A stretch of DNA of 64,000 nucleotides from Pseudobutyrivibrio sp. (GCA_024693775.1 JAILKL010000076.1:20681-84680), one strand, 5' to 3'; positions 1 to 64,000 are shown, counted from the stretch's first letter. Program-made: numbers and translations. Notes: generated by a model not told the origin, from the sequence alone.

Positions 1-79
1 ATTTTATAAAAGAATAACTGAGTTATTATACCACATAGATTACCCTCGGTAAACAAAGGCAAAAATGCCGGATTTACGG

Positions 80-1279
80 CTAGTTTTGGATGAATTTTTC
101 CATTTCGTCCATGAGTGTCTTCTTATTAAAATGAGCCATGTTGTATGCGTGGGCATTCTCTCCCATTTCTCTTTGCTTTTCTGAAGTAAGAGCGCTCATG
201 GCAATGATGTTGGCTGCGAGTGCTTTTTCATCACCGATATCTGAGCACATGCCACACTGGGCCTCAGAAATGACGCGGGCTGTCTCACCCTTTGCGGAAG
301 CAATGATAGGCATTGCGCAGGCCATGTATGACTGGAGCTTTGCAGGAATGGTCTTTGCAAAAAGCTCGTCGTCGGCAAATGAAATAAATGCAGCATCGGC
401 TGTAGCCAAAAGATTTGGAATCTCCTGTGGCATTTTGCGTCCGGTGAAGGTAAACATGTCTGTCACACCGGCGTCGGCAATTGATTTCTCAAAATCTGTG
501 CGGGCTCTGCCGTCACCTACGATGGTGAAATGAATATGGCTATGGCCCTGTGACTTTATGATGGCAGCGGCGCGAGGCAAAATATCGAGGCCCTGTGCCT
601 GGCCAATGTTTCCAGTGAACATAAGGGTGAATCCCTCATGAGCCTGGCGTGGGCGTGGCTCGTAAAACTCCTCTGCGTACTGTGGCCAAAAGCTGACCTT
701 GTCCTGCTGGTCTGCTGGAAGACGCTTTGCGATTTCTGTGACAAAGCTAGGGCTGGTGCCCCAAATGTGTGTGCAGCCACGATAAATTTTTTCCACCATG
801 CGTGTGATTGGATTGATGATGATTGGCGAATGGATGCCGGTGATCATCTCCACATTTTCAGGCCAAAGGTCCTGAACATAAAGATAGCAAGGTATGCCCC
901 TTTTCTTTGCGAAACGGACGCCGACCTTGCACTGATTCATTGGCGAGGTCTCAAACATAAACACCAGGTCGGGATTTAGTCTGGAGAAAATGCTCCAGAA
1001 AAAGCCGGAAATTGGGAAGCTGAAATAGTTTAAAGCTAGCCCGATTTTTCCTTTACCACGTGGAATAAGTGGAAGCCTGTAAACTTCCACTCCGTTGATG
1101 ACCTCTTTTTTATTTTTAAATAATCCATACCCTGGGTAGAAACGCCCCTCAGGATAATTTGGAATACCTGTAATTACTGTTACTTTGTGGCCTCGCTTTA
1201 CCCATTCGAAGGCCATGTCGTTGATTCGAAACTGCTCAGGATAAAAATACTGGCAGACTATTAAAATATGCTTTTTCAT
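80..1279 (-). CDS. Glycosyltransferase family 4 (WbuB-like)
   Basis: 399-aa ORF; N-term ILIVCQYFYPEQFRINDMA and C-term donor-binding region typical of GT4 WbuB-like proteins. Confidence 0.85.
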   Translation of the reverse strand: MKKHILIVCQYFYPEQFRINDMAFEWVKRGHKVTVITGIPNYPEGRFYPGYGLFKNKKEVINGVEVYRLPLIPRGKGKIGLALNYFSFPISGFFWSIFSRLNPDLVFMFETSPMNQCKVGVRFAKKRGIPCYLYVQDLWPENVEMITGIHSPIIINPITRMVEKIYRGCTHIWGTSPSFVTEIAKRLPADQQDKVSFWPQYAEEFYEPRPRQAHEGFTLMFTGNIGQAQGLDILPRAAAIIKSQGHSHIHFTIVGDGRARTDFEKSIADAGVTDMFTFTGRKMPQEIPNLLATADAAFISFADDELFAKTIPAKLQSYMACAMPIIASAKGETARVISEAQCGMCSDIGDEKALAANIIAMSALTSEKQREMGENAHAYNMAHFNKKTLMDEMEKFIQN

Positions 1280-1327
1280 AGTGTGTATTTTAGCATATAT
1301 TGGGCATTTTTGTTAGAGTGAATAACT

Positions 1328-1897
1328 TTACTTTAACCCAACCCTAAAGTTTGCTGACTGTGCCGCTAGGGCAATGTTGCCATACTCCTCTTTGAGAGCA
1401 TAAAGGTTCAGCACGAACAGGGCGCCCATGGCATTTAGAGTGCACTGCAAAGTGGCGTAGGAAAAGTCTCGCACGTTGCCATGCTTTAGCTTGTAATAAT
1501 GCCCCCACCAGTCTAGGGTTTTGCGGCGGCCGGGGATGTTTTTCCAGCCGATTAGCGGAGTGACGTCCATGTAGTTGGTGTCCACAACGGTGTCGTAGAT
1601 GTATGGGTACAAAAGCAAAATTTTTTCTGCCAGCTCGTCGATGGTAATGTGCTGACCGCTGAAGCCCACTAGCTCACTGGCCTGAAGGATGAACTCCTCG
1701 GAGGCCTGGATGATTATGCTTTTGAACTGGTTTGAATAAACGGGCTGGTTGATAAGGTCTAGTTGCTTTCCGTTATAATCAGCGCCTTTAAATACGTACT
1801 CTTCGGCCTGCTCGAACTTTTCCTCAAGAGCGAGGAAACGCTGCCAGTTGGTGAGGGCGTTGGAGTCATGATAGGTTTTATTTTTTCGATGTGGCAT
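1328..1897 (-). CDS. Hypothetical protein, possible HEPN-like helical fold
   Basis: 189-aa ORF; C-terminal WWGHYYKLKHGN...LNAMGALFVLNLYAL resembles HEPN-type KH motif; weak. Confidence 0.5.
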   Translation of the reverse strand: MPHRKNKTYHDSNALTNWQRFLALEEKFEQAEEYVFKGADYNGKQLDLINQPVYSNQFKSIIIQASEEFILQASELVGFSGQHITIDELAEKILLLYPYIYDTVVDTNYMDVTPLIGWKNIPGRRKTLDWWGHYYKLKHGNVRDFSYATLQCTLNAMGALFVLNLYALKEEYGNIALAAQSANFRVGLK

Positions 1898-1950
1898 GGC
1901 TGCTCCTTTTATAATAGGGGTGTGAAAATATCACTATCTTTTCTTATAAT

Positions 1951-3033
1951 TTACTTCAAAAAATTCTTATCTGCGTAAACCGTTTTTAACCTATTTCTGT
2001 TTTTCTCAAAAAAATAAGTGATTAGTCTCTCGGACAAAAATCCCGGATATCTATTTTGATATGAATCATGCAAAATACCATGTTGGTCAGCAACATAAAA
2101 TAAAATCGGGAAAAGCCATTCACATAATTCATTAAAGACATCTTTCCTTGCTATAATCATATTGCATGGTGAATAAAGTGGTGTGTCATTGAAAAATTTC
2201 TTTACACTCTCATATTCATCTAGTCTATTCTTTTTCAAATACTCATACATTGTATCTAATATTTCACCAACATGTCTGACACGATAATTTGCTTCCAATG
2301 TTGGATGAACATATAGTGGCACTGGCAAAATCGCATCAATATTATTTTGCTGCATTATTCCAAGCCACTCCTTAGGCAATATAAAATGCCTTCGATAATG
2401 AGTGAGTCCAACAATTTTATCAGTAGCATTTTTCCATATCCAATAAAGCGCTGTAAGTTCGCAAAATTGAGAATTTCTATTAGAAATATTATCACCAAAA
2501 TTATCAAAATAATCTGCCTGTAGTCGTTGCTTAGTCAGGCATGTTCCCACCTGAATCAGCTTTTCCACCTCTAACATTTCATAATGTTCCGTAAGCGGTT
2601 TATCCACTGCTGAATTTGCCACAAAAATAGTAACGTCATTATGCTTTGGTTTTATATCGTCTTCATATTCAAAATCATAAATCTTAACGTATTTACGATT
2701 TAAAGAGGCAAAATATTTGCTAAGAAACTGATTTCTTAAATCCATATCAAGTTTTACATCAACGGGAATAATATGTTTCATGCCGCATTTGAGAAGTGTT
2801 TTTGTTAGATTTTCCTGATTTACACCGCGAGTGCCGATATAGACTGTGTTTTCCACATTTAGCCTGGAGTTTTCATCAATTTTGCGCACAGGTATCCCGT
2901 CAACCTCAGACGGATTGTCCTCGTCATTATTGTATAGATATGATTCGACTTGGATTTCTGGGTTGAGATACTGTAAATAGTGTGCAGTTGTTATGGCCCT
3001 GGAGTGAGCCCCTGCGATGTAGATTGTTGGCAT
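1951..3033 (-). CDS. DUF4422-type glycosyltransferase with N-terminal Rossmann-like domain
   Basis: NSQFCELTALYWIWKNATDKIVGLTHYRRHF is DUF4422-like; N-term MPTIYIAGAHSRAITTAHYL. Confidence 0.8.
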   Translation of the reverse strand: MPTIYIAGAHSRAITTAHYLQYLNPEIQVESYLYNNDEDNPSEVDGIPVRKIDENSRLNVENTVYIGTRGVNQENLTKTLLKCGMKHIIPVDVKLDMDLRNQFLSKYFASLNRKYVKIYDFEYEDDIKPKHNDVTIFVANSAVDKPLTEHYEMLEVEKLIQVGTCLTKQRLQADYFDNFGDNISNRNSQFCELTALYWIWKNATDKIVGLTHYRRHFILPKEWLGIMQQNNIDAILPVPLYVHPTLEANYRVRHVGEILDTMYEYLKKNRLDEYESVKKFFNDTPLYSPCNMIIARKDVFNELCEWLFPILFYVADQHGILHDSYQNRYPGFLSERLITYFFEKNRNRLKTVYADKNFLK

Positions 3034-3052
3034 ATGAATTATCCTTTACAAA

Positions 3053-4381
3053 TCAAATAAGTATCTTTACACATTTAGAAATATCACAAACAAAAATCTG
3101 TTCATCTGAAATACCTTGGTCTACAAGATAAGTAAAAATCTCTTCTGAATGAATTTTATTTGAAACAATATACATTGCAGATTTATATCTTTCCCTTGCT
3201 ATACTTAGAGGCAGCACTTCTTTTCCATTCAATTTGGTCCCTTGTTTCTTCAAATCACTATCTACATAAGCTTGTATTTCATAATCTTTTGAATGTAAAA
3301 AGTATTGAAGATTAGATCCGTAACTACCTGCGCCATAAACTAATATATCTTTTCCTAAAGATACTTTTTCTAGTAATTGTTTTTCATTTTCCAACTGTTT
3401 ATTTTCTATATCCTTTTCAACAGCTAGAAAATCTTCCTCAGACTTTAGTAACAACTCTAGCTTTTCTAGTTCTCCTTTGTCAAAGATTTCCATATTAATA
3501 CTGGAATCAAAACATTTCGCTAACACACTTCGCATTTCCGATACTAGGACAGGTTTAAGTTCTTTATCAATACGGTTAAATACTACATAGTTATCATAAA
3601 AGAAATCCCGACAATACTCCGACTTAATATCATTCCAATTAATCGATCTTTCTTTGAGCTTTCTATATATGTAGTCATACTCCACACATATATTCAATGC
3701 TTTCTTTGGATCTTTTACAGATGCGTAAGGATTGTCACATCTATAATGATAAAAATGGTCTTTCATAAGATAAACACTGCTCGCATTAGCAAATGATAAA
3801 AACCAAAATCCTGTGTCTTGAAATGCAGCCCCAGGCGTCTCATTATGCCTAATCTCTTTCTCACGCAAAAACGATAGCCTATAAAGACCTAGCCACTCAA
3901 ACATAATCCATTTGAAGCAACTAGGATGATTTTGAGGATTCAATACTTTTTCATAATCATCAGGATTTGCTGCCACAGTCTTAGGAAAATCATATCGAGA
4001 ATCGCCTTCTCCAAGAAAAGTACTAAAATTCGCTTTTACAAAATCAACACCTGTCTCCTCAGCCTTTTTATAAAGCTTTTCAAGCATATCCAGCTCTATA
4101 TAATCGTCAGATTCTACAATGGCATAGTAAGGTGCCTTGGCCATATCAATAGCAATATTTTTTGCATAACCAGTGCTTTTTTTTATATCATCTACCAAAA
4201 TTAGACGGCTATCTCGCTCCATGTATTTAGTTATTACTTCCCTAGTTCCATCAGTTGAATTGGCATCCACAACAATTACTTCAATTTCTGAGAGAGTCTG
4301 ATTCAAAATACTATCAAGACATTTACCAATATATGGGCCAACATTAAATGATGGTACGACCACAGTAACCTTAGGGTTCAT
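3053..4381 (-). CDS. GT2 glycosyltransferase with C-terminal Rossmann-like domain
   Basis: VTVVVPSFNVGPYIGKCLDSILNQT...ESDDYIE; C-term ILVYGAGSYGSNLQYFLHSKDYEIQAYVDSDLKKQG. Confidence 0.88.
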   Translation of the reverse strand: MNPKVTVVVPSFNVGPYIGKCLDSILNQTLSEIEVIVVDANSTDGTREVITKYMERDSRLILVDDIKKSTGYAKNIAIDMAKAPYYAIVESDDYIELDMLEKLYKKAEETGVDFVKANFSTFLGEGDSRYDFPKTVAANPDDYEKVLNPQNHPSCFKWIMFEWLGLYRLSFLREKEIRHNETPGAAFQDTGFWFLSFANASSVYLMKDHFYHYRCDNPYASVKDPKKALNICVEYDYIYRKLKERSINWNDIKSEYCRDFFYDNYVVFNRIDKELKPVLVSEMRSVLAKCFDSSINMEIFDKGELEKLELLLKSEEDFLAVEKDIENKQLENEKQLLEKVSLGKDILVYGAGSYGSNLQYFLHSKDYEIQAYVDSDLKKQGTKLNGKEVLPLSIARERYKSAMYIVSNKIHSEEIFTYLVDQGISDEQIFVCDISKCVKILI

Positions 4382-4383
4382 AT

Positions 4384-5751
4384 TTATTTCTCCATGTATA
4401 ATGAACTAAGTTTCTTTGCATGTTCTTCCATTGTTATTAAAGGCCTAACATTTTTCCAAAACTCATCTAAAAGGTCCGGATTATCTAATATTTCACCTAG
4501 TTTCTTTATAAAATCATCTATATTACCTGCCTCAAAAACATAATTGGGATTTCTTCCAAATAATTCAGATGCCCCTCCCAAATTGCTTGTTAAAATAGGT
4601 ACCCCCATTGCTATTTGCTCAATAGCTACTCTTGGAAGGTTATCTTCCCACATTACTGGTACGATTCCTAAATCTTGATTACTTAATATCTGCTGAAGAT
4701 CTTCATAGTCCTTAAATCCATTATGGATTTCCAAACATTCTAGCTTCTTCTCTGCCGATTTTAAGCGATCCACCGCATCTTCAGATATGTTTCTTGATAC
4801 AATAGTGACCTTTATTCTTTGGCTGATTTCTTTTGGCATCGCCTCCAAAGAATCTATAAAGAAATAAAAACCTTTATCTCTACGTGGATACCCAACATAA
4901 ACTAATTGCAATGGCTCTTCACTTGTCCTGCTACAATTTGACCTCATAGCGGCGCCTCTTTCTGCTACGTCAGTTCCCACATAAATTACATCTATCTTTT
5001 GTTCTAGATAACCATGACTTACAAGTACCTCTTTTGTTCTTTGAGATACTGCAATCATTTTATCCATATACTTATTAAAGTATTTTTTGTTCAGTTCAAA
5101 GAAATCCTTATATACTGCTAAATCATCTCTGTCCGGATTTTTAATTGATTCCTTTATATTCTTTTGCTTTAGTCCTGGAATCTCCAAATGTTTGAATCGA
5201 TATAAAGCTAAATCGTAATTCTCCCTCGCATAGCAATTATCACACTCTCTATAATCTGTTATATTGCATTTCTCAGAATCATTTTTCCACAGATTAACTT
5301 GATTACATAATGGATAATAGTTATGGAAAGAATAGAAAAACCTTGTGTTAGGATACTCATCCTTCAATTCTAAAACTTTTAATGGCAACCCTTCCAAACT
5401 ATGAAAATGAATTATGTCAAATCCACCTATATCATCAATAAACTTTTTTAGAACTGCTTTAACTTTAACATCCTCTAAATATATTCTTATATTCTTAATA
5501 GATTGCTTCGCAGGTCCTAAAACTGGGCAATTTACTACTTCATAGGATTTAATCGTAGGAGAGTAAATATTTTTAATCTCTCTTATATAAATCGCATCAG
5601 TGTTATCATATTTACGGCCTGAGCTTAGGTAATAAATCTCAAACTCCTCCCTTTTCAACAACAATGGGAATAGTTCTTTAAGATATGCTGTTACCCCTCC
5701 ACCAGCTGGTCCGTCAATTGGGTCCCAATAGTAAAACAGAATCTTTTTCAA
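4384..5751 (-). CDS. Glycosyltransferase family 4
   Basis: LVYVGYPRRDKGFYFFIDSLEAMP...GVPILTSNLGGASELFG. Confidence 0.85.
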   Translation of the reverse strand: MKKILFYYWDPIDGPAGGGVTAYLKELFPLLLKREEFEIYYLSSGRKYDNTDAIYIREIKNIYSPTIKSYEVVNCPVLGPAKQSIKNIRIYLEDVKVKAVLKKFIDDIGGFDIIHFHSLEGLPLKVLELKDEYPNTRFFYSFHNYYPLCNQVNLWKNDSEKCNITDYRECDNCYARENYDLALYRFKHLEIPGLKQKNIKESIKNPDRDDLAVYKDFFELNKKYFNKYMDKMIAVSQRTKEVLVSHGYLEQKIDVIYVGTDVAERGAAMRSNCSRTSEEPLQLVYVGYPRRDKGFYFFIDSLEAMPKEISQRIKVTIVSRNISEDAVDRLKSAEKKLECLEIHNGFKDYEDLQQILSNQDLGIVPVMWEDNLPRVAIEQIAMGVPILTSNLGGASELFGRNPNYVFEAGNIDDFIKKLGEILDNPDLLDEFWKNVRPLITMEEHAKKLSSLYMEK

Positions 5752-5755
5752 GCCT

Positions 5756-6328
5756 TTAGCATCCTTTCATGCCGGATAAAATAAACATCATCATATGATT
5801 CAACACTAAATGTATGTCCTCTACAATCTGCATATTATCTATATTTACATGAATATTATATTTTGCTATTTCCTTAAGCTTTCCCCCACTATAACCAGTA
5901 AGCGCTATAGTATCTGCCCCAATGCCATTGGCAAATTCAAAAGCTTTTAAGACATTAGTTGAATTACCACTACCCGATATACCAATAACTATATCCCCCA
6001 ATTTTAGCTTATTTCTAAGTGGCACAACAAAAATATCATCGTAGCTAATATCATTTGCAATAGCCATCATCATCGGAACATTATCGCTAAGACACTCAAT
6101 ATCGTACTTAACGGTTTGATCATAACTAATACCTTTGTTGAAATCGCACTCTAAATGTGATGCTGTAGATGCACTACCGCCATTTCCACAAATGAAAACT
6201 CGCTTCCCCTTTAGTCTCGCATTCTCCAACACATTCATAACTTCATTGATTTCATCTCCACTAAGTGAATCAAGCACTGCCTTTTCCATTTCAATGTACT
6301 GCTTAATCTGCTCTCTGTAATCTGTCAT
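5756..6328 (-). CDS. gmhA: SIS-domain sedoheptulose-7-phosphate isomerase
   Basis: VFICGNGGSASTASHLECDFNKG...GISGSGNSTNVLKAFEFA; adjacent to other heptose genes. Confidence 0.83.
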   Translation of the reverse strand: MTDYREQIKQYIEMEKAVLDSLSGDEINEVMNVLENARLKGKRVFICGNGGSASTASHLECDFNKGISYDQTVKYDIECLSDNVPMMMAIANDISYDDIFVVPLRNKLKLGDIVIGISGSGNSTNVLKAFEFANGIGADTIALTGYSGGKLKEIAKYNIHVNIDNMQIVEDIHLVLNHMMMFILSGMKGC

Positions 6329-6331
6329 ACT

Positions 6332-7645
6332 CTACACCCCTATTATCAGTTTTACTGCCTCTAAAATATCCCCTGCTGTATAATCTGCTTTTACATCATA
6401 TTTCTTATCTTTACCTGCCTCACCAGTGTGAAGTAATACCGTTTTTAAACCTGCATTTATTCCGGTCTGTACATCCATTGTAGTGTCTCCGACCATATAT
6501 GATTTACTACGGTCAATATTATATTTTTCCACCATAGCATCTATCATTCCAGTTTTTGGTTTTCTGCAATTACAAGGAATCTTATATAATGGATTCTCCT
6601 CAGGATACCCTTTATCTGGATGATGAGGGCAAAATACTATATCATCTAAATATGCACCTTCATTTCCAAGTAATGACACCATCTTTTTATGGATATATTT
6701 CACATCCTTTATTCCACATAATCCCCTTGCTACAACAGGTTGATTAGTTACAACTATAGCTAAATAACCAGATTTGTTAATAAGCTTTATTGCTTCTGCT
6801 GCTGTAGTTTCAAGCTCAAACTGCTCTTCCTTGAAAACTAAACCATTAAGTTTATTTACAGTTCCATCACGATCTAGAAAAATGCACTTTTGCTTATTTT
6901 CAAGGCACTTGGCTTCCCACACTCCTGCAGCTTGCTCCGTCACGGCATTCCTAAATCGCTCCGGTGTACCGGCATCTTTTACATACTCCGGTGTAATATA
7001 TCCAAAGATTTTTCCGCTTCCCATTAATGGTGAAAGCAAATCTTTTTCCAAGTCCGTTTTCTTTAATTCATTTATCGTATTTACGAACTTTCCACTTAAT
7101 ATATATATACCTGCATTAACACAATTATCGTACCAATAGTCGCGCTTATTATTCTTTGAATCTATTCCAGTAACTTCATCATCTGCGTCAATAATTAGTA
7201 AGTCCGAGTCATAAGGATGAGCATTTGGGTGCGCAAGTAATGTGGCCTCCGCATTATGTTCTTCATGAAAAGAAATCATGCGATTCCAATCCAAGCAAAA
7301 CATAACATCTCCAAATATTAATAGATAATCCCTATCTTTAAACTTTTGGTTGAGATAATACAAAGCTCCCGCTGATCCTAGTGGTTCTTTTTCTTCTATA
7401 TAATTAATTGAAACACCAAAGTCACCACCATCACCAAAGTACTCTTTGATTTTCTCTCCTAAATGACCAATTATAATTACAAACTCAGTAATTCCATACT
7501 TTGCTACGTTCTCAATTTGCCACTGAATCATTGGCTTTCCATTTAACAATAGCATTGGTTTTGGAATCTCATCATGGGTCAATTCCACCATTCGAGTTCC
7601 TTTTCCGCCTGCTTGAATTACTGCAACGTACTTTGAATGATTCAA
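6332..7645 (-). CDS. Fusion: sugar-1-phosphate nucleotidyltransferase (HddC-like) + D,D-heptose 1,7-bisphosphate phosphatase (GmhB-like HAD)
   Basis: N-term VIQAGGKGTRM...GKPMIQWQIENVAKYG; C-term CIFLDRDGTVN...CPHHPDKGYPEENPLYKIPCNCRKPKTGM (GmhB-type Zn motif). Confidence 0.88.
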   Translation of the reverse strand: MNHSKYVAVIQAGGKGTRMVELTHDEIPKPMLLLNGKPMIQWQIENVAKYGITEFVIIIGHLGEKIKEYFGDGGDFGVSINYIEEKEPLGSAGALYYLNQKFKDRDYLLIFGDVMFCLDWNRMISFHEEHNAEATLLAHPNAHPYDSDLLIIDADDEVTGIDSKNNKRDYWYDNCVNAGIYILSGKFVNTINELKKTDLEKDLLSPLMGSGKIFGYITPEYVKDAGTPERFRNAVTEQAAGVWEAKCLENKQKCIFLDRDGTVNKLNGLVFKEEQFELETTAAEAIKLINKSGYLAIVVTNQPVVARGLCGIKDVKYIHKKMVSLLGNEGAYLDDIVFCPHHPDKGYPEENPLYKIPCNCRKPKTGMIDAMVEKYNIDRSKSYMVGDTTMDVQTGINAGLKTVLLHTGEAGKDKKYDVKADYTAGDILEAVKLIIGV

Positions 7646-7646
7646 A

Positions 7647-8585
7647 TTATGCCTCCAAATTTTTCTTGACCGTCATCCTCACTGCTTCATCTGAATTATA
7701 TTTTGCCTGCCATCCTGCTGCATGAATCTTATCCAGGCAATAATTAAATCTAGGGACATCACCCTTCCAACCGCCTTCGCCACCGGTGTAGTTGTACTTA
7801 ACATTAGTAAGCCCCATTTCCTCACAAATAATATCGGCGATTTTTGTTACACTGGTTGCACCTTCTACGCCCACATTGTAAAGAGTCACTCCTTGAGGCA
7901 CATCCATAAATTTTATAATCGCATCTACCAAATCCTGTACGTAAATATATGGCTTAGTCTGTTTTCCATCTCCCAATATTCTTAACTGTGTTCCGTCATC
8001 CTTAAGCCTATGCATAAAGTCAAAGATTACTCCGTGTGTAAGATTTTCTCCTATTACATTTGGAAATCTAAACACTAAAACAGACAAGTCATTCATATAA
8101 GAAAATGCACTTATAAGCGCTTCGCTACCAAGCTTTGCTGCACCATAATAAGAAATAGGAGCTAAATTTGGTGTGTTCTCATCTAAAGCAACGTCTCTTT
8201 TATCGCCATATACTGCTGATGTAGAAGAGAAAAACATTTTTTTCACATTATGTTTTCTCATACATGATAAAATCTGAAATGTAGTTGAATACGTATTTGC
8301 GTATTCAACATTTGGGTTTGTAGCACTAGCTTGAATATCAGAATTTGCCGCAAGATGAAAAACATAATCTGGCTTATTATCATTAAAAGCCTTATCTATT
8401 TCTTCAAAAACAGAAGCATCACCTTTTATTACGCTAAAACCCTTTTTACTTTTTAAATCCTTTATATTGTTTTCATTTCCAAGAGAAAAGTTATCGAAAC
8501 AAACTACTTCATTCCCCATTTCAAGAAGTCGCCTGCACAAACTACTTCCTATAAAACCAGCTCCACCAATTACTAATGCCTTCAT
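7647..8585 (-). CDS. NAD-dependent epimerase/dehydratase (SDR family)
   Basis: MKALVIGGAGFIGSSLCRRL, YYGAAK catalytic motif; start moved to internal ATG after ggagaaggac. Confidence 0.87.
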   Translation of the reverse strand: MKALVIGGAGFIGSSLCRRLLEMGNEVVCFDNFSLGNENNIKDLKSKKGFSVIKGDASVFEEIDKAFNDNKPDYVFHLAANSDIQASATNPNVEYANTYSTTFQILSCMRKHNVKKMFFSSTSAVYGDKRDVALDENTPNLAPISYYGAAKLGSEALISAFSYMNDLSVLVFRFPNVIGENLTHGVIFDFMHRLKDDGTQLRILGDGKQTKPYIYVQDLVDAIIKFMDVPQGVTLYNVGVEGATSVTKIADIICEEMGLTNVKYNYTGGEGGWKGDVPRFNYCLDKIHAAGWQAKYNSDEAVRMTVKKNLEA

Positions 8586-8595
8586 GTCCTTCTCC

Positions 8596-9579
8596 TTACC
8601 AGTATTTATCACCTAAATAAACAACAGATGTTCCATCATGTTCAAATCTTACTGGGAATTTTCTTAACCCAAGAGCCTCATCGAGCTGATGCTGTTTATA
8701 TTTTTCACAATAGAATAATAAGAATCCGCCACCACCAGCGCCTAGCAACTTGCCTCCGATAGCTCCATTTTTCATTGCCAAATCATAGAGCTCATCAATT
8801 CTAGGGTTTGCTATTCCACTTGCAAGCTCTCGCTTTCTTTGCCATCCCTCATCAAGGATTTTTCCAAAGTCAGTCAGGTCATTCATTTCAAGAGAATTCT
8901 TCATGGAAAGGGCTAACTCACACATCTTTATAAGATTGTCTTTTTTTGCCTTATCAGATATATTGCTCTTTTGCTCAGCTAAAATTTTATTAGCATCATG
9001 AGTTAATCCAGTATAATAAATTACTATATTTTCCTGCAACGCTTCTAATGCTTCAGGGCTAATGATTATTGGCTCTACTGAAACTGATTCATCACGTCTA
9101 AAGGTAATAAAGTTTAAACCTCCGCAAGCTGCTGCATATTGATCCTGTTTACCGATAGGACTACCTAATCTGTTAATTTCCACATCACATGCCTCAGCTG
9201 CAAGTTTTGTTTTCTCAACATATTTGCCCTTATAGCAATACAGAGAATGTAACAATCCGACCGTAAACGCACTTGATGAGCCTAATCCAGTTCCACTAGG
9301 CACATCAGCAGTACTTGTTATTTCGACACCCGATATGTTCATATCTTTGAGTACTCGCTTAAAAATCGTATGCTGGATGTCATCCAAATTTTCAACGATC
9401 TCTGTCCTTGAGTATTTTAGGGCAGTCTTTGATTCGTCGAAATATGGATGAATCGAAATATACATATATCTATTAATTGATGTTGATAATACACATCCCC
9501 CATACTCACGATAGAAGTCAGCCATGTCGCTGCCTCCACCGCAAAAACTTACTCTAAAAGGTGTCTTAGTAATAATCAT
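8596..9579 (-). CDS. hddA: GHMP kinase, D-glycero-alpha-D-manno-heptose 7-phosphate kinase-like
   Basis: TPFRVSFCGGGSDMADFY; PSGTGLGSSSAFTVGLL; GGKLLGAGGGGFLLFYC. Confidence 0.85.
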   Translation of the reverse strand: MIITKTPFRVSFCGGGSDMADFYREYGGCVLSTSINRYMYISIHPYFDESKTALKYSRTEIVENLDDIQHTIFKRVLKDMNISGVEITSTADVPSGTGLGSSSAFTVGLLHSLYCYKGKYVEKTKLAAEACDVEINRLGSPIGKQDQYAAACGGLNFITFRRDESVSVEPIIISPEALEALQENIVIYYTGLTHDANKILAEQKSNISDKAKKDNLIKMCELALSMKNSLEMNDLTDFGKILDEGWQRKRELASGIANPRIDELYDLAMKNGAIGGKLLGAGGGGFLLFYCEKYKQHQLDEALGLRKFPVRFEHDGTSVVYLGDKYW

Positions 9580-9611
9580 TAGCTCATACCTCCCCAGGTA
9601 GTAAAAACGTT

Positions 9612-10913
9612 CTAAAAATTCTCTGCCATATTTTTAGCTTCACGTAAAACTTTATCCATGTTCCAATATTCAAAATTACCAAATCGACCATTCAAATCGA
9701 TTCCTTCGGCTTTATAAAATTCTCTAATAGTAGTCATGTTTTCTTTATGGTTTAAATCATAAATTACGTATGCATATTGATGCTTTGTGATATTTATGAA
9801 TTCAGAATCACTCTTTTCCTTTGCAAATCCAATTCGTACCATTCCATCTGCAATTCTAGATTTCAGTTCTTCCTCAGATAATTGATCCGTATAGTCGTTC
9901 TTTCTATAGGTTACCTCTACCATATATGTTGCAGAATCAGATTTGTAAGCGTCACCTAGGAAATCCATCTTAGATATTCTATGGAAAATAATATCTTTTT
10001 CAGGATTCATAAATGCGAAGTTATCTCCACTCAAATCTTCCTTCGTCTTTACAAAGGCAATAATTATAGAGTTATATTTCAAATCATCTACATGACTTTG
10101 AATATCTGCCGGAACCTTATCATATGCGGCTGTCATTGCCTGAATAGGGATAGTAGAGATTAGTCTTTCAGACACAAACTCCTGGCCTTTATCAGTAACA
10201 ACCTTAAATGTTCCATCAGTCTGTTTTTTCACACTTTTCACTGCATTATTCAAGTGAATCTGACATTTACTATTTAGTTTTCTAGCAAAACCTTTTGGTA
10301 CAGCTTCAATTCCACCTTCCTTTGGAAAATGGAAATACAACTGATGCACGTAACCCTCTACAGTTTCACCAGAGGCACTTCGCATAATCTCTTCATCAGT
10401 AGGTTGAGGTATTCGCTCTACCATCTGAGTATCCATAAATGATGGATCATACTTCCAAATTTTCTCATTATATGGACGTAAATATGTATTTGTTATTCCT
10501 TCGCCGAAAGTTTTTAAAAAGAATTGCAGCATATTCTGAGGCACATATCCTCTATATGGATTTGCCTTAAACATGCTGACACAATAATCCAAATCGTCCT
10601 TAGGCAATTTAGATAAATCATTTTCAAATGGATATTGGACCCAGCGCCCCTTATAGATAATCTGATTAGAACGTTTTAAATCATTTTTGGCATCAAGAAC
10701 AGAGAGCATAAGCTCTAGCATCTCTTTGTCTTTTGAAAATAATATATGAGGTCCTATGTCATATGTATATCCGTCTTTTCTGATACTACGACAAAGTCCT
10801 GCAATATCATCATCTTTTTCAATGATATCGATGTGCTCGATATCACTTCTATCTTGCAAAAAGTATGCAAGAGATAAACCTGATAAACCCGCTCCTAAAA
10901 TTGTTAGTTTCAT
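9612..10913 (-). CDS. FAD-dependent amine-oxidase superfamily protein (UDP-galactopyranose mutase-like)
   Basis: MKLTILGAGLSGLSLAYFLQ dinucleotide fold; YNEKIWKYDPSFMDTQMVERIPQP; internal ATG preferred. Confidence 0.75.
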   Translation of the reverse strand: MKLTILGAGLSGLSLAYFLQDRSDIEHIDIIEKDDDIAGLCRSIRKDGYTYDIGPHILFSKDKEMLELMLSVLDAKNDLKRSNQIIYKGRWVQYPFENDLSKLPKDDLDYCVSMFKANPYRGYVPQNMLQFFLKTFGEGITNTYLRPYNEKIWKYDPSFMDTQMVERIPQPTDEEIMRSASGETVEGYVHQLYFHFPKEGGIEAVPKGFARKLNSKCQIHLNNAVKSVKKQTDGTFKVVTDKGQEFVSERLISTIPIQAMTAAYDKVPADIQSHVDDLKYNSIIIAFVKTKEDLSGDNFAFMNPEKDIIFHRISKMDFLGDAYKSDSATYMVEVTYRKNDYTDQLSEEELKSRIADGMVRIGFAKEKSDSEFINITKHQYAYVIYDLNHKENMTTIREFYKAEGIDLNGRFGNFEYWNMDKVLREAKNMAENF

Positions 10914-10929
10914 GAATCCCCCCTGAATT

Positions 10930-12255
10930 CTAATCCCAGACAAATCTCCAGCTCTGAAATGTATATATGTTTTTATCCGTTATTTCGTTTTCTCTTAATT
11001 GCTTCCTTACTTCTTGAGTGTGACGTCTCATAGCTATGATATAAAAGGCGTCCTTATTAGTTCTCTTTGCATCTTTTAGCGATTTAATTTCAGTCCCATT
11101 AATGTTTAATCCCCACTTCGATTTATCATTATCAACAATACATGAAACAGCTAATCCATTCTCAAAAAGGATATCTCTTAGTACGTTTCCTTCCTCACCT
11201 GCTCCAAATATTACGAGCTTCTTTTTTGAACTAAGCTTTTTGCACAAGTTTTTTATGTTCGCATCATAACCATTTTGAGTTTTAACCATATAGTTTAAAT
11301 AATCATCCTTATCATTCAGAAGAAGCTTCATCTCTTTCTGATACTTCTTTTTAGGTTGAATTTCCGCTATTTGAGCATCGTTTTTTACGCGTGCTTTGAA
11401 GTCTTTATACAACCTCTCTGTTAAAGCTTCTCTATACTGTGCTGCTACTTTCTTTAGCGTCCAAGTACATGCAAAATATCTTCTCCGTAATATTCTTTCA
11501 TTAAACATTCGCTGTATATCAGGGAACTTTAATAACTGATTTTCTACAAAATCGTATTCGTCGCACATACAAAAAATCTTATTTGGATTATTAATAGATG
11601 AGTTCGGATTATCTTTTCTATATCTATAAAAAGACTGATGTGTAAACAATACTTTTTCTGCTAAAACATAACACTGTACAAAAAAACCGTTATCCTGAAA
11701 TGAAGCTCCTGGAGATTCCTGATGCTTTATATTGTTTTTTTGAAGAAAGCTTTTTTTATATATACCTGCCCAGTTAAACATAACGGCATCAAGAATATAC
11801 TTATCTTCTCTAGGATTAATTACCTTTTCATATTTCCAAGGGTACGGAATGAGATTGTGATGCACATATAATCTGTTTTCACCATTTCCTGAAAAAGATG
11901 CATAATCCCCCTTTACAATATCGCAGTCATTTGTTTTGGCTAATGCATACAGCTTTTCATACATATCTAATGTAACAAAATCATCTGTTTCGAGTATGCC
12001 AATATACTCCCCTGAAGCAGCTTCTATCGCTATATTATTTGCATATCCAGTACTTCCTTTATCATCATCTAAAATCTTAATTCTATGCTCTTTGGAAGCA
12101 TACTCTTGTAGAATTTCTCGAGTGCCATCAGTTGAAAATGCATCTACTACTATTATTTCTATGTCCGAAAGTGTTTGATTTACCACACTGTCCATACATT
12201 CTCTAATATATGGAGCTACATTAAATGATGGCATTATTATTGAAACTTTTGGCAT
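10930..12255 (-). CDS. GT2 glycosyltransferase with C-terminal Rossmann-like domain
   Basis: VSIIMPSFNVAPYIRECMDSVVNQT; C-term LVIFGAGEEGNVLRDILFENGLAVSCIVDNDKSKWG. Confidence 0.88.
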   Translation of the reverse strand: MPKVSIIMPSFNVAPYIRECMDSVVNQTLSDIEIIVVDAFSTDGTREILQEYASKEHRIKILDDDKGSTGYANNIAIEAASGEYIGILETDDFVTLDMYEKLYALAKTNDCDIVKGDYASFSGNGENRLYVHHNLIPYPWKYEKVINPREDKYILDAVMFNWAGIYKKSFLQKNNIKHQESPGASFQDNGFFVQCYVLAEKVLFTHQSFYRYRKDNPNSSINNPNKIFCMCDEYDFVENQLLKFPDIQRMFNERILRRRYFACTWTLKKVAAQYREALTERLYKDFKARVKNDAQIAEIQPKKKYQKEMKLLLNDKDDYLNYMVKTQNGYDANIKNLCKKLSSKKKLVIFGAGEEGNVLRDILFENGLAVSCIVDNDKSKWGLNINGTEIKSLKDAKRTNKDAFYIIAMRRHTQEVRKQLRENEITDKNIYTFQSWRFVWD

Positions 12256-12264
12256 TTTATTCCC

Positions 12265-13590
12265 TCATTGTATTTCTCTTAAAATATTGAGAACGTTTTT
12301 TTCGAAAACATTCATCCCAAAATATGTTCTATAAATACTATTTGATTTATACCCTATTTGGGCAGCTTCTTCTTTATTATTAATACACCATCTTATTTTT
12401 TCTGTTAATGCATCTACGTTTTCGGACTGAAAAACTAGCGCTGTGTCTCCATCTGTAATATAGTCAACAATACCAGCTTCAGAAGATATGATTGCTGGAA
12501 CATTATGGCTCATAGCTTCTACTACTACCATTGACAATGATTCCATTCTTGAAGCACATATCAAAACATCTGCTGTAGCTAATAATTTATCCACTTCAGC
12601 ACTACTTATTTCACCCAGCAACGTCACACATGGTATTTTTTCTAAATCTTTTTTTATTTGTGTGAAATTGTTCTCTTTTCTTCCCGCAAAAATGAATTCA
12701 CATTTTCGCTTCTCCTCTTCGTATAATTTATTAATCGCATCAACTATCAAATCATGACCTTTTAATGTGCATACTTCTCCAATCATAACAAATCTATACT
12801 TACTATTAACGGTTTCTCTTTGATAGCATAAGTCAGGAATTCCAACTGGTAATAATTTAGGATTTATATTTGGTAATCTCTTTACAAATGCCCTTTTTGC
12901 TGTATTACTAACACAAAATATAAATAGATTTCTTGTATCTATCTTCTTTAGATCCCGATCTAATACGTACCTATATCCTTCTTCACATTCATGTATCCAC
13001 CACATTACAGGTATTTCAATGTCACGATTCATTAATAAATGATATGGAACAGCTGTATTTACTATTATTAAATCAAAATCTTGTGTCCATTTTAAATCTT
13101 TTAATGATTTTATCGATAACTCAGAATCTATTATAATTGATATTCTATTTTCCCAAATCAACTCCCTAAGTAGTCCATCTCCATTCGACGCAACGGTCAC
13201 CTTATATCCATTCTTATTTAGTATTTCTATCATTCTTTCTAAAGCAATTTGCGCTCCGCTAAGTTTAAACTCATCAGATATAACAAGAACTCTTTTTTTT
13301 ACATTATTAGTTCTAGTTAATTGCGATACTTCGTAATGATATAGAATATCGTTTGCATCCACTCCTAGAGATAAGAGTTGACTTGTTATCTCATTAAATA
13401 ATCTTGTAAGTATCAGAATTTTGTCGTATTTTTTTCTTATAGCCATTTCTACCGAAAGGACGGTAAATCCATCGACAATTGATCCCTGTTTTGCTATATC
13501 GTTATCGGCTATGGCTACAATATCATCATCTGAAATATATGATTTATATCTTTTATAATATTCCCCTACACCAATTATTATTATTTTCAT
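12265..13590 (-). CDS. GT4 glycosyltransferase with N-terminal Rossmann-like domain
   Basis: N-term MKIIIIGVGEYYKRYKSYISDDDIVAIADNDIAKQG; C-term ADVLICASRMESLSMVVVEAMSHNVPAI. Confidence 0.85.
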   Translation of the reverse strand: MKIIIIGVGEYYKRYKSYISDDDIVAIADNDIAKQGSIVDGFTVLSVEMAIRKKYDKILILTRLFNEITSQLLSLGVDANDILYHYEVSQLTRTNNVKKRVLVISDEFKLSGAQIALERMIEILNKNGYKVTVASNGDGLLRELIWENRISIIIDSELSIKSLKDLKWTQDFDLIIVNTAVPYHLLMNRDIEIPVMWWIHECEEGYRYVLDRDLKKIDTRNLFIFCVSNTAKRAFVKRLPNINPKLLPVGIPDLCYQRETVNSKYRFVMIGEVCTLKGHDLIVDAINKLYEEEKRKCEFIFAGRKENNFTQIKKDLEKIPCVTLLGEISSAEVDKLLATADVLICASRMESLSMVVVEAMSHNVPAIISSEAGIVDYITDGDTALVFQSENVDALTEKIRWCINNKEEAAQIGYKSNSIYRTYFGMNVFEKNVLNILREIQ

Positions 13591-13593
13591 AGT

Positions 13594-14526
13594 TTACTTT
13601 GTAAGCACCCCTGAGCCATATACATCTGAGCATATGACATAGCTTATTCCTTCTTCTTTGCAGAAATCATCCAATGCTTTTCGAGCACCCTTATAAAAAT
13701 CATTACAACAATCATGAACCATAATATATCCTCCATGATTTAGTCTAGGATAAAAATATCTTAACCCCTCTAAAATTGGCTGATACAAATCCATATCTAA
13801 ACTCACAAATGCATATGTACACTCTAAATCCCTTACGCTATCCGGAAACCATCCTTTTATCAGTTTACACATTTGTTTATTTGGCATTTTACCTAGAACT
13901 ATCAATTCTGATGTATCCTCCCAAGCAGTCTCCGGTGATTTTGATAATGTATTGCTCTCATCATATTCAACATCTCTATCATCAAAGCCTTCAAATGTAT
14001 CAATCAAATATAATTCTCTGTCGGGGAACCAATAGTTAATATGTTTTGCAAAATCACCTCTAAACACTCCAGCTTCTGCACATTGTCCTGGAACATTACG
14101 ATAGTATATTTCCCTTGCACATCGTTCCAACATACCTCTTCTAGGGTCAATTCTTCCCCAAAAATCCACATCTTCATATATAGTCTTTTCTTTATCATCT
14201 TGACAGATACAAAAATCCACTATCCTATTTTTATCTATTTTTTCATTATTCAATTGTATAAGAAGTTCTTTATGTGTTTCCTCCCCAAAAATTGCTAACA
14301 AAATCTTATATGCTTGATACTTACTTGATAGCATTTCATCAAAACTAATTACTGTAGAATCCGTTTTATTATTATCTGCACGTAGTATATGGCATTGTTT
14401 TCCTGTTTGAAGAATAATACCTTCTATCATCTTTCCTACTTCACCAAATGGAAAAATAATAAAATTATTTTCACCTTTTTTTAATTCATACATTACTTTC
14501 TTACGTACTGTATTATAAAATTCCAT
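13594..14526 (-). CDS. TylF/macrocin O-methyltransferase family with degenerate N-terminal Rossmann-like domain
   Basis: AEAGVFRGDFAKHINYWFPDRELYLIDTFEGFDDRD...LDMDLYQPILEGLRYFYPRLNHGGYIMVHDC. Confidence 0.85.
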   Translation of the reverse strand: MEFYNTVRKKVMYELKKGENNFIIFPFGEVGKMIEGIILQTGKQCHILRADNNKTDSTVISFDEMLSSKYQAYKILLAIFGEETHKELLIQLNNEKIDKNRIVDFCICQDDKEKTIYEDVDFWGRIDPRRGMLERCAREIYYRNVPGQCAEAGVFRGDFAKHINYWFPDRELYLIDTFEGFDDRDVEYDESNTLSKSPETAWEDTSELIVLGKMPNKQMCKLIKGWFPDSVRDLECTYAFVSLDMDLYQPILEGLRYFYPRLNHGGYIMVHDCCNDFYKGARKALDDFCKEEGISYVICSDVYGSGVLTK

Positions 14527-14542
14527 ATCTCATCCCCTACTT

Positions 14543-15817
14543 TTATTTCCTGTATTTTAAAATATCAATACCCTCTATTACCTCTTCACTTACATTATAT
14601 AGTTCAACTAAAGACTTTTTTATTTCATCAAAATACAAAATTGGTCCAATTAAAATCAAATCATATTTTTTTTGCAGAGCTTCTTTGGGCGATTCTATTT
14701 TTGTAGAAAAAATAGTCGTCGATTGTTTTTGGGGATTACTATCACAAAAATATATGTTTAAATCTTTGTAATTCGTATTTTCGAAAAACCTATTAATATT
14801 ATTTCCAACACCGTAAACTATAATATTTTTACAAGCATCAATTTTCTTCTTTTTTTCATCAATTATTACTTTTAAATCTTCAATATTTGTGTTTTTCCAT
14901 TTTCGGAGATTATCAATTGATGAGTGATTATCATAAAAATACATCCATATTGCTGCTTCCCATAATAAATCCAAAGCTTGGGTTAACGCCTCGTCTGTGC
15001 AATAACCCCTTTTTTTATTTTGTGCATATACTTTTTTATATAAATCAAGAGTTTCGATTATTGTATACGGATTATTACGTGTCTCATTAATTCCAAATTC
15101 ATTCATAATGCAAAAATCTGAGTAGTTACTTGTTTCAACCTCAAAATACTTTTTTATGTATTTACGTCGTAAAGTAATTGCATAAAACTTGGCTTTCTTC
15201 TCGGATGATGAATTGTTATTGCTAATATAATAATCTAGTAAAACTTCATCCAAATTTGCATACTTTGCCTTCAAACAGTTTCTAAGCCATAATTCATAAT
15301 CTTCGGTAACTGCAGACTCATCATACATATTATCTTGAAAAAAACTTCTTTTAGCCATAATAGTCGGATGCGCTAGTGGATCCATAAAAGGCATCAGCGC
15401 TTTTATTGTCTCTGAATCTCCTGGAAATGATGAACACCATTCTTCAGTATCCCTAATATATCTAATATTGGTTCCACATAAGGCAATTTCTGAATTCTCT
15501 TCAAGAAACTCTATTTGTTTTTCAAAGCGTTCAGGATATGAATAATCATCTGCATCCATACGCGCGATATAATTGCCTGATGCTTTTTTTAGTCCTACAT
15601 TCAGTCCATTCGCTATTCCAAGAGGTTCCCCTTGTTCTACTAGGATTATTCCTTGTCTTTCTCTTTTGTAACTATTTAAAATATCTAAAGTATTGTCAGT
15701 GCTTCCCCCGTCAACAATTATGATTTCAAATTTTCTATATGTTTGGTTTATAATGCTATCTAAAGCTCTTTTTATTGTTTTTCCGGAATTGTAAGTTGGA
15801 AGAATTACCGAAATCAT
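14543..15817 (-). CDS. GT2 glycosyltransferase with C-terminal Rossmann-like domain
   Basis: MISVILPTYNSGKTIKRALDSIINQT...ARMDADDYS; C-term NIIVYGVGNNINRFFENTNYKDLNIYFCDSNPQKQ. Confidence 0.87.
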   Translation of the reverse strand: MISVILPTYNSGKTIKRALDSIINQTYRKFEIIIVDGGSTDNTLDILNSYKRERQGIILVEQGEPLGIANGLNVGLKKASGNYIARMDADDYSYPERFEKQIEFLEENSEIALCGTNIRYIRDTEEWCSSFPGDSETIKALMPFMDPLAHPTIMAKRSFFQDNMYDESAVTEDYELWLRNCLKAKYANLDEVLLDYYISNNNSSSEKKAKFYAITLRRKYIKKYFEVETSNYSDFCIMNEFGINETRNNPYTIIETLDLYKKVYAQNKKRGYCTDEALTQALDLLWEAAIWMYFYDNHSSIDNLRKWKNTNIEDLKVIIDEKKKKIDACKNIIVYGVGNNINRFFENTNYKDLNIYFCDSNPQKQSTTIFSTKIESPKEALQKKYDLILIGPILYFDEIKKSLVELYNVSEEVIEGIDILKYRK

Positions 15818-15848
15818 CTTTTACCTCTACTTATTAATCAAAGTATTA

Positions 15849-17270
15849 TCAAATAATATCAATTACAGACAATATTTTCTTTTCAGTAATATTTCTTAAT
15901 TTGGGAGCTATTTCAGTATAATCATAAAAAATTGAAACAATAATTGCGTCCCCTTCTTTAGGAGCATCCTCTGGAGAATAAACTGGTATTTTTGCTTCTA
16001 TTTCTTTATAGCGTTTATCCATCAACGCAACGACTTCAATTCCAGCATCATTCAAAATGTCATATATTAATTGTCCAATTCCTCCGTAACCATAAATAAC
16101 AACTTTATCAATTTTTAGGCTTTTCAATTTGTATTTAATTTCTTTAGTTACTTCATTATATTCATCTATATTAATCTCATTCTCCATTCCGTATCTTTTT
16201 TTCATAAGCGCATTTAAGTATGTTTTTTTTGCACTTGTTAATGGATTGTGAAATTCAGAACATTTATGAGAAAACACTTCTTTTATAGATGGGGTCAACC
16301 AGTGACTTCCATCTGTGCATTTTCTATCTCGAAACTCCCCAAAAACAACATTTGGATTATAACTTTCATTGCAGGCTCCAGCTAAAACCTGTAAGAAAAA
16401 TCCACAAAAACAATAAGGAAACGGGCAAGCCTTTGCCATTGGTGCAAATCTAATAGGTTCTTCAGTATTTTCAAACATGTTAGTTATTTTTTTATTTCCC
16501 GGGCAAGCAAAAAATACCCCCGTAGCCATTTCTAAGCTACCTGTATATACTCCAGCATGACAAAATTCATCGTTATGTGGTAATACATAATCTGTATATT
16601 GATAATCAAATAGTGGGGATTTAAACTCATCCCATGTTTCAAAAAACTCCTCTTCAGATAAACATGTTTCAAATTTCGGAAATTCTCCCAGTTTTGTTTC
16701 AGACCTTCCAGCTAATACATGCGGAAGTGCACCAAATTCTTTCTCTGTCCATGCCTTTAATTCTTCTAATTCAGATAGCACCCCATCGTTTGATACTATT
16801 TCGATTGAAAAGGCAATACCATTCTTTTTTAATGCATTAATATTACTAGCATAGGTATTTAATAGATTCCTCCTTTTTAATTCCTGATAATGAAAAGAAG
16901 CCTTAAAAAAAAGGCGATCTCTGTATTCTTGTTTTAATCTAATAAATTTTTCAATCTCCTTAGTAACCGTACAATTGCTAATAATCGCAATATAATGCCC
17001 ATTTCTCAATAAGCCTTCACAAATTTCAAATATATCTGGACATAATAATGTTTCGCCACTTCCAGAGATATTAAACATACAAACACCACCCAATCGTTCA
17101 ACTGTAAGAGCTGATATCATATGTTCTACAGAATATTTAAATAAACTATCCCGCTTCTTTATATCTAGAATATCTTCATCACCGTGTTGCCTTATATAAC
17201 AATAATCACATCTTAAATTGCATCCTAGTGTTGGTACATTTGTATTAATGAATCTATATATGCCATTCAT
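15849..17270 (-). CDS. Radical SAM protein with C-terminal Rossmann-like domain
   Basis: CNLRCDYC (CX3CX2C), cysteine-rich auxiliary-cluster-like region, C-term VVIYGYGGIGQLIYDILNDAGIEVVALMDKRYKE; start set at internal MNGIYRF. Confidence 0.82.
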   Translation of the reverse strand: MNGIYRFINTNVPTLGCNLRCDYCYIRQHGDEDILDIKKRDSLFKYSVEHMISALTVERLGGVCMFNISGSGETLLCPDIFEICEGLLRNGHYIAIISNCTVTKEIEKFIRLKQEYRDRLFFKASFHYQELKRRNLLNTYASNINALKKNGIAFSIEIVSNDGVLSELEELKAWTEKEFGALPHVLAGRSETKLGEFPKFETCLSEEEFFETWDEFKSPLFDYQYTDYVLPHNDEFCHAGVYTGSLEMATGVFFACPGNKKITNMFENTEEPIRFAPMAKACPFPYCFCGFFLQVLAGACNESYNPNVVFGEFRDRKCTDGSHWLTPSIKEVFSHKCSEFHNPLTSAKKTYLNALMKKRYGMENEINIDEYNEVTKEIKYKLKSLKIDKVVIYGYGGIGQLIYDILNDAGIEVVALMDKRYKEIEAKIPVYSPEDAPKEGDAIIVSIFYDYTEIAPKLRNITEKKILSVIDII

Positions 17271-17287
17271 ATAATACCCCCTAATAA

Positions 17288-19318
17288 TTAACCACTTATC
17301 AACCAATTAATTCCTTGGATTAAACTGTCAAATTTATCTTTATATTGTAAATAAGAATAGTCCGGTTGTTTTAATTCTATAACTTCATTTATTGCCTTAT
17401 CTATATCTTTCAATCCACTAACATATTTAACATTTTTCACATCTCTAACCCACTCATAAGTTGCTTTAATTTTATGATTGCAATTATCTAAAGCAATACA
17501 AGGAGTATTTGTTATTACTGAAAAAAGCATCCCATGTAATCTATCTGTAATAACAATTTTAGCTTCAGAAAAATCATTTAATATATTACTAATTAGATCC
17601 GCTCTATCATCAGGATTATAATATCCTATGATGCTTGTAGATACTTGTTTGATGTTATTAGAATATTTATATGCGATTCCTTCTATATATTTCTTGTCCT
17701 CTAATGAAAGCACTGATTCCTTGTCATCTTTCAAGCATATCAAAGCATTTGTCCGATTTTTCCCAGCAAAACTATCATACCAATTACAACTTAGAACCAT
17801 ATCTGGAACAAGTATTATTTTGTCCACGTTGTAATTTGATTCCATAATTTTTTTTGTAATAACATCTCTTGCACATAAAATCATTTTCCCTTTATGAGCC
17901 TCATAAACTTTTTTTGTAATTTCTTTTTCTATATTCCATTGTTCTTCGTTTTCCCAAAATACTGTTTGTGGAAGTATACATATTGGATTATTAGGGAAAA
18001 ATTCAACCACCTCTCTGGCCTGCTTTTCAGCATCAAACCATAAAGAACCCAAAAATCCTCCACCAGTTATTAATATTAAATCCTCTGGTTTTACACATTT
18101 TTTCACAGTTTTAATAACTGATCTATAGCAATTACAAGGAACCTCTACTATTTTTTTATTAAAATAGCTTTCAAAAAATCTTCGTTCGGCTTCTGCAATT
18201 GCATGATCCCCAATATTCCCATAATCTGCAGCGCAAAATAACCAAATTGTGTTGTTAGTTGTTTCTTTATAAGTACGTATATAGCTATTTCTTCTATTAT
18301 CATAATTTATGATGCTATCAGGTAAATCGATAGATTCTTTGAGTCTTTTCCTTAAATCCTGAATTTCTTCTATATTAATATCTTTCCAATCTCTATATAA
18401 CGTTTCTACATTCTGGTATGGTCTTATTATCCATTTTGATAACTCCCATTGTTTATTTAGCACCTTTTCTAACGTTTTATTCTCAAACAATTTCTTTTCT
18501 TCATTTATTTCCCAAATAGTTTCAAATAGCTCCTTGCTTTCAATTAGAAAACCATAAGGATCATCTGGCAACTCATCATAATAACGCCAACCAAAGTGTG
18601 AGTTTGACCAATTTGATGTATCTATACCTAATTCTTTAAGTATTGCGCGTCTAGATATATCCTCACTACTTTTTCTAGTTATTTCAAAATTAGTGTAACT
18701 TGCTGTCAACCCATTTTCATAATAATCCACTAAAACTTCTGGAATTATTGCCATTTTTACTTTTGAAATCAATTCTGAAAATAAAGCATAATCTTCTGCC
18801 TTTTCTATTGGATATTTCCAATTGTAGGCATCAGATCTAAGCATTACAGTTGGATGTCCCAAACATGTTTCAAATAACATGTTTGCACGTATTTCCTCTG
18901 AGTCTGGTATACTATTTACATACTTAATCTCAGGCTTTTTCCCCTCCTTATAAATATTCATATTAGAAGCCACTAGACCAACATCTGCGTGATTTTCTAG
19001 ATAAACAACTTGTTTTTCTAATCTATCAAAATGGCTAAAATCATCAGCATCCATTCTAGCAATATATTTTGAATGGCATCTTTCCAATCCAGCATTCAAA
19101 GCCCCTGCTATATTTCTTTCGTTTTTGTTAATAACAATCTTTATTCGTTTATCATTTTTTAAATACGCATTACAGACTTCATAAGTTGTTATATCCCCCT
19201 CTTCAAGAATAATAATAATATCAAAATCTTGAAACGATTGGTTTAACATTGATTCAATCGCTCTTTTAATAGTTTTTTCAGCATGAAAAGCAGGCATTAA
19301 CCATGATACTGTAGGCAT
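17288..19318 (-). CDS. Fusion: GT2 glycosyltransferase + polysaccharide pyruvyl transferase
   Basis: N-term VSWLMPAFHAEKTIKRAIESMLNQS...ARMDADDFS; C-term ADYGNIGDHAIAEAERRFF...ITGGGFLGSLW...DRLHGMLFSVITNTPCIALDN. Confidence 0.87.
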   Translation of the reverse strand: MPTVSWLMPAFHAEKTIKRAIESMLNQSFQDFDIIIILEEGDITTYEVCNAYLKNDKRIKIVINKNERNIAGALNAGLERCHSKYIARMDADDFSHFDRLEKQVVYLENHADVGLVASNMNIYKEGKKPEIKYVNSIPDSEEIRANMLFETCLGHPTVMLRSDAYNWKYPIEKAEDYALFSELISKVKMAIIPEVLVDYYENGLTASYTNFEITRKSSEDISRRAILKELGIDTSNWSNSHFGWRYYDELPDDPYGFLIESKELFETIWEINEEKKLFENKTLEKVLNKQWELSKWIIRPYQNVETLYRDWKDINIEEIQDLRKRLKESIDLPDSIINYDNRRNSYIRTYKETTNNTIWLFCAADYGNIGDHAIAEAERRFFESYFNKKIVEVPCNCYRSVIKTVKKCVKPEDLILITGGGFLGSLWFDAEKQAREVVEFFPNNPICILPQTVFWENEEQWNIEKEITKKVYEAHKGKMILCARDVITKKIMESNYNVDKIILVPDMVLSCNWYDSFAGKNRTNALICLKDDKESVLSLEDKKYIEGIAYKYSNNIKQVSTSIIGYYNPDDRADLISNILNDFSEAKIVITDRLHGMLFSVITNTPCIALDNCNHKIKATYEWVRDVKNVKYVSGLKDIDKAINEVIELKQPDYSYLQYKDKFDSLIQGINWLISG

Positions 19319-20619
19319 TATAGTAACCTCCTATAATTCTCTATTATTTCTGGTAAATACATTTCATATTTTTTATATTTAATAGCTTGCTCAACTATCC
19401 TATAATTAATAAATACTTCATATCCCATTTCCCTTAGGTTACTCATTACCTGCCCCATTATAAACCTGTTTTCAATCATGATTGCTATGGGAATCTGCTT
19501 ATCATCTAATTCGTGTGGCTTTGTATATAAGATTCCATCAACAATCTCTTGCGATTCAAATTTTAAATCCCATATTTCTTCTATACGAATGCCAAACTTC
19601 ATTAACCATTCTTTATATTCTTTCCCTCTTTCTCCATATCCATATAATATTATTCTTTTTTGCTCAGCTATCATTTCCCAATAGTTTTTTGCACGTGGAT
19701 GAAGAGTCGTATATTCACTATAATATACATCTTCATTATTTATTACTTTGTATATCTCTTGTCGAATCATATCTAACTCATCTTTCTGAGTTGGATATGC
19801 TGCCATTAAATCTGTATAATCAAGTATTAAACAATTTAAATAATCCGAGAAAAACAAAGTATACATTTCTGTATCATTGTTTTTTAACCAAAAATTCATC
19901 GCATTATTTTTTGCAAAAAATCTATCTACACGCATCATTTTCGGTTTTTGATGAAGAAGACTATCCTCTCTTTGATAATAGAAATATAACGTATCATCGA
20001 TAATTGCTATATTTTTTTCTTTTGCAGCATATATTATTCTTGGAGTAAACCAAGAGTCCTCAGCAAATCTTATATTTCCAAAACGTATTTCTTTAAACAA
20101 AGATTTATGATAAATATTACACCATACTCCAAACGGAGTATGGCCATTATCTGATTTACTAAAGACCTCAAAAAAATATTCTTTCCAACTGTATAATCGC
20201 ACTTTTTCTTTTTCAAAGGATAATCTCTTCGTGATTTCCTCTGTATTGAATACTTTTTTATATCGACACTGCGCAGTTAAACAACCTGTACTTTCCACCG
20301 TTTTTAACAATATTTCTACGTATTGAGGATGAACATAATCATCGCTATCTACAAATACTATCCACTCTCCGTTGGCAGAGTCTATCCCTTTATCCCTTGC
20401 TAATCCCAAACATTTTTCTTCTAAGAACAATACTTTTATTCTTCTATCTTTATTTTGATAGAATTTACATATATTTAGACAATCATCATCTGATTCTTGA
20501 TAAATTAGCAATATTTCTAAATCTTTGTACGTTTGATTTATCACTGATTCCAAACAGCGTGCTAAATATTTTTCTACCTTGTAAACTGGAATTATTACAC
20601 TAACTAAAGGCACAATCAT
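19318..20619 (-). CDS. GT2 glycosyltransferase with C-terminal Rossmann-like domain
   Basis: VSVIIPVYKVEKYLARCLESVINQT; C-term RIILYGYGERGKEYKEWLMKFGIRIEEIWDLKF. Confidence 0.87.
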   Translation of the reverse strand: MIVPLVSVIIPVYKVEKYLARCLESVINQTYKDLEILLIYQESDDDCLNICKFYQNKDRRIKVLFLEEKCLGLARDKGIDSANGEWIVFVDSDDYVHPQYVEILLKTVESTGCLTAQCRYKKVFNTEEITKRLSFEKEKVRLYSWKEYFFEVFSKSDNGHTPFGVWCNIYHKSLFKEIRFGNIRFAEDSWFTPRIIYAAKEKNIAIIDDTLYFYYQREDSLLHQKPKMMRVDRFFAKNNAMNFWLKNNDTEMYTLFFSDYLNCLILDYTDLMAAYPTQKDELDMIRQEIYKVINNEDVYYSEYTTLHPRAKNYWEMIAEQKRIILYGYGERGKEYKEWLMKFGIRIEEIWDLKFESQEIVDGILYTKPHELDDKQIPIAIMIENRFIMGQVMSNLREMGYEVFINYRIVEQAIKYKKYEMYLPEIIENYRRLL

Positions 20620-21887
20620 ATTCCTCTTAAATAATCTTCAACAATGAATGGTAAAAATCTTTCAAATTTTCCGTATTTTAGAGCTGTTTCAAGTTGAATG
20701 TATGATACTGTTTTACAGGTTGGACAATAGTTTCTTAAATCTTTTTCTACTTGTCTTGCTACCTTTTTATCTTGAACTGCAATAAGAAATGTGACATCTT
20801 CATCTTGCAACTTATGGGGTTGCACTATATCAAGCCCTAAGCTTCTGCCATTAATATCCCATACAGAGTAAATATCCACTTCTAATCGTTTCAACCATTT
20901 ATTGATATTTTGTCCGATATTTCCAAAACCATATTGAATTATTTTTGATGAATTACATAACAAATCCCATATTTCAGCTGCTCCAGGACGTAAGATAATC
21001 TCTCCATTACAATGTTTTTTAGCTTCAGGAAGCAGCTTTTCTATTATTATTTTTTGTTGAATCAATTTTTTTTCTGCCTGGTCATCATAAAAAACAATAT
21101 CCAAATAATCTAATAATAAACATGTATAATAATCATTAAAGAAAATATTATATAAGTCTATCTCCCCATTTTCTTTCCAATAATCCATAGTCTTTTGTTT
21201 AGCAAGGATTCTATCATATAATTTCCACCCCTTTGAATTATGTCTTAAACTATCTTCTCTTTGCCTATAACAATATAGTCTGGGTTTTTCTACCCATAAT
21301 ATTTTGTTTTCTTTTCCAGCATAAGTAACTCTCGGAGTAAACCAAGAATCTTCTGCAAATTTTATGTCACCAAATTCAGTTTTTTCTATAAGGTGTTTTG
21401 CATACAGATTTCCAGTGCACTTAAATGGTGATATTATCTCATCATCTTCAATGAATGCTTTAAAAAAATAATCATTTATCGTGTTTAAACTAACAGTCAC
21501 TTCCTCTTCTTTATCGTTTTCTTTATTTAGCGTATAAGTAAACGAAGATACTACTATATCTGTATCATATTCTTTTGCACATCCAACCAATATCTCTATG
21601 CAATTATTCGTTATCAAATCATCTGCATCTACAAATACAATCCAATCTCCTTTTGCAAATTTCACGCCACAGTCTCTGGCGCATCCTAATCCTTGTTTTA
21701 ATTCATCGACCAAAATTATATTGTTATTACTTTGGGCATAATAATCACAAATATCTCTACTTTTATCTGTCGAATTATTATTAACTAATATAATTTCTAT
21801 ATCGTTATATGTTTGTGTTAATAGCGATTCTATACAATCACCCACATATCGCTCTACATTATAAACAGGTACAATTATACTAACCAT
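20616..21887 (-). CDS. GT2 glycosyltransferase with C-terminal Rossmann-like domain (paralog of preceding gene)
   Basis: VSIIVPVYNVERYVGDCIESLLTQT; C-term KIIQYGFGNIGQNINKWLKRLEVDIYSVWDING. Confidence 0.87.
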   Translation of the reverse strand: MVSIIVPVYNVERYVGDCIESLLTQTYNDIEIILVNNNSTDKSRDICDYYAQSNNNIILVDELKQGLGCARDCGVKFAKGDWIVFVDADDLITNNCIEILVGCAKEYDTDIVVSSFTYTLNKENDKEEEVTVSLNTINDYFFKAFIEDDEIISPFKCTGNLYAKHLIEKTEFGDIKFAEDSWFTPRVTYAGKENKILWVEKPRLYCYRQREDSLRHNSKGWKLYDRILAKQKTMDYWKENGEIDLYNIFFNDYYTCLLLDYLDIVFYDDQAEKKLIQQKIIIEKLLPEAKKHCNGEIILRPGAAEIWDLLCNSSKIIQYGFGNIGQNINKWLKRLEVDIYSVWDINGRSLGLDIVQPHKLQDEDVTFLIAVQDKKVARQVEKDLRNYCPTCKTVSYIQLETALKYGKFERFLPFIVEDYLRGI

Positions 21888-23532
21888 CTACTCCACCTAT
21901 GTTATAAAGCACTTCTCTATATCCTTTTAAAAATTCTTTGTTATTAAACTTCTTCTCCACAACTTCTTTATTTTGTTTTTTCATTACCTCTAATCTATCG
22001 GCGCTCCACTTACCGTTTTCTAATAGCAACTCCAAATCAAGTGTCATTTTATTTTCATTAACCAAAATTCCATTGTTGTATGAACATAGTTCAACGTTCC
22101 CCCCTAGATTTGTTAATAACGGTACGCACTCATAAGACATTGCTTGTAAAATTGATAAGTCAAATACGCTTACTCTATGCATCATTATATAAAAATCAGC
22201 TCTTCTAAATAATTCAAAAATATTATCTTGATTGTCAAAGCGCTGCTTGTACCACACATAATCGCTCGGAACTAAATATTTATTTATGTTAGCTTCTACT
22301 TCATCATGCATTTCTCCATTTCCAACTAATATCCATTTAACTGAGCACCCAGTAATATTCTTAAAATCTTTTAAAATTTTCGGTATTCTTTCAACACCTT
22401 TGTTTTTGTATAAAAAAGTCGCTGATACAAATAGCACATCTTCTTTATTGATTTTATCCATCTCTATCACAAAATCTTTATCTGGATGTATTGTGTCCTT
22501 CTGCTCGTACCCATTATAAGCAATATGAAAATCCCTATCTTTTGCTGCAAGAAGCATTCCTTCACTAGCGGTTCTTAAGAATCCTTCTTTTGCCCCAACA
22601 GAAGGAAAAATCCAATTTTTAATGCATCTAAGTTGCTCTTCCTGCATTTGATTGTAGGAATCTACTAACTCAGGATTCTGTTTTCCCAATTCACTACTCA
22701 TTGCGCCTTGTACGTGATTTACAGCAATTACTCTTTTAAAATTTGGAAATGTATAAATAAATGCTTGTATCATATATGGATCTTGCAACAAAAATACATC
22801 GTTCTCATTCAAATCAAAAAGAACTTCCATTTTTTTTAGAAAATCACATGTTGAAAGTATAAACAAACATGTAGCAATCGCGTTTCCAGATATAACGTCG
22901 TTACAAACTATTGCATCTACAGCCATTCCGTTAAATATATTATTCTTTTGTTTATTATCTATTTTTAAATTATAATCATAGGGTATCTTTAATGTGCTAG
23001 GGCAAATTGTGAAAAAATTTTCTATTAATCCATATTGCTCATTTGCCAAATATAAATTCCTCAAGCAGGCACAAGGCCCTCCAGTTGCATCAAAATCCAC
23101 GGGAGCCGCCAAATTGAAGAATCTTATATGATTCGAATTATATTTTTGACTCGTGGTTTCTATTAATTGATTAATTGTATTATCCCATTTAGTCTCTAAT
23201 CTTATAGCGCTTTTAGCTAAAGAATATAATTGAAGAGGTTTTTTATATTCATAAAGAGAATATCCTCCTTGATATTGTGCCAATGCATATATTACCTGTT
23301 TGCATCCAAGACTAATCAACGAATCATATCCGCTTTCCAAATCATTCAATAATACTATTATTGGATTTTTATTTATTAGTTTTTTTTCAGGGGCACATAC
23401 CGGTACGCCAAAAACATATGATCCTTGCTTTTCTTCTGACATGTCAAAAATATATTCTACTGTAAATTGTTCTTTGATGATTGGAAGAAACCAAGAACAA
23501 TATGTCCCTGCTCCATAAACTGACCACTTCAT
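21880..23532 (-). CDS. GT4-type glycosyltransferase with N-terminal Rossmann-like domain
   Basis: N-term WSVYGAGTYCSWFLPIIKEQFTVEYIFDMSEEKQGSYVFGVPV; C-term VLFVSATFLYKNKGVERIPKILKDF...QAMSYECVPLLTNLGGNVEL. Confidence 0.8.
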   Translation of the reverse strand: MKWSVYGAGTYCSWFLPIIKEQFTVEYIFDMSEEKQGSYVFGVPVCAPEKKLINKNPIIVLLNDLESGYDSLISLGCKQVIYALAQYQGGYSLYEYKKPLQLYSLAKSAIRLETKWDNTINQLIETTSQKYNSNHIRFFNLAAPVDFDATGGPCACLRNLYLANEQYGLIENFFTICPSTLKIPYDYNLKIDNKQKNNIFNGMAVDAIVCNDVISGNAIATCLFILSTCDFLKKMEVLFDLNENDVFLLQDPYMIQAFIYTFPNFKRVIAVNHVQGAMSSELGKQNPELVDSYNQMQEEQLRCIKNWIFPSVGAKEGFLRTASEGMLLAAKDRDFHIAYNGYEQKDTIHPDKDFVIEMDKINKEDVLFVSATFLYKNKGVERIPKILKDFKNITGCSVKWILVGNGEMHDEVEANINKYLVPSDYVWYKQRFDNQDNIFELFRRADFYIMMHRVSVFDLSILQAMSYECVPLLTNLGGNVELCSYNNGILVNENKMTLDLELLLENGKWSADRLEVMKKQNKEVVEKKFNNKEFLKGYREVLYNIGGVDG

Positions 23533-23618
23533 GAGAATACCCCCTTTTTAATTTTTACCAATTATATAATCAAGTTTTAACGGCATTCATACTCTCGCTG
23601 TTTGTAAAATTAACTTAG

Positions 23619-24734
23619 TTATGCTTCTCTCTTATATACATTTATAGAATCCATTAAATATTTAATTTCCATTCTAGTGCAACTATCATTAGTTATTAAT
23701 ACTTTTTTTCTTCTAAGTAAATTAGTATCTAAATTTACACATTCGAGCTGACATGTGCTTCCATCAAAAGCAAAAATATTTTTGCCTATTCTTTCTAATT
23801 GAATATATTTATACTGTTCTTTTTTTTCCTCCTTTCTCAAAAATGATGATTTAAAAAATTTATTCTTCTCCATTTTTTTTGAGTCAATATCAAAGCATAA
23901 CGATTCATCTGCCATTCCTGGTAATAACCATATTTTATTATCAATTAAAATACTTAAATAAAAAGATATTCTCCAGTACTTAAATCCCTCCACATGATAA
24001 TCATATGTGGATATGATGCCCTCTGAATCGTAATTGATTATTTTTCCATTTTCATTTTGTGGAAATAACCAAATATTATCGCCATCATTTTCCATGATCC
24101 GATTTTGATTTTCAGAGTCATTCAATTTATATACAACGCTAATGTTGTGTGTTCGAGTGTCAAATGACATTAATGCCGCTTCAACACGAGAATAAAAAAT
24201 AACATTATCTTTTTTTATGATACCTTTTGTTGAAAACGCCAATAGATTATTACTCTTTATTCTTATTAAATTTGGCATTTTATCATACAAATAAATCAGT
24301 GTATTGGTCTCTAAATTCACACAAACAATACAAGGATATGTTTCAGGAAATAAAAATAATTTTCCGTCTTTTATAACTGAAAATGAAAATTTAGCATCTT
24401 CACTGTAAGGATATTTAATCAAATCTTGGCTTGGTTCTTTTATTTCAATTGAATCCCAAGTTTTATTTTCAATATTGTATATATCTAATGTATTTCCTTT
24501 TCTTGGTATGCAATATACTTTTCCTTCGTTATAAATGAGTTGAGAAAATCTCATAAAACTCGTATCTTTTCTTGGATAATAACTGTCAAAATCCAACGCC
24601 AAGTTTTCCTCATCAAGCCAAAACATACCTGATAAATCAATCTTTCTACTAAAGCATAATGCTCTATTATTAACATTAACTATATTTTCAATTACCCATG
24701 GATCTTGTAAGTTCATATCAAGAGATTGTGACAT
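23619..24734 (-). CDS. Predicted cytoplasmic beta-propeller/kelch-like protein, function unknown
   Basis: Repeating beta-strand pattern (LIYNEGKVYCIPRKGNTLDIYNIENKTWDSIEI; DNIWLFPQNENGKIINYDSEG); no signal peptide. Confidence 0.55.
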   Translation of the reverse strand: MSQSLDMNLQDPWVIENIVNVNNRALCFSRKIDLSGMFWLDEENLALDFDSYYPRKDTSFMRFSQLIYNEGKVYCIPRKGNTLDIYNIENKTWDSIEIKEPSQDLIKYPYSEDAKFSFSVIKDGKLFLFPETYPCIVCVNLETNTLIYLYDKMPNLIRIKSNNLLAFSTKGIIKKDNVIFYSRVEAALMSFDTRTHNISVVYKLNDSENQNRIMENDGDNIWLFPQNENGKIINYDSEGIISTYDYHVEGFKYWRISFYLSILIDNKIWLLPGMADESLCFDIDSKKMEKNKFFKSSFLRKEEKKEQYKYIQLERIGKNIFAFDGSTCQLECVNLDTNLLRRKKVLITNDSCTRMEIKYLMDSINVYKREA

Positions 24735-24761
24735 ATATCTTTTCCTCCACGTAGTCTATTT

Positions 24762-25442
24762 TTATAAGAAAGAAAAACCCGCCTTTTTATAGATTTCTAG
24801 CAAACATTCAATCTTATCTTTCTGCTCATCAAAACACCATTCATGCGTGAAAACTGACACATATTCTTTATCTACAAAACAATGTTCTTCATCTATATGG
24901 TCCATTTTTTCCACCCAACATCTAGTTCTTCTATGTATAAGTCCACAATCTAAAAACAAATCATTTTTGTCATATTTCAAGCAATCGTCATCCGGATAAA
25001 ATATAGTTTTTATACCTTCGTCATAAAGAAATGCTTTTTGTTCAGCACTACAAAACCATGAATGTAATCTTAATGTATCCGTTTCGCCCATATTCATCTT
25101 TTTTATGGTCGATTGAACTAGTTCGTACCCAGCTTTGTATCCACTATCTTCTCTGAAAGATAGTTTGCTTTTTGAATGAAATCCAAACCTAAGCCAATCT
25201 TTATTATCTGCAAAGTCACTCTTATATTTTTCAGGAATCTCAGATATCAAATAATCTTCCGAACAAGCTATTAAATACAAAGTAACTTTTAGCCCATATT
25301 TTTTATGCCATTGCAATAGCTGTCCATATAAATTTAAATCAAAAATAGAATTCGGCTTATTATTAGAAATATATCTAAAAGAACGCCAAACATCATCAAT
25401 AGAAAAATGTATAAAATTATCTGTCGTCATTCTACAAACCAT
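24762..25442 (-). CDS. Polysaccharide deacetylase-superfamily protein
   Basis: FIHFSIDDVWRSFRYI...WLRFGFHSKSKLSF...LRLHSWFCSAEQKAFLYDEGIKTIFYPD. Confidence 0.65.
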   Translation of the reverse strand: MVCRMTTDNFIHFSIDDVWRSFRYISNNKPNSIFDLNLYGQLLQWHKKYGLKVTLYLIACSEDYLISEIPEKYKSDFADNKDWLRFGFHSKSKLSFREDSGYKAGYELVQSTIKKMNMGETDTLRLHSWFCSAEQKAFLYDEGIKTIFYPDDDCLKYDKNDLFLDCGLIHRRTRCWVEKMDHIDEEHCFVDKEYVSVFTHEWCFDEQKDKIECLLEIYKKAGFSFL

Positions 25443-26632
25443 TCTGTTACATCACAATTTGATGGAACCCACTTCCCCAAACTTTTCCTTTCCCTTATAG
25501 AACAATAGTCACATATATCTAATCTCTGTTGCATCCATTCATACAAGAATTCAGGATCATTTATTTCATATAAATCTAGCGATATATTTTTAGTAGATTG
25601 TTCAAACTCCTCTGTAAAATAGCCTTTGAAATTATCTTCAAGAAGTTTTACTCTTCTCATAGAAAAACAACATGCGAGCTTTCCATCTCTCATTGTTAAA
25701 CATTGATGGCCATCTTTATGAAATCGGCAAAACAACCAATCATATTTTTTTTGTTTTTTAAATGTATATGGAATCTTCCATGAATTTTTATCTTCATCTA
25801 AAGCATCGCCAATTATCTGTAAGTTTATCTGTGACTCAGACAATTTATCTATCTTTTCAACAGTTGCTTCAATATCCTTGTATTTTACTGGATAAAGAGT
25901 CCAATTAAGCGTAATGTTACACTTGCCTAGTCTTCTCCAAACATCATCCTGTTGTGTATTAAACAGTACTCCATTTGTTGAACAACTAAAAAATACTCTT
26001 GGAAAAAGATCTCTTGCATACTCTACAAACTCAACAAATTTGGGATGAAGGAACACATCTCCTCCAGTAAAATTTATGTGTTGTATGTTATCGCCGCAAA
26101 GATTTTTCAATTTCATTAAATCTTTTTTGTAATCATCAAAATTATACATTCCACTTTTTGAAAGAGGTGCAGCAACTGTACACCCATAACATTTTATTCC
26201 AGCACAAAAATCACATACTGGTACTATTATTGTGATATTCTCAACATCTCCACACCTATCTAAAACATTTTGTTTCCATACTTTATTTAGATATATTAAA
26301 TCATCCTCTAAAAATAATAACTTGGGTAGAATTTCAGAATAATAACAACTATCTATAGTTAAAAATAACTTTGTCTTACCTTTTTTATATCTTTCCTTAA
26401 ACTCTTTTAAGGTTATAGTATTATTCTCAGTTGAGTTTCGATGTATATCATCAGATACCACATGTCCATTTATTTTAACATCACATATCTGCAAATATTT
26501 ATCAAAAGCTCTTGCAATCTTACCATTCCCAAAAAGCCAAATTTCTTCCGCATTTGGAATAACTTCTTCAAAAAGCATATCTAGTTTTTCAAAATCTTTT
26601 TCCCCAATTTCATTCATATTCATGTAACTCAT
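25427..26632 (-). CDS. Radical SAM-like protein with N-terminal Rossmann-like domain
   Basis: CDFCAGIKCYGCTVAAP followed by HINFTGGDVFLHPKFVEFVEYAR; N-term IWLFGNGKIARAFDKYLQICDVKINGHV. Confidence 0.75.
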   Translation of the reverse strand: MSYMNMNEIGEKDFEKLDMLFEEVIPNAEEIWLFGNGKIARAFDKYLQICDVKINGHVVSDDIHRNSTENNTITLKEFKERYKKGKTKLFLTIDSCYYSEILPKLLFLEDDLIYLNKVWKQNVLDRCGDVENITIIVPVCDFCAGIKCYGCTVAAPLSKSGMYNFDDYKKDLMKLKNLCGDNIQHINFTGGDVFLHPKFVEFVEYARDLFPRVFFSCSTNGVLFNTQQDDVWRRLGKCNITLNWTLYPVKYKDIEATVEKIDKLSESQINLQIIGDALDEDKNSWKIPYTFKKQKKYDWLFCRFHKDGHQCLTMRDGKLACCFSMRRVKLLEDNFKGYFTEEFEQSTKNISLDLYEINDPEFLYEWMQQRLDICDYCSIRERKSLGKWVPSNCDVTEWFVE

Positions 26633-26773
26633 ATTGCCCCTCTATTCCATTAATTCACTTAAACAATAAAATAACCATTGATGGTATAGCAATCATACTG
26701 TTTTAATCTATTACCCTTTTAATTACTTATGTTTTTTACATTTTTTCGTATAATATACCTTAATTACATAACC

Positions 26774-27709
26774 TCAAGGTTTTCTCACAAGAGTAATACA
26801 ATCCATATTAGAAGCGCTCCAATCTATTACTACTTGATCTACGATTTCAAATCCATTTCGATATGCTAAATGGGCAAATATTTTTTTGCTCATAAAGCTC
26901 CTCCCACCTGGATTAGTTGTTCCTCCAAACCAATTTCTGTAATCAGAGTCATCATTTGAATGGTGAAACAGTGCATACCCCCCTTTTTTTAGTATTCTGT
27001 AAGTCTCACTAAGATAAGAATTAATATCTATTAATTCAAAATGAACCATTGCGTCATAGGTAAATAAGGAAGTGTACGCAGAGCTACCTAAATCTGATAA
27101 ATCCTTCCCATTATTACAATAATATGAAATATTATCTTTTCCGTTAAATCTTTCTTTACAGAAATTTAAATTTTGCTCAAGGATATCAACTAACATTATC
27201 TGCTTAGCTTTATCATAATAATAGGGTACATGCCTTCCTCTCCCGCACGCCAACTCTACAACCGATGTAAGATCCAATTTGCAAAAGAGTTTATAAAAGA
27301 CTGAATTTGAATTCCAAAATACATTCAGATTCTTTTCATATTCCGATTTTTCAAAATAACTATCCATTTCATGTACATGATAATATGCACAATAATCTCT
27401 ATAGATATCATTTCGGTTCATCCCTTTAGTTTCACTAAGCCATGAAAAAATATCATCGTAGTATTTTTCATTATTTTTTTCTAACACATTACTTATTTCA
27501 TCATGATTTTGTGTCCCCTTTTGAACTCCTATAACAAAATAATCATTAAGCTTTCTTGCTTCCTTATAATCGACTACTCTCTTGCCCAAAAAATTCTTTA
27601 AATCTTTTGCTCTTATATCACAGAATAAATTAACTTCACTATCAAATCCTAAATAACTTATAAATGCAAAATTTTCTTTAGCAATTTTACCTGCTCCATA
27701 AATAATCAT
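26774..27709 (-). CDS. Class I SAM methyltransferase with N-terminal Rossmann-like domain
   Basis: N-term MIIYGAGKIAKENFAFISYLGF; VVELACGRGRHVPYYYDKAKQIMLVDI; YRILKKGGYALFHH. Confidence 0.82.
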   Translation of the reverse strand: MIIYGAGKIAKENFAFISYLGFDSEVNLFCDIRAKDLKNFLGKRVVDYKEARKLNDYFVIGVQKGTQNHDEISNVLEKNNEKYYDDIFSWLSETKGMNRNDIYRDYCAYYHVHEMDSYFEKSEYEKNLNVFWNSNSVFYKLFCKLDLTSVVELACGRGRHVPYYYDKAKQIMLVDILEQNLNFCKERFNGKDNISYYCNNGKDLSDLGSSAYTSLFTYDAMVHFELIDINSYLSETYRILKKGGYALFHHSNDDSDYRNWFGGTTNPGGRSFMSKKIFAHLAYRNGFEIVDQVVIDWSASNMDCITLVRKP

Positions 27710-27761
27710 ACTTTTGCCATTTTTCGATTATTAAATAATCCGATAATCGCTTCCCTTTCTC

Positions 27762-28140
27762 CTATATTTCTCTACAAAACATATCACATAAAAAACGTGT
27801 TTCACGCAAATGGTTAAACAACCACTTGATATATTTGTGCTGTTTGTGATTAAAGCGAGACTTTATCCAAACCATAATTTCTTGCAGAAGAAAGACCACC
27901 GTTCTTTTTTTCATATAAATGAAAAAACGGGTTTTCATTCGCATACTCTCTAAGTATCTTTAATGAACCATCTGTAGAACCATCATCAACCAAGATGACT
28001 TCATAATCATTTGCATCTTGACTTACAATGCTGTCTAAACACTCTTTCAGCCATTTTTCAACATTGTATACAGGCACAATGATAGATGTCATAGGTTTTT
28101 CAAATTGTTCGTTCTGATAATCCTTTCCCATAATTCGCAT
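27762..28140 (-). pseudogene. GT2 glycosyltransferase remnant (N-terminal ~90 aa then truncated/frameshifted)
   Basis: MTSIIVPVYNVEKWLKECLDSIVSQDANDYEVILVDDGSTDGS...GGLSSARNYGLDKVSL*; canonical DSDD region absent; a second-frame tail continues to 27762. Confidence 0.75.
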
Positions 28141-28240
28141 CTATTTGTTTGGATCTTTAATCTTTCTGATTTTCGATCTTCCCCCCTCTACATAGCTTTG
28201 CAAAACTTTTTTGACGCTCCATAATGCAACCGTTTCAATT

Positions 28241-28274
28241 AAAAACGCTCCACACCTTTCACGATGTGAAGCGC
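28241..28274 (-). terminator. Rho-independent terminator (minus-strand transcription)
   Basis: Reverse complement GCGCTTCACAtcgtgaaaggTGTGGAGCGTTTTT. Confidence 0.6.
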
Positions 28275-28292
28275 ATTGCTTACAATATTACC

Positions 28293-28355
28293 TTAAAACT
28301 CCCCATCGGCCATTTTATTCAAGTAATCTCCCATAACTCCCAGCTCATAGAATGG
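28293..28355 (-). pseudogene. Remnant coding tail (PFYELGVMGDYLNKMADGEF*)
   Basis: Short minus-strand peptide bounded upstream by stop, followed by a terminator; looks like a C-terminal gene fossil. Confidence 0.3.
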
Positions 28356-28465
28356 TTATAATTCCACGAGTAATTAGTATATGGTTATTATAGTTAAATG
28401 ACCGCTTATTATCAATACAATTGGCATTTGTACACGGAATTGTCACACTTTTCCGTTTGTAAACA

Positions 28466-28497
28466 AATGGCTTCGCAGCATCAGCCGCGAAGCCATT
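28466..28497 (-). terminator. Rho-independent terminator for 28507-28764 gene
   Basis: AATGGCTTCGC...GCGAAGCCATT perfect 11-bp stem just after stop. Confidence 0.65.
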
Positions 28498-28506
28498 TTC
28501 ATCTTT

Positions 28507-28764
28507 CTATTCTTGTCCAACTGTTTTTGCCAAACGTTCTCTTCTATATTCATCAGCAATATAATCAGGTCCATTCATCCACATATCTGTACTTTCATCG
28601 AATAGCATAGCCGCTGTTTGAGACTTCATGAACCTAAAAAAAGCTTTTGTTCTAGATATTTTTTGCTCCCTAGCTATATTAATTGATGCCATAGCTGCCA
28701 AAAGTTGCATTGTATATTCGTATTTGCTAACTTTCATTAGCTTGTCTCCTTCTTCAAGAATCAT
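28507..28764 (-). CDS. Small DUF3791-like protein
   Basis: 85-aa ORF (SRTKAFFRFMKSQTAAMLFDESTDMWMNGPDYIADEYRRE); family call tentative. Confidence 0.45.
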   Translation of the reverse strand: MILEEGDKLMKVSKYEYTMQLLAAMASINIAREQKISRTKAFFRFMKSQTAAMLFDESTDMWMNGPDYIADEYRRERLAKTVGQE

Positions 28765-28804
28765 ATTGATAATCCCTTCACTTTAAGATAATGTTCCAAA
28801 TCTG

Positions 28805-29225
28805 CTAGATTCGCCACATCACCTTCACATACTCTTCTTTCTTATCCCGCATAATCTCAAATCCAGTGATAATATCATCCACAGCAAATTCATGTGTGAT
28901 AAGCTTCTCAGGCTCAATCTTGCCCTGCTGCAATCGCTCGATTACATAATGCCAATCGTCATTATCCGCATGGGTAAAGGTGGAATTCCAGGTGCCAACT
29001 AATGTAAGTTGATTTCTGAGAATCTTCCAATAAGTTCCCCTAGGCAGATTCATGTCGCTATGAGAATTGCCTACAGTACATACACTGCCACTTGGTGCTG
29101 CTGCATCAATTCCTGTTACCAGGCTTTCCGGCTTTCCAATACACTCAAAGAATACATCTATCCCTATTCCATCCGTATTCTCCATAATCCATTGGTCTAA
29201 TAACTTTCGTGCCTGGCCCCGTTAC
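28805..29225 (-). pseudogene. Zinc-dependent alcohol dehydrogenase C-terminal fragment
   Basis: GIDVFFECIGKPESLVTGIDAAAPSGSVCTVGNSHSDMNLPRGTYWKILRNQLTLVGTWNS closely matches the intact gene at 31156-32256; homology stops at 5' QARKLLDQWIM. Confidence 0.85.
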
Positions 29226-29255
29226 AATATTATTACATCCTTAAATGGTCCCTAA

Positions 29256-30497
29256 CTAAACAAATGCCACTTTCATTCGTTCAATTTCTCCTCTTCCAAC
29301 ACCATATTTAGAAGCTAGATTTTTCCAGTTATTGGTAACAATATCTTTTATTTCATCTACCATTTTTTCCGCATCTTTTTTCTCTATTCCATAATATGGT
29401 GCCGCATCAATGGCAACATCAAAATCTAACATAGACTCAGTATCATTTATATTTAGAGATAAGTATCGTCCATATAAATCTGGATTCACATCATACATTG
29501 GAGATAAGCTCCAACCATCATTTTCTAATATAAATCCGTGATTTCTGAAATGGTCGTCTGTATTAGACACGGCAATACTAAATACAATTCGTTTCCATAA
29601 TTCCTTAATGTCATCCTTCGGATGCGCCCCATTTGCCTTAAGGAAGGAAACAATTTCTAAATAACTACTTCCATCTGCTGCATTTGCTCCATCACTCTTT
29701 CCAAGCATTGTCATTGCAGATGAAAAGTGTATTCTTTTTTCGCCATCCCTATCGAATCTTTTTACAAGAAATGTTGTTCCAAGCTTTGAAAATTTCTCCG
29801 CTTTAGCTTCAGGCACATTTAGGCCACACATTATCGCCAAATCATGCACTACCATTTCCCATGCTCCCGAATCTATGTCATCATGTTTCGATGGGAATTT
29901 TGCAATCCAAAGTGTCTCATCTGGAGCTTTTACCGATGCCTTTGGACGAGCTCCACCCAATGAAGAACCTGGTGCCAACAATTGCTTTAACCACTTATCA
30001 TCTAGTCCATTATCTTCATTTTCAAATGCAATTGATGCTTGCTCCAATTCTCTAAGAGAAGTCCATGGTGGAGTTGAGAATTCAACATCATCCGAAAGGA
30101 ATGGTCCATCTTCATTTGTTTTAAATCTTAAGCCTCCCATTCTAGATTCGTCGTAAACACCTAACAAATAATCACTTTCTAAAAGCTTCCTTGGGCGCTC
30201 ATTATTTTCCCTAGCTCGCAATTCCTCTCTACGATCCATAAGCTTTCGGCCCCATCTATCTGGACACGAATCTGCGAACGCTCCAAATATTTTTTTATCA
30301 TCATTGATATACTGCCTGCCTTTATATAATTGCAAGTCTGGATCAATAACAAAATTTTGTTGTTTCAACCATTCTTCAGAATATTCGAAGCTGTAAAATT
30401 CTCTACCACGCACATTAGATACGTTTATCTTACCAACCAATTCGTTATCGAATTGTTCAAAATCAGCATATACAAATATTTCTTTTCCTGATTCCAT
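29256..30497 (-). CDS. hipA: HipA-family Ser/Thr kinase toxin
   Basis: APGSSLGGARPKASV, FLVKRFDRDGEKRIHFSSAMTMLG, SNTDDHFRNHGFIL, MYDVNPD. Confidence 0.92.
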   Translation of the reverse strand: MESGKEIFVYADFEQFDNELVGKINVSNVRGREFYSFEYSEEWLKQQNFVIDPDLQLYKGRQYINDDKKIFGAFADSCPDRWGRKLMDRREELRARENNERPRKLLESDYLLGVYDESRMGGLRFKTNEDGPFLSDDVEFSTPPWTSLRELEQASIAFENEDNGLDDKWLKQLLAPGSSLGGARPKASVKAPDETLWIAKFPSKHDDIDSGAWEMVVHDLAIMCGLNVPEAKAEKFSKLGTTFLVKRFDRDGEKRIHFSSAMTMLGKSDGANAADGSSYLEIVSFLKANGAHPKDDIKELWKRIVFSIAVSNTDDHFRNHGFILENDGWSLSPMYDVNPDLYGRYLSLNINDTESMLDFDVAIDAAPYYGIEKKDAEKMVDEIKDIVTNNWKNLASKYGVGRGEIERMKVAFV

Positions 30498-30505
30498 TAT
30501 TTACC

Positions 30506-30817
30506 TCATTTTCTAACTCTTTTTTTTATAGGCAATTCTAAGTCTTGTAACTTTCTGCCTAATTCATCATCTTTCGCCACTAGCAATAAATCTTTATCCA
30601 TGTAGTTAAGTGCATGCAGAACAGCTGCATAACAACCAATGGCAACAGATGATGCCCCCTTCTCAATAGATACAAGCGTAGCTCTACTAATCCCCGCTCT
30701 CTCTGCCACCAATTCTGCAGATAGCTTTCTACGCAATCTCGCATATTTTATTTGTAATCCCATTTCTTGTAATATTTCTTCTGTTTCTGGTAATAATACT
30801 ATTGACTTCTTTGCCAT
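30506..30817 (-). CDS. hipB: HipB-like XRE-family antitoxin
   Basis: IKYARLRRKLSAELVAERAGISRATLVSIEKGASSVAIGCYAAVLHAL helix-turn-helix, upstream of hipA. Confidence 0.9.
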   Translation of the reverse strand: MAKKSIVLLPETEEILQEMGLQIKYARLRRKLSAELVAERAGISRATLVSIEKGASSVAIGCYAAVLHALNYMDKDLLLVAKDDELGRKLQDLELPIKKRVRK

Positions 30818-30919
30818 ATTATCATCTCCTTACATCAATAATATTAAACAAATCTATGCAGTTTTGTCAAATTTTATCAACTTAAGTATAATATAAACGT
30901 TTTTGAAATTAAAAAAATC

Positions 30920-31137
30920 CTAAAATGAATCCTTCTGAAAATTTCGAATTTCATTAATGCCAAACTCATCTGTTGCTAGCAAATTATTTAATGCGCTATG
31001 TTTTTTATGATCTTTATTTTTGTCTCATCTGGGAACATATTTGTAAGTAATCCAACATCCGATAAAAATAACTTAAATAGGTTTCTTTTTTCACTTAGCA
31101 GCAATGGTATTTTTGTAACTTTTCCAACTTTCTCCAT
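30920..31137 (-). pseudogene. DUF4143/AAA-ATPase C-terminal remnant (frameshifted)
   Basis: Minus-strand MEKVGKVTKIPLLLSEKRNLFKLFLSDVGLLTNMF... resembles DUF4143 KLFLLDVGLL motif, then frame change into ALNNLLATDEFGINEIRNFQKDSF*. Confidence 0.6.
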
Positions 31138-31172
31138 TAAAAAACGCCACCAGAATCATCTGGTAGCGTTCC
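31138..31172 (-). terminator. Rho-independent terminator overlapping the end of the dehydrogenase CDS
   Basis: Reverse complement GAACGCTACCAGAtgatTCTGGTGGCGTTTTTT. Confidence 0.75.
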
Positions 31173-32256
31173 ACATAACTTTCACATACTCTTCCTTCTT
31201 ATCTCTCATGATTTCAAAGCCCTCGATTATATTATCCATGTCAAAGCTATGGGTTATGAGTTTTTCAGGGTGAATCTTTTCCTGTTTTAATCTGCTAATT
31301 ACATAATGCCAGTCGTCAAATTTATCGTGAGTAAATGAGGAATTCCAGGTTCCTGTCAGGGTTAGTTGATTTCTCAGGATTTTCCAATAGGTATTTCTAG
31401 GAAGATCCATATCTGTGTGTGGGTTACCAACTGTACAAACTGTTCCTGCAGGGGCTGCTGCATTAATTCCTGTTAGCAGGCTCTCCTGACTGCCGATGCA
31501 TTCAAAGAATACGTCCGTACCGCGGTTTTCCGTTTTTTTCATTATCCACTCTTCTGGTGTCTTTTCTCTGGCATCACAAAATCTAGATTCTTCTATATCT
31601 AGTTCTGCAGACATCTTTTTCTGCAAATCTTTATTTCCAACTACAAATACATTTTTAAAGCCCACGTCCTTTAAAAACATTGTTATCAACAAACCAATGG
31701 TGCCAAGTCCCATAACCACAATGTTTTTCTCCATTAGCTCATGTGGCAAGGTATCGATACATTTACAAAACAGGCCCTTTAGCTGTGGCATAGCCTGTCG
31801 GATTGCGTGGACCGCTACAGCCATTGGCTCCAACATAGCGGCCTGCTGCATGGTGACATTTTCCGGAAGCTCTATAAGATTCCATTCTGGCACCAGCACA
31901 TACTCTGCAAATCCACCGTCCACACGTGACCCCAAATACGAATAGTTTTTGCACATCTCATATTTCTTTTGTGCACAGCAATCACATTCCATGCAAGGGA
32001 TAAGTGGAAAAACTCCCACTCTTTTGTCCTTCCATGTGGAGGACACATCCTCCCACAGATCCACAACTGTTCCCGCAAATTCATGGCCTATAATCAGTGG
32101 CATGTCATGTGCGCCATCCTTGTAAGCGCGCGGAATATCAGAGCCACAGATTCCACAGGCTCCTACCTTTATCAATACCTGCTTTTCCGCTACCTCTGGC
32201 GTGCTCACATTCTCAATTTTCAGTTTCCCTACATCGTTAAGTACAAGCGCCTTCAT
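31156..32256 (-). CDS. Zinc-dependent dehydrogenase, TarJ-like pentulose-5-phosphate reductase
   Basis: VGACGICGSDIPRAYKDGAHDMPLIIGHEFAG; CMECDCCAQKKYEMCKNYSYLGSRVDGGFAEY; next to TarI/IspD-like gene. Confidence 0.82.
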   Translation of the reverse strand: MKALVLNDVGKLKIENVSTPEVAEKQVLIKVGACGICGSDIPRAYKDGAHDMPLIIGHEFAGTVVDLWEDVSSTWKDKRVGVFPLIPCMECDCCAQKKYEMCKNYSYLGSRVDGGFAEYVLVPEWNLIELPENVTMQQAAMLEPMAVAVHAIRQAMPQLKGLFCKCIDTLPHELMEKNIVVMGLGTIGLLITMFLKDVGFKNVFVVGNKDLQKKMSAELDIEESRFCDAREKTPEEWIMKKTENRGTDVFFECIGSQESLLTGINAAAPAGTVCTVGNPHTDMDLPRNTYWKILRNQLTLTGTWNSSFTHDKFDDWHYVISRLKQEKIHPEKLITHSFDMDNIIEGFEIMRDKKEEYVKVMWNATR

Positions 32257-32257
32257 C

Positions 32258-32953
32258 CTACCTCTTCACCATTTCCATAAACCGTGCCAAGTCACTTTTT
32301 GTAGTGATCTTGAAATTTCTTTCATCCCCATCAATCATGTGCATTTTCATGCCAGCTTTTATTGCAGGCTCTGTAGAGCCGTTTATTTTTTCTATTTCTC
32401 CTGAATCCACCAGTGCCTGGTTGGCGGCTAGGTATTTTCCAAAGACAAAGGTCTCTGGGGCCTGGCCTGCGAAAATTTCCTGGCGGTTCAAAAGAGAATC
32501 AATTGTATCTCCTGTGTGGCTGAGATACACTGTGTCCTTCATTGGAATCACCGGAATTACTCCGTCGTATCCTGGTAGCTCATCTAGGCTTCTATCTATG
32601 AGTCCCATGGTCACCAGGGGTCTGGCGGCATCGTGAACGATTACCACATCATTATCCTTTGCATATTTTTTTATATCCCTTAGGGCATTATAAATAGAAA
32701 GCTGTCTATTGGCCCCTGGGTTGGAATAGCCACGGATTTTGCTTGCAACCTCATATTTGTCGCACCAGCTTTTAATCTCACTGGTCCATTCCTCATCCGC
32801 CACAATCTGAATAGCGTCAATGTTGCTATTTAGCTCCAGCACGCTCATGGAATAGATAATGATTGGCTTTCCGCCCACCTCGATATACTGTTTTGGCACA
32901 TCCAGCCCCATTCTGGAGCCTGTCCCGCCGGACAATACAATGGCAATATTCAT
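32258..32953 (-). CDS. TarI/IspD-family cytidylyltransferase (CDP-pentitol synthesis)
   Basis: IAIVLSGGTGSRMGLDVPKQYIEVGGKPIIIYSM; VIVHDAARPLV. Confidence 0.87.
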   Translation of the reverse strand: MNIAIVLSGGTGSRMGLDVPKQYIEVGGKPIIIYSMSVLELNSNIDAIQIVADEEWTSEIKSWCDKYEVASKIRGYSNPGANRQLSIYNALRDIKKYAKDNDVVIVHDAARPLVTMGLIDRSLDELPGYDGVIPVIPMKDTVYLSHTGDTIDSLLNRQEIFAGQAPETFVFGKYLAANQALVDSGEIEKINGSTEPAIKAGMKMHMIDGDERNFKITTKSDLARFMEMVKR

Positions 32954-32961
32954 AGCTTCAC

Positions 32962-33624
32962 CTATATGTTTAGCAATCTGATATCTCTAATAATGTCCTC
33001 ATATCTTCTGCCTCTTCCGAAAAGAAGCGTTGTTCCTAGTACAAATCCATCTACGCCCTTTGGCGCGTAGGTGCATATTTTATCTGCTGAGCATGCACCG
33101 TCCCAGTACAGCTTGAAATTCATTTTTTCCTTTAACTCCAGGAGTCTGTCGATTTTTTGACCAACGTATGGCAAATACATTTGTCCCGCATTTCCTGGAT
33201 TTACCGACATTACCAGCACCTTATCCACTATTTGCAGCATTTCCATAATGGTCTCAATACTGGTGCCCGGGTTTATGGCAATGCCTGGAGTCATGCCTGC
33301 ATTTATGATCTTTTGCAGGGTCGTAGAAGGATGATACTCTGCCTCAGGGTGGATGTAGATGGTATCGCCTTTACGTAGATTATTTATGAAAATCTCGATG
33401 GTATTGTTGGGATGCTCTACCATGAGGTGCACATCCATCGGCTTATAGGTCACCTTTGAAATATAGCTTAAATCATTTAGTGACATGGCAAAGTTTGGCA
33501 CGAATCGACCATCCATAATATCAATGTGAAATCCATCGATTCCTGCATTTTCCAAGTCATTAACTTCCCTAGCCAAATGGCCGTAGTTTGCGCACATCAT
33601 TGACGCTGTTAATTCAAACTCCAT
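32962..33624 (-). CDS. Ribulose-phosphate 3-epimerase family protein
   Basis: TASMMCANYGHLAREVNDLENAGIDGFHIDIMDGRFVPNFAMS; VLVMSVNPGNAGQMY. Confidence 0.87.
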   Translation of the reverse strand: MEFELTASMMCANYGHLAREVNDLENAGIDGFHIDIMDGRFVPNFAMSLNDLSYISKVTYKPMDVHLMVEHPNNTIEIFINNLRKGDTIYIHPEAEYHPSTTLQKIINAGMTPGIAINPGTSIETIMEMLQIVDKVLVMSVNPGNAGQMYLPYVGQKIDRLLELKEKMNFKLYWDGACSADKICTYAPKGVDGFVLGTTLLFGRGRRYEDIIRDIRLLNI

Positions 33625-33632
33625 AGGTCCTC

Positions 33633-34994
33633 CTACTCAGCACACAACACCTCTGTGTTTTGAAGCATTATCGGTCTTTCTAAGGTTTCATATAATTGCA
33701 CAATGCTACTTGGGTCGCCGTAATAGGCGTCGCTTATGATGATGGCTCTATCCATATCTGCTGTATCATCATAGATTCCCCAAGCCTCTTCTCGATACGT
33801 CTTTACGATATTTTTATATTCCTCACTGATTTCTGGCACCATGCTATCCAGTGTGGATTGAATCAATGGATGTGGGCGCCAAAGCAATGCCACATCTTCT
33901 TGGCATTCCTTGAATACCTGCAGCACATCCTTGATTTTTGCAATCATTTTGTCCTCCTGATTGAGGATTGCAACTACTCCTGTGTTGTAGAAAACAATCT
34001 TTTTCTTTGTGCCGTTTGGGCGGTAAATTATTTTCTTCCATTCTTCAGGAATTTGCTGCTCCTGATTTTTTAGTCTCTTGATCCTCTCTATTTTTGGAGA
34101 GCCGGTACCCTTTATCTTCTTATCCCAGTACTCCTCCATGTCATCACCAAATCTGGCCAGCAATATTTTCATATATGCCTTTTTCATGTTTTCAGACTGG
34201 ACGATTACCTCATCTGCATTTATAACGCCCCTACTTAGAACAAAGCCTTCCAAATGCTTCATGGCATCCTCGTTATCAAGATCTGGCTCCGCCAATACGA
34301 AGTAAGGAATGTAGATTAATTTTTCCGTAAATGTTTTTAGATGTTCTGAATAAAAGAAGCTATGAACACTGGTCACATAATTCAAATCATCATAAGGATT
34401 GTGAATGTAAATCTCATCCGGATGGGCGATGTCAAATTTGAATTCCTCAAACTTAGTAATAGGCACGTTTTCAGGAAATTGGTCCGCCTCATAATGCCAC
34501 ATCTTTGGGCTACCATCCGGATTTCTATCAAAATATGGTATCGGAATTACGTAGGCCTCTGTATTTTCATCAGCCTCGGCAGTCATCCACACACTTTCAA
34601 GAGAATCCCACATGGATGCCTTGTAGGGCAGAAAAACTACCAGCTTCTTTACTTTTATATCTTCTTTGGTACTTTTTTCCACGATATTAATGGCGTGGTC
34701 TAGACGTGTTTTAGCCGAGGTACTAGACAGTCCTCGGTCTGTTTGAATCTCTTCATGAATTTCATAGAGCACCTCGCAAAACTCCTCGAGTTTCTTTACC
34801 GTAGGATGGCCCTCGCCCTCCTCATTTTCTATGAAAGTTCCGAAATCTATGGCCTTTTGTTGGCATAGCTCTAGATATTGACAAGCTCCTGGAATATCTT
34901 CATTCTTAGGATTTAAAGCCTCACAGACCCCCTCTGCGATTTTTCTAAATAAAGCAATATAGTTTTCTACCTGCTTTACCTTATATTTTCTCAT
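33633..34994 (-). CDS. CDP-glycerol/ribitol glycerophosphotransferase-like protein
   Basis: VVFLPYKASMWDSLESVWMTAEAD...EDVALLWRPHPLIQSTL...IISDAYYGDPSSIVQLYETLERPIMLQN. Confidence 0.65.
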   Translation of the reverse strand: MRKYKVKQVENYIALFRKIAEGVCEALNPKNEDIPGACQYLELCQQKAIDFGTFIENEEGEGHPTVKKLEEFCEVLYEIHEEIQTDRGLSSTSAKTRLDHAINIVEKSTKEDIKVKKLVVFLPYKASMWDSLESVWMTAEADENTEAYVIPIPYFDRNPDGSPKMWHYEADQFPENVPITKFEEFKFDIAHPDEIYIHNPYDDLNYVTSVHSFFYSEHLKTFTEKLIYIPYFVLAEPDLDNEDAMKHLEGFVLSRGVINADEVIVQSENMKKAYMKILLARFGDDMEEYWDKKIKGTGSPKIERIKRLKNQEQQIPEEWKKIIYRPNGTKKKIVFYNTGVVAILNQEDKMIAKIKDVLQVFKECQEDVALLWRPHPLIQSTLDSMVPEISEEYKNIVKTYREEAWGIYDDTADMDRAIIISDAYYGDPSSIVQLYETLERPIMLQNTEVLCAE

Positions 34995-35203
34995 ACAAGT
35001 CCCTCTCCATTTTTCCCATGTATGTAATAACTCCCAATTTAACTAATAATATTCTAGCGCTTTTTGTCTGAAAATTCTTCGTATTCACAGATTTTTAATT
35101 AATTGGAATCTATAAACTTACAAAATCTCCACAAGAAAGAGTTTTTCTTTGCAAAACTCCAGCAGTGCGAGGCGGCAATTGCAGAGCTATTTCCTATAAA
35201 GTA

Positions 35204-35245
35204 AAAAAAGCACTCCCTTCTGCAATTACAGAAAGGAGTACCTCT
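35204..35245 (-). terminator. Rho-independent terminator for the GGDEF gene
   Basis: Reverse complement GTACTCCtTTCTGtaattgCAGAAgGGAGTGCTTTTTTT. Confidence 0.75.
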
Positions 35246-35256
35246 AATTATAAATT

Positions 35257-36747
35257 TTATTTATTCAGCATAAATGTAATTGTTTCTTTATACAAATCAT
35301 CAAGAGAATCAACCATCAGCACCTCGTCAGCCCCATAATCCCTAGCATGAACGCTTTGCTCCATGGTGCTGGCCACAGCCAAAATAGGAATATTGGCAAA
35401 TCTTTCTCTTGTTTTCATATATCTCAATGTCATGTATTCAGTCTGTTCATCAACATCCATTTCGACAATCATTAGTGCAACTTTTTTATTGTACTGACTG
35501 GCAATACGCAAGGCCTCATCAGATGACGTAGCCGTCAAAATATCAAAATGCGCTGCTTCGTTAAGGAAGCAATCCTGTATTTTATCCTGATTTCCTGTGG
35601 TTACAATTATTAAAACTGGTCTGGTAGTGCATATCCTACTTTCCATTTTCCAAATTGTGCATGCATTTTTTCCAGAAATCTTTGACTCGTACAAAGCGTC
35701 ATCAGCCATCTGGAACAGGCTTGCACTAGTTGTCATTCCCGTATTTATAACCGCACCAATACTTACTGAAAATGGAGTGCAATTTCCCATACTATAATCT
35801 GCCAAAAACATTTGCATAGTACGACAACGCATTTTTAAAATAATTTCATCCTTCATATTTGGCATGAGAATAACAAACTCATCTCCGCCATATCTACCAA
35901 TGATATCGTAGGATCTAAAATTATCCTTTAAGAGTCTACCAACTCGCTCTAAAAGTAAATCCCCTGCTTCATGTCCCAGATTATCATTTACCTCTTTAAA
36001 ATTATCCAAATCAAAGAAACATACTGCACATGTTGGATCGCTACTCTGCCTAAAATAATTCTCAACTCTCTCCATGAGAGCATCCTTATTGAGCACATGA
36101 GTCAATTTATCCAACGCGCTAACCTTGCGAATTTCTATCATGGCCAGGCCTTCACTTGAACGAATCTCCAGCATTATGTGTGCCACCAGCATTGCCACAA
36201 TATATGTAACAATTACTGCATGACAATCCTGTGCAAATACATGTACAGGTTTAAAATGATATGAAATAACCAGCGTCGTTATAGTGGCGCCCATTCCGTA
36301 TATACCATATTTATAAACTCTATCTATGTATACAAATGGGAAAATAAGCATGTACATAGGAATCCAAAAAGCATCATTTTCCGGCAGAATAAATGTATCC
36401 AAAAGTATAAATATACCAGTTAGAAATGCATAGAAGATTCCACAAACCACACGGGTTTGCATATAACTCATTTCCTTTTCATGCTTCATGGTATAAGAGT
36501 TTATAAAGTAATAAACAAGAACTAGTGGAATAATTAAAAAATCAAATATTTTAATTTGGTAATTGGGAATCAGCTTTGCCGTAAGAACAAGTACGACTAT
36601 GTAGAATATAGAAAGATACATACAAGCGCGACGAAGCATATAAAGATTTTTAATCTTTATATCCTCCGAACACTGCTTGAAATATGCTCTAATCAGATCA
36701 TTATTTTCTCTATGAGTTTTAATGGATTTTATTGCCTCGTCACGCAT
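35257..36747 (-). CDS. Membrane diguanylate cyclase (GGDEF) with C-terminal degenerate receiver-like domain
   Basis: 5-6 TM helices; RSYDIIGRYGGDEFVIL (I-site RxxD + GGDEF); C-term RPVLIIVTTGNQDKIQ...LMIVEMDVDEQTEY... Confidence 0.88.
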   Translation of the reverse strand: MRDEAIKSIKTHRENNDLIRAYFKQCSEDIKIKNLYMLRRACMYLSIFYIVVLVLTAKLIPNYQIKIFDFLIIPLVLVYYFINSYTMKHEKEMSYMQTRVVCGIFYAFLTGIFILLDTFILPENDAFWIPMYMLIFPFVYIDRVYKYGIYGMGATITTLVISYHFKPVHVFAQDCHAVIVTYIVAMLVAHIMLEIRSSEGLAMIEIRKVSALDKLTHVLNKDALMERVENYFRQSSDPTCAVCFFDLDNFKEVNDNLGHEAGDLLLERVGRLLKDNFRSYDIIGRYGGDEFVILMPNMKDEIILKMRCRTMQMFLADYSMGNCTPFSVSIGAVINTGMTTSASLFQMADDALYESKISGKNACTIWKMESRICTTRPVLIIVTTGNQDKIQDCFLNEAAHFDILTATSSDEALRIASQYNKKVALMIVEMDVDEQTEYMTLRYMKTRERFANIPILAVASTMEQSVHARDYGADEVLMVDSLDDLYKETITFMLNK

Positions 36748-36880
36748 ATAAACCTCGATTTCAACTCTTTAACTATATTCCCTTTGCCATAAGTCGTCGT
36801 TTTTAATATAGCAAACAAATATATCTAAATAATTGAATCTAGGTGAAAATAATGTGAACTAGAAAGTCTTTAAGTTTGAT

Positions 36881-38332
36881 TTATTTTGTTAATAAAGCAA
36901 CCGTCTCTGTATGCATTGTGTGACCGAACTGGTCCACAACAGTGTACTTCTGTAGGTGATAGCCCTTGGTTTCTAGGTATTTTAGGTCACGGGCTAGTGT
37001 GGCGCTGTCGCAGCTGACATAGACTATGCGCTGTGGTGCCATGGCTGCCATTGTATCTAGGCAGGCTGTGTCGCAGCCCTTTCTAGGTGGGTCTACCATG
37101 ATAACATCTGGGCTGGTCATCTGATCTAGAAGCTGTGAATCTGCAGCTGCATCATAGCCCTCTGCATTGATAAGCTTGGATGCTGCAGCCTTGCCACTAT
37201 AAAATTCTGGAAGAATAGCCTCGGCCTCTCCGCAGAAAAATCTTGTATTTTCAAGGCTATTGATTTTAGCGTTTGCCTTGGCATTTACGATGGCCTGAGG
37301 CACTACCTCCACGCCAAATACCATGCCGGCGCGCTTTGCCATAGAAAGTGAAATGGTGCCGATGCCACAGTAAAGGTCCCATACATTTTCTGTGCCGTGT
37401 AAATCAGCATACTCAAGGGCCCTGCTGTATAGTCGCTCCATCTGATCGTGATTGACCTGATAGAAGGAATTGGCACTGATGTCAAATGCGATAGTGTCGC
37501 CATTTGTTAGAGTGATTGTGTCGCGGATAGCGTCTTTTCCATATAATGTATGAGTCTCAAAGCCCATGATAACATTGTCGCGGCGAGTGTTTATATTTAA
37601 AACTAAGGAAGCAAGCTCTGGCTCCACTTCCTTTACATGGGAAATCAGCGAATCTACCTGTGGAAGCTTGTTGCCATTTACCACGACGCACACCATGGTC
37701 TCTCCTGTGGCCATGCCCTCACGAATCAGAACGTGACGGATGAGGCCCTTTCCTGTGGACTCGTCATAAGGCTTTATGCCATTTTCCTTCATATAATCTA
37801 TTACCGCATATACGATATCCATGCTCTTGTTGGAGCAAATTTTGCAATCTGTTGATGGCACAATTCTGTGGCTGCGTGCGCCGTAAAATCCGGCGATAAT
37901 ATTACCATCTTTATCTGTGCCCACTGGCACCTGTGCCTTGTTGCGATAGCGGAATGGATCTGTCATGCCAATGATTGGCTCGTGAATTTCATTTACAAAG
38001 TCTCTGTCGTAACCGCCGATTTTCACAAGATTGTTGGCGACGATGTTTTCCTTTATCTCCAGCTGCTTTGCGTAGTCAATCTGCATAATCTGGCAGCCTC
38101 CGCAAACTCTAGCGATGTCACAGGCTGGCTCCACACGATGTGCCGATGGCTCGATGACTTCTTTTAGAGCTGCGAAGCAGTAGGTCTTTTTTACCTTTGT
38201 GATGATGACGTCACAAACATCGCCAACAACTGCGTCTTTGACAAAAATGGTCACACCGTCAGTGTGACCAATTCCTGCGCCCTCTAGGGACATATCTTCA
38301 ATTGTAAGTCTTACAATATCGTTTTTATTCAT
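36881..38332 (-). CDS. rlmD: 23S rRNA (uracil-5-)-methyltransferase, RumA/RlmD family
   Basis: TRAM domain, CDIARVCGGCQIMQIDYAKQ Fe-S motif, VDPPRKGCD. Confidence 0.9.
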   Translation of the reverse strand: MNKNDIVRLTIEDMSLEGAGIGHTDGVTIFVKDAVVGDVCDVIITKVKKTYCFAALKEVIEPSAHRVEPACDIARVCGGCQIMQIDYAKQLEIKENIVANNLVKIGGYDRDFVNEIHEPIIGMTDPFRYRNKAQVPVGTDKDGNIIAGFYGARSHRIVPSTDCKICSNKSMDIVYAVIDYMKENGIKPYDESTGKGLIRHVLIREGMATGETMVCVVVNGNKLPQVDSLISHVKEVEPELASLVLNINTRRDNVIMGFETHTLYGKDAIRDTITLTNGDTIAFDISANSFYQVNHDQMERLYSRALEYADLHGTENVWDLYCGIGTISLSMAKRAGMVFGVEVVPQAIVNAKANAKINSLENTRFFCGEAEAILPEFYSGKAAASKLINAEGYDAAADSQLLDQMTSPDVIMVDPPRKGCDTACLDTMAAMAPQRIVYVSCDSATLARDLKYLETKGYHLQKYTVVDQFGHTMHTETVALLTK

Positions 38333-39282
38333 TAATTCTTTCCTGTTCTACGGATGTTTGAATCTAGTAGGCGGTTGAATCCCTGCCATGTAAGATTGTT
38401 TTCCTCAACATTTTCAAGTGCCTCGTAGATAGTCTCGAGCTTTGCATCGATATTATCTGCAAATGAAAGTGCGATAGCCTCTGCGATGGCTGGCTTCTTA
38501 GGTGAGCCATACTCGAGCTCGCCATGGTGAGAAAGAATACAGTGAATGAGCTCTTTTCTCTTTACCTCTGGGAAACCAGGGATCTCGTCGATGGCTCTGT
38601 CCACCATATTTGCTCCAACGAAAATGTGGCCCAGGAGCTGTCCCTCGTCTGTGTAATCATTTCGTGGAAAATCAGAAAGCTCTCTAACCTTTCCGATGTC
38701 GTGGAAAATAGCTGCTGTGATAAGTAAATCTCTATCAAGGAATGGATACTGTCTGCTGAAATAATCGCAGTTTGTAGCAACTGAAAGAGTGTGCTCTAAA
38801 AGTCCGCCTGTAAAACCGTGGTGAACTGACTTTGCAGCTGAGTGAGCCTTGAAAGCCTCGATAAAATCTGCATCCTCCACAAAATATTTGCGAAGCAATG
38901 TCTTCATGTATGGTGCCTGGATGGAATTAATGAGTGAAGTCAAATCGCTCCACATAACATTAATGTCCTTTTTGCTGGATGGAATGTAATCTGCGATGTC
39001 AAACTCGCCAGCGTTTGCCTTTCTGAGGCGCTTTATATTGAACTGAAGTGCACCATTCCAGCTAGTGATATCACCAGTAACTGTGATGAAATCTAACTCA
39101 TCATAATCGCTGATACCCTCGGAATCTACGTCCCAAATTTTTGCGTCAATAGTGCCTGATTTATCACAAAGAGTAAGTGACTCGAATGCCTTTCCATTCT
39201 TTGATATACCCTGTGACTTTTTCTTGCATAGGTATGTCTCTGTACCTCTGTCTCCCTCTTTGAGGGTGTTAATATATTTCAT
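38332..39282 (-). CDS. yhaM: 3'-5' exoribonuclease YhaM family (OB + HD domain)
   Basis: LLEHTLSVATNCDYFSRQYPFLDRDLLITAAIFHDIGKVREL; LLGHIFVGANMVDRAIDEIPGFPEVKRKELIHCILSHHGELEYGSPK. Confidence 0.9.
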   Translation of the reverse strand: MKYINTLKEGDRGTETYLCKKKSQGISKNGKAFESLTLCDKSGTIDAKIWDVDSEGISDYDELDFITVTGDITSWNGALQFNIKRLRKANAGEFDIADYIPSSKKDINVMWSDLTSLINSIQAPYMKTLLRKYFVEDADFIEAFKAHSAAKSVHHGFTGGLLEHTLSVATNCDYFSRQYPFLDRDLLITAAIFHDIGKVRELSDFPRNDYTDEGQLLGHIFVGANMVDRAIDEIPGFPEVKRKELIHCILSHHGELEYGSPKKPAIAEAIALSFADNIDAKLETIYEALENVEENNLTWQGFNRLLDSNIRRTGKN

Positions 39283-39445
39283 TTAAAACTCCAATCTAAG
39301 CTCAATTTAATGAGCTGAAAACCTTATTAAATTATAAGTGATAATATTCATATAATCAATGCGATAGAATAGTCGAAAATATAAATTATTTCTACTTTTT
39401 TTAGTCGTTTTCGCACTATTTATGTGATAGGATTTTCTTAGTATA

Positions 39446-39468
39446 AATTAGTTATTTTGTAACTAATT
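39446..39468. promoter_or_regulatory. Candidate operator palindrome AATTAGTTA-ttttg-TAACTAATT
   Basis: Perfect 9-bp arms about 75 bp upstream of the GH42 start. Confidence 0.45.
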
Positions 39469-39543
39469 ACTGAGTATCTTAGTTTAGAGTTTAGCATTTG
39501 TTTTTATTATTAAGGGGGATTTGTTCAATCAATTTGAACGAAA

Positions 39544-41700
39544 ATGATTATGGATAAAAAAATATTATTTCCACAAGTGGGGGGATTGTTGCACGGCGGT
39601 GATTACAATCCTGAACAATGGCTTGATCGGCCTGACATTTTAGAAAAAGATATCGAATACATGAAGGAGGCTGGCATCAATGTGGTTTCCCTGGGAATTT
39701 TCTCCTGGGCCGTCCATGAGCCAACTGAGGGCAATATAAATTTTGATTGGCTGGAATCAATCATGGACCGCCTCTACGAAAACGGGATTTATACGGTTTT
39801 GGCTACTCCTACTGGGGCCCGTCCTGCCTGGCTTGATGAAAAATATCCATCAGCTATGCGCTGCGATGAGATGGGAGTTCGCGCTCATCATGGATTGCGC
39901 CACAACCATTGCATGCAATCCCCAGAATTCCGCGAAAAGGTGCGCATAATGGACAGCGCCTTGGGCAAACGTTTTGCTAATCATCCCGCTGTTTTGATGT
40001 GGCATATTTCAAATGAGCTGGGCGGCTACTGCTACTGCGATACCTGCCGCAAAAAGTTTCAGGAATGGCTGGCTGACCGCTATGATCACGATATTGAAAA
40101 GCTAAATAAGGCTTGGTGGACTACCTTTTGGTCTCACAAATTTAACAGCTTTGACCAGATTGATCCTCCATATAAAAATGGGGAAAACTGTGTGATGGGC
40201 TTGAATCTTGATTGGAAGAGATATAATACCTGGTCTGCTACTGATTTCATGAAATTTGAGATTGATACTTTGCGCCAGGCAGGGGCTGCGCAGCCTACAA
40301 CTACTAATTACATGGAGATGTTTTATGACTACGACTATGCGTACATGAGCAAATTCATCGACGTAATTAGCTGGGACAATTATCCTGAGATGCACAACAA
40401 TTGGCAATCTGACGCTGAGCATTTGTTAGAGCGTAGCTTTAACCATGCACTTTTTAGAAGTCTCAAGCCTGAGCAGCCATTTATGATGATGGAATCCGCT
40501 CCAGGGCTTGTGAATTGGCGTCCTTACAACAAATATCGCCGCCCTGGTATGCATCGACTGATTTCTTTGCAGGCGATTGCTACTGGTTCTGATACAGTGC
40601 AATATTTCCAGATTCGAAAGAGCCGCGGTTGCTCTGAGCAATATCACGGCGCGGTGATTGACCACATTGGCACCAACGACACCCGCGTGTTTAAGGAAGT
40701 GGCTGGGGTCGGACGAGATTTGGCTGCAATATCCGATGTGGCTGGAACTATTGCTAAAAATGAAGTGGGAATTTTATTTGATTGGGACAACAGATGGGCT
40801 GTGGACGACGCATGGTGCCTATCTAATGAAACCAAGAATTACGATAAAACCTGCATGAGCATTTACAACGAATTTATGAGTCTTGGCGTGGAGCCAAATA
40901 TTATTTCTTCTGACAGTGATTGGAGTGGATATAAAGTTATTTGTGCACCTATGCTCTATCTTCTCCACGATGGAATTGGGGAAAAGATTAGCGAATTTGT
41001 CAGGGCTGGTGGACAATTTATGGCAACCTATTTCACTGGCTATGTTAATGAATCTACATTGACCTGGCTAGGTGGATTCCCTGGTGATGGATTATCTGAG
41101 GTGTTTGGGCTTCGCAGCGAGGAGATTGATACTCTGTATCCTGAGGATGAGGTTAGTATTTCAGTGAAGAAGGATGCTAGTAATTTTTGCAGTGTTTCTA
41201 AGGCTGGAGAGCTTGTTTCTACTGGAAAGGCTAGCCAAAATAGTCTTGGAATTGGACACGTTGCTGTTCACGATTATCAGGAAATGCTGCGTGATGTGAG
41301 CGCTGATGTGCTGGCTGTTTACGATAATGACTACATGGCTGGAAAAGCAGCCATCACCCGCAATAAATACGGCGCCGGCATGGCCTACTATGTGGGCTGT
41401 CGCACAGACCAGGCGGATATTGAGTTTATTTATAGAGCTATGCTGGATGCCGCCGGAATCGACTATGAAAAATTGCCTGTTGGCGTGGAAAAGCACACCA
41501 GATTTGGCGATGGCGTGCAGTATGATTTTTATATGAATTGTACTGAGGAGGATGTTTGCTTGGATGGAGTTTATGGTGTGGATTTGCTAGGTGGAGATTC
41601 TGATGCTAACGCGATGAGTGATGCCCGGGTTTCTGGTGACGTTGGGGTTGCTGGGCAATTGCGTCTGGGCAGATATGGAGTTGCTGTGGTTAAGCACTAA
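39544..41700 (+). CDS. Beta-galactosidase, glycoside hydrolase family 42
   Basis: LLHGGDYNPEQWLDRPDILEKDIEYMKEAGINVVSLGIFSWAVHEPTEG; WHISNELGGYCYCDTCRKKFQEWL; MMESAPGLVNW. Confidence 0.95.
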   Translation: MIMDKKILFPQVGGLLHGGDYNPEQWLDRPDILEKDIEYMKEAGINVVSLGIFSWAVHEPTEGNINFDWLESIMDRLYENGIYTVLATPTGARPAWLDEKYPSAMRCDEMGVRAHHGLRHNHCMQSPEFREKVRIMDSALGKRFANHPAVLMWHISNELGGYCYCDTCRKKFQEWLADRYDHDIEKLNKAWWTTFWSHKFNSFDQIDPPYKNGENCVMGLNLDWKRYNTWSATDFMKFEIDTLRQAGAAQPTTTNYMEMFYDYDYAYMSKFIDVISWDNYPEMHNNWQSDAEHLLERSFNHALFRSLKPEQPFMMMESAPGLVNWRPYNKYRRPGMHRLISLQAIATGSDTVQYFQIRKSRGCSEQYHGAVIDHIGTNDTRVFKEVAGVGRDLAAISDVAGTIAKNEVGILFDWDNRWAVDDAWCLSNETKNYDKTCMSIYNEFMSLGVEPNIISSDSDWSGYKVICAPMLYLLHDGIGEKISEFVRAGGQFMATYFTGYVNESTLTWLGGFPGDGLSEVFGLRSEEIDTLYPEDEVSISVKKDASNFCSVSKAGELVSTGKASQNSLGIGHVAVHDYQEMLRDVSADVLAVYDNDYMAGKAAITRNKYGAGMAYYVGCRTDQADIEFIYRAMLDAAGIDYEKLPVGVEKHTRFGDGVQYDFYMNCTEEDVCLDGVYGVDLLGGDSDANAMSDARVSGDVGVAGQLRLGRYGVAVVKH

Positions 41701-41783
41701 ATTTTACAATAAAAGCGAGATAGAGGAATCGGATGCACGGGAATATGCCTATTTTCCTATCTTGGATATGAGAAATTGTTGCT

Positions 41784-42036
41784 GGGGCATCGGGATTCTG
41801 GGATTTGGCTGTTTTCCGATGCCCTTTTGAACTTTGGGGGCATCGGGATTTCGGGGTTTGGCTGTTACTCGATGCCCTTTTTGGCTTTCGGGGCATCGGG
41901 ATTTTGGTGGTTTGCTGATTCCCGATGCCCTTTTTGGCTTTCGGGGCATCGGGTTTTTGGGGTTACGCTGTTTTCCGATGCCCTTTTTAGCTTTGGGGGC
42001 ATCGGGATTTCGGGGGTGCGCTGTTTTCCGATGCCC
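41784..42036. repeat. Tandem array, 53-bp period, ~4.8 copies, each with GGGCATCGG/CCGATGCCC inverted repeat
   Basis: GGGGCATCGGG unit starts at 41784, 41837, 41890, 41943 and 41996, exactly 53 bp apart. Confidence 0.95.
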
Positions 42037-42085
42037 TCGCCTAAAATTCTCCAGTGCTCTCCAGCTCAAATATATTTACAAAAAA

Positions 42086-42120
42086 AATTCCTACAGAAAC
42101 GTCTAGTTTCTGTAGGAACT
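42086..42120. terminator. Bidirectional intrinsic terminator
   Basis: TTCCTACAGAAAC-gtcta-GTTTCTGTAGGAA flanked by A-run and T-rich tract between convergent genes. Confidence 0.75.
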
Positions 42121-42135
42121 TTCTAATTAACATAT

Positions 42136-42840
42136 TTACTTATCCAATGTATTCAACAAATCGAGGTTCTTTACTTCTGTTTCGCTGAACATGTCCTCAG
42201 TGAAGTCTGCGGGCATGATGGATGGGTTGTACCAAATCTGCCCCATGAAGTAATTATAAAGGTCCTGGTTTTTGAATGAATAGCCATGGCGGGCGTAGAT
42301 TTCATTTTTTGCTACATATAATACCTGCTTTGGAACGCCTTCAAAATCTTCTGCTGTGTAGACTTTTGTGTCAGTATCAAACAAGTACATTGCATAGCAG
42401 GCTGTGTCTGTGACACTGCGGTCTCCCTCCCAGTACGCACTTACTGCTGGCCAGTATTTACTTTTTTCTACATAGCCGCTACGCTCTGAAATTGCAGCCT
42501 CGATTTCCTCTTGGCTCCAGTCTTGGACTGGTGCTGCAAATGCTGAGGTATCAAACTCTGTAGTTTCCTCTTCTTCTGTTTCCTCTTCCTCGACTGGTTC
42601 TTCTGTGACTTCTTCTGCAGGCTCTTCGGTGGTCTCCTCAGCTACTACCTCTGTTTCGTTGCTGATTTTTAGACCATCCTTGTGTTTCTTTTCTGCAAAT
42701 AATAGTCCAAACGCGATACATCCTGCAAAAATACCAACGGCAACTGCAATCATTAATTCGCATATACGTTGTCTAATTCTGCGGCGACGTCTTTCTTCGC
42801 GTAATTCTCTTTCACGTTCTGTCATAACATATCTCCTCAA
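42136..42840 (-). CDS. Membrane-anchored YARHG-domain protein
   Basis: Single N-terminal TM, acidic linker (EETTEEPAEEVTEEPVEEEETEEEETT), VAKNEIYARHGYSFKNQDLYNYFMGQIWYNP. Confidence 0.85.
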   Translation of the reverse strand: MRRYVMTERERELREERRRRRIRQRICELMIAVAVGIFAGCIAFGLLFAEKKHKDGLKISNETEVVAEETTEEPAEEVTEEPVEEEETEEEETTEFDTSAFAAPVQDWSQEEIEAAISERSGYVEKSKYWPAVSAYWEGDRSVTDTACYAMYLFDTDTKVYTAEDFEGVPKQVLYVAKNEIYARHGYSFKNQDLYNYFMGQIWYNPSIMPADFTEDMFSETEVKNLDLLNTLDK

Positions 42841-42856
42841 TTTTGTTTAGATTTTT

Positions 42857-43091
42857 GTTTTTCATCAGAAAAACAGAAATCGTAAATACCATGAAAATAG
42901 GTTTATCTATTTTCATGTCCTGCAAAGCAGGATTATTGCTGACAATTTCATTGTTTGGTCAGCAATAAGTCATAGTTTTTGATTTTCCTCAGAAAATCAA
43001 GAACCGGACACAGACCAATATTTTCTGAAAGAAAATGTTGCTTGGCAAAGCCAAGTTCTTGTGGGCTTTTTCCTTAAGTAGCCAACAAGAA
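42857..43091. repeat. Twice-repeated cassette of four consecutive inverted repeats (eight hairpins)
   Basis: Arms listed in findings, e.g. CATGAAAATAG/CTATTTTCATG, TTATTGCTGAC/GTCAGCAATAA, GTTTTTGATTTTC/GAAAATCAAGAAC, CTTGGC-aaa-GCCAAG. Confidence 0.75.
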
Positions 43092-43134
43092 GCTCTATAT
43101 ACATCGTAACATATATGAGTAGTATTTCTCAAAT

Positions 43135-44292
43135 CTACAATGTCCCTTCAATCTGAGCACGTGTAGCCTGGACGCTGCCCTGGGCCATTTGTGGGCTACC
43201 GCCCCCTTTGGCGCCAAGCAATTCTCTCATGCCAGCAGCTATTGCTGCGCAATCTCTAGACTGGCTTCCGATTACAAAATTGTATCCATTTTCATCATCT
43301 CCAGAGAAAATAGCACAAAGTCCTGTGTGGCGCTCTACCAATGCATTTACTCCGTCGCGCATGGTTTTGGCATCCAAATCCTCTGAGAAAATTGTCACAT
43401 CTACTAAGTCAGATGGGAATCCGTAAATACGATTCATTAACATATCTGACTTGATGGAACTAATCTCGTATTTTAGCTGTTTATTGTCATCCATTAGCTT
43501 GGAAATCTTTGAAGGAAGCTGATCCTCCTGGCAATTTAACAGCTGGTATGAGGCAGCCAAAATATCCATTCGTCTATTGTAATCGTCCAGTGCTCTGAGG
43601 CCGCACATGATGTAAACTCGTGTGCCGCCCTTGTATTTGTTGAAGGAAACAACCTTTAGCATGCCCACCTGACCTGTGGTCTTTACGTGTGGGGCGCAGC
43701 ATGCGCAAATGTCTGTGCCTTCGATTTCTACCAATCTAACAGCACCCTCGATTTCTTTTTTGCTGCGATACTCGATGGCTGGCAAAAGAACTGGATCCGG
43801 ATAGTATGCCTTTACCACCACGTCTCTGGCGATTGTTTTGTTGGCCAACAGCTCGATTTCTCTAACCTGCTCTGGGCTCAGCTCAATATTTAAATCAAGT
43901 GTGACAGTATTGTCGCTGAGGTGGAAGCCAACATTTTCTGCCCCGTATAAATTGTGGGCGATGCCGGTGAAAATATGCTCTCCGGTGTGCTGCTGCATGT
44001 TTCCAAATCGATGATTCCAATCGATTTCGCCGTGAACAATTTCTCCGCTGAGGAATCCAGACACGCAATAATGATAAATTATGCCGTTTTCAATCTGCAC
44101 GTCCACCACCGCGGTGTTATCAAGGTATCCAATATCGCTGGTTTGACCGCCCTGCTCTGGGAAAAAAGCTGTCTGCTCCAAGACCACCTTGTACAGCTTT
44201 CTCTCCTCCACCATAACCTCCTGGCAGGAAATTACTCTGGACGAAAACTCCTTTAAAAATGCATCATTATCATATAGTGCTACTGTCTGCAT
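43135..44292 (-). CDS. Alanyl-tRNA editing protein, AlaX-like with DHHA1 domain
   Basis: QQHTGEHIFTGI, CACCAPHVKTTGQVGML, C-term GAKGGGSPQMAQGSV. Confidence 0.88.
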   Translation of the reverse strand: MQTVALYDNDAFLKEFSSRVISCQEVMVEERKLYKVVLEQTAFFPEQGGQTSDIGYLDNTAVVDVQIENGIIYHYCVSGFLSGEIVHGEIDWNHRFGNMQQHTGEHIFTGIAHNLYGAENVGFHLSDNTVTLDLNIELSPEQVREIELLANKTIARDVVVKAYYPDPVLLPAIEYRSKKEIEGAVRLVEIEGTDICACCAPHVKTTGQVGMLKVVSFNKYKGGTRVYIMCGLRALDDYNRRMDILAASYQLLNCQEDQLPSKISKLMDDNKQLKYEISSIKSDMLMNRIYGFPSDLVDVTIFSEDLDAKTMRDGVNALVERHTGLCAIFSGDDENGYNFVIGSQSRDCAAIAAGMRELLGAKGGGSPQMAQGSVQATRAQIEGTL

Positions 44293-44371
44293 GTATCCTC
44301 CCTTAAAATTTTTATTAAAATATTTATCTCATGGCATGAAAATAAATAAACCTACTGACAAATATTTACAT

Positions 44372-45427
44372 TTAATAAATTTTCTTCTTATTTCCACGAT
44401 GGCTCTTGTAGAGCATATCTCGATTGATTTCTGTGTAGAAGGCGTCTCTTAATCTCTCATTTGTGTAGTTCATGCCACGAAGCCACATGAGCTTTGTGAG
44501 TGTGGCCTCGAGGGTCATATCATACGCCTCTATCATATGGAAATCGTGCTTTATCTGGCGGCCTACCTCGTAGACTGTCATGTTGCTGCCTTCGTTGGCA
44601 ACCTGTGTGGTCATTACCGCGAGCTTGTCCTGGCCCTGCCATTTTTCCATTTCTGCATAGAAGGTCTCCATGAGAGCCTCTGGCATTCCGCCTACGCCAA
44701 AGCTTTCGATAACGACGATATCATAATTTTCAAATAAAAATCCTAAGATGTCTGCCTTGATTCCTGGGTACAATTTTAAAAGTGTAACCCTGTCGGACAT
44801 TTCATAGTAAAAATGTGGGATGCCCTTCACTGGAATCTCTGGAATGTAGCGCAAAATCACGCCATCCTGAATGACTGCCAGGTATGGAAAATTAATGCTG
44901 GAAAAGGCGTTGTAGCTTTTGGCTCTTTCCTTTTTGGCTCTGGTGCCGCAGATAACCTTTCCATCAAAAACGATGCTGACATTCTGAGACTCGTCGTCGG
45001 ATGCATAAATGAATGAATCCAAAAGATTGGTCTTGGCATCAGTAACATCTCGGCTAATTGGCTTTTGTGAGCCTGTTACCACGATTGGCTTTGCCGAATT
45101 TTGAATCATGTAGCTAAGGGCTGCGCCTGTGTATGCCAAGGTGTCTGTGCCGTGGCAAACCACGAATCCGTCGTAGGCAGCGTAATTATCCTCTATCGCT
45201 TTTACGATAATTTTCCAATGACTTGGAGTCATGTTTGTGCTATCCAAATTTAGGACCTGAAGTGTCTCCACCTCACATACATTTTTTACTGCAGGAATGT
45301 ATGACAAAACATCCTCTGCTGTGAGGCCAGGTGTAAGGCCTGCCTCGGTTTGCTTTGAAGCAATGGTACCGCCGGTACCGATCATTAAAATCTTTTTCAT
45401 CTTAGTTCTTTCCAATAGGTATTCCAA
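44372..45427 (-). CDS. L-asparaginase (type I-like)
   Basis: ILMIGTGGTIASKQTEAGLTPGLTAEDVL; GFVVCHGTDTLAYTGAALSYM. Confidence 0.92.
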   Translation of the reverse strand: MEYLLERTKMKKILMIGTGGTIASKQTEAGLTPGLTAEDVLSYIPAVKNVCEVETLQVLNLDSTNMTPSHWKIIVKAIEDNYAAYDGFVVCHGTDTLAYTGAALSYMIQNSAKPIVVTGSQKPISRDVTDAKTNLLDSFIYASDDESQNVSIVFDGKVICGTRAKKERAKSYNAFSSINFPYLAVIQDGVILRYIPEIPVKGIPHFYYEMSDRVTLLKLYPGIKADILGFLFENYDIVVIESFGVGGMPEALMETFYAEMEKWQGQDKLAVMTTQVANEGSNMTVYEVGRQIKHDFHMIEAYDMTLEATLTKLMWLRGMNYTNERLRDAFYTEINRDMLYKSHRGNKKKIY

Positions 45428-45818
45428 AAATTCTAGTCTGGAAGCCGTTTAACAATGTTTCGTAATCCGTATAATCGATATTACATTTAAAGTAAGCGTT
45501 CCAAACTGATTTAACAGTGTCGCAAATTTCACTGCCATTTTCCTCTGTAAGCAGTGATGGAAAGACATAATAAATCATGAAATAATTGATGTTCATCATG
45601 TCACTTCCACGAACCTTTCCAAACTTTTTAAATGCTGTATTTACCTCATCGCAGAGTACCTTTGCATCTGCGGCAACATCACTTGCTTTTATAATTGGCT
45701 CCAAAAATTCATAGCGATTTTCTTTGAACATCTTCATGTTCATTTCGTAATCCTTTTTTGTGTGAACCTTGCTAAGGTAAGCCACATCTTCGAATAATTT
45801 TTCCACATTATACCCCAT
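45402..45818 (-). CDS. Hypothetical protein
   Basis: 138-aa ORF overlapping the asparaginase start; no recognised family. Confidence 0.6.
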   Translation of the reverse strand: MGYNVEKLFEDVAYLSKVHTKKDYEMNMKMFKENRYEFLEPIIKASDVAADAKVLCDEVNTAFKKFGKVRGSDMMNINYFMIYYVFPSLLTEENGSEICDTVKSVWNAYFKCNIDYTDYETLLNGFQTRIFGIPIGKN

Positions 45819-45829
45819 AAAAACTTCTC

Positions 45830-46471
45830 CTATTCTCCAATAATCTCACTAAGCTGAGAAATATCCTCGACCTTTGCAACGTAGCCATCCACTGATGCGC
45901 CGTAGCCGTAAGCGGCCCAGATAAAATCAACTCCTGCTACGTCGCAGGCATCCTTATCCCCCTGGATGTCGCCGATGTAAACCGGGTGCTTTATATTGTT
46001 TTTGGCCACCAATCCCTTTATATTATCTGCCTTTCCAAGGCCATTGTCACCGTAACAGATGAAATCAGTAAAATATTTTCCGTGGCCGGTGCGGTCTAGA
46101 TAAGTCTCGATGTATCCCGACTGACAATTGCTCACAATGTAAAGCTTTGTGCGCTTGCTCAAATCCTCTAGCACATTTTCAAGGCCAGGATATGTGGTAT
46201 CTGCATCGCTGATGGCCAAATCCGCCATCTCGTATTTCTCGCAAAGCTCTAAGGTCTTGTATCTTTTGGCTGGGTCTGGATCTGGAATGCTGGCGTCGGC
46301 AATGTCCGTCATGGTTTTGCCGAAAAGCCCCATTAATTTTTCCGGTGTAAATTCCACGTCGTAGCCCATTTCCTTTGCTGCGCGAGTCCAGCTGGCTGCG
46401 AAAACTGGAATGTTGTCCCAGATAGTTCCATCCATGTCAAAAATGATACCGTCTGTATTAATATTGCCCAT
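45830..46471 (-). CDS. HAD-superfamily phosphatase (phosphoglycolate phosphatase-like)
   Basis: IIFDMDGTIWDN, LYIVSNCQSGYIETYL, VYIGDIQGDKDACDVAGVDFIWAAYG. Confidence 0.87.
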   Translation of the reverse strand: MGNINTDGIIFDMDGTIWDNIPVFAASWTRAAKEMGYDVEFTPEKLMGLFGKTMTDIADASIPDPDPAKRYKTLELCEKYEMADLAISDADTTYPGLENVLEDLSKRTKLYIVSNCQSGYIETYLDRTGHGKYFTDFICYGDNGLGKADNIKGLVAKNNIKHPVYIGDIQGDKDACDVAGVDFIWAAYGYGASVDGYVAKVEDISQLSEIIGE

Positions 46472-46555
46472 AAAATCAACCTAACTTTCTACTATCAACT
46501 AGGTGCTATTTTACAATATTTTCGGTATAATGGGAACTCACAGGAAGGATTTAAT

Positions 46556-47323
46556 ATGAACGACGACGATATTCTCTTATATAAAAGATTAATCGAGCTC
46601 TCCAACAGGGCTTATCAAAACAACATATACACTTTCAGTGATTTTCTCAGCCTTAGCCAGCAGGACGTTTTGTACCAGGCGGCCAGGGATAAGGGATTTG
46701 CGCCTATTTCCTATGACCTCTTTGGTGGATATGAAAATTGCGAGCGAAAAATGGTGCGATTTGGCAGTGAAAAGGATTTTGGCTACGAGGTGGATTATCC
46801 TATTGTTTGCATCAAGGTGGAGCCTTTGGCCAAGAAATTTGCCAAGGAATACACTCATCGCGACTATCTGGGCAGCCTGATGAGTCTGGGAATTGATCGA
46901 AAAAAATTCGGCGATATCTTCGTGGATGGCATGGATGCGTATATCTATGCCGACGAATCTACCGCCGATTATCTCATGGAAAATTTTGTGTCCGTGGGAC
47001 GAAATTCTATTAAATGCTCGATTTCTGAGCTGCCTGAATCCTATATTCGCGAGGCCCTAAAGGAAATCACCATTCAGGTGGCTTCACCTAGGGTGGACGC
47101 CGTGATTGCAAAGGTCTACAACCTTTCTCGAAAGGATACCATCCCATATTTCATGGAGAAAAAGGTATCTGTAAACGGCCACATCGTGGAAAACAATGAC
47201 AAAACCCTATCTGAGGGCGACACTGTATCGGTCCGCGGATTTGGCAAATTTAACTACGTGCGCCAAGGCGGCGTTTCCAAAAAAGGAAAGCTGCACATGG
47301 ACATCGAAGTATTTGGTCGCTAG
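46556..47323 (+). CDS. RNA-binding S4-domain protein, YlmH family
   Basis: ITIQVASPRVDAVIAKVYNLSRKDTIPYFMEKKVSVNGHIVENNDKTLSEGDTVSVRGFGKF. Confidence 0.87.
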   Translation: MNDDDILLYKRLIELSNRAYQNNIYTFSDFLSLSQQDVLYQAARDKGFAPISYDLFGGYENCERKMVRFGSEKDFGYEVDYPIVCIKVEPLAKKFAKEYTHRDYLGSLMSLGIDRKKFGDIFVDGMDAYIYADESTADYLMENFVSVGRNSIKCSISELPESYIREALKEITIQVASPRVDAVIAKVYNLSRKDTIPYFMEKKVSVNGHIVENNDKTLSEGDTVSVRGFGKFNYVRQGGVSKKGKLHMDIEVFGR

Positions 47324-48135
47324 CCTACCAGGAAGAAAAGCTCTGACATTCTATTGCCCACAATAGATTTGCCCTTTTCTCCAACTGACTCTACGCGGTC
47401 AGCCACCATAATTCTAAAGTTTGCTTTATAAAGGGTATGTCCCAATAAAAGCTCATATATTCTTTGTAAATCAGGTAATGTAAACTTTGGCGAAGCCATT
47501 GAAAATGGTAAGTTGGTGTACATTACCTCTTTTCTTAGCTGGGTCATAGCATCTACGATAATCTGCGCATGATCGAATGCTAATGAAGCGCCTCTAGGAT
47601 CAGAAGCGACTAGCTTTTCATAAGGAATAGTTCCATTTTTGAATTTCTTACGCTTTAAATTATATCGCATTTCAAAATCGCTATCTTTATCGTATATACG
47701 AATCATTTTATCCGTAAATTCGAAGTCAAACCATCTCGCCTCGGCAGCATCATCATTTCCCTTTACAATAGGTGTACGATTGACCAAGGCCATGTAAGAT
47801 ATGCTGATGACACGCATACGTGGGTCTCTATCTGGTTCTGAAAATGAGCCGATCTGCTCTAGGTAGACATTTTTGAGGCCTGTCTCCTGCTCCAGCTCAC
47901 GGCTGGCTGCCTCGCTAGTGCTCTCGTCCATTTTTACGAAACCACCTGGCAAAGCCCACTCTCCAATAAATGGATGGGCGCCACGTTTTACTAATAATAT
48001 CTTTAAGCCTGTAAGGCTTGCATTTGTTCCTAATACAACCATGTCTACTGTGACTGATGGTTTTTCATATTTGTTTGGATTATATTGTGCTAAATATTGT
48101 TCTTCTGTTAGTCCGTTTTTATCTAATTTTTCCAT
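47320..48135 (-). CDS. Nudix + C-terminal winged-helix protein, NrtR-like NAD metabolism regulator
   Basis: GGFVKMDESTSEAASRELEQETGL Nudix box, C-term LPFSMASPKFTLPDLQRIYELLLGHTLYKANFRIMV, adjacent to nadE. Confidence 0.8.
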   Translation of the reverse strand: MEKLDKNGLTEEQYLAQYNPNKYEKPSVTVDMVVLGTNASLTGLKILLVKRGAHPFIGEWALPGGFVKMDESTSEAASRELEQETGLKNVYLEQIGSFSEPDRDPRMRVISISYMALVNRTPIVKGNDDAAEARWFDFEFTDKMIRIYDKDSDFEMRYNLKRKKFKNGTIPYEKLVASDPRGASLAFDHAQIIVDAMTQLRKEVMYTNLPFSMASPKFTLPDLQRIYELLLGHTLYKANFRIMVADRVESVGEKGKSIVGNRMSELFFLVG

Positions 48136-48148
48136 AATCCCTCACTTT

Positions 48149-48176
48149 CTTAAGTAGTAATATAATACTAGTTAGG
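48149..48176. promoter_or_regulatory. Candidate NrtR-like operator (imperfect 28-bp palindrome)
   Basis: CTTAAGTAGTAATA|TAATACTAGTTAGG, 11 of 14 positions symmetric, directly upstream of the Nudix regulator. Confidence 0.5.
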
Positions 48177-48190
48177 GATCGTGTCAACAA

Positions 48191-48958
48191 TTATAAACGC
48201 TTAAATGCAGGCATTAATTGAAGCTTGTGAAGATTTGCAGCGTGTTTTCTGTCTATTATTTTTTTCAGGTCTTCTGGAATATCTGCATTTTTATCTGATA
48301 TATATTCATCAAGCTGTGCGTACTTAAATCCTAGCTTGTCCTCATCTGACATTCCTGACAATCCATCGGATGGAGTTTTGTGTACTAGCTGATCTGGAAG
48401 ACCTAGATATTCGCCAATCTGAAGCACCTCTGTCACTGTGAAATCCTGTAGCAAAGAAACATCCCCGGCAGCATCACCGTATTTTGTGGAATAACCTACG
48501 TAATCCTCTGAGGCATTGCAGGTATTTACCACAAAGGATGTCACTGGCTGGCCCTGGGCTGCAGCATAGAGTGTAGACATGCGAAGGCGTGGAGCCAAAT
48601 TTATCTTTAAATCCTTTGTAACCTCAAATGACTTAGCATTTGCAAATGTGGCAAGGGCTGCGTTGTAATAGTCTGTGATTGGTACAATTTCATTTGGAAT
48701 CTGAAGGAAATCTACGAGCAATTTTGCATCGTCAAGGTCTGACATCTCGCCGTTTGGCATGATGATTCCCAAAACTCTATCGGCGCCGAGGGCTTCCTTT
48801 AAAACAGCTGCTGTAACTGATGAATCCTTTCCGCCTGAGATGCCGATGATGGCACGTGTGTCCTCTCCAAATCTATTAAACCAGTCCTTTGTGTACTGGA
48901 TTAAAGCCTTTGTCTGCTTTTCTACGTCAAATTCTCTCATTTTTATATCCTTTCTCAT
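48191..48958 (-). CDS. nadE: NAD synthetase (NH3-dependent)
   Basis: AIIGISGGKDSSVTAAVLKEALG; TCNASEDYVGYSTKYGDAAGDVSLL. Confidence 0.93.
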   Translation of the reverse strand: MRKDIKMREFDVEKQTKALIQYTKDWFNRFGEDTRAIIGISGGKDSSVTAAVLKEALGADRVLGIIMPNGEMSDLDDAKLLVDFLQIPNEIVPITDYYNAALATFANAKSFEVTKDLKINLAPRLRMSTLYAAAQGQPVTSFVVNTCNASEDYVGYSTKYGDAAGDVSLLQDFTVTEVLQIGEYLGLPDQLVHKTPSDGLSGMSDEDKLGFKYAQLDEYISDKNADIPEDLKKIIDRKHAANLHKLQLMPAFKRL

Positions 48959-48984
48959 GTTGGTATTCTTGATTTCCTAGGAGA

Positions 48985-50466
48985 TCAAAATCTATGAATG
49001 TTTTCAATAATATCGGAAGCCAGCACTGCTCTGGTGCCCAGCTCCTCTGATGCCATGTGGCCTGCTGCGCCATGAATATATGTGGCCGCCAGCACTGCTA
49101 TCTGCGGCAAAATCTTTTGTCCTACAAATGATGAAACAATGCCTGCTAGCACATCACCAGAACCTGGAGTGGCTAGGCCTTCATCACCTGAGGTAACATA
49201 ATTTATCGTATTTGCGGATGCAATTATGGTTGTGAAATTTTTTAATATCACCGTGATTTTATATTCATCTGCAAAGCTCTTTGCCACGTTTTCCATGTCA
49301 TTATTAATCTGAGCCACCGGTGTGCCGCACAATCTCTCCATTTCTTTTAAATGTGGAGTGATTATAATAGGTGCTTTTGCTGCGGCCTGCTTTAGCAATT
49401 CTTTGTTTTGGGCGGCAATGTTTAGACCATCTGCATCTATAATCATTGGCTTTGATGGGTTTTCCAATACCGTCTTTACGATATCTTGAGAAAGCTCTGA
49501 GGTGCCAAGGCCTGGGCCCATTAGAATAGTATCTGCCCAGCTAATTTGCTGTAATAATTCTTCTTTATTATATTCTGTGTAGCCTAGGTACATGGCCTCC
49601 GGCAATCCCTGCTGGATGGAAGCTATGTTATTGGTGTGGGTGTAAATTTTTACCAAACCAGTGCCTGCGCGAAGGGCCGCCTTTGCTGACAAATAGCAGG
49701 CTCCGTAAATATTTTTGCTACCGGCAATCACCAAGAGCTTTCCACAGGTGCCCTTATTGGCATCTACAGGTCTAGGTGGTAGTAGGTGCAAAATATCGCT
49801 ATCCACAATGGTTGCGAAGCTGTCCTTTTCTCGGTCAAGATAAATACCAACGTCTGCTACAATGACTTTGCCCGCGGCCTTTTTACAATCGCCTAAAACC
49901 AGTCCTTTTTTCATATATGCAAAGGTCACTGTGGTGTGAGCCTGTACTCCCACCTGCCCCAAAAGCTTTCCACAATCGGCATCGTAGCCGGATGGGATAT
50001 CCACCGCAACCACCTGCAATGCACACTGATTCATAAGCTGAGCGGCATATTCGAATTGCCCTGAAAGTCCTCTGGTCAAGCCAATTCCAAACATGGCATC
50101 CACCACAAGGTCTGCCTTTTCAAAGGCTTCTTCATCAATATCATATTCTATTTTGAGGCCGTAGCTTTCTGCCATGGCTATTTCCGAAGAAAGCTGCTCC
50201 GTGAATTTTTCCTGATTTCCTAAAACGATACAGCGTACATTTTTTCCGGCAATTTTTAGCATTCTAGCTATTGCGACTCCGTCGCCGCCATTATTGCCCG
50301 GTCCGCAAACCACTGTAATGTTTAGCGCTTCTTTAAAATTTGTTCTGATTTCCACCGCAACGCTTAGGGCTGCGCGCTCCATTAACACCAGCGATGGCAC
50401 GTGATGCTCTTCTATTGTGCGCTGGTCACAACGCCTCATGGTGGCACTATCTAGAATTTCCTTCAT
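48985..50466 (-). CDS. Bifunctional NAD(P)HX epimerase/dehydratase
   Basis: VCGPGNNGGDGVAIARML; LVIAGSKNIYGACYLSAKAALRAGTGLVKI; TSGDEGLATPGSGDVLAGIVSS. Confidence 0.93.
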   Translation of the reverse strand: MKEILDSATMRRCDQRTIEEHHVPSLVLMERAALSVAVEIRTNFKEALNITVVCGPGNNGGDGVAIARMLKIAGKNVRCIVLGNQEKFTEQLSSEIAMAESYGLKIEYDIDEEAFEKADLVVDAMFGIGLTRGLSGQFEYAAQLMNQCALQVVAVDIPSGYDADCGKLLGQVGVQAHTTVTFAYMKKGLVLGDCKKAAGKVIVADVGIYLDREKDSFATIVDSDILHLLPPRPVDANKGTCGKLLVIAGSKNIYGACYLSAKAALRAGTGLVKIYTHTNNIASIQQGLPEAMYLGYTEYNKEELLQQISWADTILMGPGLGTSELSQDIVKTVLENPSKPMIIDADGLNIAAQNKELLKQAAAKAPIIITPHLKEMERLCGTPVAQINNDMENVAKSFADEYKITVILKNFTTIIASANTINYVTSGDEGLATPGSGDVLAGIVSSFVGQKILPQIAVLAATYIHGAAGHMASEELGTRAVLASDIIENIHRF

Positions 50467-50575
50467 GGCTTCTCCTCAAATTTTATATCAGTGAATCCTC
50501 ATATCATAAGTGCTATAATTATTTTTATCATTATGATTATAGAATAAAACTAAAACGAATACGAGGAGATTTGAT

Positions 50576-51652
50576 TTGAAAAAGAAGATTGTGATTGCAC
50601 TCTGGATTTCTTTGATTGCTCTGATTATTGCCTTTGGCAGCTTAGTCGTTTATCAAAATAAACTAGAAGCTGAGGAAGCTCGCATAGAGCAAGAAGCTCA
50701 GGAGGAGGCTGACAAAAAAGCTGCCGAGGAGGAAGCCGCAAAGAAAGCCGCCGAAGAAGAAAAAAAGAAAGCCGAGGAAGCAAAGCTAGACGAGAACGGC
50801 TATTCCTACACAGATTATGAGGCCACAATGTATGCCGTTTCAAAGGCCACCGTTCGAGAGCTTCCAAACGATACCGCCGATATTATTGGAACACTCAGCG
50901 TCGATACTATTGTAAAAATCGTGGCCAAATGTGATCAGGAGGATTACTATAAAATCGCTGTTAACGGCGACTATGGCTACATTAGCTTTGATGATGTTTC
51001 TGAGGATTACATTGATATTCCTCTTCCAAAGGCTGACAAGGCAATTCCTACCGCCACAAAGGATATTTTATTTATTGGAAATTCCATCACAAAGTACCCT
51101 CACACCGAGGACTGGTGGGGTTCAAACTGGGGATGTGGCGCCACAACCGCAGCCAATGACTATGTTCATTTGACCGTAGCCGCAAAGGGCTACACCTCAT
51201 ATGACGCAATGTCCATGCGTGCCTGGGAATTTTCAAACACACGTAATTACGAATTGGACGACATTGATCCATATATTACCAACTATCAGTATTCAACTAT
51301 TGTTATTGAACTAGGCGAAAATGTAAAAGGTCACGAGAATCATTTCAAAGAAGATTTTACAGACATGATTTCATACATCCGCCAGTACAATCCACATGCT
51401 CGCATCGTGATTCTAGACAACTTCTGGAAATACGACAGCATTATCAGCACAAAGAAGGCTGTAGCTTCCGAGACTGGCTGCACCTTTGTATCACTTGCCG
51501 GTGTGCAGGGCGTTGCTGACTACCAGCTACAGGTAGGTGACACCTACACCGACGGCACCGGAGTCACATACACTATAGGAACATTCCTGGCTGGCCACCC
51601 AAATGATGCTGGGTTCGCTGCCATTGCAGAAAAGCTCATTGCAGCACTGTAG
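50576..51652 (+). CDS. Membrane-anchored SGNH hydrolase with SH3-like domain and charged coiled coil
   Basis: N-term TM; EAEEARIEQEAQEEADKKAAEEEAAKKAAEEEKKK; ATVRELPNDTADIIGTLSVDTIVKIV; ILFIGNSIT...GHPNDAGF. Confidence 0.8.
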   Translation: MKKKIVIALWISLIALIIAFGSLVVYQNKLEAEEARIEQEAQEEADKKAAEEEAAKKAAEEEKKKAEEAKLDENGYSYTDYEATMYAVSKATVRELPNDTADIIGTLSVDTIVKIVAKCDQEDYYKIAVNGDYGYISFDDVSEDYIDIPLPKADKAIPTATKDILFIGNSITKYPHTEDWWGSNWGCGATTAANDYVHLTVAAKGYTSYDAMSMRAWEFSNTRNYELDDIDPYITNYQYSTIVIELGENVKGHENHFKEDFTDMISYIRQYNPHARIVILDNFWKYDSIISTKKAVASETGCTFVSLAGVQGVADYQLQVGDTYTDGTGVTYTIGTFLAGHPNDAGFAAIAEKLIAAL

Positions 51653-51659
51653 AATTAGA

Positions 51660-51806
51660 AGGCTCACGTAAACATTAATTTTTGAACACCCTGTTACGTA
51701 TACAATTACATATATCCTTTTTAGTATCGCTTCGCTATATTCACTAAAAAGAACATATGTAATTGTATACTACAGGGTGTTTTTTATTATTAATTACGCG
51801 AGCCTG
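51660..51806. repeat. 147-bp inverted repeat / giant hairpin
   Basis: Outer arms AGGCTCacGTAA / TTACgcGAGCCT, inner arms ACACCCTGT...TATACAATTACATAT / ATATGTAATTGTATA...ACAGGGTGT. Confidence 0.85.
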
Positions 51807-51825
51807 CTGATTCGACTGTGGCTGG

Positions 51826-51862
51826 TCGCCGCATTTTTTCTGTTTTCTTTTTTATGCGGCGA
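51826..51862. repeat. Hairpin TCGCCGCAT / ATGCGGCGA
   Basis: Perfect 9-bp arms between the giant hairpin and the terminator. Confidence 0.55.
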
Positions 51863-51878
51863 ATTGTCTAATTAAATA

Positions 51879-51915
51879 GAGCCCTTATTACTTTTAAATC
51901 AAGTAATAAGGGCTC
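51879..51915. terminator. Bidirectional intrinsic terminator
   Basis: GAGCCCTTATTACTT-ttaaatc-AAGTAATAAGGGCTC perfect 15-bp stem. Confidence 0.8.
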
Positions 51916-51932
51916 TTTACAATTTCCCGCAT

Positions 51933-53216
51933 CTATTTCAACACATTAATAGTCCTCTGGATTGTGTTGAAGGCTTCGTAGTCGTAGCGTTCTACGGCTT
52001 CTATTACTATTATGTTGGAGTTTTTGATATCGTCGTGGATTTCGGACATGTAGTCTCTGTGGCAGAAGGTGCAGGTGGCGAAATCCTTGGCTAAGTATGG
52101 TGCCATGTTTACTCTAAAGCTGTCGCCGATAAGGCAGAGGCTCTGCTGATTTGGCGAGGTGCTGGTGGTGTGGCAAATCATTGCCTCTGGGTCGTCTAGG
52201 CCTTCTACTGTAATGTCAGGACGGTAGTCCACGGTGAGCTCTGTGTCATCATGGGTGACCATGGAATCTGGGATGCCCATGTAGGTGTAGAGCTCGTATT
52301 TGTCGGCATCCTGGGTGCCGGTGGCCCACTGCAATGGGTAGGTCTGCTCCATGCCCATGGCGGCGTACAATGCATTGGTTCCAAATAGCGCTCCCATGTG
52401 GTTCCAATGAGTGTCATATTTATAATAGGTCTGGCACATGCCTGTGGCATTTATGGATTCTGTCAGTGGATAAATATATGGTGTGCTGCAGTTTTCATTG
52501 ATATAGCTATGAATAACCTGCTCGCGCTTGTACGTATTTACGATATCCACCGTTGGCATGTACTGGGAATAAACCTGGGATTTGTTTGGGGCAATGTAGA
52601 TGTACAATTGCTTTCCCTGGGCATTACACAGCTCCTGCAGCTCGTTGACCTTGCTGGAGTAGCTGGCCAATTCTTCTTGGCTTGGAATATTGGTGCCCTG
52701 ATAGCATTCTATCTCGTTTTCTCCATACAAGAACAGCCAACCATCTCTAGCGACTATAACATCCTGGTAGGTGTGCAATGCATAATAATCATCTGGAGTC
52801 TCCTCCACAACCTCTTCTGGCACCTCCTCAGCAGGTACTATCGGCTCATTTGTAGCCTCTGAATCCGCAGTTTCTGTAGAGTTTTCCTTGTTTGCAGTGT
52901 AAAAATATGAACCGATGGAATTGGCTGCGGTCTGATATTTTTCATCCATAAAATCATTTAAGTCCTTGTACCAGGAAATAAATGTGTATCTAAATGGAAT
53001 TCTGTCATCAATGAAGGCTGATACACTCTCACCTGTGCTCATGAGATTTTTCCACTCAATCTGAGCCATATCACGCTTCTCAGTCTCCACGGTAGAGACC
53101 TTTTCAAAGGTCTTTGGAGAAATCACGCGAAGTGCACCCCCAGCAACCCACGGAAAAACAAGAATTCCTAGGAATATCAATATGAATATTTTATTCTTCA
53201 AACGTGTAAAATTCAT
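51933..53216 (-). CDS. AlgJ/DHHW-like O-acetyltransferase accessory protein
   Basis: LYIYIAPNKSQVYSQYMP; YYKYDTHWNHMGA; LIGDSFRVNMAPYLAKDF; pairs with the MBOAT gene. Confidence 0.83.
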   Translation of the reverse strand: MNFTRLKNKIFILIFLGILVFPWVAGGALRVISPKTFEKVSTVETEKRDMAQIEWKNLMSTGESVSAFIDDRIPFRYTFISWYKDLNDFMDEKYQTAANSIGSYFYTANKENSTETADSEATNEPIVPAEEVPEEVVEETPDDYYALHTYQDVIVARDGWLFLYGENEIECYQGTNIPSQEELASYSSKVNELQELCNAQGKQLYIYIAPNKSQVYSQYMPTVDIVNTYKREQVIHSYINENCSTPYIYPLTESINATGMCQTYYKYDTHWNHMGALFGTNALYAAMGMEQTYPLQWATGTQDADKYELYTYMGIPDSMVTHDDTELTVDYRPDITVEGLDDPEAMICHTTSTSPNQQSLCLIGDSFRVNMAPYLAKDFATCTFCHRDYMSEIHDDIKNSNIIVIEAVERYDYEAFNTIQRTINVLK

Positions 53217-53273
53217 AGTTACTCCTACTTACTACTAAATATACTCACTGTAATTAAACTATTTTTTCAGCCC

Positions 53274-54740
53274 CTAGAACTGATAATAAATAAATGGATT
53301 GTAGGTGCCGTTCACTAGGAAAAGCATGCTAACTAGTAAAATCAGCAGGCATACAACCATGTTTCCCTTTACTGCCTTTACACTCATGTGAGCCTGGACG
53401 AAACCGCCGAAGAGGGCTGCTGCTATGAAGGCAATTACTCCCATTCCTGACATGTAGTTTAATAAATTCAAGACATTTATTCCGCCTACGAACATGCGGA
53501 AAATGTAGGTGCCTGCCATCATGATGGTGTCTGCTCTAAATACTACCCAAAGTATTGTCACCACAATAAAAATCAACATTCGATTGAGGAACTTGATAGG
53601 ATTTTTTTCTAATATTTCTCCAAACCAAAGTCGCTCGAATATTAAAAGCAATCCATAAACCACGCCCCACACAAGGAAGGTCCAGTTGGCTCCGTGCCAG
53701 ATTCCTGTTAATAGGAACACTACAAAAATGTGCTGGCAGGTCTTTTTCATGGTGCAACGGCTGCCTCCAAGCGGAATATATACATAGTCTCTGAACCAGG
53801 TGGACAGAGAAATATGCCAACGACGCCAGAATTCTCGAATGGATTCTGAGCGATATGGATGATTAAAGTTTTCTTTGAAATCAAAGCCAAACATTTTTCC
53901 TAGGCCAATGGCCATATCTGAGTATCCGCTAAAATCATAGTAAATCTGGAAGGTGTAGCATATAGCGCCAAGCCAGGCTGTAGTGGCATCCAATGTGGAG
54001 ATGTTTCCTGCCCAAATATTGTCTACAATCTGTGCTAACGTATTTGCGATAATTACCTTTTTGCCTAACCCAAAGCAGAATCTTTTGATGCCCTCGGCAA
54101 ATTCATAGGAACCCACGGAGCGTTCGGTGAGCTGGCCTGCGATATCGCGATAATGCACGATTGGTCCTGCTATCAGCTGTGGGAAGCAGGAAATATACAG
54201 GGCAAAATACAGGATGTTGCTTTGGATTTCCACCTGCTGATTGTATACATCGATTACATAGCTAAGTGCCTGGAAGGTAAAAAATGATATGCCCACTGGC
54301 AGGATAATCTCTGGTATGCCTAGGGCTCCCGTGCCTACTCCGGCAAAAGCATTTGAAAATCTTTCTGAAATTGTAAAGTCACCGCCGAAAAACAGGTTTT
54401 CAATTGTGGCTATGAATAGGTTGAAATATTTAAAGAAAAACAGGATACCTAAGTCCAGCACAACTATTGCTATTAATCCGCATTTACGGAATGTATCCCC
54501 GTGTCGTTCCGCAGAGCAAAGAAACCCTCCAGCCCAGTTTATAAAAATAACTATGCCTATTAGCAGGAGGTATTTCACTCCGCCAAAGGCATAGAAAAAT
54601 AGGCTGAATAAAAGCAAAATAATGTTGCTGAGCTTTATCCTGTCATTGTATGACCCGCCTACGAGTCTGGGAATACCGTAGTATGCCAGCAGACATATAG
54701 GCAGAAATATTGTGGTAAATATAAGTGAACTAAATACCAA
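53274..54740 (-). CDS. MBOAT family O-acyltransferase (AlgI-like)
   Basis: FREFWRRWHISLSTWFRDYVYIPLGGSR-type motif (REFWRRWHISLSTWFRDYVYIPLGG); FLLTGIWHGANWTF. Confidence 0.93.
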   Translation of the reverse strand: MVFSSLIFTTIFLPICLLAYYGIPRLVGGSYNDRIKLSNIILLLFSLFFYAFGGVKYLLLIGIVIFINWAGGFLCSAERHGDTFRKCGLIAIVVLDLGILFFFKYFNLFIATIENLFFGGDFTISERFSNAFAGVGTGALGIPEIILPVGISFFTFQALSYVIDVYNQQVEIQSNILYFALYISCFPQLIAGPIVHYRDIAGQLTERSVGSYEFAEGIKRFCFGLGKKVIIANTLAQIVDNIWAGNISTLDATTAWLGAICYTFQIYYDFSGYSDMAIGLGKMFGFDFKENFNHPYRSESIREFWRRWHISLSTWFRDYVYIPLGGSRCTMKKTCQHIFVVFLLTGIWHGANWTFLVWGVVYGLLLIFERLWFGEILEKNPIKFLNRMLIFIVVTILWVVFRADTIMMAGTYIFRMFVGGINVLNLLNYMSGMGVIAFIAAALFGGFVQAHMSVKAVKGNMVVCLLILLVSMLFLVNGTYNPFIYYQF

Positions 54741-54793
54741 AATTATCTCCCTTTATCTTTCCACAGTTTAGAATTTCTATTTTAGATCAAATT

Positions 54794-55888
54794 TTATTGC
54801 TGAATCATAAGCTTTTGCAATGGCTTTCTTTTATTGAAAAAGCCTACAACTAAATCGCAGATATTTGCGCCCACAAATGTTACCGCTGTACATGCTACCA
54901 CCTTTGCAGGGAAGCTGATTTGTGGAAGTAATGACTGCACTAGTCGGATTGCGTAGAACTGATTCAAATAGATGAGAAGACTCATCTTTCCGCACCAGCT
55001 GAAAATCGGCTTATCAAATAGCTTGTGTCCTGGATTGACATTTGAAAAAGTAAGTATTAATCCTAGGCACATGATGAATAAAATCAAGAAGCTGTACTTT
55101 GTTGGCATTGCTGTTACAGCATACGCAAATACAATAATGTAGCAAACAGCCTCTAGCACCGCCAAGATTTTCTTTCCGGCTGCTGTAAACTCGATTTTAT
55201 TAAGCTGTCTGGTCAATGAAAATGCACTGCAGCCCAATGCCATCTCGGCAAATCCGCGAAGGAAGCATTTGTAAAAATGGCCTGTCCATTCGTCTATTCC
55301 TGCGATGCTAGTATATTCATGAGCCATGAAGCCTAGAACGAATAATGCTAAAAGTGGACAAACTATCTTGGCGAAAACCTCATAATGCTTTCTGAGGAAA
55401 TACCAAAACATGAATGTAACCACCAGCCAAACATCAAGATACCAGGTGAGCTTATTAGCCCATGAGCTATCAAATCCAAAAATCTGAACAAAGAATAATG
55501 ATGCCCAGGAATCTATAGCGTAGGCTACTCTTCCCTTGACTGTGTGCTCTAGAAAATATCCATTTACAGCAACTGTGAGAATCATAGCAAACAAATGATA
55601 CGGAAATACGTTTTTAATTTTTTTCCAAATCATCTGTGCTGTCTCAGTACCAATGAACTCTGTGCTCAGTGTTCTCTTGGAATAGGCCCCCATGGCAAGC
55701 AAATATCCTGAAACCAAAAAGAAGAATTCTACACCGATATATCCGTGATTAAAGAAATACAAGCCTGTATTTCCAATTTCTATATTTCCATTAACCGCAA
55801 ATCTCTTGTGAATATGAAAAAACAGAATCCCCAAAGCAAAAATAAAACGTAAAAACTCCACTCGTCCATTTTTCTTTGATTTACTCAT
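54794..55888 (-). CDS. Acyltransferase 3 family membrane protein
   Basis: RVEFLRFIFALGILFFHIHKRF; YIGVEFFFLVSGYLLAM; multi-TM. Confidence 0.88.
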   Translation of the reverse strand: MSKSKKNGRVEFLRFIFALGILFFHIHKRFAVNGNIEIGNTGLYFFNHGYIGVEFFFLVSGYLLAMGAYSKRTLSTEFIGTETAQMIWKKIKNVFPYHLFAMILTVAVNGYFLEHTVKGRVAYAIDSWASLFFVQIFGFDSSWANKLTWYLDVWLVVTFMFWYFLRKHYEVFAKIVCPLLALFVLGFMAHEYTSIAGIDEWTGHFYKCFLRGFAEMALGCSAFSLTRQLNKIEFTAAGKKILAVLEAVCYIIVFAYAVTAMPTKYSFLILFIMCLGLILTFSNVNPGHKLFDKPIFSWCGKMSLLIYLNQFYAIRLVQSLLPQISFPAKVVACTAVTFVGANICDLVVGFFNKRKPLQKLMIQQ

Positions 55889-55891
55889 TAT

Positions 55892-56287
55892 TTATAAAAC
55901 TCCATCCTGATCATCATCATCGTCCATCATATCATCGAGGTCTCCGCTCATGTATTCACGGCTAACAACTCTCTTGGCATCACGCTGCTGCTCTACCTGA
56001 GTTGAAAGCATTTCCTTTACGTTTGCAGCATGCTTTACGTTTCTAATCTCGAATGTGCCAAGGCTCTTGTCTGATGAGCTAACAATGATTGAACCCACGC
56101 CAAAGATTCTCTGGCCAAGGCTACGTCTGAGCTGAAGGTCAAGAATTCTGTATAGACGAACCTCGTTCTGCTCTAGATTAAGGATACCTGTCTCTACGAA
56201 AAGACGATCCTCTGTCATGCTATATTTTGTAAAACTAATTGGAAGGCCAAAATATCTTTTTCTATCTGACCATAAAATGTTTGCCAT
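55892..56287 (-). CDS. PH domain-containing protein (bPH2-like)
   Basis: YFGLPISFTKYSMTEDRLFVETGILNLEQNEVRLYRILDLQLRRSLGQRIFGVGSIIVSSSD. Confidence 0.8.
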   Translation of the reverse strand: MANILWSDRKRYFGLPISFTKYSMTEDRLFVETGILNLEQNEVRLYRILDLQLRRSLGQRIFGVGSIIVSSSDKSLGTFEIRNVKHAANVKEMLSTQVEQQRDAKRVVSREYMSGDLDDMMDDDDDQDGVL

Positions 56288-56440
56288 TTTTCCTCCTTTA
56301 TACCAGTGCGGGTGCGCTGGAGTTCCTTAATTATTTTTATTTTTCTCTTAATAATAGATTTTCCAAAAAACCTGACTATATTATACCGAATTTCCATTAC
56401 AAAATAAATCTAGGAGTTTTTCTCGTCGCATTAATAGAAA

Positions 56441-56466
56441 AACTCCAGGCCCTAAGGACCTGGAGT
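56441..56466 (-). terminator. Rho-independent terminator for the CPBP protease gene
   Basis: Reverse complement CTCCAGGtccttagggcCTGGAGTTTTT. Confidence 0.75.
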
Positions 56467-56474
56467 GCATTTCA

Positions 56475-57368
56475 CTATGCAAAATAGAATGAACAAGCTA
56501 TCTCGCCCACAACTGCAATTAAGAATAAAATCATTCCTACATTGAGCCATGCGTCTATTACTTTTGTATCGTGATCAGTGTGGTTAATATAAAAGATTTT
56601 CTTTCTATATATAAAGAATAAGGCGATGCCTGCAAAGGCCATCATGTATACAATCATTGAGAACATGCCTGCAAACAGCATATGTATCTGCATAAATATA
56701 GTAAGCAATGCTGCAATTGAATTTATGAACATGTGCATAAATATGGTGTACTTTATTTTACCTGTTCTGACGTAAAGATTTGCTAGCATCATACCCATGA
56801 TTGTGGCGTAGAATGCCTGATTTATATTTCCATGGAAAAGGCCAAACATGATACCAGAGGTGATGATTGCTGCCTTTTCTCCGTATGGAAGCATTCTAGA
56901 AACTAGCATTTTTCTAAAGGACAGCTCCTCCATGATAGGGGCTATTACGCATGCAAACAAATATGAAAGCACACGCACCAGCACATCCTCGTTGTCAAAC
57001 AAATCCATTAATGGGTTTATCTCGCCGTGGCCTGTTATCAATTTTAATACTAAACTGATTATTACTATGACAATATTACCTGCTATGGCCAGGCCATAGG
57101 TCATCAAAACATAGATAATCCAATTTCCCACAGATAGCTTGGTTTTGGCTGGCTCCATGGCTGGCAATTTGCCAACGGCAAAAATTATAAATGGTAAAAC
57201 AACACCGTCCATTATTAAAAATGATACAAGGTATGTAAATAAACTAGGGCTGCCGTCCGGCCAGATCACATTGCCCAAATATTTTAATAAATATACTAAT
57301 CCTAAGTCTAAGGCTATTGATATTGTTAATATCAAGCCTATTCGCGAATATGCTTTTTTACTAGTCAA
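56475..57368 (-). CDS. CPBP-family intramembrane metalloprotease
   Basis: PIMEELSFRKMLVSRML (EExxxR) and MFGLFHGNINQA; multi-TM. Confidence 0.9.
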   Translation of the reverse strand: MTSKKAYSRIGLILTISIALDLGLVYLLKYLGNVIWPDGSPSLFTYLVSFLIMDGVVLPFIIFAVGKLPAMEPAKTKLSVGNWIIYVLMTYGLAIAGNIVIVIISLVLKLITGHGEINPLMDLFDNEDVLVRVLSYLFACVIAPIMEELSFRKMLVSRMLPYGEKAAIITSGIMFGLFHGNINQAFYATIMGMMLANLYVRTGKIKYTIFMHMFINSIAALLTIFMQIHMLFAGMFSMIVYMMAFAGIALFFIYRKKIFYINHTDHDTKVIDAWLNVGMILFLIAVVGEIACSFYFA

Positions 57369-57388
57369 AACTTTTCCTTTCTAAAAAA

Positions 57389-58057
57389 CTATACTAAAAA
57401 TCTTACTTCTAATTTTCTGAAGGTTATCCAGTTGATTACCAATGCTACCACAAACGCAATTGCTATTCCACTCCATAAGCTTGGTTGCATAAGTGTAGGA
57501 ACACTTATTAAATCAAAAAACATATTAGCAACAGCTTCTAATTGTGGAAATAACTCATGGATTTTTGAAAAGGAAATGGAAAGAATAATAAAAATAAAGT
57601 AGTATATTCCATAAACTTTTCTTCCATATTTCACCATGTTATTTCCGACTACACCTTCCAAAAGGAGTTCTATTACTGTGAATAAGGCAAATATTTTTAT
57701 AATTGGAAACCAGTAACGTCCTCCGCTAATCAGTCCTACAACTACACACATTACAATAGCTTCTAAAATGCTTGTCACAATATTATTTATGAAATATGTT
57801 TTGCGTGTCATGCCGTAGGCCAAGGCCCTTGAAGCATTTTCCACATGGTATAGGCTTCTAAATAACAAATGCATGATTGTATAATATACTGAAAAAAATA
57901 TTATGTTAAATAATACTGTCTCATCAGGTTTCATTTCACCTGTTTTAATAAATATTAAGGAAAGCACCATTCCAAGTATTATTGCAATAGCAGCCCCTAT
58001 AACAGCGATTATCCAATATTTTTTCTTTATGTAACAAAAGGCTTTTATTCTATTCAT
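57389..58057 (-). CDS. Membrane protein, ABC-2-like permease subunit
   Basis: Six predicted TM segments, position in YtrA-type ABC operon. Confidence 0.65.
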   Translation of the reverse strand: MNRIKAFCYIKKKYWIIAVIGAAIAIILGMVLSLIFIKTGEMKPDETVLFNIIFFSVYYTIMHLLFRSLYHVENASRALAYGMTRKTYFINNIVTSILEAIVMCVVVGLISGGRYWFPIIKIFALFTVIELLLEGVVGNNMVKYGRKVYGIYYFIFIILSISFSKIHELFPQLEAVANMFFDLISVPTLMQPSLWSGIAIAFVVALVINWITFRKLEVRFLV

Positions 58058-58066
58058 AACAACCTC

Positions 58067-58744
58067 CTAATTCACACTCAGCTTCATAATTGAACCAAAA
58101 ATCAATCTCTCAACAATGGCGTAAGCAACCACGCCGATAATTCCTAGTACGACAAATAATCCTACGTTCATATTTGAAAAGACGTCTACTAATGTGTTCT
58201 GCTCGAACGTATAGCCCACAGTAGCACCGACAAAGCCTGATATCAATGCAACCACTACTATTGCCAGCTTTCCAACATTTTTAAATTTGATTGCTACTAA
58301 CCGGCATAGGGCCGACATAATTAATCCAAATGAAGGAACAATAAGGCTCAAAGTTGTAAAATTTGGAAGGTCTATGACTGCTCCGAATATACATATTATG
58401 ATTGCGGAACATACGGAAAATGTCACTTCCTTTAAAATATTGCCCCAGAAAATATCAATACGTCTGGCACCCATGGATAGGACTAGGCTGTCGTATAGAT
58501 TAGGGCCGTAAATGGCGTACATTGCTGGCATAAGCATTATTCCAATCAATAAGCCTGTACTGCCCAGATTAATGCTTTCTATCATCTGATCTGCCTCGCC
58601 GATTCCAAAGAAAAGTCCCTCTACAAAAAGAAGCAAACCTAATCCAATAGTGATGACAACTAGCTGGAATGATTTTATTAAATAGAACTTTATTGTTCTG
58701 GCTTTTAATGTATCCATTAGGCCTCCTTTCTTTCCTCTGAGCAC
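58067..58744 (-). CDS. Membrane protein, ABC-2-like permease subunit
   Basis: Multi-TM protein overlapping the ABC ATPase gene. Confidence 0.65.
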   Translation of the reverse strand: MLRGKKGGLMDTLKARTIKFYLIKSFQLVVITIGLGLLLFVEGLFFGIGEADQMIESINLGSTGLLIGIMLMPAMYAIYGPNLYDSLVLSMGARRIDIFWGNILKEVTFSVCSAIIICIFGAVIDLPNFTTLSLIVPSFGLIMSALCRLVAIKFKNVGKLAIVVVALISGFVGATVGYTFEQNTLVDVFSNMNVGLFVVLGIIGVVAYAIVERLIFGSIMKLSVN

Positions 58745-59595
58745 ATAGCAAAGAATAAATTCTGGAGTGAAACTGGCTCAACCTGGACTCTACAATCAAA
58801 GTTGCTAACTGGCTCGTCTGCAAGAACTGTCACTACCTTGTTGTGTCCTAGAACCTCAGGATGGAATACTTTATAATCCTTTGTGGCCTCGTCCACAATT
58901 GTATCCTGACCGCTGATTCTGTATGCTCTAGCAAGCAAATCCTCTGTATTTTCTTCTATGGCAACCTGACCATCCTCTAGGATGATGACCTTTTCAAACA
59001 ATGAGGCTGCCTCCTCAATAATATGTGTACTGATAATAAATGTACGACCTGTCTCGGCATATTCCTCGATTATAAGCTTGTAGAACTGCTCTCTGGCAAC
59101 TACATCAAGTCCTGCAACTGGCTCATCTAAGATAGTAATCTCTGCCTTGCTGGCAAGGGCAATGATGATGGTAATTGCTGAAAGCTGGCCCTTTGAAAGC
59201 TTTCCTACTGCTTTTTTCTTATTTATATTGAAAAGCTTTATTAGCTCCTCTGCATATTCCTGATCCCAGTTTTTGTAAAAGGCTTTTGCTGTTCTAAGAT
59301 ATTCCTTTACCTTTATATTATTTGTACCAAAAATTGTAACTGGGGAAAGCTCGCGTGAATAGCACATTCTATCAAGGCACTTTTCATTTTCCCAAACTGG
59401 CTCTCCATCTAATGTAACCTCTCCTGAGGTGGCAGGATTTTGGGCGGTAAGTATGGATAACAATGTGGTCTTGCCAACACCATTTCTACCGATAAGCCCG
59501 TAGATTTTTCCTGTCTCTATTTCTATATCAATGTTCTTTAAAACCTTGTCTTTACCATAGTTTTTTACTATGCTTTTTCCAACTAATTTTGACAT
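58717..59595 (-). CDS. ABC transporter ATP-binding protein (YtrB-like)
   Basis: GLIGRNGVGKTTLLS Walker A; LSKGQLSAITIIIALASKAEITILDEP. Confidence 0.92.
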   Translation of the reverse strand: MSKLVGKSIVKNYGKDKVLKNIDIEIETGKIYGLIGRNGVGKTTLLSILTAQNPATSGEVTLDGEPVWENEKCLDRMCYSRELSPVTIFGTNNIKVKEYLRTAKAFYKNWDQEYAEELIKLFNINKKKAVGKLSKGQLSAITIIIALASKAEITILDEPVAGLDVVAREQFYKLIIEEYAETGRTFIISTHIIEEAASLFEKVIILEDGQVAIEENTEDLLARAYRISGQDTIVDEATKDYKVFHPEVLGHNKVVTVLADEPVSNFDCRVQVEPVSLQNLFFAMCSEERKEA

Positions 59596-59605
59596 ATATT
59601 CCCTC

Positions 59606-59968
59606 CTATTTTTCAGTATCGATCATCTTTTTCAACTCTTCCTTGCTAATTCCTATAAGCTCAGCCTCGCCTATAATTTTCTTAACATAAGTCTCATAAA
59701 AGCTGTTACGTCTACTTTCTCTGATGCGCTCCTTTGCGCCATCCTGAACAAACATACCTATTCCTCTCTTTTTGTATAAAATATCTCTGTCTACCAGTAA
59801 ATTTATTCCCTTTGCCGCAGTGGCTGGATTGATTTTGTAAAACTTTGATAATTCTGTAGTGCTAGGTACCTTTTCTTCTTCCTTTAATATATCCCTTAAA
59901 ATTTCATCCTCTATCATCTCGCTGATTTGGATATAAATTGATTTATCTTCCCCAAGATTTTCTAACAC
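59606..59968 (-). CDS. GntR-family regulator, YtrA subfamily
   Basis: SIYIQISEMIEDEILRDILKEEEKVPSTTELSKFYKINPATAAKGINLLVDRDILYKKRGIGMFV; GTG start preceded by aaaggaggtgagtat. Confidence 0.9.
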   Translation of the reverse strand: MLENLGEDKSIYIQISEMIEDEILRDILKEEEKVPSTTELSKFYKINPATAAKGINLLVDRDILYKKRGIGMFVQDGAKERIRESRRNSFYETYVKKIIGEAELIGISKEELKKMIDTEK

Positions 59969-59991
59969 ATACTCACCTCCTTTGGTCCAAC

Positions 59992-60041
59992 GGTTAATTA
60001 CTTGTGTAATTAACCATAACACCATTTTTCAAATCTGTCAA
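59992..60041 (-). promoter_or_regulatory. Sigma-A-type promoter overlapping a perfect operator palindrome for the YtrA-type operon
   Basis: Minus strand TTGACA-17 bp-TATGGT; palindrome GGTTAATTAC-ttgt-GTAATTAACC at 59992-60015 overlaps the -10. Confidence 0.7.
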
Positions 60042-60171
60042 ATATAATCCTTCAAAGTGTCCATTATCTTTTGGTCACTTTGAGTAAATGTGTTCATTAA
60101 CTCCCATACTATATAGTATTGGGGTTTCACTTATGGTATTTTCTAATGCAAGTAAAGGGGAGGTAAAATTT

Positions 60172-61554
60172 ATGAAAAATTATCCACTTACAGCAGCACA
60201 AAACATGCACTACAGATGGATTAAGCAGTATGGAACTCAACAGGTTTCTGGGCTAAGCATTGTGGCATCACTGCAGGATGAATTGGATTTTGAAATTCTA
60301 AAAAAATGTATTCTAATGGAAATTCAGCGCTACGGCTGTATGCGCGTACAATTCACAAAACCTGATGAGAATGGAAATATAAATCAATATTTGACCAAGG
60401 GAAACTTTTACGATATTCCACTGAAGGACCTGTCAGCTATGACCATGGAAAAGGCTGATGCCACCATGCAAGGCTGGGCCTATAAAACCTTTGATGGGGA
60501 CGATATCCCTATGATGGAAATTTTTATGGTAAAGCTACCGGAGGATTATCGTGGATTCTTTTTACATATGGATCACAGGCTGATTGATTCCTGCGGCGTA
60601 GTTATTATGACAAACGACATTATGTCGCTATATACGCATTTACGATTTAACTCGCCAATGCCTGATGACCTGGCTGATTACGAGACAGTTTTGCAAAAGG
60701 ATTTAAAGCGTGCTTCCAATGAAAAAAGATTAATTCGCGACAAGGATTTTTGGGATGACATATTGGATAAATGGGGTGAGCCACTGTACTCAGACATTCA
60801 GGGGCCAATGATTCTAGACAGAGCCAGGGAGGCACATCACAATCCTAACCTAAGGGCTGCTGACATAGAGCTAAAGGACCTTTTTGTAGCGGTAGATGAC
60901 TACAAATTAAATGTAAAATCCACCAAGCAGCTATTTGATTTTTGCCAGAATCATCAGATTTCCATGACTAATCTTTTGTTATTAGGAATGCGAACCTATC
61001 TATCCAAAATGAACAATGGACAAGAGGATATTTCCATTCAAAACTTTATATCCAGACGTTCTACACACGACGAATGGACCTCTGGTGGCAGCCGAACAAT
61101 TATGTTTCCATGCCGTACCAAGATTAGTCCTGACACGGAGTTTTTAGACGCAGCATACGAAATTCAAAGTATGCAAAATCAAATATACATGCACAGTAAT
61201 TATGACCCAGCGCTGATTTACGAGGAGATACGCAATCGTTATGGCACACCGGAAAACACCACCTACGAAAGCTGCTATCTCACCTATCAGCCAATGCCAG
61301 TGAAAATGGAAAATCCATTTTTAAAGGATATACCAATGCATTCCAAATGGTTTGCCAACGGAGCTGCTACCAAGAAAATGTATCTTACAGTATCCCATAC
61401 TGAGGATGGCGGCATGAATTTTTCATATCACTATCAAACGGCTGATTTGAATGACAAGCACGTGGAACTATTCAACTATTATCTTTTAAAAATAATTTTC
61501 ACAGGAGTGGAAAACCCTGGTATTTCCATAGGGGGCCTTATAACAAGCGTTTAG
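60172..61554 (+). CDS. Condensation-domain-superfamily acyltransferase-like protein
   Basis: YPLTAAQNMHYRW; FFLHMDHRLIDSCGVVI (HxxxD); internal ATG after aaaggggaggtaaaattt. Confidence 0.72.
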   Translation: MKNYPLTAAQNMHYRWIKQYGTQQVSGLSIVASLQDELDFEILKKCILMEIQRYGCMRVQFTKPDENGNINQYLTKGNFYDIPLKDLSAMTMEKADATMQGWAYKTFDGDDIPMMEIFMVKLPEDYRGFFLHMDHRLIDSCGVVIMTNDIMSLYTHLRFNSPMPDDLADYETVLQKDLKRASNEKRLIRDKDFWDDILDKWGEPLYSDIQGPMILDRAREAHHNPNLRAADIELKDLFVAVDDYKLNVKSTKQLFDFCQNHQISMTNLLLLGMRTYLSKMNNGQEDISIQNFISRRSTHDEWTSGGSRTIMFPCRTKISPDTEFLDAAYEIQSMQNQIYMHSNYDPALIYEEIRNRYGTPENTTYESCYLTYQPMPVKMENPFLKDIPMHSKWFANGAATKKMYLTVSHTEDGGMNFSYHYQTADLNDKHVELFNYYLLKIIFTGVENPGISIGGLITSV

Positions 61555-61615
61555 ATTCTTGCTGATAATTACATTATTCAAGCAGCATGAAGTCAAAATT
61601 TATAGGAGGAGCAAA

Positions 61616-61855
61616 ATGAGTGTAGAAAATAGGTTTAAGGAAATTGTTTCCCAGTACTGCACAGCTAGTCCGGCAGAGCTACATGGGGATGTTAGATTTA
61701 GAGAGGATTTGGATTTTAGTTCGCTGGATTTCATGTCATTTCTAGGTGAGCTGGAGGATGAATTTGATGTGGAGCTAGAGCAGGATAAAATCGTGCAGAT
61801 TCGCACAATTGATGAAGCTTTATCTATGATTCAGGATTTACAGGAGGTGGGTTAA
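61616..61855 (+). CDS. Acyl/peptidyl carrier protein
   Basis: VRFREDLDFSSLDFMSFLGELEDEFDVELEQDKIVQIRTIDEAL; ATG after taggaggagcaaa. Confidence 0.85.
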   Translation: MSVENRFKEIVSQYCTASPAELHGDVRFREDLDFSSLDFMSFLGELEDEFDVELEQDKIVQIRTIDEALSMIQDLQEVG

Positions 61856-61924
61856 ATGAAATTTATAAAATTGCTAAAGACTTTTTTTACCATCGACTTT
61901 CACAATCTTCAGGAGATTTCATAG
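61856..61924 (+). CDS. 22-aa micro-ORF MKFIKLLKTFFTIDFHNLQEIS
   Basis: Abuts the ACP stop; GGAGG 8 nt before the ATG; fills the ACP-to-adenylation-gene gap. Confidence 0.5.
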   Translation: MKFIKLLKTFFTIDFHNLQEIS

Positions 61925-61933
61925 GGGGATAAA

Positions 61934-63547
61934 ATGGAAAATTTGAGAACACTTTGGGACAATGCAGCCCACAATTATCATGATTTGCCTGCCGTAAGAT
62001 GGCTTGAAAAAAAGGAAATCAAGGAAGCTACTTATGGCGATTTGAATAAAAAGGTGGAAAATATTCGTGCTGGACTAGCTGCCGGTGGATTTAATGGCGC
62101 CCACATAGCACTGATTGGGGAAAGCAGCCTCTCATGGATTGCCAGCTACCTGGGAATTGTCACAGGTAACAATGTGGCTGTGCCTTTGGATGCACTACTT
62201 CCTGCCGAGGACTTGATTGAATTACTCGTTCGTGCTGAGGTTCAGGTGCTATTTGTAAGCCCAAAGCTTATGGCCATTGCAGAGCCTGCGATTAAATCCT
62301 GCAAGACCTTAAAGCAGGTATGGATTTTACAGGATTCATACGAAAACTGCGGCCTAACTGGGGAGATAGGGTCGCTGAGAGAATTAGAAAATTTGGGACA
62401 AGTAAAAATAGATGGTATTAGCACAAAGGTGGGCGATTCAAAGCAGGACAGAATGACTGTGGATAGTTCACTGGTTTCCGAGGATGATCTTGCTACAATC
62501 ATCTTCACCTCAGGAACCACTGGTAAAAGTAAAGGCGTAATGCTTACTCACAAGAACCTATATGAAAATGTGGAAAACGTAAACTACGTGGTGGACCCAG
62601 GGTGTGTAATGATGAGCGTACTTCCTATTCACCACGCCTACTGCTTAGTTATGGATTGGCTCAAGGGCTTTTCACTAGGTGCCATCGTGTGCATCAACGA
62701 TTCATTTATGCACATGGTACGAAACATGCACATATTCAAACCAACTGTAATCCTGATGGTTCCACTAATGATAGAATCCATCTACAAGCGCCTAGCCGCA
62801 TCGGCTGAGGAATATGCTTCTGCAGATGAAAACACACTTAAAATGGTACGTGCCAATGTGTATGAAAACATTTTTGGTGGAAATCTAAAGATAATTTTCA
62901 CAGGTGGAGCACACCTGGATCCATTTTATATTGAGGAATTTGCCAAGTTTGGAATCGACATCCTAGAGGGCTATGGCATGTCAGAGTGCTCGCCTGTTAT
63001 CACAACAAACACACCAGATTGCCATCGTCCTGGTTCTATAGGAAAGCCACTGGCAAACGTAGAAATCAAATTTGAAAACGGAGAAATCCTAATCCGTGGC
63101 ACCAGCGTAATGCAGGGCTATTATCACATGCCAGAGGAAACTGAATCCGCATTTACGGATGGATGGCTACACACCGGCGACAAAGGATATCTAGACGAAG
63201 ACGGCTATCTCTACATCAACGGACGCGTCAAAAACCTAATCATAATGTCCAACGGAGAGAACATTTCCCCAGAGGAAATCGAAAACAAGCTCAGCCTAAA
63301 CCCACTAATCGCCGAAGTCATCATAACAGGCAACGGAACCGGCCTCACAGCCAACATATACCCAGACCAGGACATCATCGACAAGCGCTCCCTCAGTCCC
63401 GAGACAATCCAGCAGTCTCTCCAGGACTTCATCGACGCCTACAACCTGGCCCAACCAAGCTACCGCCACATCACAAACCTTGTGATCCGCACACAGCCAT
63501 TCATCCGCAACACCACCGGCAAAATAAAACGCACGGAAATTGCCTAA
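61934..63547 (+). CDS. AMP-dependent acyl-CoA synthetase/adenylation enzyme
   Basis: TIIFTSGTTGKSKGVMLTHKNLYENV; GYGMSECSPVITTN; DGWLHTGDKGYLDEDGYLYINGRVKNLIIMSNGENISPEEIE; NTTGKIKR. Confidence 0.93.
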   Translation: MENLRTLWDNAAHNYHDLPAVRWLEKKEIKEATYGDLNKKVENIRAGLAAGGFNGAHIALIGESSLSWIASYLGIVTGNNVAVPLDALLPAEDLIELLVRAEVQVLFVSPKLMAIAEPAIKSCKTLKQVWILQDSYENCGLTGEIGSLRELENLGQVKIDGISTKVGDSKQDRMTVDSSLVSEDDLATIIFTSGTTGKSKGVMLTHKNLYENVENVNYVVDPGCVMMSVLPIHHAYCLVMDWLKGFSLGAIVCINDSFMHMVRNMHIFKPTVILMVPLMIESIYKRLAASAEEYASADENTLKMVRANVYENIFGGNLKIIFTGGAHLDPFYIEEFAKFGIDILEGYGMSECSPVITTNTPDCHRPGSIGKPLANVEIKFENGEILIRGTSVMQGYYHMPEETESAFTDGWLHTGDKGYLDEDGYLYINGRVKNLIIMSNGENISPEEIENKLSLNPLIAEVIITGNGTGLTANIYPDQDIIDKRSLSPETIQQSLQDFIDAYNLAQPSYRHITNLVIRTQPFIRNTTGKIKRTEIA

Positions 63548-63657
63548 AAGCCACTGTACGTACAAAGCAGACACTTAAGAATACAAAAATAGCCCCTACA
63601 ACCAAGCAGGATATAATTGCCTTCATTGGTCGTGGAGCCTAAGAAACAATACGAAAC

Positions 63658-63757
63658 GAATTACTTGATAACAGGCACCATGCCAGATTCACGTCCATGT
63701 TCAGCTGGCATTCGCCTCGCCGTCCATGGCTCGGCGTGTCTGTTATCTACGTAATTC
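63658..63757. ncRNA. Candidate structured element (three-way junction-like)
   Basis: Outer stems GAATTAC/GTAATTC and GATAACAG/CTGTTATC enclose ATGCCAG/CTGGCAT and CGCC-tc-GCC-gtccat-GGC-tc-GGCG. Confidence 0.5.
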
Positions 63758-63942
63758 CCTTCTGTGCTACTAAGGCTACACTTAAAATCAGGCACCTGTG
63801 TGGTACATGGATTGTAGCACCTTATTTATTTTATATTATTAGTGTCTGCTCTTTGTACAAACAGTCCTGTTAGAATTGTAAAACCGTTAGACGAACACCC
63901 ATTTATAAACATACGTGATTGTCCGTTTAGATATAACACGGC

Positions 63943-64000
63943 TTATTTTTCGTAGAGGAATTTTTCTGGGAGCTCTACGTGGAAATCCTTTGCAAGGCTG
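63943..64000 (-). CDS. Partial CDS, C-terminus ...SLAKDFHVELPEKFLYEK*, runs off the window
   Basis: Open minus-strand frame from window edge to TAA at 63943-63945. Confidence 0.45.
   Translation of the reverse strand, partial: SLAKDFHVELPEKFLYEK

Follow-up and report, generated by a model that had tools for sequence, protein, structure and literature searches.

A portable Rossmann-type module on glycan assembly and tailoring enzymes of Lachnospiraceae

In capsule and glycan loci, soluble enzymes have to work in sequence on intermediates that are bound to the membrane. Several described domains resemble the small module treated here, which is fused to many such enzymes. The N-terminal domain of VioB, PglD and Pcryo_0637 (PglD_N, PF17836) has the same fold, the same motif (GAGxxG and DN...K.G...IPV) and an Asp that ends strand 2. 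PglD_N systems are fused to a left-handed beta-helix acetyltransferase and bind the NDP-sugar substrate, whereas the module is found on about 25 other enzyme families. A Pfam search showed no hexapeptide transferase domain in any module protein of the window, i.e. the 64,000-nucleotide stretch of Pseudobutyrivibrio sp. DNA that was analysed (GCA_024693775.1 JAILKL010000076.1:20681-84680).

The PF13727 (CoA_binding_3) domain of WbaP-type PGTs and of PglF/WbpM-type dehydratases (3nkl, 8t53) is homologous to the module in sequence and fold, and it is likewise an accessory domain in glycan enzymes. The 3nkl structure is the N-domain of a UDP-quinovosamine (UDP-QuiNAc) 4-dehydrogenase. However, the PF13727 domain is larger, is known on two enzyme classes only and sits after a four-helix membrane bundle that the window modules lack; the beta-hairpin of WbaP has no counterpart among the secondary-structure elements of the modelled module. 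PF13727 was not reported for the window module proteins in the Pfam search, and no membrane segments were found in them.

The C-terminal domain of C-methyltransferases (PF08484) shares an 'hhD.n..K.G' pattern with the module, but the module covers only part of this 160-position family and its partners here are not C-methyltransferases. Those in the window are GT2, GT4, radical SAM, TylF, DUF4422 and class I methyltransferase proteins, and the combination of a C-methyltransferase-type zinc-binding N-domain with a SAM methyltransferase is not among them. Two further solved proteins, FkbM 2py6 (E-value = 0.0024) and 2g6t of Clostridium acetobutylicum (E-value = 3.4e-7), have a matching N-terminal module, and FkbM is also a module partner. 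These are isolated structures, and we know of no locus-wide use of their N-terminal domains. The NAD(H)-binding domain of Rex matches in sequence (E-value = 1e-9) and in fold and also has an Asp ending strand 2, yet Rex is a repressor that binds DNA and its C-terminal domain is larger, whereas the partners of the module are enzymes. Thus the kind of domain is already known. What appears to be new is its saturation of glycan loci across about 25 families; in the open-access literature searched we found no paper on such saturation or multiple fusion.

Twelve modules in one Pseudobutyrivibrio locus

The source genome is 2.34 Mb in size and 82%-complete. All twelve ORFs that an earlier note had listed as carriers of the module are present at the coordinates given there, on the minus strand, together with the peptides quoted from them (Table 1). 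The same note spoke of about a dozen unrelated enzymes; this holds for the number of proteins (12) but overstates their variety, as there are only about 6 enzyme families in the window and five of the proteins are GT2s. In Module 1 the second Gly and the Asp of the motif are degenerate.

Table 1. Position, host protein and detection of the window modules, and the bare precursor genes of the same locus
Feature	Position (strand)	Placement and host	Detection (E-values)
Module 1	2767..3027 (-)	N-terminal, DUF4422 protein (ORF 1951-3033)	leave-out 2.3e-5; full HMM 4.5e-10; partner PF14393 3.5e-46
Module 2	3092..3352 (-)	C-terminal, GT2 (ORF 3053-4381)	jackknife 1.5e-12; leave-out 9.1e-17
Module 3	10963..11223 (-)	C-terminal, GT2 (ORF 10930-12255)	jackknife 2.1e-13; leave-out 1.7e-20; above Pfam PF08484 cut-off; AlphaFold
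Module 4	13342..13590 (-)	N-terminal, GT4 (ORF 12265-13590)	jackknife 9.8e-10; leave-out 7.2e-16
Module 5	14218..14469 (-)	N-terminal, degenerate, TylF-type methyltransferase (ORF 13594-14526)	leave-out 2.1e-5; jackknife not significant
Module 6	14573..14830 (-)	C-terminal, GT2 (ORF 14543-15817)	jackknife 1.9e-8; leave-out 9.9e-14
Module 7	15870..16109 (-)	C-terminal, radical SAM protein (ORF 15849-17306)	leave-out 1.2e-14; above Pfam PglD_N cut-off
Module 8	19408..19659 (-)	C-terminal, GT2 (ORF 19318-20619)	jackknife 1.3e-6; leave-out 4e-8
Module 9	20706..20948 (-)	C-terminal, GT2 (ORF 20616-21887)	jackknife 7.3e-6; leave-out 4.3e-8
Module 10	23287..23529 (-)	N-terminal, GT4-like protein (ORF 21880-23532)	jackknife 0.013; leave-out 3.3e-11
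Module 11	26306..26548 (-)	N-terminal, radical SAM protein (ORF 25427-26632)	leave-out 2.5e-5; jackknife 0.05
Module 12	27455..27709 (-)	N-terminal, class I methyltransferase (ORF 26774-27709)	jackknife 3.2e-6; leave-out 4.5e-9
Module-free precursor genes within locus	5756..10943 (-)	SIS isomerase (GmhA-like), nucleotidyltransferase+HAD (HddC/GmhB-like), epimerase, GHMP kinase (HddA-like), amine oxidase/mutase-like	no module by leave-out HMM

The twelve modules form one homologous family. A leave-out HMM was built from 173 modules of other genomes, with the window proteins and the relatives of DUF4422, TylF and rSAM-b excluded, and it matches all twelve (E-values 1.7e-20 to 2.5e-5). The best non-module protein of the window under this HMM is an alcohol dehydrogenase with a true Rossmann domain (E-value = 0.09); the genuine Rossmann enzymes encoded there, epimerase 7647, dehydrogenase 31156 and amine oxidase 9612, fall outside the module family. 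In a window-only jackknife, in which an HMM from 11 modules was tested on the remaining one with 3600 shuffled proteins as background, 8 modules are recovered at E < 1e-4, Modules 1 (0.025) and 10 (0.013) are marginal, and Modules 5 and 11 (0.05) are not significant. With relatives added to the profile all 12 are detected, and an iterative HMM search of 461 proteins from 40 fetched loci plus the window converges at about 200 proteins. GxGxxG motifs are widespread, and the four modules that are weak within the window alone might be taken for unrelated domains that look Rossmann-like by chance or convergence. The leave-out HMM refutes this, as it gets all twelve and no true Rossmann enzyme of the window, and the iterative search converges; we consider such an origin hardly credible.

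The module is a separable domain of about 85–90 aa. When excised, it gives a predicted small Rossmann fold (AlphaFold pLDDT 93), and in a model of a full-length GT2 (pLDDT 91) it is a distinct C-terminal domain beyond a long helical segment. Profile matches among solved proteins are to 3nkl (2e-10), Rex (1e-9) and VioB, with weaker ones to WbaP and FkbM 2py6, and Foldseek gives VioB (with dTDP-sugar) as the closest fold match, with further matches to 2g6t, 3nkl, Rex and WbaP. Module 7 scores 28.0 bits against PglD_N (gathering cut-off 23.4 bits; Modules 2 and 3 score 17.4 and 19.5, and the rest gave no reported match), and Module 3 scores 27.9 bits against PF08484 (cut-off 23.5 bits; Modules 2 and 6 score 20.9 and 13.7). 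The resemblance to these two families that the earlier note pointed to is supported. Judged from sequence and predicted structure, the module is placed as a compact autonomous Rossmann domain in the PglD_N / PF13727 / PF08484 / Rex group, a family that existing models capture only in part.

Portability, partner enzymes and distribution

Solved GT2 relatives align to residues 1–247 only of the full-length GT2. The genome of the window has 21 GT2 domains, and the five that bear a module all lie in the window locus. In five further genomes the module-bearing GT2s all fall within a single cluster or a pair of clusters, each spanning no more than about 20 kb, and over the six genomes roughly 130 GT2 domains outside the clusters have no module. 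Since the modules themselves define the clusters, the Fisher test of this pattern is descriptive. Module-free homologues exist in the same set of loci for 16 partner clusters, which include GT2, rSAM-b, TylF and DUF4422. These homologues and the solved-GT2 coverage rule out that the module is an intrinsic part of the catalytic fold.

In the 40 fetched loci single modules are N-terminal in 81 cases and C-terminal in 82, and there are internal, tandem and solo forms as well; the partners fall into about 65 sequence clusters, of which many have a single member. With unrelated partners, placement at both termini and module-free partner homologues, the module behaves as a portable (promiscuous) domain. 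The view that one family, rather than several unrelated ones, had spread over different folds and both ends of proteins without being inherent in its hosts thus stands, by HMM and by structure comparison.

The search of other genomes for fusions, which had been proposed as a check, gives about 25 Pfam partner families at either terminus and a clustering of the modules in loci of Lachnospiraceae. The partners include GT2, GT4, GT8, GT9, WbsX, RgpF, Gly_transf_sug, Caps_synth, TagF-type and LicD. Others are cytidylyltransferase-like proteins, FkbM and other methyltransferases, TylF, radical SAM (also with a B12 domain), DUF4422, DUF1919, pyruvyltransferase, MptE-like and xylose-isomerase-like proteins.

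The choice of partners is not even. Radical SAM proteins make up 13 of 107 module proteins vs. at most 2 of 127 module-free neighbours, while epimerases account for at most 1 of the 107 and 10 of the 127. SIS, PfkB, GHMP and NTP_transferase families are found in neighbours only, among the matches listed. In the window the SIS, nucleotidyltransferase, epimerase and GHMP-kinase genes (5756–9579), named from their sequence and the Pfam families of the neighbour tally, are bare of the module. The module therefore marks assembly and tailoring enzymes, transferases included, and is hardly ever found on the enzymes of these loci that make sugar nucleotides. The bias toward assembly over precursor enzymes suggests a common 'tag' that organises or regulates the whole glycan assembly line. 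The cytidylyltransferase-like partners are an exception to this bias.

About 52 of 298 Lachnospiraceae genomes (17%) carry six or more modules, and several carry at least 17. Apart from this tail, the family shows a low background of 1–3 matches per genome, which include Rex-sized and WbaP/dehydratase-sized proteins. Genomes of the same genus mostly have 3–11 modules, located in glycan loci, and other sampled genera have 0–4. Strong matches are rarer in the wider phylum (20 of 249 at E <= 1e-12). With one window GT2 as query, the named relatives are mostly from Lachnospiraceae and other Clostridia. In Dorea sp. 5-2 the module is present on 11 of 12 consecutive genes, and the exception is an epimerase.

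Among 189 modules of the genus, the nearest relative is on the same partner family in 109 cases (20 when shuffled) and in the same genome in 12 (8 when shuffled). Because module similarity tracks the partner family, the fusions are old and have been passed on together with their enzyme. A private docking code that co-evolves would be expected to make the modules of a locus alike, which is not seen; similarity follows the partner, not the genome. By this comparison of sequences, the absence of locus-specific matching weighs against a highly specific pairwise docking code.

Ligand site, solo modules and proposed role

Over 201 modules the most conserved columns by relative entropy are G7 (93%), G9 (91%) and D31 (80%), and no other polar position comes near them. 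Both glycines and the acid are retained in 139 of the 201. The module thus has the general nucleotide-binding signature of Rossmann domains, a GxGxxG loop after strand 1 and an acidic residue ending strand 2. The motif is lost in a minority: Modules 1 and 5 lack it, and modules on RgpF and TagF-type partners lack D31. D31 aligns with the Asp of 'FLDN' in VioB and, by motif and not by superposition, with Asp35 of PglD. In Pcryo_0637, Asp40 (PglD Asp35) contacts the ribose and Asp41 (PglD Asp36) the uracil (PMC8040287). The base-contact position of the module, column 32, is N, S or K and is not conserved, and VioB, a dTDP-sugar enzyme, likewise has Asp-Asn. Since the ribose position is kept and the base position is N/S/K, the module probably binds a nucleotide, with no implied preference for uracil. 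The solved close relatives with known ligands hold a nucleotide at the equivalent site.

One use of such a site would be a handle of the PglD/VioB kind, by which the module would grip the NDP moiety of a nucleotide-sugar, or of another nucleotide-bearing intermediate, and offer it to the active site of the fused enzyme. The homologous N-domain of Pcryo_0637/PglD is a UDP-binding platform (PMC8040287) and the closest Foldseek match is VioB with its dTDP-sugar. However, GT2 and GT4 catalytic folds already bind the donor, most GT2s of the same genomes have no module, and placement at either end, with a long preceding helical segment, does not suggest a fixed active-site geometry. We therefore think a handle improbable.

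The module also occurs in solo forms. Module-only ORFs of 85–88 aa are found in three loci (L080, L055 and L047), and an anchored solo form consists of an N-terminal hydrophobic stretch, a linker of about 40 aa and the module. Among the fused module proteins checked, membrane segments are confined to two dehydratase-type proteins; otherwise they occur in the solo forms. The hydrophobicity of the anchor is modest in several, and a few are without the stretch. Of 150 family genomes, 9 have solo-ORF relatives of the anchored module at 5987-6469 in the locus of Lachnospiraceae HAN048 (L086), and in eight of these the module count is six or more. No anchored solo module was found in the genome of the window, and most module-rich genomes are also without one, so an obligatory membrane hub is unsupported. 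Solo modules favour a binding or docking role because there is no enzyme present to regulate.

A scaffold in which homotypic Rossmann-Rossmann contacts join the assembly line without a functional ligand would agree with the saturation of loci, the use of both termini and the anchored solos of module-rich genomes. The PF13727 domain makes most of the inter-chain (dimer) contacts of WbaP (PMC10942596) and is modelled as a regulated dimer interface in EpsZ (PMC12802240). Yet the ligand-site columns lead in conservation with other polar positions far behind, and modules of one locus are no more alike than others. Such a scaffold seems unlikely. Of the docking, scaffold or nucleotide-sensing functions which the earlier note put forward, an organising role fits the enrichment on enzymes of assembly and tailoring, the restriction of modules to one or two clusters in each genome and the anchored solos. 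The ligand-free scaffold is the least supported part, because the nucleotide site is best conserved, solved relatives bind nucleotide there and similarity follows the partner, not the locus.

The module may also be a pure feedback sensor, with allosteric sensing of a nucleotide (UMP/UDP/NAD-type) throttling each enzyme separately and no docking. The WbaP PF13727 domain is stabilised by binding of UMP, UDP or UTP, and UMP inhibits the enzyme (IC50 4.1 uM) (PMC10942596). Rex, a top structural match, is an NADH sensor, and the best-conserved residues of the module are those of the nucleotide site. But feedback would be expected at committed precursor steps, and the precursor enzymes of these loci have no module; among the partners, radical SAM proteins and methyltransferases release no UMP; one common base is unlikely with a variable column 32; and anchored solo modules have no catalytic domain to control. 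A pure sensor is possible, though we doubt it.

The reading we prefer, with about an even chance of being right, is that the module is a ligand-responsive docking or regulatory domain for membrane-side glycan assembly and not a catalytic part. Its ligand would be of the nucleotide type, be it a nucleotide, a nucleotide-sugar or a dinucleotide, and the ligand-bound Rossmann core would hold or regulate the fused enzyme at the membrane assembly site, perhaps by contacting other modules and also, in genomes that have one, a membrane-anchored solo module. WbaP offers the working precedent for a domain with both a ligand and an interaction surface. Beside the observed homology, separability from catalysis, enzyme bias, locus saturation, ligand-site conservation and anchored solo copies, we infer ligand binding, docking and membrane recruitment of the module enzymes. 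A tentative extension is a complex that anchored solo modules would seed and to which interchangeable nucleotide-gated tags would bring GTs, radical SAM enzymes, methyltransferases and phosphotransferases; a glycan pathway would then be put together by the tagging of its enzymes. Such a membrane-nucleated, tagged assembly line would be loosely like the docking domains of polyketide synthases or cellulosomes.

A single tag domain on most assembly enzymes would make the bringing-together of the enzymes of a locus directly testable, and it would build on the WbaP work, which suggested that domains of this kind control the flux through entire glycan pathways. The module also annotates many 'hypothetical' extensions in gut Lachnospiraceae and is a marker for glycan-assembly and tailoring genes without an assigned function (DUF4422, DUF1919, radical SAM). 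Module 7 shares a subfamily with the membrane-anchored solo modules of relatives (E-value = 3.1e-9 to an anchored solo module). The locus of Lachnospiraceae HAN048 looks orthologous to that of the window.

Module-bearing proteins of other architectures

Small proteins of ~155–170 aa display an N-terminal hydrophobic segment, frequently glycine-rich, followed by a linker and a single module. These are candidate membrane hubs. Large proteins (~770–800 aa), in which the module is internal and the C-terminal domain is cytidylyltransferase-like, are repeatedly present in module-rich loci; their N-terminal part is mostly without annotation.

Features with coordinates (L, fetched loci of relatives or neighbouring DNA)
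Feature	Locus	Positions
Small, hydrophobic segment + module	L086 (Lachnospiraceae HAN048)	5987-6469
Same	L047	9564-10049
Same	L065	13539-14045
Same	L097, L099-L102, L104, L105, L115	
Large, internal module + cytidylyltransferase-like	L089 (Dorea sp. 5-2)	12494-14794
Same	L046	2887-5271
GT2-polysaccharide pyruvyl transferase (PF04230) fusion	window	17288-19318
Truncated GT2	window	27850-28140
Alcohol dehydrogenase, C-terminal fragment	window	28805-29185
HipA-like/HTH pair	window	29256-30817
Alcohol dehydrogenase, intact	window	31156-32256

Genes without the module

The GT2-PF04230 fusion carries no module and lies within the module-rich stretch. Isomerase, guanylyltransferase plus phosphatase, epimerase and kinase genes at window 5756-9579, a set resembling that for GDP-heptose synthesis, all lack the module. 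Adjoining genes in L085 (G000:C33:1-20000, same contig) look like a nonulosonic-acid pathway of the legionaminic/pseudaminic type, and the GT2s among them are module-free.

A possible scar

The alcohol dehydrogenase fragment is similar to the intact copy; the HipA-like/HTH pair lies between them and the truncated GT2 adjoins this region. The 28805-32256 arrangement is possibly a duplication or insertion scar.
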